From Branchiostoma floridae (taxonomy: Eukaryota > Chordata > Leptocardii > Amphioxiformes > Branchiostomatidae): a DNA stretch of 64,000 nt. The stretch lies in NCBI RefSeq assembly GCF_000003815.2, contig NC_049990.1:4948251-5012250 (forward strand), given 5' to 3'. The notes under the pieces were generated by a model. It was not told the DNA's origin. It searched no databases and worked only from the letters and a program-made list of their open reading frames with translations. Below are positions 1-64,000 of this stretch, in pieces; the stretch's first letter is position 1, and each line of letters begins with the position of its first letter. The position numbers were made by a program, and so were the translations under genes.

Positions 1-121
1 TGGCAACAATGGATCTCCCCAGAATCACCGGAACCAGCCTGAAAATCACCCACGTTCCAACCGCCGATACACACACGGTGAACCAGTAGGGCAGGGCAGA
101 TTCTGCAGAAAGCATCTTTGA
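1..121 (+). CDS. Possible 3' end of an upstream gene's last exon
   Basis: A frame open from base 2 to a TGA at 119-121 reads as a polar, Asn/Arg/Pro/His-rich peptide of 39 residues. It is more GC-rich than the following bases and is cut by the window edge. No domain is recognisable and the signal is short, so this could be chance. It would have to be the end of a + strand gene lying to the left. Confidence 0.2.
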   Translation, partial: GNNGSPQNHRNQPENHPRSNRRYTHGEPVGQGRFCRKHL

Positions 122-3100
122 CTTGAAAAGGATGTATTTCTTTACCTCCTGGAGCTCGTTTCTATTGAATAGCACAGAAGGAACCCTAATGGTCCTTTCC
201 TTGGCGGTAGGTACACAAACGCCCCCCTCCCACTTCTCTTCAAACCGGCCTTACGTGCGTTTCGTATTTCACTCTATGCAAATCAGATAGACTACATGTA
301 CCTAGCCGAGCTTGCGTATATAACACATTATGCTTGGTTCCTTGGGGAGAAAACACCACTTTAATTGTTGCGAAAATATCCCATTTTCACAGCTATCCAT
401 TAGAACCGTTGAAACGGCCTTGAAAAATGTATACTAGTATCTGCATCAGGACATCGGATGTAAACATTGGCACTTGACAGGCTGAGGGTCATAACCTTTA
501 ACCCTCAGATGATACCTGATTGACCGGTTCTTGTGTAGGTATATCCAAGGACATCACATTGACCATGTAGGAAATTGTGCAGCGCTTTTTTTAGCAATCG
601 CCAGGTGTCGCCATTGAACCATGTCAAGAAAAGGATGGATGGATAAAAAAGCTTCATAAAACGAATAACGTTGACCGTCAAAGGACGGAGAATGCTATGG
701 TTTGACATGCTTAGCTTTTCTACAGATTCTCTTTCGAGCAAAATAACGTTAAAAGTAATATGGTAATCGAATCACTTACTTTAGTTTGCCAACAGCCTTT
801 TTTGTTTTATTTAGTATAGACGTGGATTTTCTTTTGATGAGCGGTCAATGGCCGTCAAGGTCACTTCCATGACCTTGAAACTTTATTTGTCATTAAGAGG
901 CATCCCATCATCCCTCTGTTTGTGCGCAACGCCTTATTCAATAAGCTTGTACGGAGAAAACAGGTTGCAACTTTAAAATTGGCTATCACTACTAGCCCCC
1001 CAATTATTGAAACCTCTACTTGGAGAATACACGTGTATGGCGAGAGTAGATTATTCAGATTTTTAACACAGCTTATAGGTTGTTGAACCTCCCTCACGTT
1101 TTTCTACACAGCCGTGCAACTTGTTCTTCTTGCCGCACCCATGATCTAACCTTTAATCTCATGACGCGTTGGCAAATTACTTTTCATCCGCGCTATTCAT
1201 GCAGAGGGTGCGGGCAGCAATTACACTTCCCAGCTACAAGACTTCAGACTAACACGGCATTTTCTTAGTTTCTCACCTGGATTTTACCCGTGAGTGTGGC
1301 TTGTCACCAGTTCAGGTGTGTACTAACACTGTGTTTGCATTAGGATAAGTAGAAAACGTTTGTTGGCATGATTTAGCTTGATTCGTGGCGAAATCTCGGC
1401 TTCTCTCTCAAGTGCTCATTTTGACAAGTTTCCAGTTCAATAATTTCGATCATTGCCACCCTATTTCTTCAGGCTTTTTACGCAAACGCTCGACGTTATT
1501 CTAGTTTGCTTCGAATCACCAACGTGATACGAACTTCTACCTACTGCAACTGACAAGCGTTGGTTCCATGCCCTTGATGCATTTAATCGAGTTTGCTACA
1601 TTTGTACTTGTGTTTTTTTCTACTCTATCGTTGACTAAAATCATACTGAATGGTAGTTGTAATACTGACTGATTTTATACCTCTGAAGTACTTTCGGACA
1701 AGTTAAAAACTTAAAGCAACTCATGCAAGGCACATATAAACAAATCCAAAACTGCACATCTTGTACGAGATTTCTTGATACTTGTTGATACTTCCAGTCG
1801 CAGAGAAACATCCAAGAATACAAAAATGTATAGCACATGGCTTGTATAGCACCAGCCCACCCCTGAAATGCAAACAATGTAAAAAATGTATTGTGCCTAA
1901 AAAGACCTCTTCCGTTAAATTGCCCTCATTAGGTGACTGTTGTGAAGAGTGCGCAGCGTTACTGCGCAGGGTCACGGGGAATGGTACAGGTCACGGCGCA
2001 TGCCTCGAAAATACTAGTTGTACTTAGAACAGAAGCTGAAGTAAACTGTGGATTTTGACATCTCGATTTTCTTTAATGCTGGACCTTTCCTTTTGATGTC
2101 GCCGCAATGACATTATTGATAGGAAACATTGTGTTGTCAACTACAAAACATCTTTTTTAAATCTATAGAAACACCTGGCAATCCTCGCAGTGCATATATT
2201 TGAATGATTGGCTAAAGATGTTGTTTTTGTAGGACAATGTACATTTCTTTACATACATGTAGTTTAATTGTAGGGATTCTGAATCAATAAATACCAAAGA
2301 CAATGACTTCTTCGGAATCAACCTCCTTTCCAGTTGAATGAATGCCCTGGGGGCGTGTAAGAAATAAAAGACTACATGTACTTAGTAATTCTCTTTTTTT
2401 GTACTCTGAATCGTTCTTTAACGAGTCAATGATCTTTTGCTTTGAATATATTTGTAATTACATTTTCTTTTTAATGCCGCATGGATACTTTTTGGTTGGA
2501 AAAATCGGAGATGTTTGGCTCTTAATTATGCCAGTCACTCATCTGTAACATCAAAAGGAATTAGCCTGTTTGTCAGGACAAAGTCTGAACACTGTCACTG
2601 AATCAGGCGAAGGACAGTATGGGCTAACGTCTCAGAAGTCCCATCGAATCCTTAATAGCCTCCGGCTAATAGTTGAGTAATCTATGAACATCGGAATTGA
2701 AATCTTTTGTTTGTTTGTTTGTTTTATTGCGATCTCCATTAGTGTACATCATAAAATCATGCCACTACTCTTCCTGGAGTCATAATAATAAGAATAAATG
2801 AAATACATGAAATGAAAAAGAAACAACTTAACATCAAAAGCGGATAATTAGCGTAAAATAATAAGCAGAGGTCAGAGGTCAAAATAAAGAAGTGATCATA
2901 CATAACGAATAATGAATAGCAGAAGAAGTTAACTTAATTGATTGAAACACAATCCAATCAAAAGTGTACTAATAACACAACATAAATAAAGAACTTAGAT
3001 ATACTGAAATATATTGTTTTATATATATAAATATTTTGTCGTTAAGTTCTTGCGTACTTTGTCATAGTCTGGCAGACTGACTGACAGAGAGAATAGTTGA

Positions 3101-3504
3101 GTAGCCCTGGCTATTCGGCCCAATAAATCAAATCAAATCAAAATCCTTGATGTGGTACATACCACACTACACGGCTGTTCGGTTTACGTAGCCTTGCAGT
3201 GGTCTTTAATTGTTATTGAAACTGAGAAGTCACATGGACACATGTTGACTGCCAGTAATAACGAATGCGTTTTGGAAGGTAACACTTTCCAAAGGCAACA
3301 CCTTTGGGCCGATGCTTGTAACCTGTAAATTACCTATGTTGAATAGACGAACATTACCATGCATGAGTGCTGAGACAGAATCTGACCACTAAAAGAGGCC
3401 ATGAGTTGACCTGTTCTAATCTAAAAGGCATTATAAACCGGAACCGGAAGAAGAGACGCGTCATAACTATTGCAGTGACGTAGGCTATTAAGACAAAGCA
3501 CCAT
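122..3504. other. Intergenic region upstream of gene A
   Basis: No supported gene. Short open frames are scattered and unlike any family I know. Bases about 2703-3140 look like a decayed retroelement tail: a (TTTG)n-TTTTATTGCGATC start and a (TCAAA)n-type end near 3120-3140. An additional TATAAA lies at 3432-3437, about 190 bp before the gene A start codon. Confidence 0.5.
2703..3145 (-). mobile_element. Probable degenerate non-LTR retroelement/SINE fragment
   Basis: The segment starts with repeated TTTG units followed by TTTTATTG and ends with short TCAAA units. Such simple tails are typical of non-LTR retrotransposon or SINE 3' ends. No coding capacity remains. A similar TTTG-run start recurs at 14468 in gene A intron 4. 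Confidence 0.35.
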
Positions 3505-3530
3505 TATAAATCATGGTGCTAATGACGTCA
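3505..3530 (+). promoter_or_regulatory. Gene A core promoter: TATA box plus CRE
   Basis: TATAAA at 3505-3510 is followed by a full palindromic cAMP-response-type element TGACGTCA at 3523-3530, 91 bp before the ATG at 3621. A start site near 3535-3540 would give a 5' UTR of about 80 bases. The motifs are seen directly; their use is inferred. A second TATAAA at 3432 is an alternative. Confidence 0.45.
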
Positions 3531-3620
3531 AATTTACGCCTTACAGATCACAAGAACTGTCTTTTTAAAGCCACCCTCCTCCCACCCGATTCCCAAGTGA
3601 GACATTCGGAAAGCTGAACC

Positions 3621-3694
3621 ATGCCGTCGAAAGTCAGAGTGGAATATGATGGTGGAGTTTATAGGAAGACAAAAGTACCTAAACGCTCTCAAAG
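3621..3694 (+). CDS. Gene A exon 1
   Basis: Residues 1-25, starting MPSKVRVEYDGG. The in-frame stop two codons upstream makes this a real N-terminus. Donor GTAAGA, phase 2. Confidence 0.85.
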
Positions 3695-6600
3695 GTAAGA
3701 AATATTCAACGACATTCCCGTTTTTTTTTCATTTCTATAATATGTATAATGAGAAAAGTCCTGTTTTTTCATTTCTAATGAGAAAAGTTGTCGACGAAGT
3801 GAATATCTACAATTACTAGTAGTCATAATCAGCACTACTTTATACACCTTACGAATTGCCATCGCTATACCTCTTATAGAAATGTAGCATTAACACATTC
3901 TGTCCTTATGTTACCAATAACACCCCCCCCCCCAGAATATAAGTTGTTTTCGCCGCATAGTATCTGAAATATGTAGTATTCTCCTTGCCACACCATTGCG
4001 CGTGTTGACAAAACATACCCATGGCACGTACACCACTGAAAGTAGACTTTAAAGTTTAAGATCAAGGTAGAAGAAGTTCATTGACCCAGGTAATTATGAA
4101 TATAAATTAAGTCCACTACAATTTGCTAACCCAACTTTTTTACACACTTCTTTAGCATGCCATGCAATTGTGACAATTCTGTGTTTCATTCAGACCATGC
4201 TCTGTGCATTGCATCGGGTTATAACATATTTATTCAGCACTGTGGTTGAAACCAAACATATCTCGCTTCTGCATCGGATGAGACTTGAAAATCCGTCCAA
4301 TGTTATGGTACTGCCAAAGTTATGAGTCTCAGACCAGACGTGTAACGTTAATGGTAGATTAGACGTGTGTTTTGAGTCTTTTAATTCTTTGAATAGGATT
4401 TGCTGAACCGGCTACAATGAGTCTGTAGTATTGTTAATGTTTCTTGTGAATTGTTTGATCAAGGACGTTATATAACGTCCTCGGTTTGATTAAATGTTTG
4501 TTGTGAATGGTTGATGCAGTAGAATAGGATTTGTAGCTCATCTGTAATCATTGGATAAAAAGTTTTTCAAGAACTCCGCAATGTACACCAAGTCTGTAGT
4601 GTGGTAAAGTATGTAACGTTAACTGTCAAACTATTGTGTCAGGTAATGACTAACAATGAAGTAACAAAGGAAACATTATGGGCGTTGTCCGATTGGACAT
4701 AAAACGCATTTTCCTGTCGTCACACAAGGGGATTGACAAACCCACTGATTACGTACTTCCTTATTTGGAGAAAATATCAGTTATGCATTCCTGCGGTAAG
4801 ACAACTTAAGCAACAATTTGCTCACAAATACCGAAATATTTCTTTAACTTCTCTTTTTTACGCGTAAATAAACGGGTGTTACTTATTTATAAAGCCATCG
4901 CGCACCTAAGCAGTGCTATAATGATGTTTCCGTGAGAGGCATTGTGTCCGTGTTGTTCCAAGCACCGCCCTCGGGCAAAATGGCGCCCGGATCCACCTAT
5001 TTCGAACACCCTATCCCGCCATGCCTCGCGCGGCGCACCTTTATGTTGGGACCGCGTATGAATGGTTGCGCAGTCAGGTGTTAAACTGGGCAGAAGGGGC
5101 AACAGGAAGACGATGGAACAAATACCCTAGTAAAAGGAAAGTTCCAGCACCGTGGAAGAGTTGATTTTGCTGACGGATTTATCAACTGAACGTCTACAAT
5201 TTCATTTACCCAGGTTGGTGTCGTCAAGGTCATTCCGATCGTACGAGGACATACGGTATATCGAGAGACCACCGCCAGGACGAGACAATATGGCGTCCCG
5301 TGAGTATGCTTTAGTATCTTCTTTTGCGGAAATTATCTCTTGTCGGAAATTCTAATGACATTCGCATTTACATTTGAGTTTTAACAAGGTCTGACCGTTT
5401 CCGTATCTCGCAGGCCATCTTTAACAATTCCTGCAAAGCTGTATGTTGGATGATCATTGATTAGATAATACGGAAATTGTGCTTCTGTAAAAGCTTATTA
5501 CACTCTAAATGTGGAAGCGTCATGACGCTCTCCTTCACCATTTTCGAACTGAAATAAACGTTTTGCTTCAAAATAAGCAATTTGCTATGATGATTCTTGG
5601 CCGTTCTTGTAGAAAATATCGCTGCGTATCTTAGACTCAGAACCAGGCACCATGACAGTATGAATAGTGTTACACACCTGTAGAAAAGAACCCCTAAGGA
5701 AACGTGTGAACTAGTTTCTGTTTGATCTGCATGACTTCACACAACCATTGAGAGCTTATAACACTGTCTCTACCACTTGATAACCGCTGATGCTGTTATT
5801 GCGGAACAACAATACTCATTTTTAAACCAGATGGCAAGTGTCTGACTCTGCCTCAGTCTCTGCTTCACCGCCATGTTTAATGGATAGGTCGGAATGTCTT
5901 CGGGATGACCTTTTCTACAGGGAGGTCAACTTTCAAGGTTGAACTTCCCTCATTCTCACGTATGGCGAAAATATGAATAATGCCGTTTTCTTTACAATTA
6001 TCAGTCGATGAGTCCCCTGTGTATTGTGCAAAGTATGCACACATACAGCAGGTGTCAGAAAGACAGATTCGAAAGTGATCTGACTATGCAGGTGCTTGGG
6101 AATATCGAATAAGCCTACATCTTTTAATCTTCACCATTATATCACCTTGCAAGTGTTCTTGTTTAATTTTCATGTCCAACATACATTTGAAAGATTTCTG
6201 AAAACGACTTCCCGGTCTGCAGCTCTATAAGACAGTCCTCAGTCCGTGAGAAAAAAAGCCTGGGGTTTATTCAATGTTTTGAATGAATGGCTATGATTGT
6301 CGCAGCGCAGGCCGCCTTACGGGACAGCAATGTGGTCGAACCGGTACGTCATATGATACAGACCCGAAGACCCCCCAGGTGTTACCTCTAGTGCCTAATT
6401 AACGTTTGCTGCTCTTTGTCATCAGGCTTTTTATCTCTATTAGTCACAAACAAACCAAATTAACAAAGATTGTACACGCTATAGCTGACTTAACGATAGT
6501 GATTGCCCTAAATCTGCCGTAATTCTCACTTTTTTTACGGCTGGACAGCCAAGCTGAAGATCATTTCACATAGAGGTATATTTCTAAGCTTGAGATATTC

Positions 6601-9600
6601 CTAAAGGCAGAGGTTATGGTGCCCAAACTGCTTGAAATAATGCGGGAGTTCTGTTACCCTGTAGTGCAGCGTATATATATATTGTTTCCTGCACAAAAAT
6701 GTTTTCATAATTCATAAGGCCTGCATTCGTTTATACCCATGTTCCCATCACACAGATGGGTAGTCAGGAAAAATGGGCGATCATAGTTTAGCTGTAGTTT
6801 GAGTTTGAATATCATGTTTAATGCACGTTATAGTCATTTATAGTTCCATATTCCTAATGACATACGGTGTTTAGCCAATCTTAGACAAATTGTTGACCAA
6901 CGAAGCATATTCACCACAGCATGAGACCTCACTACCTAAGTGTAGCAAGCGATTTTCATCAGTGGATATGTAGTGAGTAGGTCACATTTCTGGCCACTTG
7001 TTTTGAGAAAACGCACGCATGTGTACGCATGCATGATATAAACATCGTGCTTGTTGGCTTTTCTCCAAAGACACATGCATATAAGTCTGTTATGGCAGAC
7101 TTAACACTGCGCACGCTCCACAGCGGCGAAGGTCGACCCAAGAAGGCGTGTCTCCGCCCTTGCGGTTCGATCCAGCTGAGTTTATTTACGTGTTGACCCC
7201 TGAAGTCTTCTCGTGGCAACACAAGGCGTCTACCCGCGGGCGTTTTCACATCGCTATTGTCGGAATGTCAGACACTTGGCTGTAGGATGAGCGCCCACTG
7301 TCAACAACGGCTCACAGTCTCACCATTTGGCACGAACAATGACTAAATGTAAACAACGAGGAAGATATTACGATATCGTTGCCAGTGCAACAGTTGGTCT
7401 TGTAGTAAATAAATGTCATTCAAATATCAAAATTAAGATACAGTTAGAATTCCTGTCAAAAGAGCTAAACTTGCTTGATGTATTCGTTCCGCCGTCAAAG
7501 TGATGATTAATGTCGTCCTTACATTTTGGGGTCGCCTGAAGCTACTTGCAGGTGAACGGACGACGTCTTTTGTTGATGAACATACCTGTGCATTCAAGAC
7601 CCAAAATACCTTTCAGTATTGTGTGAAAGACCCAAAATACCTAAGTACAATAGCCCACACTCAAAAGAGCAGCATCCCTGTAAGATTATGGCTTTTGACT
7701 AATCCTACATCGATCAAAAATTCATGGCTCCTTATGACTTAATTTAACCTTGTTTGTTAGTAGGTTTAGATGTGTGTCCCTGATGTGACCATGTCCTGTA
7801 TGTCGGTGGGACATCTGCAAATCTTTATACAGTACTTAATACTCGATAAAAGTAGTCAAATTATGCTAACAAAACGCAAAATGATATGTTACAAGAAAAA
7901 CAAAAATAGGGTCTTGGAAGTTAATGAAACTCTTCTTGTTGGTGTGTCTGGTAGTACAGATTTTGTGAGGTAACCAAGGCCGCTAAACAAAGGTAGTTAT
8001 TAACTTTTACGTGCCGAGGTTATAGTTAAGTTGGCACTATACATGGTCATCTGTGACTACAGGGTCTTTCGTGTCCAGCTTGTCAGTCATTTGACGGACA
8101 GCAGTAACGTTTGTTTTGCTAGTCTCACATCAGTGATCTCATCTAATACTGCGGTGTATATAGTTATCTATTGAAGTCTTGTAATACCTCGTGTGCATTG
8201 AGCGTTTGCAGCATATTGAGGCACAGATGTTTGCCTCTAGACCTCTGTTACACACAACAGAGGCAGTCATACACGTTAAGGAGACACAACAAGAAATAAA
8301 TGCAACGTTAAAGCCAAATGTAAAACATGTAATTGAAAATAAACATATATGATCCACCAGCTTTGTACCAGAATAATAACACAATAGTAACGAATATATT
8401 CCATCCATTGTGTGCCTTCTTAAAGGTTAAGGTTATGATATAATAGCTCACTGCTTGTATTGTTGACAGCACTCTTTGTGTATATATATTTGGCCATGCA
8501 AACACTTACCAACAATGCTTGAGGACTTTTTTTTCAATTTGTCCAGCTTCTGTTAGCTTTGAATTACTTATTCCGAAATATATAGAAATATAAGCTGGTC
8601 ATATGAAAGCTTAATGACAATGCAAGGAATTTTCTCAATTTGTCCAACTTCTGATAGCATTGCATCTGATCCTATCCGATAATCGAAAGGAATGTTTTTG
8701 TAGAAATTGAAGCTAGCTGTCCTTGATCCAGTTGTTTCATAAGCTAATTGATAACGCAAGGAATTTCTCAATTTGTCCAGTTAATTATTGTGTTATGGTT
8801 ACTCTGCTTCGATCTAATGACGGCATTTAAGTATGTTTTTGTTGAAATGCTAGATGACCAAGGTCCAGTGTGTGGTCTTGTAAAACAGCTTTCGTGATAT
8901 TTCTAACAACTTGCCCATTTTGTCTAGATTTTGTTTGCAATGTGATCGGAATTTCTATCTACTGATGACCTGAAAAGTATGTTTGTGTAACATAAATGTC
9001 GGACAAGCTATACTTATTCCTGGCATAATGACTACATTTCATAAGTCTCCCTAAGGAGATTAGTTCGCGTGACACTAAAATCTAATGCTGGATTTATCCA
9101 ATCTGCCTACATTTGTACCATTGTATCTGAGATCGGCCCAGGAGATTACGATAGTCCCTAATGGGTTTACAATGATGTAATGTTTCATATTGATACGGTT
9201 CATGAACCCAGGTTAAGCGTACCCTGATATTTTCAAATTTAACAACACCAACCAACCAACCAACCATGACCACCCATAAAATGCTTTTATCAGATTTTGA
9301 ATCACTTCTTTTCTCATAAGTTTTGGCTTATGTGGTCATATTCACACATGTTGCGTGTAATCATGATCACTGGATCAATATTAGATCTACACACCGTAAT
9401 TTGGAATGCATCCTATGTCGCCCTTTTCAATATTTTCCCATTTTATTGATTTTCTCGAAATGATGGAGGTATAAAGTTATAATAAGCGCAAAGAAAAATG
9501 AATCCATGACTACATTATGTTCTTGTAATGTTTTGAAAAGATCATCAAAATTTTCATTGGGTATGTTCATGCTGAAAGTGGCCACCTAAACACATCATAT

Positions 9601-9724
9601 GGGTGTCCATCTATCAGAGACACGGAATCAGTAGGAAAACGCTTCAAGTAGATGAGTGTAATTATCTACATCTGATTAATTTCCCCTAGAAGGTTATGTG
9701 TTGCATAGCTTTGTATGTATTTGT

Positions 9725-9815
<91 letters not shown>

Positions 9816-12800
9816 AGACCAACATAACTGGATGGATTGTCTTGATATTTGGTATGTGGGTATAGACGTCGAAACGATTACATTTTGGGCTCCCTAGCAC
9901 CTTACTATGGTACTACAGCGGAACTTCCAGGTTTCATATCTCGTTTTATAATATATCTGACGTTCCTGCTCCAGTGTATAACGGCCGGCGCTGGGACGAC
10001 AGGAACGGCGGAGACTGGATGACCGCAGGCCTGCCGGACACCAGGAGGATCGTGGAGCTGGACGACGATAGGTGAGGATAGTTTTTTTCCATCTCCATTC
10101 TACTTCCTGGTTTTCTCACTACAAAGGTTCCTAAGGTAACTATTTTTCGAACGGTCAGACATCTCATATAGTATTCACTGCATTTTCTAAGCGACCGAGG
10201 GAGTCACTTAACTTAGTCACTGTCGATGAATGCTGTCTGCAGCCAGATACGTCTGACAGTTTACAAAACTTGTCCAGTTGCTCCAGTAAGTTTTGTAAAA
10301 GATCCGACATTTGATATAATATTCACTGCCTTTCGGTAGTGACAGAGACAGTCAGTGATTTACTACCACAGACGAATACTGCAGTCTGACACGTCTGACC
10401 CATTTTATCCTTATCCAGTTGCTTGAGTAACATTTGTGCTCAGTGTCCCATTACCTGAATGTGTAACGTTCATCGACGTTCTGGGTTATCTAGGATTATA
10501 ATAGATTAATAAATTGTTATAAAATAGGGCATGAAGGTTGGGTCCGGGAGTTTTTATAATGGTTTTAAACTTCTATACTATAGGAAGAACGTAAAGTGAA
10601 GCAGAGATTGATAGGAGCTTCTTGGAAGCCCTCACCAACCCCACAGGCGTGTTCCTTAAATAGTACAAGAGCTTTCTAGATGCTTCAACTAGATAGATAT
10701 TTAAGAGGCCACTGATAACACATCACTCTATTATATTGATTCACCACATGAGCATTATTACTATTAGCAACTACTTAATATACTCTCTCTTTCAGAGCTG
10801 TCCTTACTTGTGGTTTATATCCAATGTTCAGCAATTTTACAGCTGGACGCATCTTTAGACAGTTTTTCTGTGTTGTGACATAGTTGGCCTTGACATCTGC
10901 TCCCAAATATGACAAGATGGATAAATAACAAAAGATCTGTCCGAGAAGAGGATAACACAAATACCGCTGTAACAACTAGCTTAGGGGAAGGACGTTTCTT
11001 CGAAATCATTATTGTAAAATCATCGTATGAATGGGAAGATGATATGGGTTTATATACAAATTGACCAGCCATGGTCACTATAAAATGCGGGTCTTTAGAC
11101 ATGTTAGATTATAGATAATTCTACCAATTTTATCTGTCACGAAACTGAATAATGATCAACAATGTCATATATCAGTACCATATCAGCCATTGTGCCATTA
11201 AATAGATATACATTGTGGAAAAAGTAGACAAATACCTTTCCTATGACATCAAAATAGAGCCATGTTATTGGCTTCTGATAGCACCTACTTTGGAATTTAT
11301 TTCATGGATTCGTAAAAGTTTTCAGCAAGTGAAATATCTAGCAACAATGTAAAGACATTATCTTGAATGTTCCAAACGAACAAAACATTTACCCTAAAAG
11401 CACCTTAATATCTATTTACCCTGTTGCTATTACCTGTCATGGGTGCGGTTAAGAACGTGTAATAGGCAATTAAGCGTTAAAATGTTGTCAGGGCGTCTCC
11501 TTTTCTTGACGTACACACACAACATCGTTTAGTCACTTCATTGATTGCCATACAAATGTACATATGATCTGATGCGTTAATGTCCCCTTACATACAACTC
11601 AGGTTAACATTCACCTGTATTTAGGTAGTCTTGGGATCTACATGTCTTAAAAGCTATTAGTTAACGCTACAATTGAACAACATCATTAAGAAATGAATTA
11701 CAAGTGCAATACCTTAGGTACACACAAAGAGACATGTATGTAAGCATACAGAGGAACTACAGTAGTGTGGATTTATGAATGATGCTGGTAATGCTATTTT
11801 TAAATGTTCTGACACCTGACGAAAAACAACGGACATTATTTGAAACGTCTGACCGTTTCCAAAATCATATTTAGTTGCTCGAGTAACTGCTTTTGGGCGT
11901 ATCTTATTACCTGGATGTCTAACTTTCATCGAAGAGTACCGTAATACTATATGCTGATAAGGTCACAACATATTTTACACACTCCGTCGATTGCCATACG
12001 TAATGGCTAATGTCTTACCGCTCCCTGTGGGAATACACTATATTCGGCAAGAAATTGGACATAGAAGTTTTGCTGGAAAATGTTCTTTCAAACATAACAT
12101 AACACAACATAACATCATTGCATAACATTGAATTCCTAAGGGAGACATGAAATGAACCTCTGGTGCAGCTTTTATTTGCAGCTATCAGCTCCATATGCCA
12201 TGCTACTGTAGACAGTTTATATCTAATATGGAAATACTATGAGCTATCTAAATTGATATCCTGTAGTTTTGTAAGTTTTTTTTTTGTTAGGTTCTGAAAT
12301 GCCCTTGTTCTGCTATGTCCAATATCTTGCCACTACTGGAATCCCCTGCAGTCTGCTGTCCCATAGAGTGTTCGTGCCCGCTAAACCGGAAGACGAACCC
12401 TCGCCGCCTCAAGAGCTGCAAACTGACCACAAAGATCCCAACATGCCCAATGAGCACCTTAAGAGGTAGACTCGACAGGAAGCCATACAGCCAGAGATTG
12501 ATGTTGTGTTTTTGTAGCTATTTGTAAGGGTGTCAAAATGAACACAACACATAAATGTACTGACCGAATAGCACCACGTCAGCAAGCATGAAAAAACTGA
12601 CGGCTGTCACTGCCTCAACAAATTTATTTGACGTTACGTGTAGCACTTAAAGAACAGGAGCCACTCCAAGACTACATGCACATGCACCCTACTACCACCA
12701 AAGACTCTCAACACCGTGTACCATTTCACACTATTTTCCAAGTAATGTTTAGATGAACGATGAAGCACCAAATGCAATTCCTGACATGCCTGCCTGTCAT

Positions 12801-15800
12801 GAATGTCACAGTGCACCTTCACGAATGTTAGAATAGATAGACATTGGCCATCGCCATGCACATCGGTGTACGTCTATCACTATTCACATTGGTGAATTTT
12901 GTAGTTCCATCACCATGCACATTGATGTATGTTCATCACTATTCACATCGGTGCATTCGTACTTCCAACACAATGCACTTTGGTACCGGTGTACTTCTAT
13001 CACCGTGCACATTGGTGTAGTCTATCACCATGCACATTGGTGTACTATCTGCACAGTGCAAATTGGTGTGCTTTCTTCACCATGCACATTGGTGTACTTA
13101 CTACCTTCTTCTATCCAAAAGAGGTGTGGCATACATGTACGTTGATTTCCGGCGGTGAGTCCTATTGTTAACAATCACGTTATGAAACGTTTAACCATGC
13201 ACACTGCCAGATGATTCTTATTCAACAATCCACAATTATCATCTTTCAGGGATGATCATCTTTCAGTCTGTCAGTGAATATGATACAAATGCATTATGCA
13301 TATAGCCTTATTTGGTGTTTGCACTCACGTGATCTTGACGTAAGTACTGTCCACCATACTGGATGGTTACGCATGGAAGTTACCAAGTCATTTTTTTCAA
13401 ATTTTTCAAATTTTGTAATGCAATTACAGCCATGTCCTATAAGTACAAACTAAACAACACTTCTTCATACAATTCAAGGTTATACCATCCATCGTGACGT
13501 CTTTGAGTTTACGGCGTGGTCACATTCGTCGTGTGTCCTCGTGCGATTTTGCTGTAGTAGAAAGTTAGACAGTAGACTTTGTCAGAGACAGAGACAAGCC
13601 TTAAGGATGTGAGGCAGTTTTTCTTCTGCAATAAGATGGTTTGAACTTTGTTAGACGTGTGACTATCCCAAGTATACCCTCAGTTTGACGGTGATCGCAA
13701 GTTTGTAATCATGCAACGATCGCATGACGTATGTGATCGAACCCTTAACATAAAATTACCCTTTGTACATTATAATACATGTATTCAATTATGACAACTT
13801 CTCATCTCCAGGCAATCCACCAGGAGCACTGACCGCCCGAGAGGTCCAGTTTACTCCTTCAGCACCCCGCACTACCCTGCCAGCCATGACTCGGAGTCGT
13901 TGTACAGTCAGCCCAAGACGCGATATGTCCAGCCGACAGCTTCAGCTTACGCTGCCAAGGATGACAGGAGCCTGGTCACATTCAATGGTCTCCCCAGTGA
14001 GTAGATTCTACAACCATTTGACCTTATAACTTTAGCTATAGATGCTTGATTCCCAGTATACCAGTTTGTCTGTTTCATGTGCCAATGGTATCATGATCAT
14101 AGTTGGCAACTGTTCCTAACTAGAGGTAGTTTAAAAAGTCAAAATACTGTTAATGTTCGGAACTAGAAATATTTTGAATGTCAAAATACACACAATTGTT
14201 TCGAACTCAATGTATTTTGAATGTCAAAATACACATCATATCATGCTGTGCATTGTAATACTGTACTATACCACCAGACGTAATAGCAATCATTACTGTG
14301 CAAAACAGTGACATTTGTTAATGTGCAATGCAAGATTTCCTCTCCAGACGTTATAATGCCTACCTTCTTTGGACTATGATTCAATTGGAATGCTACCTTG
14401 TGATCAAAACAAAACCAGGCCATTTTGCTAATTGTGTAATGTATCAAACAAACCAGTCATCTTTGTGTTTGTTTGTTTGTTTGTTTTATTTACTTAACCA
14501 GGGGTAACATATCTCCTTTTCTAGGCGCTTTTCAATGGGCCCTGGGGGGTGAGGGGGACCCAGACATACATATACATGTACATACATCATCATCATCAAA
14601 TAAAATAAGAAGTAACATAACATGAGAAAATTATCTTTGACGCATATAACAGTCAATAAAAATCATAGCAACTTAGGAATAACCAATACATAATATCATT
14701 CTACGATACAAGTCATTACTGTTATGTCTTTTTTTTTATTCACAAATAACATTACAACGCATAAACAAAAGGTGAACCATCCAAACCATATAAATCATAT
14801 ATACAAAGGAAAAGTAACTGTTATATAAAACATAAATCAAACAGAAACTGATGTAGCATTTGTAACTAACACTATACTGGTATGTCTTTCCAGCCACCAT
14901 TCTGAAGGCGAAGGTGATGTACCCTAACCAGGCGTTCGCACAGGGGGAGGGGATCGGGAACGTGCCGGTGGGGAAGGAGGCTCAGTTCACTGTGGACACC
15001 ACCAGGGCAGGGGATGCCGGGATAGACGTCGACATCCGGGGTAAGCGAGAAATCCGTTGTTTCTATTATTGTCAATATTAACATTTGTACGGTAGGCAAC
15101 TTGAAAAGGTGTCCCTCACCTGTTTTTGCCTCCCTACCATTTTTGTGTATGGTGAAGTTCAAATAGAGAAACAAATAATATTGAACAAATAAAACCAAGG
15201 TCAAGGACAAGATGGCCGCTTCTCTGTAACACGACCATTCGAATACTTGATCCTGGAATCTTATTACAATTTTCTAATACATATTCAGCATAGGATCAAA
15301 AACCCTTCATGTTTACTTAATCATTCTAACACAACTGCTATCATAATGATGTTTCAAATAGAAAGAGGAGACAGAACGTTTGACTTTTTTCTTTGCAGGC
15401 CCGAGCGGAAGAAATGTGCCATGTCAGGTGACCGGAGATGGCGTGTTCAGGTGCAGGTACACTCCGACAGAAGTGGGTGAGTTATCAGACCTTACCAGAC
15501 TGTTTATATCAAACTCAAAACGTTGTTCATAGAATGTAGTATTTCGCACCATTTTCACCCTTGCTCGGTTTTCAAGGTTGGACCTAGAACATTTCTACAT
15601 TGATAAAAAGCTGTACAACGGTTATCTCTTTTTGCGAAAGAAGTTAGTTGCGCAATTGTATCGTGTTTGACACAGACGCTAGGAACCTTTAAGTCGTTCA
15701 CATTCCGACTCGTATGACTGAATGATTGATGGATGTCATTGCTGACCAAGCGGTCCTTGTTGACTGAAGAACGAACATGAAGCACTTGAATAAGCACGAG

Positions 15801-18800
15801 GATCAACTTAAAAGATTCAATTAAAATGAAACTCACTCACTCAGCCCTCTACGGTACCAGCTGGTACGTGAGGCATCAGGAAGTCCCTATATCCCTGTCT
15901 GTCTGCAGAAATTCTGGATGCCTCGTCTAGGGAAAACATCCACTGTTTACCTCCTTCTCTATGCAGCGTCTCCATCAACATGGCAGGTTTTGTTTTATCT
16001 TTATTTTTTCAATAGGAGCCCATCAAGTCGGCGTGAAGTTTGCGAATGAGCACATCCACGGCAGCCCTTACCAGGCTAACGTGTACGACTCAGGACACGT
16101 CAAGGTGAAGGCGCCTGAGGTGGTGCAACTGGAAGACGAGGCCACAGTAAAGGGTAAGTCTTACAAAACATTGTATTGATATGCCCTTGAAATTAATTAG
16201 TATATTGCTGTAGCTTATTCCTTGAAGGGTGAATATAGTTGAATGAAAGGAACTACAACTTCAGTTCTGTTCACTTCATCCTCGTATGAGGCTCATTAAC
16301 GATGTCCGACCACGCATCTCTGTCTAGCATGGCAGTTAGCAAGTTGTAATCCTACAACTACAGCTAACTACAACTTTAAACATTGATTAAGGAATGATAG
16401 TACAACCATATGGTACTTGTTGAAACTCTGCGAGTCACGCATCTCGGTGAGAGCAAGGAAGGCATGTTTTCTACGATGTTTGTACCTGGAACACTGGTTT
16501 AAATACTACATGGAGAATCGCTCAACACTGTGCGAAAGGGTGTCATTTCCGGACGTTTCTATGTTTGTATACATCCGGATCGGGACCGTTTCTGGATATA
16601 TCCGGACAATATCCGGACGAAATCTGACATGACTCCCCTGCGTTTTCGGAAAATTTCAGGAGTCCGGAACGGGACCATTTAATTCCTGCCTCATATCCGG
16701 ATTTCCGGTAATGGAACGTTTTCGGACTCTTTGGAGACAAACCACGTTCCGAATATTTCGTATATATCCGGATAATTTCAGAAGTCCGGAACGGGACCAA
16801 ATAATTACGTCTCATATCCGGATTTCCAGTAATGGAACGTGTTCGGACTCTTTGGATACAAATTACGTTCCGAATATTTCGTATTAATCCGGATAATTTC
16901 AGGAGTCAAGAATGGGACCATATAATCATGTCGCATATCCGGATTTCAAGTAATGGAACGTTCTAGGACTCTTTGGAGACAAAACACGTTCCGAATATTT
17001 CATATTTTCTGAGCGCGTTCGGGGCTATTACGCCCCGGAAAGGTTGCATAAACTTTTCAAAGACTTTCCTGTATAAATCAGATGACACAAGTATCACAAC
17101 AAATACATTATGTGGAGGAACAGATCATGTTAACGTCAAGGGGCAAATCAATATGCATTTGTCTCTTAGTCTTACCAAGGAAGTTTAAGCTCACTACAAC
17201 CTCATTGGTCTTCACAAAAAGTGAAGCTCGAATGAAGCCAAAGTTAAACAGTTCACTGTCAGATCCAATAATATCAAGCCCAAGTCAATAACATCATAGC
17301 AAAACTGATCAGTTTAGATGTACAATATCAAATGTACAGTATCCGACACAAGTCTAACGTTATAAACCATACAATCAATATTCGTAGGATAAAAATGTCA
17401 TTACGAAATCAGTACGACAGTCCATTTTCAAGTCCTCTATAAGTCCGTATCGTGTTGACTGTGGAATCATCGTCCGGGGCGCCCTCTTCTGCGTCTTTGT
17501 GGTAGTGGACGATCATTGGCGACGGAAGATGCTCTGGCAAGACCCCGCAATATCGACGGCACGTCTCGAGGACAGTCCGCTCCATTGCATAGTCCAGGCA
17601 CCGTCCGTCTTCAGAGTAGAAACAGTTCTGGCAGGACACAACGTCACCGGGCACAGACTGTCGTAAGTATTACCAGGAGGTAGGCCTCGGTCGTCGGCAT
17701 GGCAGGACAGGCGATTGGGAAACAGAGGCTCAGCGGCTGGAATGGAAAAAAAAACGGCTAGTAACTGCCCCGAACCCATGAACGGTACATGTAAAATTAT
17801 TCAAACAACACGGCCATAAAAATCACAGCAGGACAAGACGGGGACAAAGGCAGGAATCTGGAGTCGGCTATCATCAAAGGGTGCGGGCCACACAGATGGC
17901 ACAGATAAGGACCCCCAGAGAACGAATGGAATTTTATATGCACACAATCACATTGGTCCTAGTGAGGAGATTACAGTTTCTCCTTGGTTCTATTAAAGAT
18001 TTAGCCTGCCAGCCAAAACAACAGGACAGGAAAGTTTAGAAGCAGCCGTTACGGCACTTACAGCACAAAATAATATGAGAATTTAACTAACTATGGAACG
18101 GGCAATTTATAAACAAGCCGTCGATGACACGCGGGGGTTCCAGCTGAAAGAGAAGCTATCTATCATACAACAATCTTTACAAAGAGATCACACTACTAAC
18201 TATTAAATACACAAAACACTAGGAAGGGATAACAGACATTGCTGACAGACATATACGGAACTAAGAACGGTAACTGCTATGTATATACAATCTATGTACT
18301 AGAGAGCTACACTACTCACTTCTTGGTCCGGTAGCGGCTAGCGGCAGCGACAACTGAGATTCAAATCTAGTTTCAAACCTAACTGCTGTCACCAGCTGGT
18401 CTACTATTGGTCTAGTCAAGTCATGTGACTTCCTAATATAGTCTTGTTACCTAAGGACTCCTCCAGATGGTTCCAAGCAAGTTAGTGTCATCCATCATGC
18501 CTGTTTCACGGAAACACATGGCATTGTGCATTATTTTTGTGAATAAATGCATCATGTACTTACCAGTTTCAAAGTTGTACACAGCAGCAAACGCTGTGGC
18601 GCGGTGTAGGCTGTTATCTGCAACGACTGCCCCAGTAGGCGCACCGTTGACATGCCAACGTACTGGTCTGCTCGGCACTTTGCACAGCTTGCATAACCGC
18701 TTTACGAGTAAAGTTGCCTCGTGATATTGTCCGGATATGGGCCATTCCCACACAGCAACGCTGGTATTCAATATCATGAGTGACTTTTTGTCATGATATT

Positions 18801-21800
18801 GTCCGGATATGGACCTATCCCAAACTGCACCGCTGGTGTGGAGTGTTTTGACTGAACTTTTTCAAGATATTGTCCGGATATGGACCTATCCCAAACTGCA
18901 CCGCTGGGGTGGAGTGTTTTGACTGAACTTTGTTCAAGATATTGTCCGGATATGGACCTATCCCAAACTGCACCGCTGGGGTGGAGTGTTTTGACTATAC
19001 TTTATTCATGATATTGTCCGGATATGGACCTATCCCAAACTGCACCGCTGGGGTGGAGTGTTTTGACTGAACTTTGTTCAAGATATTGTCCGGATATGCA
19101 AAGAAACAATAATACTTGACTCATAATTGTTACCATCGCAAAGATTGCTTTCTGTGTCATTTGATTGTAAATGTCGATGTCAGTATATTTGCACATGTAT
19201 ATGGAAGCTTAAGCTTCAATTACCAGAAAATTAAAGAGTAAACATACATTGACATCGGGCATACTCGTTGTAGAATAAAAACACAAATACAGAAGCAAAA
19301 ACGTTAATGACGTGTATTTGACAAGATAGGAAACCTTTTTAAGGATACCCAGCAAAACAATCTCAGATTCATGTATGACAAGAAAAGTAATTTGTTAACC
19401 ATTAAGTTGTCCGAAAACTGATCTCTGGAATGTTTCTGTTTTGGACATCTGTCGTAAATGGAACGGAATATGAATTCGGAAGTAGCGAAAGTTTCGGCAA
19501 AAAATGCAGTCTTATTTGTTCAGATGCGCAATAAAACAATCACCGATTCACAATTCACGTATAGAATACCTTTATCGGTAACGGTCAGAATATGCTAACT
19601 TCGAATCTGTCCTAAAACTAATCCATGGAATATCTGTCGCGGATATGTCTCGTAAATGGAAAGAAAAGAAAATAGTATGAATTCGAAAACATGAAACGTC
19701 CCTGACACGTATTCGGAAGAACGGGAAATTCTATCCGTCCGGGCATGTGCTGAAACATTTCATGACTCATGATATTCTGAGACATAATGAATTGAAAATG
19801 TCATCTGACAATGGCCCAGAAATAATGCACATCATGCTTCGTGCAAACTCCTAATTTGTCCGGGTATTCCTTATCGAAATATATGGACCTTGGATATGTA
19901 AAGAATGTAGAACATATTACGTATTCGGAGGCAAGAAACGTCAATGGCGCGTATCTTGAAAAGCAAGAAAGTCTTATTTGTCCGGATACATAACAAGACA
20001 ATTCCTGACTTATGATATTTCCAGATATGGGAAATATTGAACATCGTGCCCGGACACAGTCCGAATATTAAGCATGTCCAAAAATATGTCAACTCCGACT
20101 TTGTCCGGAAATCACACCCTTTCGCACAGTGCAAGTTCCTGTGGCTTGACAAACGTCAGACCACTGACCACCTTATCGTCCATCGTCGTTTGCCATCCAC
20201 ACATTTATTAACAGTTGCTATCAGCTTGTATAAGGCCTATTGTCTCCCCCTAACGCATCCCCTCCATAGTTGACGCTGAAGCCGCCGGAAGGGGCAGACT
20301 GGAGGCCGAAGTCCTGTCCTCCGGCCACAGGGTGCCGTGCCGGGTCCTGGAGGAGCCGAATATGAAATACCAGATTAAGTTCGTTCCCAAGGTGTGCGTG
20401 CCGCACGAGGTCAAGATCAAGTACAACGAGACACTTCTGCCTGGTAAACTACGCGTTGGTGTGCGGTATTCTCACTCGGTTAGGGTTCACAAAAACCCTA
20501 GCACACGGCAGGAATATTGATCGTCAAGGAGTCTGCGAGTGCTAGATGACATATTTGGCAGTAATACGTCCTGTGTTCTCTTAGTCATCGCGCGATCTTC
20601 AGGAATCGGTCGACGTTCGCAATGATAGATTTCCATGCAGAAAATATGCGCGAGTGTGATTTTGAGATTCGGCTACTTTCTGCGATCTGGCCATCATCGA
20701 ATACGGCCCAAATTCGTCGAATATATATCACAGAGACTTCACTTCAAATCAGGCCCATCTCGGATAGATCTGTACCTGACTGATCTGTAACTGTCTTTTC
20801 ATCGGCCGTTTTTTGGCGACGCCTCTTGGACGGAAAGCTGTGCAAAATGGTCTACAGTAAGTCAAATTGTCAGGACCAGATAAAGAGTGATATGCGTTTT
20901 AGGGAATTCCGGACCCGGACCGAGTGAGAATACTGTACGGTTGTTGGGGACCTGTCTTAGGTGATGTGATGTGATGTGCGGTGTCCCATCTCACTCCCCA
21001 ACATCCCAGTGTCGTGGATATCTTTTCATACGTCTCGTGTGTCTTAACAAGAAGCCTTTTCGGTCTTTTCTTTTAACAGTACTAGTGTCGTGGATCTTAT
21101 TTCCTATCCTTTGTTTTCATCATAATTATCCTATCTTTATCCCTGTGTGTTGTCTTAACCGAATTATTTCAGAGCACAGCACCATTGAAGGCGTTCAGAA
21201 CTACATAGTGCACTACTTCTACCGTACAGCTAACGCAACAGCACAGTTTTTTCTCAGTTCTGCATTCAGTATGTTAGCTTTATGCCTTTAGGTGTCTAGA
21301 TGTACAGCACTTCACTGGAGATACCACGTTTTTAGCGCACTGCGTCTACAGTACAGCCAACGCAACAGCACAGTTTCTTCCTTTGGTCTGTTGGCTTTAT
21401 GCCTATAGCTGTCTATATGTACAGCATTACAGTTTTTACAAGGCTGTGTCCATGACAGTATGGTCTATTGTCCATAGGGAGCCCATACAAAGTGAAGGTG
21501 TCTAACCTACAGAACGTGTTTGCCTCCGGCGAGGGTCTCGGGCGCATCCCAGTGGACAGACCAGCCAGTTTTACCGTGGACGCCACCAGAGCCGGGGACC
21601 CCAACCTCGGCGTGACAGCCAAAGGTTAGTTGAATTACTCTTTTCCTAGATGTCTCTGATTATCAGAACACAGAGAATTTATACCTTAGCCTGTCTTAAG
21701 GTAACAATGGTCTAATTTATAGCCTCCTTCACCGGCCTTGGTTGAAAATTGCGATGACTGCCACCCCCCCCCCCAACAACTTACGCCAATGCCCACAGAT

Positions 21801-24800
21801 GAAGGAGGCTAGTTACTAGTATTCTATTGATGACCTTGTTGATGACTTCATTGTTTTCCTTTGCAAATAAGTGCACAGGTATGATGTGTTTACTTTGAAG
21901 AGTAAAGACAAGAAAAAGCGGGAAGCGTAAGAATAAATGTGAAATTCATCAATAACTTTACAACCGTTTCTATCCCCAGTGCTCAGCCCAAGCTATCTTG
22001 ACGTGCCCTGCAACGTGAACACGAACGGTTCCGGCCTGTACAACTGCGAGTACCTGCCTGTAACATAAATTGACAAGTGAAAGCAAAAATGATATAAAAC
22101 TCATAATGTATCTTGAAACTATTTCCATCCCCAGTGCTCAGCCCAAGCTATCTGGACGTGCCTTGTAACGTGAACACGAACGGTTCCGGACTGTACAGCT
22201 GCGAGTATCTTCCGCGGGAGGTCGGGGACTACAGCATCAACGTGAACTACGGCACCTCCGCCATCAACGGCAGCCCCTTCACCAGCCACGCTTATCACAC
22301 ACACGCAGTCAAGGTGCACAACGTGCCGGACTCCGTCATGGTGGACAGGGAAGTCAACTTTACTGGTGAGTGCTCTTCGAATGTTGTTGAACGGGACTTG
22401 AAAGACCTTGATATGAAAATCAACTCATGAGAGTCACTTGCACCATACAGAACTCTGTGGAGGCTTGAAGTTGAAGAGGGTTTGAAATGACGGAAAGAAA
22501 AGCAGAGACTTGCCTCAGAATTCATCAGACGTACAAAGCCTAAAAACAAGCAAGAAGTACATTGTGTAGGAAACGTACTATTCAGTCTTACCGAAAGTAA
22601 TGGTTTTATAAAAACAGAACAATGTCGCCAATATCTATTGATATTCAGAAGTATAACATATATAGAGACAACTGACCTTCTAGAAACTTTCTTACAATAT
22701 ATGTGTCATCTGTGGTCAATAGACACTAAATTGCGTGCTACTCACGTCAAACGCCCAATGTCTTCGCATGTCAATTATGGCATCATAGCCAACGTTGTGA
22801 GCTGTTCAATCTCGCGTAAAACGAACAATTTTACAGACCATTTCCATACAATAAAATCATTTGACCTTGGTTCACAGTGAACGCCCAGGCAGCCGGGGCC
22901 GGTGACGTCGAACCGGAAGTGACATGCATGGGGCACCGCGTCCACACGAACATGGCGGAGAACCCCCGAGGGAGCCGCAACTACAACGTCTCCTTCGTGC
23001 CCAAGATGTGCAAGACGCACGACGTCAACGTCAGGTTTAACGGATACGTCGTTCCTGGTTAGTTTCTTGTTAAGACAATATTTAAGGACATTATGATTAA
23101 ACGTTCTTCATAAGAATTGAACAATATCAATATATACTACTAGTATAATAATGATAATAATACATTCTGAATACTATGTCATTACTACATGTACATAACT
23201 TTTGCGTGATTTTGATGACTTCTTTATCAGATATTTCACTCTGTACCCTTATCGATTTAGATCGACTATGGATATACATGTATGACCATTGAACCAAACG
23301 AAATCGTAGCTAAAACTATCAATTATTCTGGTGTCTGTCACCTGTACAAGATCAATAGATCAATTGCTTGATAGGCTGATTTCTTTTTTTATCCAAATTA
23401 TCGATTAATTTCTACCCCTACAGGGAGCCCCTACCGTGTAAAAGTGACAGACGTGTCCCAAGTGTCCGTCTCCGGACACGGGCTGAACTACGTCCCCGTG
23501 GGGAAGACTGCGGTCTTCAGCGTGGACGCCACGCACGCCGGCGAACCGGACAGTCGTCTGCACGTCACAGGTAACCATGGCAACGCAGTATCACATCATC
23601 CTATCGTCTGCAGAATCCCTGAAATATGAACCAAAATGTTTACGAACAGCGTTTTTCATCAATAGTCATTTCAGCACCAAGGCTAGGTACCATCCCATCA
23701 GCTTATTATGCACAAGCTCTCAGCCTCCATAGCAGGCTCTCTTGGTCTTTCTTCCGGTCTGCAAAAGTATGTTATGAGCCATAAAAAGGACGGAAAAAGG
23801 CATTAGAGAGTCTGCTATGGAGGCTAAGAGCTAGTTCAAAATAAGCTGATGGGATGACACCTAGCCTTGGTGCCATACCCATTGGAGTAAGCAAGTTTGG
23901 AAGCAATTGTTACCTAGCAAGAATGATATCCAATATACTTGGCATCAATTACATAGTTAAATCAATACATTTTTGTATATTTTCAGCACTAGGACCAGAC
24001 CTACGCGAGGTTCCTGTTCAGGTTTCTGGATCGGGCGCCTACACCTGTGAATATGTGCCCAACTTAGTGGGTAAGTCTTCTAAATGTACTTTCTTAAGGT
24101 AGAAATGTACCGAGTTTCTTTAATTGTTTCAATCAGTTTCTCGTGAATGCAAGATCATTGTTTTTTGTAACTTGAGAAACCTGTTGTTTTTCTTCCAAAA
24201 AAGCAGTTACCCAAGCAACTGGATATAATTTTGGAAACGGTCAGACATTTTAGACAACCATCCGGTGTCTTTCGTCAGTGACACTTGAGAAATCTTGTTG
24301 GAGGGAGTTTTTATATCCTAGCTGTGAATTGGTATGTAAAAAAGGTAGGAAGACAATTTTTTGTTTGTTGTTTGTGTTACCTAGGCAACCACACTATTTC
24401 CGTGACGTACGGAGCGGAGCAGGTGAGGGGCAGTCCCTTCACTGCGCGTGCGTACGACCTGACGAGGGTAAAGGTCAGCGACATCGGGATAGGAGAAGTC
24501 GGCAAACCCATGGGCTTCCAGAGTAGGTCAAAATTTTCAAGGTCATCACTTTACAAATGAAGTTTTGTTAATTTCTTTTCCAAAGCGTGTTATTGTTCAA
24601 TAACAAGACTTTAGATATAAGTCTTTGTAGCTGTTTTACAAACTTTTCTTTTACAAACTTTTTGAGTTTTTTTCGATTCGCCATCTTGTTGCAGTCGACG
24701 CAAGTGATGCCGGGAAGGGCACCCTCCGGTCAGAGGTCAGCTGCCAGGGTCGGCAGATCTACAGCGACATGAAGGAGTCGCCACGTGACAGTGGCAGGTA

Positions 24801-27800
24801 TGACGTCAACTTCACGCCCAAGGTCCCCGAACGTCATGACGTCATGGTCTACTTCAACAACGAGATTGTTCCAGGTATGACAGTTAATTTGTCGGCCCAT
24901 CTAGAATATGATATAGAAGCTGTAACATTTTCGGTCCAAAAAAGCATTTTTCTATGGGTAACGCAAAAAAAGACCTTCCTCGATAGAACGATAATAGATT
25001 GGCATAATTTCAAAACCCCATTCCATGAGAAATGCATAGATCTATTAGATATATTCTTGGTATATCAAGTCGATCTTAGTACGCTTAGTATACAATTCAA
25101 AAGCTATTTCCTAACACGTCGCTAAGAAACAATTCTTAGTAAGACCAGTTGACATCTATAAAAGTAGTTTTGTTCAACTTTTTCTCATGTTTGATATTGT
25201 AAAGCTGAAGCATCAAAGACTAGAAAAGTTTTAACGATTCTTAGTACATATACTTTTTCACGTATGTACAATATATCATTTACTAAGTACTCTTACCCTC
25301 TACAAGGTTGTCCCTTGCTTGCGGACGTGAGGCCGGAGCGGTCCCCCATTGCGAGCGGGAACGGTCTGCGGGAGGGGTTGGAGGGACGGGCCTGCGACTT
25401 TACTGTGGACACGGCAGGCTGCAAGAAGGACAAGATTGACGTGCAAGTCTTTGGTGGGTAGCTTATTTGTGCCGTCGATGTGTAATAACCTTTGTGAGGT
25501 GTTTGCTTCAAGATGAAAGCAAACATGAGTGAAACAACAAACTGGCAGTGACTTGAACTTGTTGGTGACTTTACTCTGGATTGAACTGGAGGGGTCCCGA
25601 AAACAGCCAGACGTTGCTACATTGATGCCCAATCTTCATTGACGTATCATTCCTCCCGAGAAAACTTGACCGGAGCGGACAAGGGCAAAGACATCATTTG
25701 CTTTTTTTCCTCAGTGGAAGCTGTCTAAGGCCTCTAATCGCTCACAAAACTCCTCCATTTGCTTGGGTAAATTTTGTATTGTGTATATCATTACTTGGAT
25801 GTCTAACCTTAATCGACATGTTGGTAACTATGTAAATTTCCTAAATACAGACCCAGACGCTGAATGTAATAACGTCTCCACTAGCTTGAGTTACTTTTGT
25901 ATTGATTATGTCATTACCTGGATGTCTAATCTTCATCGACGTGTTGATAACTTTGTAAATGTCCCAAAAATACAGGCCCGAATGCTGAGTGTAACAACGT
26001 GAGTGTGGTGCAGCACGCGGACAGGGTGGAGTGTTCCTACGTGCCGAGGGAGTCAGGTGTGCACGTGGTGGACATCACTCATGGCGGCAAGGAAATTCCT
26101 GGTAAGTCACTTTTTCTTTTTCTCGTTTGAAACCTCTTTTGAAACACATGATGTTGGTCGGAAATACATTAACATTAAACGTCTGATTTGTCTGAACTCC
26201 GTGTACGATAGACAAAACTATACACTATATATTCTCTAAGTGATCATTTTTGAAAAACAAATATCTTCCACCTAAACCTCTTCTTTCGATGGATCAACAG
26301 CCAACTGCAACTGCTGCTCTTGACTTTTGCAAATAACTCATTTTTATGCAAAAATGAAGTCCCTCAGATCAGTGACTGTCAACCCTCACCTCTTTTCTGT
26401 GATGAGTGGAATAGACAGCATTTTCGCAGCCAATGGCAACTAGGCACGTCTTAAAAATAAGATTACCATTCTCTTTATGCAAATTAGGGAGCCCCTTCCA
26501 ACCAGTGATCGTCAACCCTCACCGCGTGTCTGTGATTGGTGGAATGGACAGTATCCTGGCAGCCAATGGGCGGCTCCCCCTGGTGGTGAGCGAGAGGTGC
26601 ACGATTCCGCTGACGGCCAGTCAGGCGGGTCCGGGGAGGATGACGTCACGCGTCAGGAGCGCGTCACGTGAACTCCCCGTGGACGTGGACGTGAAGCCTG
26701 ATGGGAAGCATTACGTCAGCTTTGTACCAGAAGAAGAAGGTACATTGCTTCATTCATATTCATTTATAGAAATCTCATTCATTCATTCATTCTTTCATGC
26801 AATGACGTTCATTCATTAATTCGGTCTGTAAGTCATTTCAGACATAACAATAAGACGACGTTTCAGCTAAGGCCAAAAGAGCCATTAGTACTAAACAGTA
26901 GGAATTTCTAGCCACAATGGCAGTGGGTTATGTTATATCTGTCTTTTCAATGATTTTTAAACCTCCTTGTCTTTTCAACATTAATTTTGTTACCGATGTA
27001 TTCAAATTTGACAAAGAACTATGTCTGATTTGTAACGGCAATTTATAATCTACTCCAAAAAGCAGTTTCTCAAGCAGCTGGATATGATTTTGGGAACGGT
27101 CAATTAATCAAACGTTCACCATCCATGGCCAGTGTCATTCGTCAGTGAATTTTTATCTATTCTCTGTTACAAACTACCTACCTACCTAATCCTCTTCGCT
27201 CCCTTTGGTGGAACATATATAAGGCGCTGACGAACTTCCTCCAGTCCTTCCTATCTTAGACCATCCATCTGATCTCGTGCCAGCTCTTACGTGCAGCCTT
27301 GATCCTCCCTTCTCCAGCCCTCCAGGTGCCTAGAGGCCTGCCTCTGTTTCGCTTTCCTTGAGGACTCCATTTGAGGGTGACATAATGGTGTCTGTTCTTC
27401 TGTATACACACATAACGCTAGTTCACCTTTATTCGCAGGGTAACCTATATCCGTTGCACCTAAAAAAAAGTAAAATCAGGATATTTAGGGATATCACGTT
27501 GATGGATGGTGGTTTCATGTCAATATAGTGCAGTTTGAGACCACTGTCCGTCGTCTTGATATCCCGAAATACCCTGGTGCTAAATACAGCGGATAAAGGT
27601 TACCCTGCAAATAAAGGTGAACTAGCGTCACGTCAAACGTTATCTATTTGCTGTTTCTTTATCACCAGGTGAGCACAACATAGACATCAAGTGGAACGAC
27701 CACCACATCAACAGGTCCCCCCTACAGGGCGACGCCGACCAGTACGCAGTGGACGCGCGAAGGGTGGAGCTCAGCGGGCCGGGCCTGGGTCCGGAGGTGA

Positions 27801-30800
27801 AGGGGAGCGTTCCACAGGAGTTCCTTATCGACGGCAGTAGGGCGGGACGAGGTACGGCAGGCTATTGGGTTTTTGCACTCACGTGATATTGACGTCACTT
27901 TGTGTCCACCATGTTGGTTGTTCAAAAACTTGTGGTGAAGGGCAGCGTTCCGCAGGAGTTTGTCATTGACGGCAGCAGGGCGGGACGAAGTACGGCACGC
28001 TATTGGGTGTTTACACTCACGTGATTGTGACGTCATATTGCGTCCACCATATTGATTGGTTGAAACGCATTATGTTCCGATAGCAGACCAATCTGCGTTT
28101 TTCATGCATACATTTAGCCATGGCTAAAGAAAAAAGCCTCGTTCAAAACCTCAGTTGAGGATGGCTGCTTTGCCTACCCTCTACATTCAGAGAGCACCTT
28201 ACCATTAATTCATTTGTTCCTGTGAACAAACCTCTATAGTACATTCAAATTTGGATTTATGTGCTCCTCAAAAAGATGTTTGCAAACTTGATATCCTTCC
28301 TCGTGTCCAAATAAGCAAATACTGTTTTAGTCTGAAAATGCTACAAAAGAAAATGAGAATGTTCAAAGCACAATAGAAAAATGATGCATACCGTATGTTC
28401 GTTATGTTTGCTTATAGGTTCTCCACATGTTACCATGAATGGTCCACAGCCAGTAGATGTGTCATTAGAACCCATTCTTGGCAAGAAGAACGTCTACAAG
28501 GCCAAGTACGAGGCAACAGAGCCAGGTAAGTTCACTTTTTTGTCGCCATATTTCTGTACATAGACCGGTCTACCGACACAAATAACAATTTTGCGTTTGA
28601 CAGTGACTAGCACAATGCTATGCGTTTCTTTTCATCAACAGCTGAAAAGTGATAGTCCAAAAATGGTATTCTGCCTTCTTGGTGTGTCTCTGTTTCAAAT
28701 AGTGACACACCAAGAAGGCAGAATACCATTTTTGGTACTTGGTGTGTTTCTATGTCAAAGTGCTCTGGTGAAAAGAAAAGCGCCGTTTCTGTTTCAACAG
28801 AAACAACGAACGTGGTATAGTGCCCACATAAGCTAGTGACAGCATATTAGCAACCATTCTTTTGGACAGCCTGTGTTCATGACTAAATTTGATACACCGA
28901 CGTATGTCCTGTTTTAGGGGAGTACTCAATGATATTGTAGTTCTGTTTAACCTAACCAGTAATGTCTAAAATCACCAGGTTAAGGGTTGTGTAAAAGAGA
29001 TCTCCGATATCCTATGTTCATACAAATCTGATGAAACTATTTCCGTTTGTATTTGTCCTATGTTAGGAGAGTACCAGATGAACTGCCTGTGGTCTCATAA
29101 GGAAGTTCCTGGCTCCCCGTACGACATCCAGGTGTACGACAGCAGGAGAGTGACGTATGCAGGGCCTGACGCGGGGAACCTTGGGAAGACTGTCAAGGGC
29201 ATCATCGACCCAAGGAGGGCGGGCAAACAAGGTGAGGGAAACAGCACGTTTACCAACGACAAAAGCCTAGATTTCCTCCGCCTTGTATAAACTTCAGGAT
29301 TGTGATATTTTGATAGTGCTCTACAACTGAATACTATGATCTACTTCTAGGCACCTTTGGATCAGTACATTTGGACAGTTAACATAAGAGGAAAGACTAG
29401 AAACTACAATGGCAACATTCTGCAAAAATGCAGAATGATTTCCCTCTAGCCTAATGTCAAGCTACTTGCATACAATGCTTTACCATTAGGCTCGCCCTAA
29501 AGTACAAATAGTGTGTGCGATTGAAAAAAAATTTGGAAATATGCATGGGGGTATATGATCGCCAGCCCTGGTAGCCTAGCCATTTCTGTTCAACCTTTTC
29601 TGCTAGGAAGAGGAAAGAAAAGAACGCATCGACAAAAATACTATTTTCTCCTTCGAGAAAACATAACTCCAAATATTATGACCCTGATGTCTGACGCCTT
29701 GTTGATGCCGTTACCAAGGCAACATGAAGGTGCGCTGCTCCGGCCCGTCGAAGCGCGCTGACGTCAGCCTGGCGGAGAACGGGGACGGGACCATCGGGGT
29801 GGAGATCCTTCCTCACGAGGCGGGCCCGCACAACTTGGAGATACGCTGTAATGATGAACCTATTGCAGGTAGGTCTCGCATATGTACAGATAATACGTCT
29901 CATGTATAGTTTCTGTCTTAGAATCCTTGTCTGTGTGGTCTGAATGATTGTGTACAATATATACAATATACCAACAGATTGATGGCTACATACTAGTAGT
30001 AACATGCCCATAGTCTGTTAGGCTGCATATTCAAGTTTTAGCTTGTTTGGCTATGACATGTAAAGATATTCCCACATAGAAATGGAATGATTGTATCCCC
30101 CCTCTAGGCTCTCCGTTCACCATTGACATAGAGGACCAGCCCGACGCCAGTAAGGTGCGAGTGTTCGGCCCGGGACTGCAGAGCGGGCAGCTGGAGGGGT
30201 TCAAGGGTAACTTCCTGGTGGACGGAAGCGAGGCCGGGCCAGGGGAGCTGAAAATCAGAGTCTACGGACCTTCCAGAGGTAAGTTGAACTCGTTGTTCTT
30301 GAGTATATGTTCATGACATAATGTACCAAAGAACCGACACAATTGGCAAGTGAGTAGAGTATTTGCCTTTTTCCCCTGCTACGAACTCGGCATTTGGGAG
30401 ATAGTATAGGAGTTGAACACGCACACTCCACTACCAGTGGACTAACCCTCTGCTGTAGTGTTTGCTAATTTGTGTGGCCCAAGGGCTATTGAGACGAAGT
30501 TAGGTGCCGCCCTGTAGACAATCTGCTGTGGGAAGAACTATAATGTACCTATTTGCAATAATCTGTCTATGTCTACATGTGTTTGTCTTTTTGATATATA
30601 TTACAATGAAAATTTACAGAGAATACCTTGTATCTAGCTCAAAGGTACACGTCACTCCATCTTAAGTTAATTGATTTTGTCGTGAGATGTTATTTCTGAC
30701 TCGGTTAGAGAAAATGCTGGTCCATTTCTGAGCGTTAGTTTAGCGCCCAGAAATAACAATTTGGTCTTTTACTGCTCAAAACCTGCTGAAATATGAATGC

Positions 30801-31500
30801 GGCTTATGTAAAATCGTGATTGTTTATTTCTTTTTCAGATTCCTTCAGGTTGGAATCTAAAGTGTTGAACGAAGAAGACAGGAAGGTGGCCATGTCCTTC
30901 ATTCCCAAAGAAGAGGGGAGGTACGAGATCGCCGTTAACTGGTCAGGCGAGCACGTTCCGGGCAGCCCGTTCCCGGTCATCGTACACGGCCGGCAGGATG
31001 CCATGGTCATGGACCCGCAGGACAACGTGAACTCCGCCCCGCCCATGGTCGAACCTCCTCCGTTACCTGCTCTACCGCCTCCGCGGGACTACGAGTACAT
31101 GCCTCCCGCAGCCCGAGACTTCGACGACCCGGTGTACCGGCCCCCGGCTCCCCCCATCCGCCGGGAACCCTCCTACGAGCCCCGCAGACCGGTAAACGGC
31201 TACTACATCGACCCGTACAACAGATACCCGGAGGACTACCAGCGCCCAGCCTACTCCAACCCCGTGTACGATCGCTACTACGATCCCTACGACAAGTTCC
31301 CGCCAAGGGACTACCTGGAACCGCGCAAGGACCAGTACTACTACCATCCGCGGTACGAGGGGTACGAGCCGGCCGGCCGGTACTATCCGCTGCACGCCAG
31401 GTCTGACTTGGACGACATCGACAAACGGTCGGACTTTTACATTCCCACAGATGCTCGTGAGGGCAGGAAGGCCAGAAAACTGCCAGCGATAACATACTAG
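3621..31500 (+). CDS. Gene A: filamin-repeat protein without CH domains (24 exons, 1349 aa)
   Basis: A scaffold-type protein of 11 Ig-FLN repeats. Joined exons: 3621-3694, 5214-5299, 9975-10071, 13812-13996, 14894-15040, 15399-15476, 16016-16153, 20270-20443, 21478-21624, 22135-22365, 22878-23057, 23424-23570, 23987-24070, 24385-24522, 24695-24874, 25307-25453, 25976-26101, 26488-26739, 27669-27851, 28418-28525, 29067-29231, 29719-29868, 30108-30278, 30839-31500; the total is 4050 nt with no frame break. Residues 1-147 are disordered and Arg/Ser-rich; about 148-1180 are repeats with the family signatures FTVDTTRAG, Y-x-P/F-x-P and PGSPF; 1180-1349 is a Tyr/Pro-rich tail. The start is chosen because an in-frame TGA lies at 3615-3617 and the ATG context (AACCATG) is good. 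Classical filamins begin with paired calponin-homology domains that bind F-actin; none is encoded here, so direct actin bundling is not expected. Family filamin repeats bind membrane-protein tails and signalling proteins; ligands here are unknown. Confidence 0.92.
4462..4481. repeat. 20-bp perfect palindrome in gene A intron 1
   Basis: AGGACGTTATATAACGTCCT reads the same on both strands. Intron 1 (3695-5213) otherwise shows no gene. Confidence 0.6.
5214..5299 (+). CDS. Gene A exon 2
   Basis: Residues 25-54, Arg/Ser/Tyr-rich with a PPPGRD motif, predicted disordered. Acceptor TTTACCCAG, donor GTGAGT; frame joins cleanly to exon 1 and exon 3. Confidence 0.85.
8531..9130 (+). repeat. Degenerate tandem repeat, units of roughly 100-150 bp
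   Basis: The motif CAATTTGTCCAGCTTCTG and its variants recur at 8535, 8636 and 8769, and more weakly near 8918 and 9095, each followed by a similar stretch. Old and diverged. Confidence 0.55.
9727..9812. repeat. (GT)n microsatellite, about 43 units
   Basis: An uninterrupted dinucleotide run of 86 bp. It gives open frames of poly-Cys/Val and poly-His/Thr that are not genes. Runs of alternating purine/pyrimidine this long can form Z-DNA. Confidence 0.98.
9975..10071 (+). CDS. Gene A exon 3
   Basis: Residues 54-86, acidic/basic mixed (RRWDDRNGGDW, ELDDD). Acceptor CTGCTCCAG, donor GTGAGG, phase 2. No domain recognised. Confidence 0.85.
10165..10460 (+). repeat. Tandem duplication, 148-bp unit, two copies
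   Basis: TATTCACTGC at 10172 and 10320 begins two similar stretches, each running through a TACGTCTGAC/ACACGTCTGAC motif to a CCAGTTGCT(CC/TG)AGTAA end. That end matches the MITE family described at 35519. Confidence 0.6.
11815..11915 (+). mobile_element. MITE fragment, AGTTGCTCGAGTAACTG family
   Basis: Right half of the foldback element seen complete at 35519-35653, including the internal GACGAAAAACAACGGAC block and the arm TTGCTCGAGTAACTGCTTT. Confidence 0.65.
12855..13105 (+). repeat. Minisatellite, about 30-bp unit, 8-9 copies
   Basis: Variants of CACCATGCACATTGGTGTAC follow one another every 28-31 bp, becoming more regular towards 13000-13100. Two frames stay open through it only because of the periodicity. 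Confidence 0.85.
13812..13996 (+). CDS. Gene A exon 4
   Basis: Residues 86-148, Ser/Tyr/Pro-rich linker (SFSTPHYPASHDSESLYS). It leads into the first repeat. From here all introns are phase 1. Confidence 0.87.
14468..14850 (-). mobile_element. Probable retroelement fragment in gene A intron 4
   Basis: Starts with a (GTTT)n run then TTTATTTACTTAACCAGGGG, the reverse complement of a common non-LTR/SINE 3' end; the rest is AT-rich. No coding region. Confidence 0.35.
14894..15040 (+). CDS. Gene A exon 5: Ig-FLN repeat 1, N-terminal half
   Basis: Residues 148-197. The N-half of the first filamin repeat, with GEGIGNVPVGKEAQFTVDTT followed by RAGDAGIDVDI, the hallmark A-to-D strand region. 147 nt, a length shared by exons 9, 12 and 16. 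Confidence 0.93.
15399..15476 (+). CDS. Gene A exon 6: repeat 1, central part
   Basis: Residues 197-223: GPSGRNVPCQVTGDGVFRCR ending YTPTEVG, the conserved D-to-F strand core. 78 nt, the same length as gene B exon 4. Confidence 0.93.
16016..16153 (+). CDS. Gene A exon 7: end of repeat 1, start of repeat 2
   Basis: Residues 223-269. VKFANEHIHGSPYQANVYD closes repeat 1; the rest opens repeat 2. Followed by the 4.1-kb intron holding a DNA transposon. Confidence 0.93.
16560..16990. repeat. Subterminal tandem repeat, 121-bp unit, about 3.5 copies
   Basis: GTAATGGAACGT recurs at 16708, 16829 and 16950, exactly 121 bp apart, with shared blocks ATCCGGAT, GGACTCTTTGGA and CGTTCCGAATATTTC. Confidence 0.88.
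17409..17760 (-). pseudogene. Gene-like fragment inside the transposon (terminal exon-like)
   Basis: On the minus strand a good acceptor (poly-pyrimidine then CATTCCAG, ending near 17740) opens onto coding-looking sequence with Cys-rich peptides (RLSCHADDRGLPPG; SCQNCFYSEDGRCLDYAMER; ETCRRYCGVLPEH) and a TGA at 17409-17411. The two halves are in different frames, so it is frameshifted or needs another splice. I do not recognise the family. It could be captured host sequence or a transposase remnant. Confidence 0.35.
18451..18777 (-). pseudogene. Second gene-like fragment inside the transposon
   Basis: A minus-strand frame reads through RWHVNGAPTGAVVADNSLHR and FAAVYNFETG, then hits a consensus donor GTAAGT near 18565. 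Its first 20 residues are encoded by the flanking 72-bp repeat, so only the middle part looks gene-derived. With the fragment at 17409 it could be two exons of one gene. Family unknown. Confidence 0.3.
18722..19096. repeat. Subterminal tandem repeat, 72-bp unit, 5 copies
   Basis: GTCCGG recurs at 18729, 18801, 18872, 18944, 19016 and 19088 (spacing 72, 71, 72, 72, 72). The units at 18801-19087 are nearly identical, so the array is young relative to the 121-bp array at the other end. Confidence 0.93.
20270..20443 (+). CDS. Gene A exon 8: repeat 2
   Basis: Residues 269-327: VDAEAAGRGRLEAEV then IKFVPKVCVPHEVKIKYNE and LLPG. 174 nt, matching gene B exons 6 and 10. Confidence 0.93.
21222..21430 (+). 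repeat. Tandem duplication, 127-bp offset, in gene A intron 8
   Basis: CGCAACAGCACAGTTT at 21234 and 21361 begins two similar stretches (each with GGCTTTATGCC/AGCTTTATGCC and TGTACAGCA). Ends about 50 bp before the exon 9 acceptor. Confidence 0.75.
21478..21624 (+). CDS. Gene A exon 9: repeat 3, N-terminal half
   Basis: Residues 327-376: GSPYKVKV closes repeat 2, then ASGEGLGRIPVDRPASFTVD and ATRAG. Same design as exon 5. Confidence 0.93.
21980..22068 (+). pseudogene. Ghost copy of gene A exon 10 (5' half)
   Basis: The acceptor (TATCCCCAG) and first 79 bases of exon 10 are repeated here 155 bp upstream, about 91% identical by eye (7 differences). The frame then diverges after YLP and stops at TAA 22066-22068, and the real donor part is missing. 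It is a decayed or incomplete tandem duplicate, probably skipped in splicing. Confidence 0.85.
22135..22365 (+). CDS. Gene A exon 10: repeat 3 end and repeat 4 start (fused exon)
   Basis: Residues 376-453: GSGLYSCEYLPREVGDYSIN through NGSPF, then the start of repeat 4. Other modules split this into two exons (78/84 + 138 nt), so an intron was lost here or gained elsewhere. A decayed copy of its 5' half lies just upstream at 21980. Confidence 0.92.
22878..23057 (+). CDS. Gene A exon 11: repeat 4
   Basis: Residues 453-513: VNAQAAGAGDVEPEVTC, then SFVPKMCKTHDVNVRFNGYV and VPG. Corresponds to exons 8 and 15. Confidence 0.93.
23424..23570 (+). CDS. Gene A exon 12: repeat 5, N-terminal half
   Basis: Residues 513-562: GSPYRVKVTD, then SGHGLNYVPVGKTAVFSVDA. 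Acceptor CCCTACAG, donor GTAACC. Confidence 0.93.
23674..23873. mobile_element. Foldback MITE (about 200 bp) in gene A intron 12
   Basis: The two halves are long imperfect inverted repeats: GCACCAAGGCTAGGTACCAT... at 23674 against the complement ending at 23873, continuing through CATCCCATCAGCTTATT and CTCCATAGCAG. A related foldback lies at 33864-34125. No coding capacity. Confidence 0.82.
23987..24070 (+). CDS. Gene A exon 13: repeat 5, central part
   Basis: Residues 562-590: ALGPDLREVPVQVSGSGAYT then CEYVPNLVG. 84 nt, matching gene B exon 8. Confidence 0.92.
24199..24292 (+). mobile_element. MITE fragment, AGCAGTTAC..CAACTGGATAT family
   Basis: Left arm AAGCAGTTACCCAAGCAACT, then TTTTGGAAACGGTCAGACAT and a GTGTCTTTCGTCAGTGA block. 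Same family as 35519-35653. Confidence 0.6.
24385..24522 (+). CDS. Gene A exon 14: end of repeat 5, start of repeat 6
   Basis: Residues 590-636: NHTISVTYGAEQVRGSPFTA closes repeat 5. Last base A before donor GTAGGT completes an Ile codon with exon 15. Confidence 0.92.
24695..24874 (+). CDS. Gene A exon 15: repeat 6
   Basis: Residues 636-696: IDASDAGKGTLRSEVSCQG, then RYDVNFTPKVPERHDVMVYF and VPG. 180 nt like exon 11. Confidence 0.93.
25307..25453 (+). CDS. Gene A exon 16: repeat 7, N-terminal half
   Basis: Residues 696-745: ASGNGLREGLEGRACDFTVD with TAGCKKDKIDVQVFG. The preceding repeat boundary reads GCPLLADV instead of GSPF, an unusual Ser-to-Cys change. Confidence 0.92.
25779..25877 (+). 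pseudogene. Ghost copy of intron 16 end plus gene A exon 17 start
   Basis: A diverged copy, offset 125 bp, of the sequence across the exon 17 acceptor. The acceptor AAATACAG (ending 25850) and about 26 exon bases (CCCAGACGCTGAATGTAATAACG) are recognisable. No donor follows. Confidence 0.75.
25976..26101 (+). CDS. Gene A exon 17: repeat 7, C-terminal half
   Basis: Residues 745-787: VECSYVPRESGVHVVDITHG then GKEIPG. Its acceptor (AAAAATACAG) has almost no pyrimidine tract and sits in repeated DNA; a copy of the acceptor and exon start lies 125 bp upstream. Confidence 0.88.
26335..26445 (+). pseudogene. Ghost copy of gene A exon 18 (5' part)
   Basis: A decayed copy, offset 133 bp, of TTTATGCAAATTAGGGAGCC and the next 90 exon bases; CAACCCTCACC and CAGCCAATGG are conserved. 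The copy has lost the AG acceptor, carries indels and a stop, so it is not a usable exon. Confidence 0.83.
26488..26739 (+). CDS. Gene A exon 18: repeat 8 (large exon)
   Basis: Residues 787-871: GSPFQPVIVNPHRVSVIGG, LTASQAGPGRM, then YVSFVPEEEG. 252 nt equals gene B exons 13 + 14 (147 + 105), so one intron differs between paralogs. A decayed copy of its 5' part lies 133 bp upstream. Confidence 0.92.
27057..27152 (+). mobile_element. MITE fragment in gene A intron 18
   Basis: AAAAGCAGTTTCTCAAGCAG..TGGATATGATTTTGGGAACGG followed by GTGTCATTCGTCAGTGA; a half element of the 35519 family. Confidence 0.6.
27415..27628. mobile_element. MITE with about 42-bp terminal inverted repeats
   Basis: Ends ACGCTAGTTCACCTTTATT... 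(27415) and its complement (...AATAAAGGTGAACTAGCGT, 27628) stay matched for about 42 bp with few mismatches. The 214-bp element ends 40 bp before the exon 19 acceptor. No coding capacity. Confidence 0.85.
27669..27851 (+). CDS. Gene A exon 19: end of repeat 8, start of repeat 9
   Basis: Residues 871-932: EHNIDIKWNDHHINRSPL, then SGPGLGPEVKGSVPQEFLID and GSRAGRG. Its 3' part plus donor is copied 138 bp downstream. Confidence 0.92.
27935..28065 (+). pseudogene. Ghost copy of gene A exon 19 (3' part) plus donor
   Basis: The last 55 bases of exon 19, its donor (GTACGG) and about 70 bases of intron are repeated 138 bp downstream at roughly 85-90% identity. The copy has no acceptor, and reading on from exon 19 meets an in-frame TGA in the intervening sequence, so it cannot simply extend the exon. 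Confidence 0.85.
28418..28525 (+). CDS. Gene A exon 20: repeat 9, central part
   Basis: Residues 932-968: SPHVTMNGPQPVDVSLEPI then YKAKYEATEPG. Homologous to gene B exon 16 and to gene C exon 63735-63845. Confidence 0.9.
28657..28735. repeat. Perfect 32-bp inverted repeat (hairpin) in gene A intron 20
   Basis: Arms 28657-28688 and 28704-28735 are exact complements around a 15-nt loop. Transcribed with gene A, it would fold as an uninterrupted 32-bp stem. It could be a young foldback insertion or a small-RNA hairpin; no mature product can be inferred. Confidence 0.93.
29067..29231 (+). CDS. Gene A exon 21: end of repeat 9, start of repeat 10
   Basis: Residues 968-1023: EYQMNCLWSHKEVPGSPYDI, then GKTVKGIIDPRRAGKQG. 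The K-G-I-I/L-D-P-R motif is shared with gene B exon 17. Confidence 0.92.
29719..29868 (+). CDS. Gene A exon 22: repeat 10
   Basis: Residues 1023-1073: MKVRCSGPSKRADVSLAENG, then ILPHEAGPHNLEIRCNDEPI. 150 nt, identical in length in genes B and C. Acceptor ends AAG rather than CAG/TAG. Confidence 0.91.
30108..30278 (+). CDS. Gene A exon 23: repeat 11, N-terminal half
   Basis: Residues 1073-1130: GSPFTIDIEDQ, VFGPGLQSGQLEGFKGNFLV, then DGSEAGPGELKIRVYGP. 171 nt as in gene B exon 19. Confidence 0.92.
30839..31500 (+). CDS. Gene A exon 24: end of repeat 11 and Tyr/Pro-rich tail
   Basis: Residues 1130-1349. The first 50 residues close repeat 11 (YEIAVNWSGEHVPGSPFPVI). The remaining 170 form a low-complexity tail with a proline patch (PPPLPALPPP) and about 23 tyrosines, several as YxxP (YMPP, YRPP, YSNP). 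YxxP and proline runs are typical SH2/SH3 or EVH1 ligand motifs; use as such here is inference. Ends AITY then TAG at 31498-31500. In gene B the tail is on a separate exon. Confidence 0.93.
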
Positions 31501-33080
31501 AAATTGCGCATTTTGTAGTAGATATTTTAGATGATATACAGTCAAAACTGCCCCCAAAAGATCACTCATGAGACCGTAAGATCCAGCCTATGTGGACAGG
31601 TGGTCACTATAGGTTTCTTTTGAGATTTAAAAATGTCTGTGTCAATTGGAATAGTTATCAAAAGGAACACCAAGAAGTGGTATCATCGGCAAGGTGGTCC
31701 TCATGTAGAGGCAGTAACTTGTACAGGTTTGATTGTATCACATAACCAAGAGAAATAGTATGTCATCACTGGGAACTTAATGACCTCCGTAACTAATTTG
31801 GATATAAGACCACTGCCTTTAGTTATTTTTCGTCTGCATGATACCACCGATGATGCTGTTTTAAGACAGGGCCGCGAAAGTAACGTGGCTAAAACAGTAG
31901 AAAATGGGAACAAAAAGACAAGAGGTGCAGCTTCCTTAATCTACAGATTCCTTTGGGAGAAGCTGGCGTGTTATCAAGCAGAGACTTCTCATCGGGATTG
32001 AAAAAACAAATCAAATCCTCAAACTCTGCACGTAAGATGAACATATTGTTATACTGTTTTAGTCCAGCACTATATTCTAAACGCATAGTCTCGTTGTTCC
32101 CAGATTTCTGTGCCTTCCTCCTCAAACTAGAGCGATACAAACCTATAGATTATGATCACAATAAACAAACAGCAAACGGTTCATGCAATGATGTCGATAA
32201 CCAGATCAACCAGTACTTCTGCTAAGGTGTACAAAATTACTAACTTTAAGTTAAATCTCTATATATCATTTTATGTCCGTATATATTTGCCATTGGAAAC
32301 CAATTTTGGGTCTCTTAGAGAGATGAACAAGTTATTTTTCTTCAAGTTGTATGTAATATTGTTTTGTTTCTGTTGTATCACTTGAATGTGTTTTTCGTAT
32401 ACTAGCCATAATATTATATCAGTATATATCGACATATCTTGATGTACATGGGTCAAATGTAACTGTACTTTCTGTAGTACTGTAGACGTCTTTCTTTAGG
32501 AGAGTAGAAATAACAAATTATCGTCTTCTGATCTTTTGATATACATATATCTTATTGTTATATATCATATCGTACATATATCACATACATTACTCTAATT
32601 GTCTAGTATTCAGTCAATTATTCTATTCAACGTATTCAAGTTGATATGTATGTAATACAATTGGTCATCCTGTAACAAAATTTTGATGACAATAAGCGAT
32701 TTCCAAAATAACTTGAACAATACATTTTTGTTATATTATATCATCATCAAAGGTATATATGAAAACATATAGCAAGCTTTGATTAGCTAACTTTAAGGGT
32801 CGTTTCTGGTCATAGGCAGTGTAACTCTAAGACTTCTTTTAAAAAGCTTGGTTGGCTGAAGTAAACGACTGTGTACGAATCTCCTTCTTCCTTAGCAAAC
32901 AAAGCAAAACCGCGGACGATGACTGTGCTGTAATAATTGAAAATATAAATGTTTTGTACTTTATAACCTGAACACTACCTTGTAGATATGTAAGTGCCTG
33001 TGAATGAGCTGAAATTGTGATTCGGATTCACTTTTCTGTAGTTATTTGGACAATCCTTACATTGATAATAAAGTGGTGTC
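31501..33080 (+). other. Gene A 3' UTR region
   Basis: AT-rich, no gene. AATAAA at 33067-33072 is a good poly(A) signal that would give a 1.57-kb 3' UTR; an earlier AATAAA at 32160-32165 is an alternative. Confidence 0.45.
33067..33072 (+). terminator. Candidate gene A poly(A) signal
   Basis: AATAAA followed by a GT-rich stretch (GTGGTGTCTG), the usual downstream element. Confidence 0.45.
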
Positions 33081-33863
33081 TGACACTCAACTTATTCTTG
33101 TAGGCCGAATCATTGAATGTGGTGTTGTGTATTCATAAAAATACTAATAGACAGAATTTTTAAATGCAGCAGCGAATCCTTACTCCTTGGATATGTAGAA
33201 CTTTTCATTTCAAACTCACCAAAGGCTCGAGCGTATTCTTTACTAGAAAAGAGATGATATAAAAGTTTGTCAAAAAGTTGCCTTCAATATGAAGTCTTAG
33301 TGGTCAGGAATGTTGAACAAATGGATAAACATGCAGAGTATGGTATAGCGAATAGTAGATTCTTGATTTTCTTTGACGTTGGTATCATTCCCCAATGTTT
33401 TTCCGCAATCTAAGCCTACGGCATTTTGCAACTGCTTTGTACAATTCACAGCATGGTCGAATGTTTTTTTTTTGGAAAACGGACGGCAAATTGATGTGCA
33501 CGCGGATAATAAAATTTATATGGCCTTAGAACGATTTTCCTGTAATGTGACAGTGCAATGCTAGGCAAGAGCACTTCTTGTTATAAAAAGTGCCGTAAAG
33601 CACTGGGACAGAGCTGGATCCTTACATCTGCGTAGAGATTAGCCTGTACTGCATGCAAATGGCAGTATCCTCACGTTGAACTCGTCTTGTCCTGCGGCGA
33701 TGTCTGTGCGTGTCTGTCTTCGGGCAGGTTTGTCATGTTTCTCACGGTTTATGCAAATGTAAGAGATGATTTAAGACGGAAGACAAAGGCCTCAGTCTTC
33801 TCCTTCCCCAGCTGCGTGTAGATGTTATCAGTTCCCACGCTTCATAGCGAATACCTGGGGAAA

Positions 33864-34125
33864 AGGTAGCCGCCATAGCAGGCTCTCTGGGGCCTTTTTT
33901 TGGCTCATAATACACTTTTACTGGCCATTTTTTTTGTACTGGGTCGCTGATTGCCGGCCTTCGCTGATCTATTGGCCCCGCGACCTAGTACAAAAAGAAA
34001 TGGCCAGCAAAAATGTATTATGAGCCAAAGAAGGCCCTAGAGAGGCTAGAGAAGAGGTGCTTGTACTATGCTACTACTAGCTATGATGGGGTGTCATTCA
34101 GGTAGCCACTGATTAGAACAGAGCT
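33864..34125. mobile_element. Foldback element between genes A and B
   Basis: Arms CATAGCAGGCTCTCTGGGGCC... and TAGAGAGGCTAGAGAAG... pair over about 65 bp, including TTGGCTCATAATACA and GGCCATTT blocks, around a GC-rich loop (33940-33985). Outer parts share ATAGCAGGCTCTCT and a GATGGGGTGTCAT block with the foldback at 23674. Non-coding. Confidence 0.78.
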
Positions 34126-34430
34126 TCGGGCTAAGTGCATGAGAAAAGACGTGGAATTTTACCTCCCGGTCAAATGAAGCAATCTTGAGAATCTCTGGGG
34201 TAATACTGAAGAGGTATGTTTTTTTTAAATCTTTATTATATCACTGTAAACATGTAATGAATTAGCAAAACATATCTATGGTGAAAATTACCAACTTAAT
34301 CCTGCTATTGTATATATAGAAAAGGAATAGGTGCTATTCATTCATTGATTATAACAAAGCTACGTGATATTTTAGCCTCATAATTAAAAAAAATCATACA
34401 AAGGCAACAGTTTCTAAAGCACAGGTTTAG

Positions 34431-34436
34431 TTTATT
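34431..34436 (-). terminator. Candidate gene B poly(A) signal
   Basis: AATAAA on the minus strand, 1.26 kb past the gene B stop; a second copy is at 34232-34237. Closest canonical signal to the stop. Confidence 0.4.
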
Positions 34437-35518
34437 GACAACAGGTATGTTCATACAATGGGATAGGATATGAAAAATACATATGGTTGATTATATATCT
34501 AATATATTGACGTTAAATATGATGATAACTATGATGCGAAAATGTGATAAATGATAGAAAATGAAACGTATACAAGCAAAGCGACTACTTTGAAATGATT
34601 TTTATAATGAAGTTAATTAAATGATAAGATTTTGTTAGTCTTTTCATTTGGTGTACAGGTGATCATGTATACCATATATTTATGTACAAAAAGGCAACAT
34701 GCAAAGTTGAATTTTGACCAATGAAAAAAAGATGGAAAATAACACCAAAGAAGTACTCATATTAAGTAATCTTATTAAAGGGATCATGAATTTTTTGGCT
34801 TTTTTTACATTCCAATAATAGTAGCTGCCTGCTCCCTTTAAAACACACATGTACAATATACAATGTGTAAAACTGTTAGGTTAGTTTCGGTAATGTTAGT
34901 TTGAAAATGCGCACCAATGTTTGACTTCTGTCGTAATACTGAAGAGCTATGGCTTTTCAATTTTCACAGTATTTCTAAAACATACCATCAACCAAATTAC
35001 AAAACACATCTACGATGGCACTAAAGACAACCTACAATAGTATAGAAAACGAATAGGATAAAATCTACAAAACTAGATCGATGTATTTGCTGACGAAATG
35101 GTATGAAACTTAACCACTGGCCTTGAAAATGTACAGCAGTCATTCTATTGCTTTGGATACCCTTCAAAAGGCATTGTTAATCATTATAACCAGTTCAGTA
35201 GATGAAAAAAGTTCACCGATGTCTAAGAATTGTACTTCTTCTTCAATGTACAAGAGATATGATAAAGCTAGAAAATTACTTCTATTTCTACGGAGAATTA
35301 GTTTCATAACAAACTTCAGGTAGAAAGTTGAATTTGAATCGTTACAGATATCTCTCCATTGTATGTTACAGCAGAGTTTAATTTTCTTCAAAAAAAAGGA
35401 AATTCGCACCCAGTCTTCGACATTTCCAAACAGAAACACCTTTTAAATTTTCTGGTTTCTAAAGAATTTCAACTCTGTCAAAAGCTTCATTATCAACGTC
35501 GATGAAGGTAATAAGATA

Positions 35519-35653
35519 CGCCCAAAAGCAGTTACTCGAGCAACTGGATATGATTTAGTCCATGTCACAGACGAAAAACAACGGACGTTGTTCGGAACGT
35601 CTGACCATTTCAAAAATTATATCCAGCTTCTTGAGCAACTGGCTTTTTTTGCG
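35519..35653. mobile_element. Complete foldback MITE in gene B 3' UTR
   Basis: Terminal inverted repeats of about 38 bp: CGCCCAAAAGCAGTTACTCG... on the left and, reversed, CGCAAAAAAAGCCAGTTGCT... on the right, around a GTCACAGACGAAAAACAACG core. Partial relatives lie at 10280, 11815, 24199, 27057 and 62946. It is 46 bp from the gene B stop codon, so it would be part of the mRNA. Confidence 0.82.
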
Positions 35654-35698
35654 TAGTACTTCTTTATCAACGCAGTTGATTTTGCTGACACGTATGGT

Positions 35699-36170
35699 TT
35701 AGAAACGGCGCGGTCCATTAGGGATACCATTGACAGGGTAGTACGACTCCACAGACGACATCCTTCGGGCGGGTATTCTATCCGGTAACGCCTGTTTCGG
35801 CACGACGTAGTTACTGGACAAGACCTGGGGATGGACCGGGGCGGAATTATACTGGATGATCTTATCCCCGTGGGGCCTGGCGGGGTTTTGATCGGGGACT
35901 AGAGCTAGACGATAATCCGAACCACTTCTGGGTACAAACTCGGGAACACCTCGAGGGACGTAGTCAGGAACGGGGTAGTCATACATGATTGTTTGGTCGA
36001 GGGGGAACGCCATCCGGCCGCCGATTTGGTTGGGAACGGGTCTGCCGACGGATAGGACCGGGGACTGAGGCTCGACGTAGGTGAGGGGGTTGGCAGCCAG
36101 GGGGCCTTCGTACACAAGGTTGGAGGGCCGCGTCCTCTGCTGGGGCTGGGGTGGTGGCTGCGGCGGTGGA
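35699..36170 (-). CDS. Gene B exon 21: Pro-rich tail
   Basis: Residues 906-1062, starting PPPQPPPQPQQ and rich in Pro, Val and Tyr (MYDYPVPDYVPRGVPEFVP), ending PNGPRRF. No similarity to the gene A tail beyond proline content. Encoded on its own exon after a phase-2 intron. Confidence 0.9.
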
Positions 36171-39100
36171 CTGTCGGGGGAAAATGGTAAAAAAATAATG
36201 TTAATCTGATGTCAGCAGTGCTAAAAGGTACAACCATACTACATACATAAGCCAATCCATGCTTGTTATGGTTTACAAACTTATATCTCCTTATAAAATG
36301 CTTCAAGGACGATTTTATTACCTTTATCTGGGTTTATTGTTGATATTTTGTGTTGCTATGGCCCAATGGCGGCAAAAAGCAAAACAAAATAAAACAATAA
36401 GTTATGATTTAAAGAACTTCCTCACTCTAAAACAAGAATGGCCTTATCTTTGTTTGACTAAAGTAACGCTGAGGTATTGCAAAACAGATCACGGTCAACT
36501 GCCTTCGATCAAGCCAACAGAAATATTTCCTAGATGTACAAATCTTTTGAAAGCTTGTGACTATACATTCATCTCGTCCTTAACTGAAGTTTTCGTTCAG
36601 CAGTTTTTTTTTTCAGCAAAAGTCTATTCTCAACGATAGAACCCTTCAATCTGACATCCAAGGTAAACCTTTCCATCGTCTTAATACTGTAGTAAGGTAC
36701 TTCATATTAAGTATCAAGAAAAAATGAAAATATTCTTACGTGTCATCTAGGACCCTGACGTGGAAGGGGCTTCCCGGAACGTGCACGTCTGACCACTTCA
36801 CCTCGACGTCGTAGTCTCCGGGAATGTGGGGGGTGTACACCACCCGCACGGTGCGCTCTACGTCATTCAGGACGTCTGACGTCATCCGGAATGCATCTGT
36901 ACAGGAAGAAGGATTAAAACCAGTCTAAGTTTCTTGGATTTTAAAACGCCTAGCAATGAGTCACCATCACCATCATTATTCTTTGCGTTATTCTTTAAGA
37001 CTAGTATGAAATGTTATCAGTACAGCATTATGTTGATTGAGGGAGTTGTCCATGATATTGCCTATCAAATCGTTCAATAGATGATTACAGTACTTGGGAT
37101 TGGGATGCTTTGCAGCCAACTCTTACCACGCCTATCTTACTGTCGACGGATGGGGGTATTGCAAACTGATAGCTGAAGCCGGGCGTGCCGGGTTAACGCC
37201 CATATGTACACATTAAGATACATTTCACATCATTTTTGCTTTACACGAAAGTACCCAGTATATAACGAAATATAACATGGAAGCATATGACAGTCATATC
37301 AAAAACATAGCTTGAATGCATTCTTTTCTAATTCAAGCTATATAATATCCTACTGTCAGGTTGTTTGCTGTATATTATTGATGAATTTTCACTCTTGTAG
37401 GGTGAAGGCCAAACATGACAAAGAAAATTAAACGGATGAATAGATACTCTTGATTACATTGAGTGCAATGCACTGAAACTAATGTACCGATAAATGACCT
37501 GTATGCCTGTGATTTTAAATATACTTTTGGATATATCTGAAATACCTGCTTGTACAGCAAAGCAGATCATTCATAATGTCAAGATACCTTTCTGTGGCCC
37601 TTCGATCCGTACTTTAAGCTGTCCCGGTCCAGCCTCTCTAGTGTCACACAGGAACGTCCCGTCGAAATTTGAAAACTTGCCGTCGGTGAGACCCGGTCCG
37701 AACACCTTCACCTTGCTGGGGTCCGGAGGCTTGTCTATGTTGATTTCAAATGGGCTCCCTGGAAAGAATGGATAAGTGATAAGATAAGAGCTTTATGTTG
37801 TTTGTTTGGCAGTTTAAAACAACTGAATTACAAAAATCGACAGAAACTGTGCTGCATTGCAAACGTTGACATCTAAATCATTTATGCATTATACGTTCGA
37901 GAATTAACAGATTGATAAGAATATAAAAAGACTATTGACTGAATACGATGAGTAAATGTGCAAGCTAGTGAGTGAGAATGAGAGAGAGAGAGAGAGAGAG
38001 AGAGAGTAAGAGTTAGTGAGTGAGTGAGTGAGTGAGTGAGTGGGTGAGTGATCGAGTGAGTGAGTGAGTAGTGAAAGAGAATTAAGGAGTGAGTGAGTGA
38101 GTGAGTGAGAGTGATTATGACTTGATGAGTGAGGGATAAATAAACGAACGAAACAATGCTATGACTTACATAGTGAACCAGTAATACATATATACTTAAA
38201 AGACCGAAAGTCCAACAATGTTCAGATACCATGATTAAACGAATAAGCACTGTTGCTTTCTAGACGATGATTTTCCAAGATGATACCAAGAAAACACATG
38301 CAATACAGCACAGTGATAGATGATATCGTGATCGTGAAGCTATGATGTATAAAGGAAGTTGGTTAGATACCACATTGTTGGTTGAATCAACGGTAAGATT
38401 GCTATTTCCACCGTTAAGACAAGCAATAAACAACGATATGTCAGACAAGACCATCTCCATACCTGGTACGTGCTGCCCGTTACATTTGATGTGCAGCTTG
38501 TGCAATCCCGTCTCCTTCGGCCGCATGGACACATTGATGGTCTTGTTGGCGTTCTCGGAGAGCGACACGTCTGCGTTCCTGGTCGGCCCCACGCATTTGG
38601 CTGTCAATTTGCCTGTGATACGAAAACGAAAACTATGTAATTAAAACCATGATCCATAAGTATCTTTATGATCTAAATATAAAGAGAAAATATTGATTAT
38701 ACAGAAGGCCCTTTTCCAACGTGATAACCAGGGGGAAACAATTGGACAATGGTAAACAGAAAAACCAAAACATGATTTGTTACAACTCATACTCTCTACT
38801 ACCTGCATGTCTTTCCAATGAAGAGAAAGCATTGCCAGAGAAGGTACCCTTTCTGTAAAGTTTTCCAAGCCGATGACCAGGGAAAATCTACTGTTTATTC
38901 AATAGATTTGTAAGATTTATTTTGTACCTCTATCTATTTTTTTGTTTGTTTATAGACTACCATAGGAAAGTCACTGTGCTTTTTATTGATATGTTAGTCA
39001 ATAACTAAATCTTCTCACCAGATCCAGCCTTCCTGGGGTCCAGGATGCCCTTGACCGTCTGTCCCAGTTCGCCCTTTTTGGCCCCGGTGTAGGCGATCTG

Positions 39101-42100
39101 GTTGGCGTCGGCGGCCTGGGTGATCTTCACATCAAACGGTGAACCCCTCACTTCCTTGTCTGACCACAGCACGTTCAGCTTGTAGTGACCTACATGGAAG
39201 AGAAAAGGAACATGGTTAAGGTCTCTACAAGGAATCTTAAGCTCATCGATCCGTACAAAAATGTGGTTATGAAGAGACCAAAACTCTCTTAGCACTGACT
39301 TTGATAATAATATTCCCATAATTTTATAAATGATAAATCGCACCTACGTATCTTTAGGCCTAAGCAATCATTCCTTTGCATACTTTAGGTAATAGTTAAG
39401 TGAATACTGTTTTTTTGTTTGTTTAACACTCTGAAAAGATATCTTAAATGCTATTATGTCTTTACCAACTGAGCTTTAACACGGCATTTTATGCCAGAGC
39501 TAAACGAAAAGAAACAGCCAATAATTCGAAATATCTAGAAACCGTGCATTTCTGTGTCGATTGTAAAGCAACGCCTTACCTGGTTCAGCTGGACAGTACA
39601 GCGCCCTGTAGCTGTTCTTTCTCCTGGGGTCAGGCACCAAGGTCACGTCCAGGTTCCCTCTGGATCCGATAAGTTTACTCTCAGGGTTACCTGCATGGTG
39701 CAAGGTACAGTTAGGCCACAATGACTAAGATGTAGTTGTTGTTAATGTACCAGAGACATGTTACTAAGTTTACACCTTAGCTAGTATTTAGTATTTAGAC
39801 ATCAGGCAAAAGTTAGTGTAAAAGATATATCCTCCATATATTCTTTTATCACTTCGTCGTATGAGCCTCTCGCTGCTACTAGGACCCAAAAAATGCTGTG
39901 CCAGGGCAGGCATTCGTACAAGCAACTTTTACTGCTATGCACCAATTCATGACAACAGTTGTTAACCTCCAAACAGTTGTATCGGGGGCAAAGATAGTCC
40001 TATGGATACTGCCTTTGCCAGCGACATATCTGCTTGGAGATTAAATACAGTTATTATCGTGACATGTATGTACGCTACACACCATTTCCTGCTTCAGAGC
40101 CATCTATCAGGAACTCTGCCACCTCGTCCACCTTGGCCTCCTTCAGGCCCTTGCCGCTGACCTGGACTCTCCTGGCGTCTATCTTCGGCCCTGCATCCCC
40201 GTACAGGGGAGAGTCCGTGATGTGGTGCTCCGACCAGAACACGGAGATGGAATGTTCTCCTGAAATGGGAAAATATCTGAATTAAGAAACGGTAGATGTT
40301 TCAATGCAACATAACAATTGTGTTTTCTGTATTTGTGTGCCGGTAGTCCAACAAAATATTTACATCTCGTGTCACATGATAACGATAAGTAAGATAGATT
40401 TAGGAAAATTTCCTTGATCTTATATCTTGAAATAGTTATTCTAATATACAGCTCATTTGACAGAAAAACAACAGAGAGAGGAAATACCTATTTCTTCAGG
40501 TGTGAAAGTGACGTCATGGCGGTCCCCTGCTCTCCTCTCCACATCAGCAGGAATTTCTCTGTTCGGACCGACAACCCGCGCTGTCATCTTTCCTGCAGAC
40601 ACAAGCAAGACACAATAGCAAGACTCTTACTGTGCTTGAATGTTCATTTGTGTTATTAGAAATCATTCTGAAGCAAAATCTAACTGTAAGGTTTCAGAAA
40701 CAGTGGACTTCTCAATCCTTTACAAAACCTTAAAAAAGCTTTTTTCATTGCAACATAAAAGCACATAACATGATGGCGACACACTCAAGCTCAACACGCT
40801 TACTTCCGTGTCATCATCAGAAACAAATTGAGTGTATAAAAGAACATTGAAGCAAATACAGAAGCAAAGCACATAACAAAAATAATATCGAGTAAAACCA
40901 CGTATCAAAATCACTAAATTACAGCTCATTCTTACCAGGTCCCGCTCCGTTCGCATCCACAGGAAGAGTGTACATATCGTCCACCATGAGCGGGATCCTG
41001 CCGTGGTCGTTCTTCAGGCTGTTGGCTCCGCCCACTATGTGCACTTTGGAGGGGTTACAGATGATGGGGTGGAACGGGCTACCTGTAGTCATCAACATGC
41101 ACATTCGTAAATGACTTTATAATGCAATAAAAATCACAACATAGATGTTTAAGATGCATGAGAATTAAGTGGAATTCGTACGACATTATATTTCTCGGTT
41201 TGGTGTTGCCCATACGCAATCAGTAACTGGAAATTTCCAGTTACAACATATTGTACTTGGCTATCTGGACGAAAATACATATCCTTTAGAGATATTGATA
41301 ACGGAGATATGTGTTTAGCAATGAGCCTGAGCTAATGTGGTCTTTTTATTAAGAATGTTTGTAATTGATACGCAATTCAGACATGTACATTGACTGCCAT
41401 GTATCTACAAATAAACTATTCATTCAATGTGTGTACCGATTTTTCCCGTATGGTCACTCTCCCTACAATGTTTAGATAGAATAAAAACTAAATGTGTTTG
41501 AGGTAGTTGAGCAAATATACCCTTACTACTTTCTTAAAGCTATCTCAAAGTTGAAAAATGACGAAAGTACTTCATCTATCTATTGGTCATTTTGAAGATA
41601 GTAGGGACTCGTCCTTCAGTCGTGTGACTGGTTCCCAAGGGAGCCCAACATGGAACACAAAAAGCAAAAAGATAACAATGATATAAAAGTGACTTCACCT
41701 TCTACATCCTTGCCGGCGTGTGCCAGGTTGATGTCGTACTTGCCGACCTCCATGGGTACATACGTCACGACGTGCTGGTTACCCTTGGTGTCAACCGTGT
41801 AGGTGGCAGGGTACCTAGGACCTGTCAATCAAACAGTCACGTGATGAAACGTCATCAATATATATGCTAGTAGTGTGATAGAAATAACTGATGTAATACA
41901 CGTTCGCTTGCACTCATTGGCTGTAACCAGCTTCCTTATGATTGTTATAAATGAAATGTAATTATACTAGCTTGATTGTTTTAGCCATGTACATTGTCAA
42001 AGATACATACGATTGTCGTTGAAGAAAGTAGTTGCATTTTTAACATTCGTTGATGGGTGTTGAAAATATCTACTATTCCTTTTATCCTTGGAAGCGCAGC

Positions 42101-45100
42101 AAGTCTTAAGGATGCAATAAATGGAGACAAATGAAGCGTTCAATGTACACATGATACATACCTTGAATCGCAACTTCCAGTGGTCCAGTTTTACAGTTGG
42201 TCGTGTCCACCACGAACTCAGAGGACTTCCCCTCTATCCCCTTCAGCAGACCCAGCCCCATGGCTCTGGGCTTACCCGGAGGGTTCACTTCCGCCGGAAA
42301 TGGGCTGCCTGTGATTGGGGACGAGAGATTGGGTCTCAATAAGTAAGATCCGACGAACTAACAGCAATTCGTTTGAAAGGACAACCATATAAAGTATTGA
42401 CTTTGTATACCTCATTTTAGCGCTCAATATATATATATATACCATGGTAGTGCAACTGGAAACGAATGGATATTTAAAAAAGGTTCTAGAAGTATTAACA
42501 AGACCGAAAGGCACAGCTAAAACCAAAGAAATGACAAAAGGAGAAGAGAAAGATGTTAAAGACTTGTTGTCAATCGCGAGGGCTGTAAAATGTGTCAGTG
42601 CCTGCCTCAGGGCAAAAAATACAGCACAGACGCTCATTCATACACATTTTCATCGGTTGAAGCTTTCAGAATCTGAAAATTCTTTCTTACCTGGCACGAC
42701 ATCCCCGTTGTAGGCCAGTGACACCTCGTGAGTCTCAGCCTCCTGAGGGATGAACTTGACGGTGTGGTACCCAGGACCCATCTCCTCAACTGTGCTGTGC
42801 ACGCGGCGGTGGTGACACGTGACCTCTGACGTCAGGGTACCCTCTCCAGCCCTCGTCGTGTTCACTGTAGAGGTAGGTCAGTTTGAGTTTGAGTTTGTTT
42901 AGATCCACAATTAGCCCTACAAGAGGCTACTCTTCCTGTGGTCTACACTTAAGTATATAGTTTTTAAATGTAGTTTTAAAAAAGAGTGATACAAATGAGC
43001 GATGATATCTATTTGAGACTATAAAGCAACTTTTAACATACTCACATACATTCTAAATACAAAATTTAAGATTGTGTAAACACTAATATGCCACTGCTCA
43101 CGTCGCTATCTTATTAAGAACATAGCTGAGAAGTTGGCAAATCATTTTTATCAAAGAATTATTAGTACCGGGTGATGCTGATAGAAAAAGTACCATCTTA
43201 AGAAGTACAAGGCAACGTATCTACAAACTAAATCAATAATACATTTAACCTGTATCAAGACCGTGGGCGCAGAATAAAAGAAGGAGAACCTGAACGTTTG
43301 GAAAATAAGGAAAACAAAGATGCACACAGTTGACATACCGTTAAAGGCGGTCTCCGCGTCGATCTCTCCCATGGGGATCCGCCCCACCTCCACCTTCCTG
43401 GCGTCGTACACCTGGCAGACGAACGGGCTGCCCTGCACCTGGTTCTTACCGTACGTCACCACGACGTTATGGGGACCTGGGGGACAAGAAGGATTGAAAA
43501 CGTCATGACTATAACCTCAGCATTTCAAGCAATGCTTTATTTTTCTGCAGAAAGGAATCCCTAGATAATGGTACGTCACAAATACGTCATGAGGACCTGT
43601 GGGGCAAGAATAATTGAAAGCTTCATGACTATAAGCTCCGCATTTCAAGCAATGCTTTCTTATTATCTATAAAGGAATGCCTAGATAATGGTAGGTTATG
43701 GGGACCTGTAGGAGGAAGGGAATCGAGTTAGCATTGATTGTTGACTTCAGTTAAGCTTGGCGACAAAGACCAAGTCTAGAAGTTGAAAAACGTACTGGAG
43801 GTCAGGTTGCTATTGTGTCATCCAATTGGCCAAGGATAGCATTCTGCCAAACCCAATGCGAATCAACCAAGAAGAATTGAAAACATCATGACTATAAGCT
43901 CCACATTTCAAGCAATGCTGTCTTTTTCTCCATAATGGAATGCCTAGATTAATGAAAGGTTTTTAGCATATCCTGTACATTTTCTGAAGGAGGAGGTAAA
44001 GATGCAGCAGCCCACCTAGCACGTTTTCTGAGTGTTCACATGTACAAATTTAAACTCTCACTTCAGCTTGAAGAATGAAGTTAGAATAGCACTCTAAGTC
44101 TATGTAGTTTGTAGTGCATCATTTCAGATGCTTACTACTCACCGACATCTTCAGGGATGTATTCCCCGGTGTAGACACCAGAACCCTTTAGCTTTGAAGG
44201 GACTGTCTTCATTGTTGGGTCCAAAACTGCACAAATTGCACAAACTATGTTGGAATTCATCTTAAAAATCTGGGTATGACTTCATCAAATCATTATCAAT
44301 GAATGCAAACGTATTGTGCTCAGTTAAGCTACAGGCATCACTACATACAAAAACTGGAAGATAATGGCATGCATTTTTTTCGATCTTCATCTAACCTTGA
44401 TACATCTTCGACCTAAGCTGTTTTCTCAAGATTTCAAGGAAAATTTTGGTAGTTGTATGTGGTAATTGTTGTCCCTTACCCGACACCAACAGCTCGACCT
44501 GATCGCCCCCTGCCCTAGTCGTGTCCACGTTGAACGACGCCACGTTACCGACAGGTACACGTTTGACGCCGTCACCGTACACGCTCACCTGGCGGCCATC
44601 GATGACGTTACACCTGAACGGGTTACCTGTATCAAACAAGATAAAGAGCATGTTTTATCAGTCTGCCATTCACCTTATTATGCAAGTGAAGAGGTAAGCA
44701 CATCCACAGCCGTCTTCATTTGTGCCAACGGTGTCATATTCGTGCATGCTTAGCTCTTGCTCTAGGAAGTCCAAATAATTCCTGCAATTCTTCGTAACAA
44801 ATTTTCTCATTGCAATGCAGAGGGACCATGTCACAGAACTACGCTACCTAGTTGGTTTTGTAGGCTTTGGGGTTGTATTCTAGAGGGTAACACTTGTCGG
44901 GGTGGGTTAGGGATATCTAACATACAGGAAATGCAGATATCTCTACTTTTTGCACACCATTACTAACACAACACCATAGACTAGCTCATCTACATCTAAG
45001 TACACCACAGGTCACAGAGGTCATTCGTCACCTGTCTTTGTCCATCCCCCAACGAATCGAAAAGCTCAATAGATAGATAGATAAGACATTATGTTAGAAT

Positions 45101-48100
45101 GGCAAAGATATTTGTAGGTTTTCTATTCTATTGCTACCTGTGTTTTCTGGAAAAGGACCCAACAAGAAAAGCTCAGTCTACGTACTAGATAGGTCCTACA
45201 GTACGTCTAATAAATACGGTGAGTTCAACTGAATAGTTTTGTATGTTCTACAAATATATACGCGATGATATAAACATCTAGACTGGTTGCAGAAATAGCT
45301 ATTTGTAGTTTGTCTTTCATTGCATATTAATGGTATTGGTCCTTTGTTTTTTATCTTTGACTTCGTGAAAACTCAATCTTTTACTTCTTCTTTTTCCATC
45401 CCAGCTACTTGTAACCAAATAGCCTCCCATTGCCGACTGTTGAATTACCTAGGTCAGACAGACGATTACATAGAATCCCCTGTGATTACTAAATGGCTGT
45501 GCATTACTTGTCTATCCCAGTGACTTGATTACTTGTAATAATGTAAGCCTCTAGTTGACTCTTTCATAATCTGGAAAGCAACATCTATAGTTAAGAGACA
45601 GAAGAGTATTTTGAATACCCCGAGACTAGGATATTGTTGTGAATTACTTGTCTATCCAATGACTTGATTACTTGTAGCAATGTAGGCCTATTTATAATAA
45701 GGAAAGCAACATTCTTAGCTATTAGACAGACGAGTAGTAAGAATCACCAGGGACGAGGATGTCGTTGTGTTTGACGAAGATCTCGTGCGGCCGGCCCTCC
45801 TGTGGGGTGAACCTGAGCAGGTACCGGTCCTTGTCTGTAGACTGGAGGTAACACGGCACCTCCTTACGGGCACAGGCTACCGCCGCAGACAGGGTGCCCT
45901 TCCCGGCTTTGGTGGCATCGACTGGTGGGAGAGAGAAAAATATACCGTCAAATCTACACACCACTCCATGACCAAGAACATGTAATTTCACTGGAGACAG
46001 GATTCTTACGGCTTGTGTCAATATATGGGACCACCAAGAGTAATTACATTGGTCAGGTTGTCTGTACAGGTTGGCCATTGTTAAGATGTTTTGAATCATT
46101 TTGCAACCCTATCATTTTTTTTGTATCATTTTTCCATCTTTGTGTCTACCTACCTAGAGAATAGGACAGGTCGAGGGACAAGATAAGTGTTTCGGCATCG
46201 TTTTTAAAGTTGTTAGATTCTAATGAAATGTTTAATATATCCATAGTTTCAATATTAATAACAAACCGACAAACAATATTAATAAACAACGGTAAGTTCG
46301 TGGCAATATTACATTATATGTGTTTTGTGAATGGGAGAATTTGGGTCGTTGTTGACAGGTAAAGCATTTCAACGGTTGCAGTCACGCTATCTAACCTTAT
46401 CGACTACGATAATCACAGGGTCTGGTAAATTGATGACGGAACGGATTTATGTGCACGCGAGTGGTTCTAAACAGTGACGTCACTCACTCGGCACGGCAAC
46501 CTCCTGTCCGATGTCTACCGGGTCATCGATCGGGCCGACTCGCACTGCGCTTGCGTCGAACACGTAAGCGGTGAAAGGGCTGCCGGGAACGGGGTCACCA
46601 GAGAAGTTGATGGTAATCGTGTGGGGTCCTGGGAAGGAGAGAGAAAATTGTAATATGTGCACTAGGAAAAGAAATATTATAATAACTGATGGAACAGTTG
46701 AAATTCGTCCACTCCAGACTAAGTGTAGCTATAATGACACAGATAACCATATAACATTTCATGCAGTTGTCATTGAGTAGTGTCACAAACAGTTAATATA
46801 TAGTTTTAGATTTTAGATCTGGGGATTTGTTTAGAGAGATAGCCTTTCAGATGTTTACATGTATTTCGTTAAGTCATGAGATAAATGTTCCGAAATAATA
46901 TTTCTTGTCTGGAAAGAACTACCAGCTATGACAAGAGCGGGCATGTATTTAACTCTTTTTATATCTTACTATTTCATGTACAATACTTAGAATACTAGTA
47001 TTGTCATTCTATCATGTCAAATTTCACTTGTATATATTATCCTTGTCTCCGTCAGCAAGGCTAGCCTTTTGTAATAGCCACAGGCTTAGTTGGGCAGACC
47101 TGGCTGTGCGCGCCAATACATAAGAATAGCCAAATAAAATAATTTTTTCAAAACGGCGTCATCAAGCAATCTGTTTCCTGACATACTCCAGATACCAGAT
47201 AGCATGGGTATCATCCGGAATGTAGTTCGCTCCAGCGTTTATCATACACTATATACAGCTGCAGTCGCTTCTAGCTCTGACATTTATCAAACACTACACA
47301 ATCGCTTCTCTTATGTTCTCTGGGTAGCAGAAGCGAACATAATAATAATCTTTATTGCAAACTCATGCAAACAATTGCAAGAATACATGAAAGTACAATG
47401 ATGGTAAGGGCACTGAATGGTATGCAATAACAAAGTGGACATTAAGTGAAATAGGGGTCATCAACTAGATAGACACTTCTTATCTAAAATGAGTGCTATT
47501 GGGTTTGATTTCTTTTCTGTATGCAGTGGAGGATAAAATAGGAGCAAACTACTGCCCAGATGATACCCAGGCTAGAAATGCACGCGTTGACCTGACAAAT
47601 CGGGCGATACGTACCCACTTCAGACGGTATGTAGGAGCAGTCATAAACACCGGACCCTGTGACCTTACATGGTATCGCCTGTAGAGTGGGACCTGTGGAA
47701 GACAAAAGACGACATTGTACCGCTGTGCCCATAAAACGTAAACCCCAGAGGGTACAACAAGCAGCGGGGATAATTACACGATACTCTTCACACGTCAACT
47801 TCTGGACAGACATGATCAAAGAAACGATTCATGTGTCATAAATTAGATTTGTTCCTTAGAATTGCTAGATATCTTCAGCTGTGGTTCAGCTGTTTGTATG
47901 TTCATTGAGTTGCCACTCATTGTATCCTTTATAATTATCGTGCAATGAAGTTCTATGTGTTAATGCTCTTTCTTCCTCGCTTATAGACTGCTTAGTGTGT
48001 TTCTAGTCAACACAGTCTGAAATAAATGCATGCTTTTATAATGGCCTGATTGCAAATTCATGCTAGATGGCCAATTGCAAACGAAGCAAGCCAATGTAAT

Positions 48101-51100
48101 AAATGCAACGTGTGTATACCTCACAGAAAAGTCTATAAATACCTAACTAGTTTAAAGATTAATTAAGTATGCCAGATCTATTTCTACATAAGCTATCTGA
48201 AAGGCTTGATTTATTTTCTTTGATTTATTATCTTATACACTAATGTTACATAAAATAGATCTATTCCTGATTGATTGATGTGATATTGGTTATTTTTCTT
48301 ACTTGTAATGTTGATGCCGAGGATCCCGCCCTGCCCGGCTCGTGAAGTGTCCACCGTGAAGTCTGTGACATTGTCTACGGGCAGGAGTCCACTCAGCCCC
48401 CGCCCCTGGGCCGTCACCTGTCCGCCGTCAATCACCTTCACAACGAACGGGTTACCTGCGGAACACATGCCAAAAATTAGCGTCACGTAAACCACGCGTT
48501 GTCAGTTTGTTTAATGTAAACATTAAACTACTCTCTTAGATGACACTTTGTGGTCATCTCAAAATTCCAGAGCAAGCAAGCAAAGTAAACATACCATTGA
48601 AGCTTTAGCGTGTATGACTTTCCAACAATACAACTTACAAAACAATTGGGTATGTAAATCAACGATAAGATATCCCCATCACTTATCGTTAAACGTTCTG
48701 AGGATGGGGAAAATGTATGGTACAGCAAATCATGTATAAAGCTTTTGTGTCTATTTATGCCAGGTGTACATCGTTTGATATAATGTTATTTTGATTTATC
48801 ATTATAAACAACAAATCTAGTTGACCATGCCCCCAATAAGAAGCCTAAAAGTAACAGACCTTGGGACAATACATTCCCCAACCCCTACCCAACAATTTGT
48901 CCGGCGGATATTACAGCTTCACACCTCGCACAATTACATTCAGTGAACTCGATAAGTGGCCAGGATATATGCATGCCCTGCGGTTGTCGTCACTTTTACA
49001 GTTCACGTCACACAGACTTCAGACGATTAGACTCTGGGTCAAAGCATTCCGACTATGTGCACGCACGCTACCGTCTGGTCGATAAACACTCTGTTTACTA
49101 ACAACATACCAATTATATGGTATATGGCGATGCTGAGTTACTTTATATATGTCGAAAGTTCGCTTTAGTTGAGACTTAAAATGTCTGCGATATCGTCAGA
49201 TTAACGCTAGAATATAAATGAAAGTAGGTTGTATAACATTCCATTTGAGGTCAAATTCTTTTCATTGTGACATTGCATTGTTGGCGATCGATAAAGTCTT
49301 CACTGTCCTTGTTGGTCTATCAGATGTTGCACTTTTTTTTGTTCTTCGTTTTTTTTCTCAAACAGAAGGCAAATCTTGTAAGAATTATACATTGCTATTT
49401 TTTCTATAACATGTAACTTTTGTGCTTTTCTTCTATTTCAATATTTAAGAAGCGCAAAAAATAAGTAACAGTTGGTTGAAGAGACCTGGACGAACAAACA
49501 TACAGACAGACGAACGAACGAACAAAAGAACGAAGCAAAATTGATTAGTGTCAATTGTTATCTAAACCAAATGAAATGTGCATATATTATAAATGTCAAG
49601 ATTTGCAAAGAAATTGGTTATGAAATTAAGGCAACCATTGAACCTTAAACGGAGACAAACAAAGGTAAACAAACAAACAAACAAACAAAAACAAGTACCT
49701 CCGACATGATTAGACCTACCGCCCACATCTTGGTCCCCGAACTGCACGTCGATGTTGTGAGGTGTGGGAGCGTTTGGAACAAATGTCAGTAAATATTTCC
49801 CATCACCCGCCTTGGTCAGCCGGCTAGGAACCGGGCCGCTCGGACCATTCATCGTTATTAGAGGGTCCCCTATAGAGAGGATTGGTGGTGTTAGTGTGGT
49901 TTAGAGATGAAAGTGTAGAAGGAATTGAGTTAGTGTTTTACATGACGTGTACAATGTACACAAAAGCAACCTGGAACCTGGAAAATTGAAAGTTATGATA
50001 ATTCTAGAGCCCGTTTTCTTGTTAACAGACATTATTATGAAAATTATGAGCCACAACCACTGATTGTTAAAGTTTATGGACACAAATAAACAACGAAGAA
50101 GCTAATGTTGTCTTCATTTTTGTGACGTAATGTATCATAGATGTGTAGAAGTTGGCATTCTTACTTCAATAGATTACCAATTCAATAGATTACATTTTCA
50201 ATTTCATTGTATTTCTTTTACATCAAGATGTATAAATATCTCATTATCATGAACAATTCTTGTGAATGTGTTTTATCCATCTACACACCAATAGGATAGC
50301 ACAGCTAATATTCCTTGTAATCTACCATGAATAAATGTTGTGAAGTATGACTGCTGTGAAGTATTACAAAAGGAACAATAACCAGTCTACTACTCTTAGG
50401 GAATGTTGGTAGCCATGTGTGATAATCGTGCGACCTTCAACTGCGTTTATTTAATAGGGACACCTCCATGTCAGTATGGATGGTTGAAGGACGAGACAAA
50501 GGACAGTCTTTACTGATAATGGCCACCTTTGTACCTGTATCTGTGTGTAGATACTAGTAATTGTATGAGTGAGGCCCGGAACTGAGTACAGTTTGATATG
50601 CTGACAATGACCCCCCTTTGCCTGTGCGTTGGTACATACATGGCTGAAGGACGAAACAATGGACAGTGTTTACTGATCATAATTGCCACCTTTGTACCTG
50701 TATCTGTACCTGTACCTGTGTGTAGATACTGGTAATTGTATGAGTAAGGACTGGAACTGAGTACAATTTAATATGCTAACAATGACCAACCCCCCACCCC
50801 CTGGCCTGTGCGTAGGTAAATATACGGCTCAGAAGGACGAGACACAAGACAGTCTTTACTGATAATGGCCACTTATACCTGTACCTGCATCTGTTTGTAG
50901 ATACTAGTAATTGTATGAGTGAGGCCCGGAACTGAGTACAGTTTTAAACTTTATGGTGATAATGACCCACTTTTATAACCTGTGTGTAGGTACATATATG
51001 GATGAAGGACGAAACTAAATACAGCTTATACTGATTATGACCACCCTCTGTCATTTTGCCTATACCTGTATGTAGATAAATGTACAGACAGACATGAGTA

Positions 51101-54100
51101 CAGTTTATGCTGCTGATGGCCACAACTGTGCCTCTATGTGTATGACAGACAATCTTTATTGACACGACAAAAGTACAGCGACTTTCGTAAGGTCTACATG
51201 TATAAAAACTACTTACAGTACAACTAAACACACATACATGGATATCTATAGGCATGAATGAGTAAGGACTGGAACATCTTAAGACATATGTGGCTGAAGG
51301 ACGAAACTAAGTACTGATAATGGAACCCTCGACTTTATGTAGTTACACATATGGCTGAGGGACCAAACTAAATACAGTTGTATACTGATAATGGCCACCC
51401 CTTTGCCTGTGCATGCGCATGTGGTTGAATGAAGACAAAGTAAAACTCATACTTGTACTAGTAATGGTTATATTTGTACCTGTATTTAGTTACATGTATG
51501 GCTGAAGGACAAAACTAAATACAGCTTATACTGATAATGAACTGTGGGTAGGTGAATTTGTGGCTGATTGCAGACAAAGTACAACTCATACTTATACCAG
51601 TAATGGTCACCCTGTACCTGCATGTAGTTACATTACTGGCTGAAGGATGAAACCAAGTACAACCTATTCTGATAATGACTACCCCTGCACCTGTAATAGG
51701 CTGTATATAAGTATACATGTGAGTGAGGAACGGAACTGAGTAATACTAGTATACTGGAAATGGCCACCCACTGGTAGACACAACAGACTATCTGTTCGGC
51801 TTTCTCTGGGGTGTGAAATCAACAGGTAATCATTTGGACATCAGACGGCAAAGATGACATCTTCCGCACAATGACATCTTTGTTGTGCAGTGTTTGAGGC
51901 ATACCTTGCCCTAGCTCGCCCAGTTTTTACAGTGGCTACCTATACGTACAGCATTCATACAGTTAGAGTCACTGTGCACAGCTCATTTGCTCTTTTCTTT
52001 TTGCAAAATTCAATTCAACACAGTTTGTGTACGTGTACATACTTGCTATAAATGGTAACCCCTGTTCATTTACAAAGACTGAATGTCCAAAACCATTATC
52101 TGGTTATATGATTACGAATTGGAGTTGATCTTATACTAGATACAAAAAATACTTATGGTCATATATAAATTGTTTCAAACTGAGGTGTGGGTGAATCTAC
52201 TGCTTTATGATAAAGTTCTGATTACAAAACTCGGAAGTTTCTCAACACATCTGTCACCTGGACACTCAGACAAAGTAAGCATCTTGGACAGAAAAAGACT
52301 AGAAGAAACTATCACACCAGGGACTCACAATTACCCATCAGCAGAGATGGGGTGTCATATAGATTTCCTGAAACTTATGAACCACTGTACATCGAGCCAC
52401 GTGTACCATCTGCATAACGTGGCATGTCAGAAGCAGTGGCTTGTCTATTCCTTGGCAAAGACTGGAGTTGGACAGTCAAAAATTTGGATGAAACAAATTT
52501 TTGTGTTAGAAATTACAGTTCAACATTGATTCAGAAGTTATAATACGCATGTAGACATAGAGTCCCCTTCCCTATGAACAGCTGCTGTGAATTACTCTAG
52601 AGGTAGAATGAGGTGAATAGCCTTGAGAACATCTTCCAAAGGAATCCACCCACCACACCACACCCTAAATCCTTAAATACGTTGGAAAACACAAAAGACA
52701 TCTGGGCGTTGGTCAAATGATCAATCACAAATGAACTGTATATTTCCTTGGAATCTACGCCCAACGAAGGGCAAAACTGGAGACATCTGCATCTTGTGGC
52801 TGTTTGTCAATGATTCCGTCCCATTGCCTCTGATACCAGATCATATCTGTATCTGCATCTATTATGGGATAGTCTGAGCCTGGGCTCAACTCTGTCCACG
52901 CGAGTGCTCCGTTTATCTGTGGTCACACACTGTGACGCAGATCTACAACTGATCTCCCTAATACAATAATCCTGCGTGTGCTGTAGACTCTGTCAATGCA
53001 CCTTTCACCCTTAGGAAATGGCGTAATGCTCGTCATAACAAGCATGTACCATATGGTAGAACCGAAAGTTAGTATAGTGAGAGAGTAGACAGTATACGAA
53101 TTTTACTTTACGCACTGGTGGCACTTGTGCTTTAAAAATTAGTTGGCAAACCTCGTGCCCATGGCCAGTCCTGCTGAAGTGTAAGCTGGTAGCACACAAT
53201 CACCAGAACGCATCTGCCCGCGAAGCCATCCAAATTTCAGTGTCATTGCGCACTGTGGCAATTACTCTACACAGGACGTCCCTGAGGAGATATACTATAA
53301 ATCTAAATCGTTCTCCGATTAAAGATAGGCATTCCATCTTTATATTTTCCCACATGAATAACACGTCTTTAATAATATAAGTAAATGCATGCAAACCTAG
53401 TCCAATATGAACGACCGAAATTATCCATATAGACAAGAACGGGGATTGCACTAGAAATATCTACTTTCTATTGAAAAATGCACAACTTCCAATAATCCAT
53501 AGGATATTTACTATGCCCAACAAAATGACCAAGGTAAGTCCACTGCATATACAGGATGCCCTATAACAATAGCAGGTATATTTAGCATGAGCTCTCGGCT
53601 TACACCCCGCCTACAGGTGAGATCGTTATCTAAACGGTATTAACCTCTGACATAATCACGTACTAATCATGGCCTTTTCTTCAGCACAAATTACTTCCTA
53701 ACGATGATCTTTTAAGCCGTTTAGTCTTCGCTTACGCAACAGGAAAATAAGTACACACGAGAAGGCCAAACTTAATCAACGTGACTCCGACATACTTCAG
53801 ATCATGGATCAAAGTTGACATTTCAGATTCCAAAGCTGATCTCGACTCGCATGGCCCTAAGCTATTGATTGTCGGCCAAGGTTCCAAATTGTGAACAATC
53901 TTCAGAGCTCTTTGCACAAAAATAGTTTGCCCCAATCTACAGAACTTTCTGGAACGTTATAGTCACTCACTCCAAAACTCCCTTCATGAATTTACAGTAT
54001 ACTGATGACCATCACTGCAGAAGGTCTATCTGGCCATTGTGGCCATTTGGTGGTTCCTCAAGCTGTTTTTATTTCACTGACACAAGGATGAAGAACCCTA

Positions 54101-57100
54101 TCTATAGTGACCATTTTCTACGGTGACTACTTTTAGTGGTCACTATATAGACAGGGTTGACCGTGCCTTGGTTTTGTTGGGTTACCATTACTTGACCACA
54201 GAGGCACGAGGGATTGTCAACTAAAGTTCAACATCCAGCGCCATTGACGAATAAAATCATCGACAACTTGATAAGAAACCAGTAGCTGATGTTACTTTTA
54301 TATTGTTGGTTCCAAGGGGTAGATGGAACATATCCTGTGCGTTTTGTTGTTTCCTGTCGTAACCTATGTCATCTTTATTCTGCCTCTAAGTCAAAATCAC
54401 AAGGCTAAACGATAAATCTATCATAACGTCATTGCCACGTCACGCTAACCACATTCAAATTCGGCAGGACATTTACGTATAATTGGTACTTAGAATATCA
54501 CGTTTCTTACGGCGTTCTTTCTCAATTTTCGTGGTGATCTTGTACATCGACGTTGACCTATCTGCTGTTGTACAGTCAAACTTCAACAAGTGACCACCTC
54601 TGCATAAGGACCACCAGGCCATTGTCACCATTTTATCCCTAATTTGATTTTCCATTAGATAATTTTGCCATTGACACAACATTATGAATTCTGTCTACAC
54701 ATGCTATATCCCATTGGTCCTCTTGGTGGTCATTCTTTAGCTCTGCAGGTTTGACTTTATTCCAGTTTTTGCCCACTATATGACATTGTACCAATTATCG
54801 ACCGAAACCCAGTTTTTCCAGGTCATAAGAATATTTACATAATATAATTTTCCTTACATATTTTTGGAAAACGCTTGAAATGACGACTTTATACTGTGAT
54901 CATGATAAGTTGTCTTTTAACAGTCTGTCTGCATGTTAACACTTGACTCTTCCCCTGTCAGTGGTGATATATCAAAGAGTGGGTGGCACCTTACCAGGGG
55001 TGAGGCTTCATCTGATTCACCAACACCGCAATTAGAGAGATGAAATTCCTCTGCACTGCCATTGTTGGCGACATCATGTCGACTGAATAATTTAGAAGGC
55101 ACAAAAAGGTGGGTCTTCACCGTAAGTTCTTATCGTATATACATCCGTTAAGCGTTAGAAGAGGAGCCACCGAAGCCAAATCTGAGGTTAAAGACACCGT
55201 TTGTGATAAAATTTAATTAGAGAGAACAGACGGTATCACTACAGAGGCATCGGATGTTCACCCGCACATAATTAGTAAACAAAATATTTGAGGGGTGAAA
55301 GGTCACTTCCCTTGGGGATGGAATAAAGGTGTTTAATGGCCGAATCCCGGCAATTTACGTTCCATTCTATCCCCGGAATGCTTTGGTGATATAAAGAACA
55401 TACTTACTGGTTGAATCATGCTCGTATTTCAGCCAAAATGTTACAAAAGTTCAAAGAGTTGGCCATTACGAGAAGAAAACATCCCCGCGAATTAATGACA
55501 TGTTTCTTGAGCGGAGAACAAGTTATTGGTCTGCCCAGAGGGCTTCGACTGGGCAAACCTGTTCGCTCATTACTACTTAGAAATAACGCACGGTTGAGTG
55601 GCACAACAAATATGGCTATGATATGCATCAAATATGTGGAGAGAGAAACATATCATATAGCAGCATCTATAACTGCAAATGTCACGGTGCTTGCTTTTGA
55701 CAAGTGACAGCATCTCTGCTTTGTATCTTCAAAGGTGTGGACATAGTGTTACTACTGATCATACATGGATATCAGTCCATTCATATAGCTTCGCGACTAT
55801 TGAAAACACTTTGTGAGAAACATACGCGCCAACAAAAAACTCAAAAGCCGCGCAAAAAAAGCTAAGAGGAAAAGTAAACAAACACTGAGATCTCTGTCGC
55901 TGCACCTGCTTTAACACCTTATGAAGCGGATGGGTTGGCTTTAACTGCACACAACACAACGCTATGCCTCAGTGGTTAACAAGTACACTGTAAATGTTGC
56001 TTTGCTGACCATCTGAATGTAAAAAGACAACACCAACAACCTTTGCCATGCTGGTATTATTTGTTCCCTTATGATCTAAATGTAGGCAGTATTTAGTCGA
56101 TGAAGGTTAGATATTATCCAGGTAGTGCAATACACCAATAACAGTACTGTTGCTCATTCACAAGCAACTGGTATGGATAGATTGCAAACGTTGTTTTGGA
56201 TTAAACCAGTATTTGCTTGGCTGTTTATAAAACCATCCTTTTGCGTGTGCAACTGTTTTCCTATGTATAATTAGTACTGTATCATAAACATTACATCAAT
56301 AAGCTCGTGGCTACAGTAGTACAACCCATTTACAATATTTGATGTTGCATTTCAAATGATGGAAAATAATGTCTGAATTGAAAGGATGAGTTCTACCAAT
56401 ACTTGTAGGGCTTACGGACTGTTGAATTTTTTGGATAACAAAAATTAATGATTAGTATAATTTACTAACATCAATAATAAACCTGATAGTTATTCTACGA
56501 CTTATATCACTATCTGTTGCAGAGATAGGCGTGTTGTTGTTAGCTCTTGTAGTACCATACTACTGTTCGTTATTAAGTGTTCTGATGTAGAAAATTACAA
56601 CTTAGCACGGACAGAAGTCTTATAGACTATTCAGCCAATATAATAGTCTTAAATAAGACACACCCTAACTCGGGACTTCAATTGCCTGACTGGGTGTGTT
56701 TCCTTGTATCATTTATGTAACCAAATGCGCCTGGTTGCAAGATGTGAGAGCTGCTAGTAATGCAAACACAAAATTTTGTTAGATGAAAAAACATTTTCAT
56801 TTTAGTTAAGCGGTTGCTTTGTAGAATAATTACTGCTTTTAAAGATACCACAAAAATGCACTAATTCACATGTGGTACGTACGAATCCAGGAGTGCAGAC
56901 CTGCCACCTATTAATTGAACTGGCGATTATGCGTCGTGTCATACCGAGTTTATGTAAGAAATGCTGAAGGCCTGGTCACTATGAGTGACATATTGAGCAC
57001 GCCAACACGCAAGCTCTTGTATTATATGTAAACAATACAGCTGAGAATGTCAATGAATCATATTCGTATACAGGTCATTGTATATCATAGGCACATAAGA

Positions 57101-57458
57101 TGTAGAATCGTAATGATATTTGCCGTGATGTGTATAGAAACAGCACAAAAAAGACTCAAACTCCACACATACTTGAGTTCCCCTCCCCCTGCATGATTAG
57201 CAATGCCGTGTGGTTGAGTACATATGAATGGGAATAAAGCTATCCGCTCGCTGGAATGCCGTTTGACGGGTTGTCTGCGTGCGTTCGGATGACACATCTG
57301 CCCGATACTCGTTAAAAAAAACCTTTCGTTTTTACTTGTGTGACAGAGTTTAATCTTATTTTGCCTACAAAACCATGTCTCCGTCTTAGTAATATAAAGA
57401 CATAAGTTCTAAGACGTAAGAGTGTATCTTAAAACCCACCTTGTATGGAAGAAGACAT
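35699..57458 (-). CDS. Gene B: filamin-repeat protein without CH domains (21 exons, about 1062 aa)
   Basis: Paralog of gene A on the opposite strand, tail to tail with it. Exons 5' to 3': 57458-57440, 49869-49720, 48455-48303, 47692-47615, 46628-46488, 45921-45748, 44626-44480, 44226-44143, 43476-43339, 42864-42691, 42308-42162, 41821-41699, 41082-40936, 40592-40488, 40259-40083, 39690-39580, 39189-39019, 38612-38463, 37758-37588, 36896-36740, 36170-35699; 3189 nt in frame. Residues about 7-60 are only the C-terminal half of a repeat, followed by nine complete Ig-FLN repeats to about 905 and a 157-residue Pro-rich tail. Exon lengths from exon 11 on follow gene A exons 16-24 nearly one to one. 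It has one two-repeat module fewer than gene A. Exon 1 is inferred; the rest is strong. The half-repeat start is odd: either the protein really begins there or upstream exons were missed in the 49.9-57.4 kb interval. Confidence 0.88.
36740..36896 (-). CDS. Gene B exon 20: end of last repeat
   Basis: Residues 854-906: AFRMTSDVLNDVERTVRVVY, then YDVEVKWSDVHVPGSPFHV. Counterpart of the first part of gene A exon 24. Confidence 0.92.
37588..37758 (-). CDS. Gene B exon 19
   Basis: Residues 797-854: GSPFEINIDKPPD, VFGPGLTDGKFSNFDGTFLC, REAGPGQLKVRIEGP. Closely matches gene A exon 23. Confidence 0.92.
37978..38115. repeat. (GA)n and (GAGT)n microsatellites in gene B intron 18
   Basis: GA units at 37980-38006 are followed by GAGT units to about 38110. 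The antisense frame through it is not a gene. Confidence 0.95.
38463..38612 (-). CDS. Gene B exon 18
   Basis: Residues 747-797: LTAKCVGPTRNADVSLSENA then PKETGLHKLHIKCNGQHVPG. Matches gene A exon 22 in length and sequence. Confidence 0.92.
39019..39189 (-). CDS. Gene B exon 17
   Basis: Residues 690-747: YKLNVLWSDKEVRGSPFDVK, then GQTVKGILDPRKAGSG. Matches gene A exon 21. Confidence 0.92.
39580..39690 (-). CDS. Gene B exon 16
   Basis: Residues 653-690: NPESKLIGSRGNLDVTLVPD, then YRALYCPAEPG. Same length (111 nt) as the gene C exon at 63735. Confidence 0.9.
40083..40259 (-). CDS. Gene B exon 15
   Basis: Residues 594-653: EHSISVFWSEHHITDSPLYG, then VSGKGLKEAKVDEVAEFLID. Matches gene A exon 19. 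Confidence 0.92.
40488..40592 (-). CDS. Gene B exon 14
   Basis: Residues 559-594: MTARVVGPNREIPADVERRA, then HDVTFTPEEIG. Equivalent to the second part of gene A exon 18. Confidence 0.91.
40936..41082 (-). CDS. Gene B exon 13
   Basis: Residues 510-559: GSPFHPIICNPSKVHIVGGA, then DANGAGPG. Equivalent to the first part of gene A exon 18; the intron between 13 and 14 is absent in gene A. Confidence 0.91.
41699..41821 (-). CDS. Gene B exon 12
   Basis: Residues 469-510: HVVTYVPMEVGKYDINLAHA then GKDVEG. Matches gene A exon 17. Confidence 0.91.
42162..42308 (-). CDS. Gene B exon 11
   Basis: Residues 420-469: GSPFPAEVNPPGKP, GLGLLKGIEGKSSEFVVDTT. Matches gene A exon 16. Confidence 0.92.
42691..42864 (-). 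CDS. Gene B exon 10
   Basis: Residues 362-420: VNTTRAGEGTLTSEVTCHHR, then VKFIPQEAETHEVSLAYNGD and VVPG. Matches gene A exon 15. Confidence 0.92.
43339..43476 (-). CDS. Gene B exon 9
   Basis: Residues 316-362: PHNVVVTYGKNQVQGSPFVC and GRIPMGEIDAETAFN. 138 nt as gene A exon 14. Partial copies of its 5' edge lie beyond it at 43571-43705. Confidence 0.92.
43477..43960 (-). repeat. Tandem copies spanning the gene B exon 9 acceptor (120-bp unit)
   Basis: CATTTCAAGCAATGCT recurs at 43521, 43641 and 43904. The first spacing is 120 bp; the second is lengthened by about 143 bp of unrelated sequence near 43720-43865. Copies of the exon 9 edge and its acceptor are visible at 43571-43596 (GAGGAC then CTGTGG on the + strand) and 43691-43705. 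None continues into a usable exon. Confidence 0.82.
44143..44226 (-). CDS. Gene B exon 8
   Basis: Residues 288-316: VPSKLKGSGVYTGEYIPEDV. 84 nt as gene A exon 13. Confidence 0.9.
44480..44626 (-). CDS. Gene B exon 7
   Basis: Residues 239-288: NPFRCNVIDGRQVSVYGDGV, then ASFNVDTTRAGGDQVELLV. The usual GSPF is GNPF here. Confidence 0.92.
45455..45660 (-). pseudogene. Ghost copies of gene B exon 6 3' end plus donor region
   Basis: A 128-140-bp tandem repeat: GACAGA..GA/CGAGTA then GAAT.C.CC at 45597 matches the donor and end of exon 6 at 45725-45770 (about 22 of 29 bases in the best block), and a third, weaker copy starts near 45460. ATTACTTGTCTATCC is shared at 45503 and 45643. Not usable as exons. 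Confidence 0.7.
45748..45921 (-). CDS. Gene B exon 6
   Basis: Residues 181-239: DATKAGKGTLSAAVACARKE, then RFTPQEGRPHEIFVKHNDIL and VPG. A decayed copy of its 3' end plus donor lies at 45597-45645. Confidence 0.92.
46488..46628 (-). CDS. Gene B exon 5
   Basis: Residues 134-181: PHTITINFSGDPVPGSPFTA then VGPIDDPVDIGQEVAVP. Matches the design of gene A exons 7 and 14. Confidence 0.92.
47615..47692 (-). CDS. Gene B exon 4
   Basis: Residues 108-134: PTLQAIPCKVTGSGVYDCSY then IPSEVG. 78 nt as gene A exon 6. Confidence 0.91.
48303..48455 (-). CDS. Gene B exon 3
   Basis: Residues 57-108: NPFVVKVIDGGQVTAQGRGL, then TDFTVDTSRAGQGGILGINI. First complete repeat begins here. Last base A before donor GTAAGA. 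Confidence 0.91.
49720..49869 (-). CDS. Gene B exon 2: half repeat
   Basis: Residues 7-57: PLITMNGPSGPVPSRLTKAG, then YLLTFVPNAPTPHNIDVQFG. This is the C-terminal half of an Ig-FLN repeat; the N-half is not encoded by any exon I can find upstream. Acceptor TCTCTATAG, donor GTAGGT. Confidence 0.88.
50450..51780. repeat. Diverged tandem array, units about 160-185 bp
   Basis: GGCTGAAGGACGAAAC-like motifs recur at about 50486, 50646, 50831, 51004, 51295, 51500 and 51640, each followed by ACAG-TTTACTGATAATGGCCAC and a TACCTGTATCTG run. Spacing becomes irregular to the right. A 3'-tail-like TCTTTATTGACACGAC piece at 51150 suggests a nested retroelement end. Confidence 0.75.
54095..54157. repeat. 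Short hairpin (about 20-bp arms)
   Basis: ACCCTATCTATAGTGACCA at 54095-54113 pairs with TGGTCACTATATAGACAGGG at 54137-54157, 23-nt loop. Similar GTGACCACT/GGTCACTATAG words occur at 31600 and 54590, so this is a dispersed family. Confidence 0.65.
57440..57458 (-). CDS. Gene B exon 1, coding part (inferred)
   Basis: ATG (57458) codes MSSSIQ and one base of Gly, ending at CAAG with donor GTGGGT. The phase (1) and residue fit exon 2 exactly, the ATG has A at -3, and it lies in a GC/CpG-rich patch. The join spans 7.6 kb and rests only on phase, donor and promoter context, so other first exons are possible. Confidence 0.42.
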
Positions 57459-57830
57459 CCTTCAGGGTAGAGCTGTTGGGTGACCTCCGCGCTCCGTCCC
57501 ACAAAAACACCGACACTTCTCTCGCTAGCGTCGGCCGCCCTTCACCCTTCTCTCTCAGATATTTTTTTCTGATACGAAAGTCAATACTGTCCACTGTCCT
57601 ACTAAGATGTTCTCAGACAATACGCTAAGAAACGATGGCACCGACGCCCATGGAAGCGCGAAGACCTGTCCTCCGTAGATAAAGCCTAATGCTACAAATT
57701 CTACCCAGCCATCTGATCCTCTCGCACAGGTAGCCTTTACTGTCACCGCCTGCTCTCGCGAGACGCTGCGAGATGTTCGAAGCTCGGGGGTCGACTCGGG
57801 AGGTCACGGAAATGTCAAAAGAATCACTTT
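57459..57830 (-). promoter_or_regulatory. CpG-rich promoter/5' UTR patch of gene B
   Basis: A locally GC- and CpG-rich stretch in AT-rich surroundings, with the palindrome TCTCGCGAGA at 57754-57763, a motif known from CpG-type promoters (BANP/Kaiso-linked). It sits about 300 bp upstream of the proposed ATG. Motif seen directly; promoter use inferred. Confidence 0.45.
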
Positions 57831-59738
57831 TGATCGCTTCCCTGCCATAACTTATTAATTACTGCCCAGTGAATACAGTGTGGGCTATCACCACGGCCTT
57901 GAACACTCTAGTAACCTGATGTTGATTGTGCTACATTGCTAGAAGCATGTATTTTGTAGAAAATTAGCCATATATTGTAATATTTAGATATCTTCTGTAT
58001 GAAATACGCTTACCAATGTAATACCAAGACACAAGACAATATCTACTAAAATTCCTCAATGCGTCTTTGTTGTCAGAATGTGTCTTGAATTTGATTCTTA
58101 CTGCAAACATACATGTTGTGTCTTGTAGCACAGACATGGTAGTAGGGGTAGTCGGATACTACGAGTATTATGTTCCTTTCTCGGAAATTGTCTGTGTCAG
58201 TTATGATTGATGGCTTTCTTTCTTTTTTTGACGATGCCTCAAGGGGAATGTACTATATCCTTTTAGATTGGGCTATCACCAAGTGGGTTTTGACAATTTA
58301 TGGATTCTTTTACTGCTTTTTAAACATGCAGTATCCCGAATGTAGTCTTCAATCGTCGGAAACTAGTGTGAACCTTTCTCGGTCTCTATTGCAGAAAAAA
58401 CTCCCCACGTGGCTATAGTTTGAAACATAGCATTGAATAGCTTAAAGCACTGATATCAAAGGCGCTGTGTGACGTTGTCTCGCTAAGGTGTAAGAACAAT
58501 GTCTGTTCGGTTACTAATCCTAGCAAAAACTTACTTAGCCTTTTTAAGTGGACCGCTCGCATCAGACTTTTCGAGCTGACTTAATTGATCAAAATGTGGA
58601 AGGTTTTCCCAATAAGTTGTGAAGTGTATCACCTGGATAATCGTAATTATTATGCCGTTGCTCAAAAGTCAGAAAAACACAGATTCACTGATTTTAATAC
58701 ATACAAATTTTTATTTCTTTGCTAATTATTGTTATTAATAGCCATTGCATAGTTAGGTCTGACTTGATGTCCACATGTAGGTTACATAGCCGTTGGAAAC
58801 GACACTTAATGTTGTAGGTACCCTTTCTTGGTTGTATCCATGCAGTTTGTTGCTTGCAGGTATGAATGTTTAATTGGTATGAAATGTGTTTCACATGACT
58901 GCATACGGCCATGTCGTTTGGTAGTCACGCCCCCAGGCGATATTCTATGTGAACGACACGCAATGAGTAAACTTGTCATTAAGGACGATTACGCTTACGC
59001 AAGTAAACATCAAAATCTTCTGGCAAAATATTGCAAGCTGAAATGTAGAGACTAAAACGAAAACAATTTAATAAGGATACATACAATCAACAAATACTGC
59101 ACATTTCATAGCTATAGTTTGATAATAAATACACGATAATGGGCTGATGGTGTCTGAAGACTTGGTATGCCATATACAGGGTGGAATAAATAATGAATGG
59201 CATTTTAGCTACCATAACAACATAAGCAACTCCAACTTATAACTACGGATTACAACGCCCGATATTCCATTGTCACAAGGAGCTCTGTCTAGTAAGTAAA
59301 AATTACAGTTTCAACTTACAACAATGGTTTTTATATGCAGGTGGTATATATGTTTGGAGATAGTTTGGTACTGAATAATAACACTGTGTAGATGTTTATG
59401 TCGCAAATTATCTACATAAATAGGTAAAAAATAAATACAACATGTGTCACTGGTAAAAAAAGACATACTAATTAAACTCGTATGCTAAGATATTGCCGTT
59501 TTATCTCAAAGGCATGAGTTTTAATTAATACCCTGCGTAAAAACAAAGCATTTCGTGCTTTCTGGGAAGTTCGTTTCTTGTCGTAATGCTTTACAGACCG
59601 ACAAAGCACTCTAGAGTTAGTATATATAGTTACCTTTTGTACAATTGTATAACATGGATAATGTCACAGAAATGTATCATGCTTCATAAAGCTATGCTAA
59701 ATATCCTGCGATTATCATAATATGTTACATTTTTCATT
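57831..59738. other. Intergenic region between gene C end and gene B start
   Basis: No gene supported. Minus-strand poly(A) candidates for gene C are ATTAAA at 59520-59525 (215 bp past the stop) and AATAAA at 58710-58715. Confidence 0.5.
59520..59525 (-). terminator. Candidate gene C poly(A) signal
   Basis: ATTAAA on the minus strand, the nearest usable variant after the stop; a canonical AATAAA is about 1 kb past the stop. Confidence 0.3.
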
Positions 59739-59971
59739 CTATCTTGATTTGTCAAAACTTGACCTGGTTGACCGTCTTCTCTGTCGGGATTTTTCGTAAG
59801 ACTTCGCCTCGTCCGAAGAGCCGAAGACGATGACCTCAAACGGGCTCTCGTTGATGTTCTCTTCCGACCATTTGATGGCGATGACGTATTTGCCCACCAT
59901 CTTGGGGGTAAAGTTCACCGCGACTGCGCGGTCCTTCTCCGGCAACGGCCTTGACTCTAGTTTGAACGACC
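59739..59971 (-). CDS. Gene C last exon
   Basis: GSFKLESRPLPEKDRAVAVN, YVIAIKWSEENINESPFEVI, then a basic tail with SRQRRRSTRSS. The basic stretch could be a nuclear-localisation or phosphorylation segment (inference). Frame continuous to TAG. Confidence 0.93.
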
Positions 59972-62900
59972 CTGGGAAAAGTTTTAAAAACGTCAAAAGA
60001 TTTAAACCTAAACAAAATAGATTCTGCAAAAATGATTTCCCTTGTCAATAGGTATACACATTACTACTTTGATCTTACGAATAGGACGGTAATCTTTAAA
60101 TTTGGTTCTCAAAATCAAAGTAGAACACCGTCAAAAAGCCACTTTAGTTGACAAAGACATCGGACACAGTTGCCGACACAGCTGAAAAGTCTTCTGTAGC
60201 AGGATTCGGTCCGTAATCATGTGTGACAATGCCGCCAGTGTTTCTGTGTAATAGTGGATTTTCCATTGTTACACTTATTACTTCCAAACAGGTGAGAAAC
60301 AAGGTGTGCGGCGGATGTTTGTTGAATCTTTGATCTGCTCTTTTGTGTGTTGCATTAGCCACCTGGGACAACACAAACACCGCTGTCGACGTGGGGTACG
60401 TGTGTGCGTTGGCTTGGGCGCATGGTGGCGCAATTTTTGTCAAGGTTAGCAGTTGTCATACACCTTTCTCACGCGGCGGCCATGATAGATCGAAGAAGAG
60501 GTCAATGAGGCAAACAGACAAAACTTATTTCTAAAATCAGGTCCCATTTAGTTTTCCCCCAAACCACACAAATTTTCATGATATAAGATAGAATAATAAA
60601 TATTACAAGAAGTGTTATGCACCGAAAGATGTAGCAATTTAGAGTAGTGTAGACTGACCCCATAGTCCCTTAAGAGATGCAAAATAAAAACATAATAATG
60701 CAAATTTTTAACGAATTTGCAGCCATTCACTTATTGGTCGATTTCCTAATGGCAGGCTACCATTGGTCGAACTGCTAATTATGATGGACAGCCTTTTGTT
60801 TGCCACATTGAACTCGTTTTAGATCTATCATGGCCGCCGCGTGAGAAAGGTGTATTGAATGCTCTAGATAGGATGCCTTATGAAATGACTTAATGCACTT
60901 AATATAATTTCTTTGCTCGAGTAAAATATACTTTAAGAGACTCGATGCCGTAAGCAGATGTCAATGTATCGTAAGAAGTGACAACCCACACAACGCAAAT
61001 GTAGATAAACACCGATTCTTCTTCAAAAGACCCAATACTAATTAGCGTAACTGTGACAGTATTGTTGTCAAGAAGACCTGAAATGGCCATGGAAAGAAAA
61101 ATGCTTCATTCTTAACAACACATCAACATGATTTTGAATGAGTCAATGTAAACTGGCTGCATCCACCTCTATCTCTTTCCCTTTGCTCCCCCTATATATC
61201 AAGTCAAGTAAGATTTTATGGGACCGCGTGGCACGATCGGGAGCGCGTTGGTCTCAGGCCCGAGAGGTCCCGGGTTCAAATCCGCTTACCGTGTCACCGA
61301 TCTTGTGCCCTTGGGAAAGGCACTTTACACGACTTTCCTCACCTATCTCAGGTGTAAATGAGTACATAGCTGCGGCTAGTGGCAGTGACAGGCCTTTGTT
61401 GTGGTGACAGGCCATAGGGGCATGTTCGGGCATGACGCACCCGCCATGATACACGAGTCAGGGGTAGGAGGAACCCCTTACATCCTTGGTCGGAAGTCCT
61501 CCTAGGAGATGGAAACTCCGAACAACAAAGCCAACGGTATGGTGGCTTTGAAAAGGCGTCTTTGACACCTGTTTCGCCATACCCTCCATATGTATATGGA
61601 GAATATCAATAAAAAAAAAAGGCAAAAATATGTAGAAGTATAACGTAAGGCGAAGCGCTATTTATGACGTCTACTGCCTAGTTACATTAATCTAGTACAG
61701 TCTACACATAGATTCTAAACAATGCAATGCAAACGGTGGCGAACCACTGTCAAAGGGATGAGTGAGTGAGTGAGTGAGTGAGTGAGTGTGAGCCAGTGGG
61801 TGAGTAAGTGCAATGCAAACTAATAACTTGTGTTCTCCCCTCCTTACCAGGTTTGGGCCCGTCCACCTTGATCTGCAGCTTGCCGGGCCCCGCCCCTGCC
61901 GTGTGCACCAGGAAGTTCCCCCGCCAGGAGCCGAGGACGCCGTGCTTCAGCCCCGGTCCGAACGCCGTCACCTTTTTGGCATCGGGACCTCCTGAACTGG
62001 TCGGGACAGGGGCGATGTCTACTGCAAACGGGCTGCCTGTTGAATGACGACAATTTAAAAGAAAAATTAACCACTGCTCACAAAAACGCTTGTAATGATT
62101 TTAAGGACAATTCTATCGTTCACTTCTCGGGCCAAGCCTTTCCCACTTGCCAAACACATCAGTTACGATATACATTTAGCTAAAAATGTACACATGTACG
62201 ATGTACGAATGTATGATGTCACAAGAAAGGCTGGTATACCTTGTTTTTCAGCACAGTACAAAAACTCTGTACACATGCGCATACAATCGGTTTGTTAGAG
62301 ACTTTGATTATCATGTTATTGTCCAGGTTTATGATCAAAGTAGTTTTTACCTGTAATTTTCTCTCCATTATATTTGATGTCAAGTTCATGTTTCCCAGCT
62401 TCCTTTGCCCGAATCTTCATCAGGTAGACGCCATCTTCCTTCTCTGTCAGCTGAACATCTGCCTTTCCGTTCGGTCCTAAACAACGCGCCTGAAGCAGGC
62501 CTGGAAAGTACAATTAACGTTATATTACACATTAAAACTGACATATCTTGAAACGACTTACTATATGTCGTCATAGTCACACCACCATGTTAGAAATAGT
62601 TGGTAAACATTTGGTTCAGTTAGTTTCTTTGCACCCGATCAAATGTGCAACGTTAACAGAGTGTCGGAGAAAAAACGTGATGGTTTTTGATGGGGATGTT
62701 GCGTGAGGTTAGGTTTAGATTGAGCGAGCTGTGGGACACATCCATCATACTGATAGGGGTGTACCATGTGTCAGCATTGCTAAATGCTCAAGATCTCCAG
62801 GGAGTGGGGCTGACCCAATATACCAAATGGCAAACAACACAGATATCTATGAACATCTATGGCTTGATTCTCAATCTGTAAAATTGAATGCTGTTTTATT

Positions 62901-63845
62901 CTTCTCATAACTCTTATTCCATTTTTAGGTGATACTCCTGTTCTATGATGTTCTTTTTCACTGAGGGAAAGACATCGGATGGTGTCTGAAACGCCTGATC
63001 GTTTCCAAACCATACCCAGTTTCTTAAGTAACTGCTTTTTGGCGCACTCCTGTTTCTTAGAAAGCTTGTGCTCTATATATTATGTTCCTTAGAACTCATG
63101 TTCCATGTTTCTTAGAAAGCATGTGTTCTATATTCCTTAGAACCTCTGTTATATGTTTATTAGAACTCCTGTTCTACTGTTCCTAGAACTCCCGTTTTTT
63201 CATGCTTAGAACGTTTTGCAATGACATTTCACTGTAAACATGCAACATTTCATCCTAATAGTATGTTTTTGCTGTAAAAACTCTTGTCCTTACCCCCTGC
63301 CCCAGCGTCCCGTGGGTCTATGGTAGCGCGGATGGTGCTGCCCAGCACGGCTCCTGTGATGCCTGAGAACCGGACTCTGCTCACGTCTATCGTCTTCTTC
63401 ACGTTGATCTTGAAGGGAGAACCGCGGACCTCAGCTTCGTCCCAGGTAACGTGGAGTCGGTAAGACCCTAGTAATAGGAATGGGAAGCCATTCTTAGACC
63501 ATATGACGATTTACACTTTTTTAAAGCTTGCATAGATACATAGACTCTGGTAGTAAAAATGCGTAATTAAACGTTTCCCTCATTAATGAAATTAATAGAA
63601 TAGAAATGATTACAGTATCGGATGGACAACAATGCCCACAGGTAAACCTTTACCTATAAGTTATCATTACTAGTACTACGGCCTAGGCTGTCATAATCAG
63701 ATATTGTATGATGTGGCAAGAACGAGTGGTATACCTTGTTTTTCAGCACAGTACAAGGCCCTGTACTTGTCCCTTTTCTGAGGGAAGGGCATGAGGGTGA
63801 CTTCCACCTCCTCTTCCCGTCCTCTCAACACACACATTGGTTCAC
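59739..63845 (-). CDS. Gene C: filamin-repeat protein, last five exons (5' end outside window)
   Basis: Third paralog, same strand as gene B and upstream of it. Exons 5' to 3': 63845-63735, 63467-63294, 62500-62351, 62036-61848, 59971-59739; all introns phase 1; 284 complete residues visible. They correspond to gene A exons 20-24 and gene B exons 16-20/21, covering the last three Ig-FLN repeats. After the last repeat (ESPFEVIVFG) comes a short tail of about 26 residues rich in Arg, Ser and Lys, then TAG at 59741-59739. There is no Pro/Tyr-rich tail. Whether the 5' part carries CH domains cannot be seen. Confidence 0.92.
60461..60852. mobile_element. MITE with 31-bp inverted ends and TA target duplication
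   Basis: CACCTTTCTCACGCGGCGGC... at 60461 is the reverse complement of the sequence ending at 60852, matching for about 31 bp. Both sides are flanked by TA (60459-60460, 60853-60854), as for Tc1/mariner-type elements. 392 bp, no transposase. It lies in gene C's last intron. Confidence 0.85.
61219..61620 (+). mobile_element. tRNA-derived SINE with A-rich tail
   Basis: The head has a tRNA-like layout with a near-perfect RNA polymerase III B box GGTTCAAATCC at 61273-61283 and an A-box-like GTGGCACGATCGGGAGCG about 50 bp before it. A body with the SINE-like word CCCTTGGGAAAGGCACTTTA follows, ending in CAATA plus A10 near 61620. Inserted in gene C's last intron, antisense to gene C. Not a functional tRNA gene. 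Confidence 0.82.
61756..61810. repeat. (GAGT)n microsatellite
   Basis: Repeated GAGT units, near the penultimate gene C exon; similar to the array at 38010. Confidence 0.9.
61848..62036 (-). CDS. Gene C penultimate exon
   Basis: GSPFAVDIAPVPTSSGGPDA, AFGPGLKHGVLGSWRGNFLV, AGAGPGKLQIKVDGP. 189 nt against 171 in genes A and B: a small in-frame insertion before the strand A region. Confidence 0.92.
62213..62272 (-). pseudogene. Ghost copy of the gene C exon 63735-63845 donor edge
   Basis: On the minus strand about 30 exon bases ending in CTGTGCTGAAAAACAAG, the donor GTATAC and 25 intron bases are repeated here, 1.5 kb from the source exon, with most bases identical. No acceptor or full frame, so not an exon. 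Confidence 0.82.
62351..62500 (-). CDS. Gene C exon matching gene A exon 22
   Basis: LLQARCLGPNGKADVQLTEK then IRAKEAGKHELDIKYNGEKI. 150 nt as in both paralogs. Confidence 0.92.
62946..63047 (-). mobile_element. MITE fragment, 35519 family
   Basis: Contains CTGATCGTTTCCAAACCATA, then CAGTTTCTTAAGTAACTGCT and TTTTGGCGC, the right half of the foldback element. Confidence 0.6.
63046..63205. repeat. Minisatellite, about 32-36-bp unit
   Basis: Variants of TTCTTAGAACTCCTGTTCTAT recur about five times, alternating GAAAGC and GAACTC forms. Confidence 0.75.
63294..63467 (-). CDS. Gene C exon matching gene A exon 21
   Basis: YRLHVTWDEAEVRGSPFKIN then GSTIRATIDPRDAGAG. The x-I-x-x-I/L-D-P-R motif is kept. 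Confidence 0.92.
63735..63845 (-). CDS. Gene C exon matching gene A exon 20
   Basis: GEPMCVLRGREEEVEVTLMP then YRALYCAEKQG. A copy of its 3' edge and donor lies at 62213-62272, on the far side of the next exon. Confidence 0.9.
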
Positions 63846-64000
63846 CTGGCATAGAAACAATGGATTTATTATATCTATTCGTTAACTATAAAATAAAAAC
63901 TGTCATCAGTCTTATTGTGTAGATGTAGGTACATCACTCAATCTATCCAAACCAAAGATTACAAGTATTTTTCACAAGACTATGAACATATCGTAATTTA

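Follow-up and report, generated by a model that had tools for sequence, protein, structure and literature searches.

The human filamins FLNA, FLNB and FLNC have 24 Ig-FLN repeats together with calponin-homology (CH) domains, and Ig-FLN repeats without CH domains are present in TRIM45/TRIM71-type proteins, where a single repeat lies next to other domains and there is no rod. Three CH domains are found in Drosophila jitterbug and in C. elegans FLN-2. FLN-2 is encoded by one gene with about 23 repeats, and its isoforms include products that lack the actin-binding domain (ABD), described as FLN-2C and FLN-2D (PMC3143143). The Drosophila FLN90 protein, a short cheerio isoform, is described as an ABD-less filamin rod serving as a scaffold (PMC5173320). 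In the literature searched, filamin genes of the jitterbug type or without CH domains were not described from amphioxus; they may have been noticed earlier.

The window, a 64,000-nucleotide stretch of Branchiostoma floridae DNA, contains three predicted filamin-like genes (A, B and C, the last only in part) that share Ig-FLN repeats with FLNA, FLNB and FLNC and, as in TRIM45 and TRIM71 (both among the PDB matches), have them without detectable CH domains. We favor the interpretation, with a probability of about 0.72, that these are CH-less genes sharing ancestry with a long filamin resembling gene G on the same contig, each having two to four two-repeat modules, the same five C-terminal repeats (R7-R11) and its own tail, and by analogy a scaffold role. 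With 9.5-13 repeats, added tails and no clear dimerisation repeat they depart from classical filamins, which have an N-terminal ABD with two CH domains and approximately 20-24 repeats ending in a dimerising repeat. They also differ from FLN-2 and FLN90 in that the ABD-less forms here appear to be separate genes with new tails rather than isoforms of one gene.

Gene A has 11 repeats in the gene model, organized as three two-repeat modules and R7-R11; gene B has 9.5, with two modules and the same five repeats. Only the 3' end of gene C lies in the window, and with four modules and the five-repeat C-terminus it has 13 repeats and reaches C12:5035677, 23 kb past the window. The features are as follows.

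3621..3694, + strand: gene A candidate first exon (MPSKVRVEYDGG...), proposed in the initial annotation and unproven
9975..10071, + strand: gene A likely 5' coding exon (YNGRRWDDRNGGDW...), open frame, coding score 12.7
13812..13996, + strand: gene A Ser/Pro/Thr-rich exon preceding repeat 1, coding score 7.4
14894..20458, + strand: gene A module 1, Ig-FLN repeats 1-2 (exons 14894-15040, 15399-15476, 16016-16153, 20270-20458)
21478..23057, + strand: gene A module 2, repeats 3-4 (exons 21478-21624, 22135-22365, 22878-23057)
23424..24874, + strand: gene A module 3, repeats 5-6 (exons 23424-23570, 23987-24070, 24385-24522, 24695-24874)
25307..30990, + strand: gene A C-terminal R7-R11 (exons 25307-25453, 25976-26101, 26488-26739, 27669-27851, 28418-28525, 29067-29231, 29719-29868, 30108-30278, 30839-30990)
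30991..31500, + strand: gene A predicted tail of 169 aa, Pro/Tyr/Arg/Asp-rich, and stop (coding signal, composition)
49720..49869, - strand: first exon recognised for gene B, encoding the second half of an Ig-FLN repeat; candidate 5' end only
45748..48455, - strand: gene B module 1 (exons 48455-48303, 47692-47615, 46628-46488, 45921-45748)
42691..44626, - strand: gene B module 2 (exons 44626-44480, 44226-44143, 43476-43339, 42864-42691)
36740..42308, - strand: gene B R7-R11 (exons 42308-42162, 41821-41699, 41082-40936, 40592-40488, 40259-40083, 39690-39580, 39189-39019, 38612-38463, 37758-37588, 36896-36740)
35699..36170, - strand: gene B predicted tail, a separate exon after a phase 2 intron, ~157 aa, Pro-rich, and stop (coding score 26.9)
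61848..63845, - strand: gene C second part of R9 to first part of R11 (exons 63845-63735, 63467-63294, 62500-62351, 62036-61848)
59742..59971, - strand: gene C last exon, with the end of R11, a short, basic 26-aa tail and the stop (Pfam, gene model)

The N-terminus of gene A had been called proven in the initial annotation. There is indeed an in-frame stop two codons upstream of exon 3621-3694, where the gene-model DP favors ATG 3649, but the exon is only a candidate: the frame is without coding signal (coding score -4.2), and its phase 2 end is compatible with exon 13812 and not with the better supported exon 9975. Neither exon 9975-10071 nor exon 13812-13996 matches a Pfam family at E≤0.1. 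A putative Ig remnant at 3479-3565 was dropped as a chance match (E 5.2). Gene B as recognised does start within a repeat, as had been proposed, and the first half of that repeat was looked for and not found; the DP start is a fallback on an internal ATG at 49852, and the first recognised exon is given here with its donor at 49720, with the alternative donor at 49699 used in the gene model and exon tally. Several boundaries were set by hand, including that between R11 and the tail of gene A (30990/30991) and the end of gene B exon 38612 (trimmed from 38412 to 38463 to match the paralogues). Gene C was correctly described as a paralogue with a short basic tail, but only its end had been seen and its extent was misjudged; it also contains a 126-aa insert.

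Pfam Filamin (PF00630) stretches above the curated cut-off number 11 in A, 10 in B and three in the part of C that the window covers (E values of 1.1e-174, 1.4e-145 and 5.4e-39, respectively), which together with 42-47% amino-acid identity among the genes over R7-R11 bears out the three paralogues, and the 11 repeats of gene A, of the initial annotation. Of 3396 ORFs in the window, 39 are matched at E≤0.1 by an HMM made solely from human repeats; of 3396 shuffled ORFs, none is. AG/GT bounds with a length divisible by three are seen in all 19 gene A exons preceding the last and all 18 gene B exons preceding the R11 exon; the latter has AG/GT bounds too but passes on a different phase. Exons are mostly phase 1 in the gene models, and most repeats of the cluster rods are spread over two to three exons. 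Repeats over small exons and long inserted stretches are jitterbug/FLN-2-style traits and are seen here, with no such insert within the A or B rod. R7-R11 are collinear repeat for repeat in A and B, and among the modules exon 22135 of gene A spans sequence that is divided over two exons in gene B. Open frames weigh less as evidence, since openness was a condition in building the models; identities at codon positions 1/2/3 (0.62/0.68/0.39 for A-B and 0.63/0.70/0.41 for B-G) indicate that A, B and C are under purifying selection.

The gene A tail has a coding score of 58.5 compared with 5.6 and -15.1 in the other frames. The tails differ, as first reported: those of A and B are alike in composition only (score 50, with 1342 of 2000 shuffles as high), and the idea that they are diverged copies of one tail was rejected. 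The tails of C and G are not significantly alike (113 of 2000 shuffles reach their score), and homology of these was set aside. Tail motifs were judged by eye.

The nearest relative is G, at C12:21.55-21.65 Mb and 16.6 Mb from the cluster, which the initial annotation missed. Like FLN-2 and jitterbug, G has three CH domains (the third CH stretch alone has E 3e-11); it also has many small exons per repeat, and ~41 repeats arranged as 18 two-repeat modules, usually of four exons each, and the five-repeat C-terminus. Exons added after its end by the gene finder were cut by hand, repeats 13 and 29 were divided by hand, and two modules are without one exon in the model; the assembly has a gap there at C12:21644296-21647669. 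Because the nearest relative is a three-CH giant of this kind on the same contig, the 24-repeat classical filamin is the wrong yardstick. R7, R9, R10 and R11 of A, B and C all find their best match in G37-G40 (12/12 comparisons), with scores above those for any human repeat or any of seven ORFs from a CH-bearing filamin locus on C5 (12/12; margins over human of 17 to 122), and this one-to-one homology of C-terminal repeats places the genes in one family with G. R8 has no best match to G because most of the G R8 is missing from the assembly, and its scores against G, the C5 gene and FLNA offer no useful margin (96, 96 and 95 for A8; 114, 101 and 96 for B7). Since three CH domains are found in G only, A, B and C are classed as relatives without CH and not as full jitterbug/FLN-2 members, and the basis for this subfamily assignment is exon style together with the three CH domains of G. 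The genes appear to be old relatives, in shortened form, of a jitterbug-type giant, and a locus seen in part at 11.74-11.84 Mb (D) may be a further CH-less copy.

It is very unlikely that these genes belong to the classical lineage (FLNA/cheerio/FLN-1) and lost the ABD there. R8 and R9 do best match human FLNA repeats 18 and 19 (by BLOSUM62 score matrix, not phylogeny) and the PDB matches to FLNA chains are collinear, but the best human matches of R10 and R11 are not repeats 20 and 21, and another FLNA chain, repeats 3-5, is nearly as good (93 vs 109 bits). The uniform preference of R7 and R9-R11 for G over FLNA and the C5 gene also argues against it, and the seven C5 ORFs, which are only part of that gene, are all nearer FLNA than G. 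R11 was not upheld as a clear dimerisation repeat: human repeat 24 ranks 7/24 on mean score, but the R11 of A scores 152 with it, the best being 155. A different concern is that the three genes might each be no more than the 3' portion of a longer gene, with CH exons far upstream or diverged and the CH-less products being isoforms, as for cheerio and fln-2. ABD-less isoforms are a known pattern, and the 5' ends are provisional, with B starting mid-repeat. The genes had been described as CH-less or CH-unknown, and the FLNA ABD finds no CH domain in the window better than E 0.79 and none at E≤0.5 in 184 kb around the cluster (the same query finds four ORFs at G, E 1.6e-15 to 6e-5). The CH1, CH2 and CH3 of G, which recover their own exons by construction, reach a best E of 0.86 in the 184 kb, and a genome-wide CH search gave 55 matches at E≤1 with none near the cluster (small or diverged CH exons could escape, two G CH exons having only E 0.2-0.3 genome-wide with Pfam).

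Neither the FLNA nor the G queries find CH in the 50 kb preceding the window or in the 46 kb ahead of the first Ig exon of C, and other genes are predicted between: a UCH gene upstream of A, and a two-CUB gene upstream of C, with C itself the upstream neighbour of B. The gene finder fused UCH, TLC and A exons and ran C into the CUB gene, and these models were separated by hand; the TLC match between the UCH gene and A is weak (E 0.0013, below the Pfam cut-off). On balance we regard the longer-gene explanation as unlikely. That a misassembly or one ordinary filamin gene in fragments is responsible, the refutation named in the initial annotation, is scarcely credible. C and B are arranged in tandem and can be joined if the model is forced, but a single transcript was dropped as joining would need an 8-base exon, and C has its own stop and tail. 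Since the last repeats (R9-R11) occur separately in each gene, diverged to the identities given above, A, B and C are not fragments of one gene, and the three-CH G and the CH-bearing C5 filamin are present elsewhere. Decay of tandem duplicates into pseudogenes could account for the missing CH domains, few modules and partial exon duplications, although canonical splice sites, constraint at codon positions 1 and 2, and coding signal in both long tails make this highly improbable. Separate CH-less genes allied to jitterbug/FLN-2 are preferred because modules and the same five repeats are kept under purifying selection.

A plausible course is that the CH domains were lost from a G-like ancestor, leaving rods that would be force-bearing or signalling scaffolds without CH-mediated actin cross-linking. 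The Ig repeats would be where membrane or signalling partners attach, and the tails, different in each gene and Pro-rich in A and B, would recruit differing partners of SH3, WW or PTB kind, so that the products would work like fly FLN90 or worm FLN-2C/D but via dedicated genes. The case for a non-actin scaffold role is one of analogy. Weak actin binding is reported for rod repeats of human filamins, and CH-less therefore need not mean actin-free. If correct, an ABD-less function that is isoform-based elsewhere would here be fixed in separate genes. In fly and worm a single locus yields both rod and ABD forms, which are difficult to dissect genetically, whereas genes that apparently keep a selected rod without CH suggest that the rod role is separable from that of the ABD. 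The chances seem about even that jitterbug-type filamins form a gene family varying independently in actin-binding end, rod length and C-terminal output, comprising the ~41-repeat three-CH giant and at least three, perhaps four, ABD-less genes with two, three, four and perhaps nine or more modules and with dissimilar tails. G shows how a filamin of such length is made from a regular two-repeat module.

The expansion may have been purely local, but the trees disagree on placing C. Without an outgroup there are splits of A,B,C from D,G (88/89) and of A,B from C,D,G (93/89). Once human FLNA is included and D omitted, C is placed with G, apart from A,B (81/70), the FLNA branch having support of 8/43. 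A topology test does not reject a B,G grouping (p-AU 0.055). A query with the G linker matches gene A exon 23375 (E 0.0037), which is read as an Ig match because the query ends in Ig sequence. In an unrooted tree of modules, A module 1 adjoins B module 1, weakly, and A module 3 clusters with the second modules of A and B (93.8/88) and with G module 13 (88.7/81).

A, B, and C form a cluster of filamin-like genes (listed below in window coordinates, or with the prefix C12 for contig NC_049990.1), largely as the initial annotation had proposed and above chance: a profile built solely from human repeats, run at E≤0.1, matched 39 of 3396 ORFs but none of the same number of shuffled ORFs. Two further C12 filamin loci, D and G, were found in genome-wide searches of 513,431,437 bases (431 contigs).

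Filamin-like genes on C12 and their tails
Gene A: repeats 14894-30990, stop at 31500; + strand; predicted model
A tail: 169 residues, Pro- and Tyr-rich; in-frame coding score 58.5
Gene B: first recognised exon from 49869, stop at 35699; - strand; predicted model
B tail: about 157 residues, Pro-rich; in-frame coding score 26.9
Gene C, 3' end: 63845 to stop at 59742; - strand; predicted model, in tandem with B and upstream of it
C tail: 26 residues, basic
Gene D: C12:11.74-11.84 Mb; - strand; examined over 7 kb only (C12:11740501-11747500)
Gene G: C12:21552564 to about 21650985; filamin with three calponin-homology (CH) domains, a linker rich in Pro and Tyr, and 40 repeats that could be recognised

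The window (C12:4948251-5012250) is 41% G+C, and its genes were modelled with a simple dynamic program whose training set was the exons of the window itself. A and B are convergent with 4.2 kb between their stops, and the gene directly upstream of B is C. The Pfam Filamin family is recognised in 11 stretches of A (E 1.1e-174), in 10 of B (E 1.4e-145), and in three of the within-window part of C (E 5.4e-39). AG/GT borders and lengths divisible by three are found in all 19 exons of A preceding the last and all 18 exons of B preceding that of R11, the final repeat; the introns are phase 1. Repeats 1, 3, and 5 of A are mutually similar, as are 2, 4, and 6, and A consists of three two-repeat modules followed by five C-terminal repeats (R7–R11) common to all three genes. 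B has two modules and a half repeat before R7–R11, and C, which extends past the window to C12:5035677 with some rough exon ends, has 13 repeats in total: four modules and R7–R11, separated by a 126-residue Pro/Ser/Arg-rich insert (C12:5016307-5015906) containing repeated RFEPNS units. The A and B tails are no more alike than composition gives (equal or higher score in 1342 of 2000 shuffles).

The N-terminus of A, previously regarded as proven, is only a candidate: exon 3621-3694 does have a stop immediately upstream, but this exon is without coding signal, and an in-frame splice is possible to 13812 and impossible to a better exon at 9975. The gene finder also fused neighbouring models to A and C, which we separated by hand. 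These are a predicted ubiquitin-hydrolase (UCH) gene upstream of A with exons to about C12:4928330, a weak TLC-domain match (C12:4936231-4936979; E 0.0013, under the Pfam cut-off) in the same stretch (C12:4899262-4936979), and a two-CUB gene upstream of C (C12:5046759-5049769).

No CH domains were found near the cluster. The actin-binding domain (ABD) of human filamin A (FLNA; sequence entered by hand) gave a best E of 0.79 among the window ORFs; by the same method FLNA repeats matched 42 ORFs at E<10, one judged a chance match and one a partial exon copy. Over 184 kb around the cluster the ABD had no match at E≤0.5 (at G it picks out four ORFs), and the three CH domains of G reached a best E of 0.86. 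A genome-wide CH search yielded 55 matches at E≤1, including exons preceding a filamin locus on C5 and a third C12 locus, with none near the cluster or the 11.74-11.84 Mb locus.

The CH domains of G form three Pfam stretches (E 7.5e-54; the third by itself E 3e-11), an arrangement described as marking worm FLN-2 and fly jitterbug (PMC3143143). Because R8 is mostly absent and a 3.4 kb N gap lies at its expected place, we count about 41 repeats in G, as 18 regular modules and R7–R11, almost double the vertebrate filamin number. R7, R9, R10, and R11 of A, B, and C pair one to one with the final repeats of G, which outscores every human repeat and all seven C5 filamin ORFs in 12 of 12 comparisons, the margin over human ranging from 17 (R9 of A) to 122 (R11 of B). 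All seven C5 ORFs, covering part of that gene, are nearer FLNA than G, and the classical filamin of the same genome is therefore distinct from G. Among FLNA repeats, 18 and 19 are the best matches of R8 and R9; 20 and 21 are not those of R10 and R11. R8 does not discriminate between these relationships. Judged by comparison with G, A, B, and C are probably genes in their own right that lack an ABD and are related to the filamins with three CH domains. ABD-less filamin products were previously known as isoforms.

The local expansion proposed in the initial annotation is only possible, since the trees are discordant in placing C. Without an outgroup, A and B split from C, D, and G (93/89), and A, B, and C from D and G (88/89); with FLNA included and D omitted, C joins G (81/70), with support of 8/43 on the branch adjoining FLNA. 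In a module tree, modules 2 and 3 of A group with module 2 of B (94/88), then with G module 13 (89/81), and deeper branches are weak. A, B, C, and G are 42-50% identical to one another, and A-B identity at codon positions 1, 2, and 3 is 0.62, 0.68, and 0.39; these values suggest that the copies are old and have been subject to purifying selection. The 7 kb of D includes R8, part of R10, R11, and nearby proline-rich stretches with a QVPPP-rich open frame; its tail, as far as read, is another again. A hand count from the genome-wide table gives nine even-repeat-type matches at this locus, plus one more that reads through a stop.

With CH domains missing, the rods of A, B, and C would not be expected to cross-link actin classically. 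The closest human repeats are 19 for R9, and 9, 19, 17, and 12 for R11. Human repeats 9, 12, 17, and 19 belong to the ligand-binding class, and from this likeness it is plausible that the rods bind partners. R11 does not particularly resemble human repeat 24, the dimerising one, which ranks only 7 of 24 by mean score, although for R11 of A repeat 24 is a near tie with the best match; the last repeat of FLN-2 is likewise reported to be without this likeness (PMC3143143). As a working model, the nearest parallel is the ABD-less fly filamin isoform FLN90, which is described as an organiser of the neuromuscular junction on its postsynaptic side (PMC5173320). By analogy, we infer that rods and tails could work as scaffolds, in which case the tails would be the likeliest site for gene-specific partners.

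We note short tandem duplications (periods 138 and 120 bp) overlapping filamin exons or splice sites at 21943-22240, 27796-28058, and 43451-43693, with the ORFs at 21943 and 22107 sharing 88% amino-acid identity; these are perhaps raw material for exon duplication. Minisatellites lie in introns or intergenic DNA at 16647-17005, 18723-19098, and 50480-51078, with units of 121, 72/143, and 175 bp.
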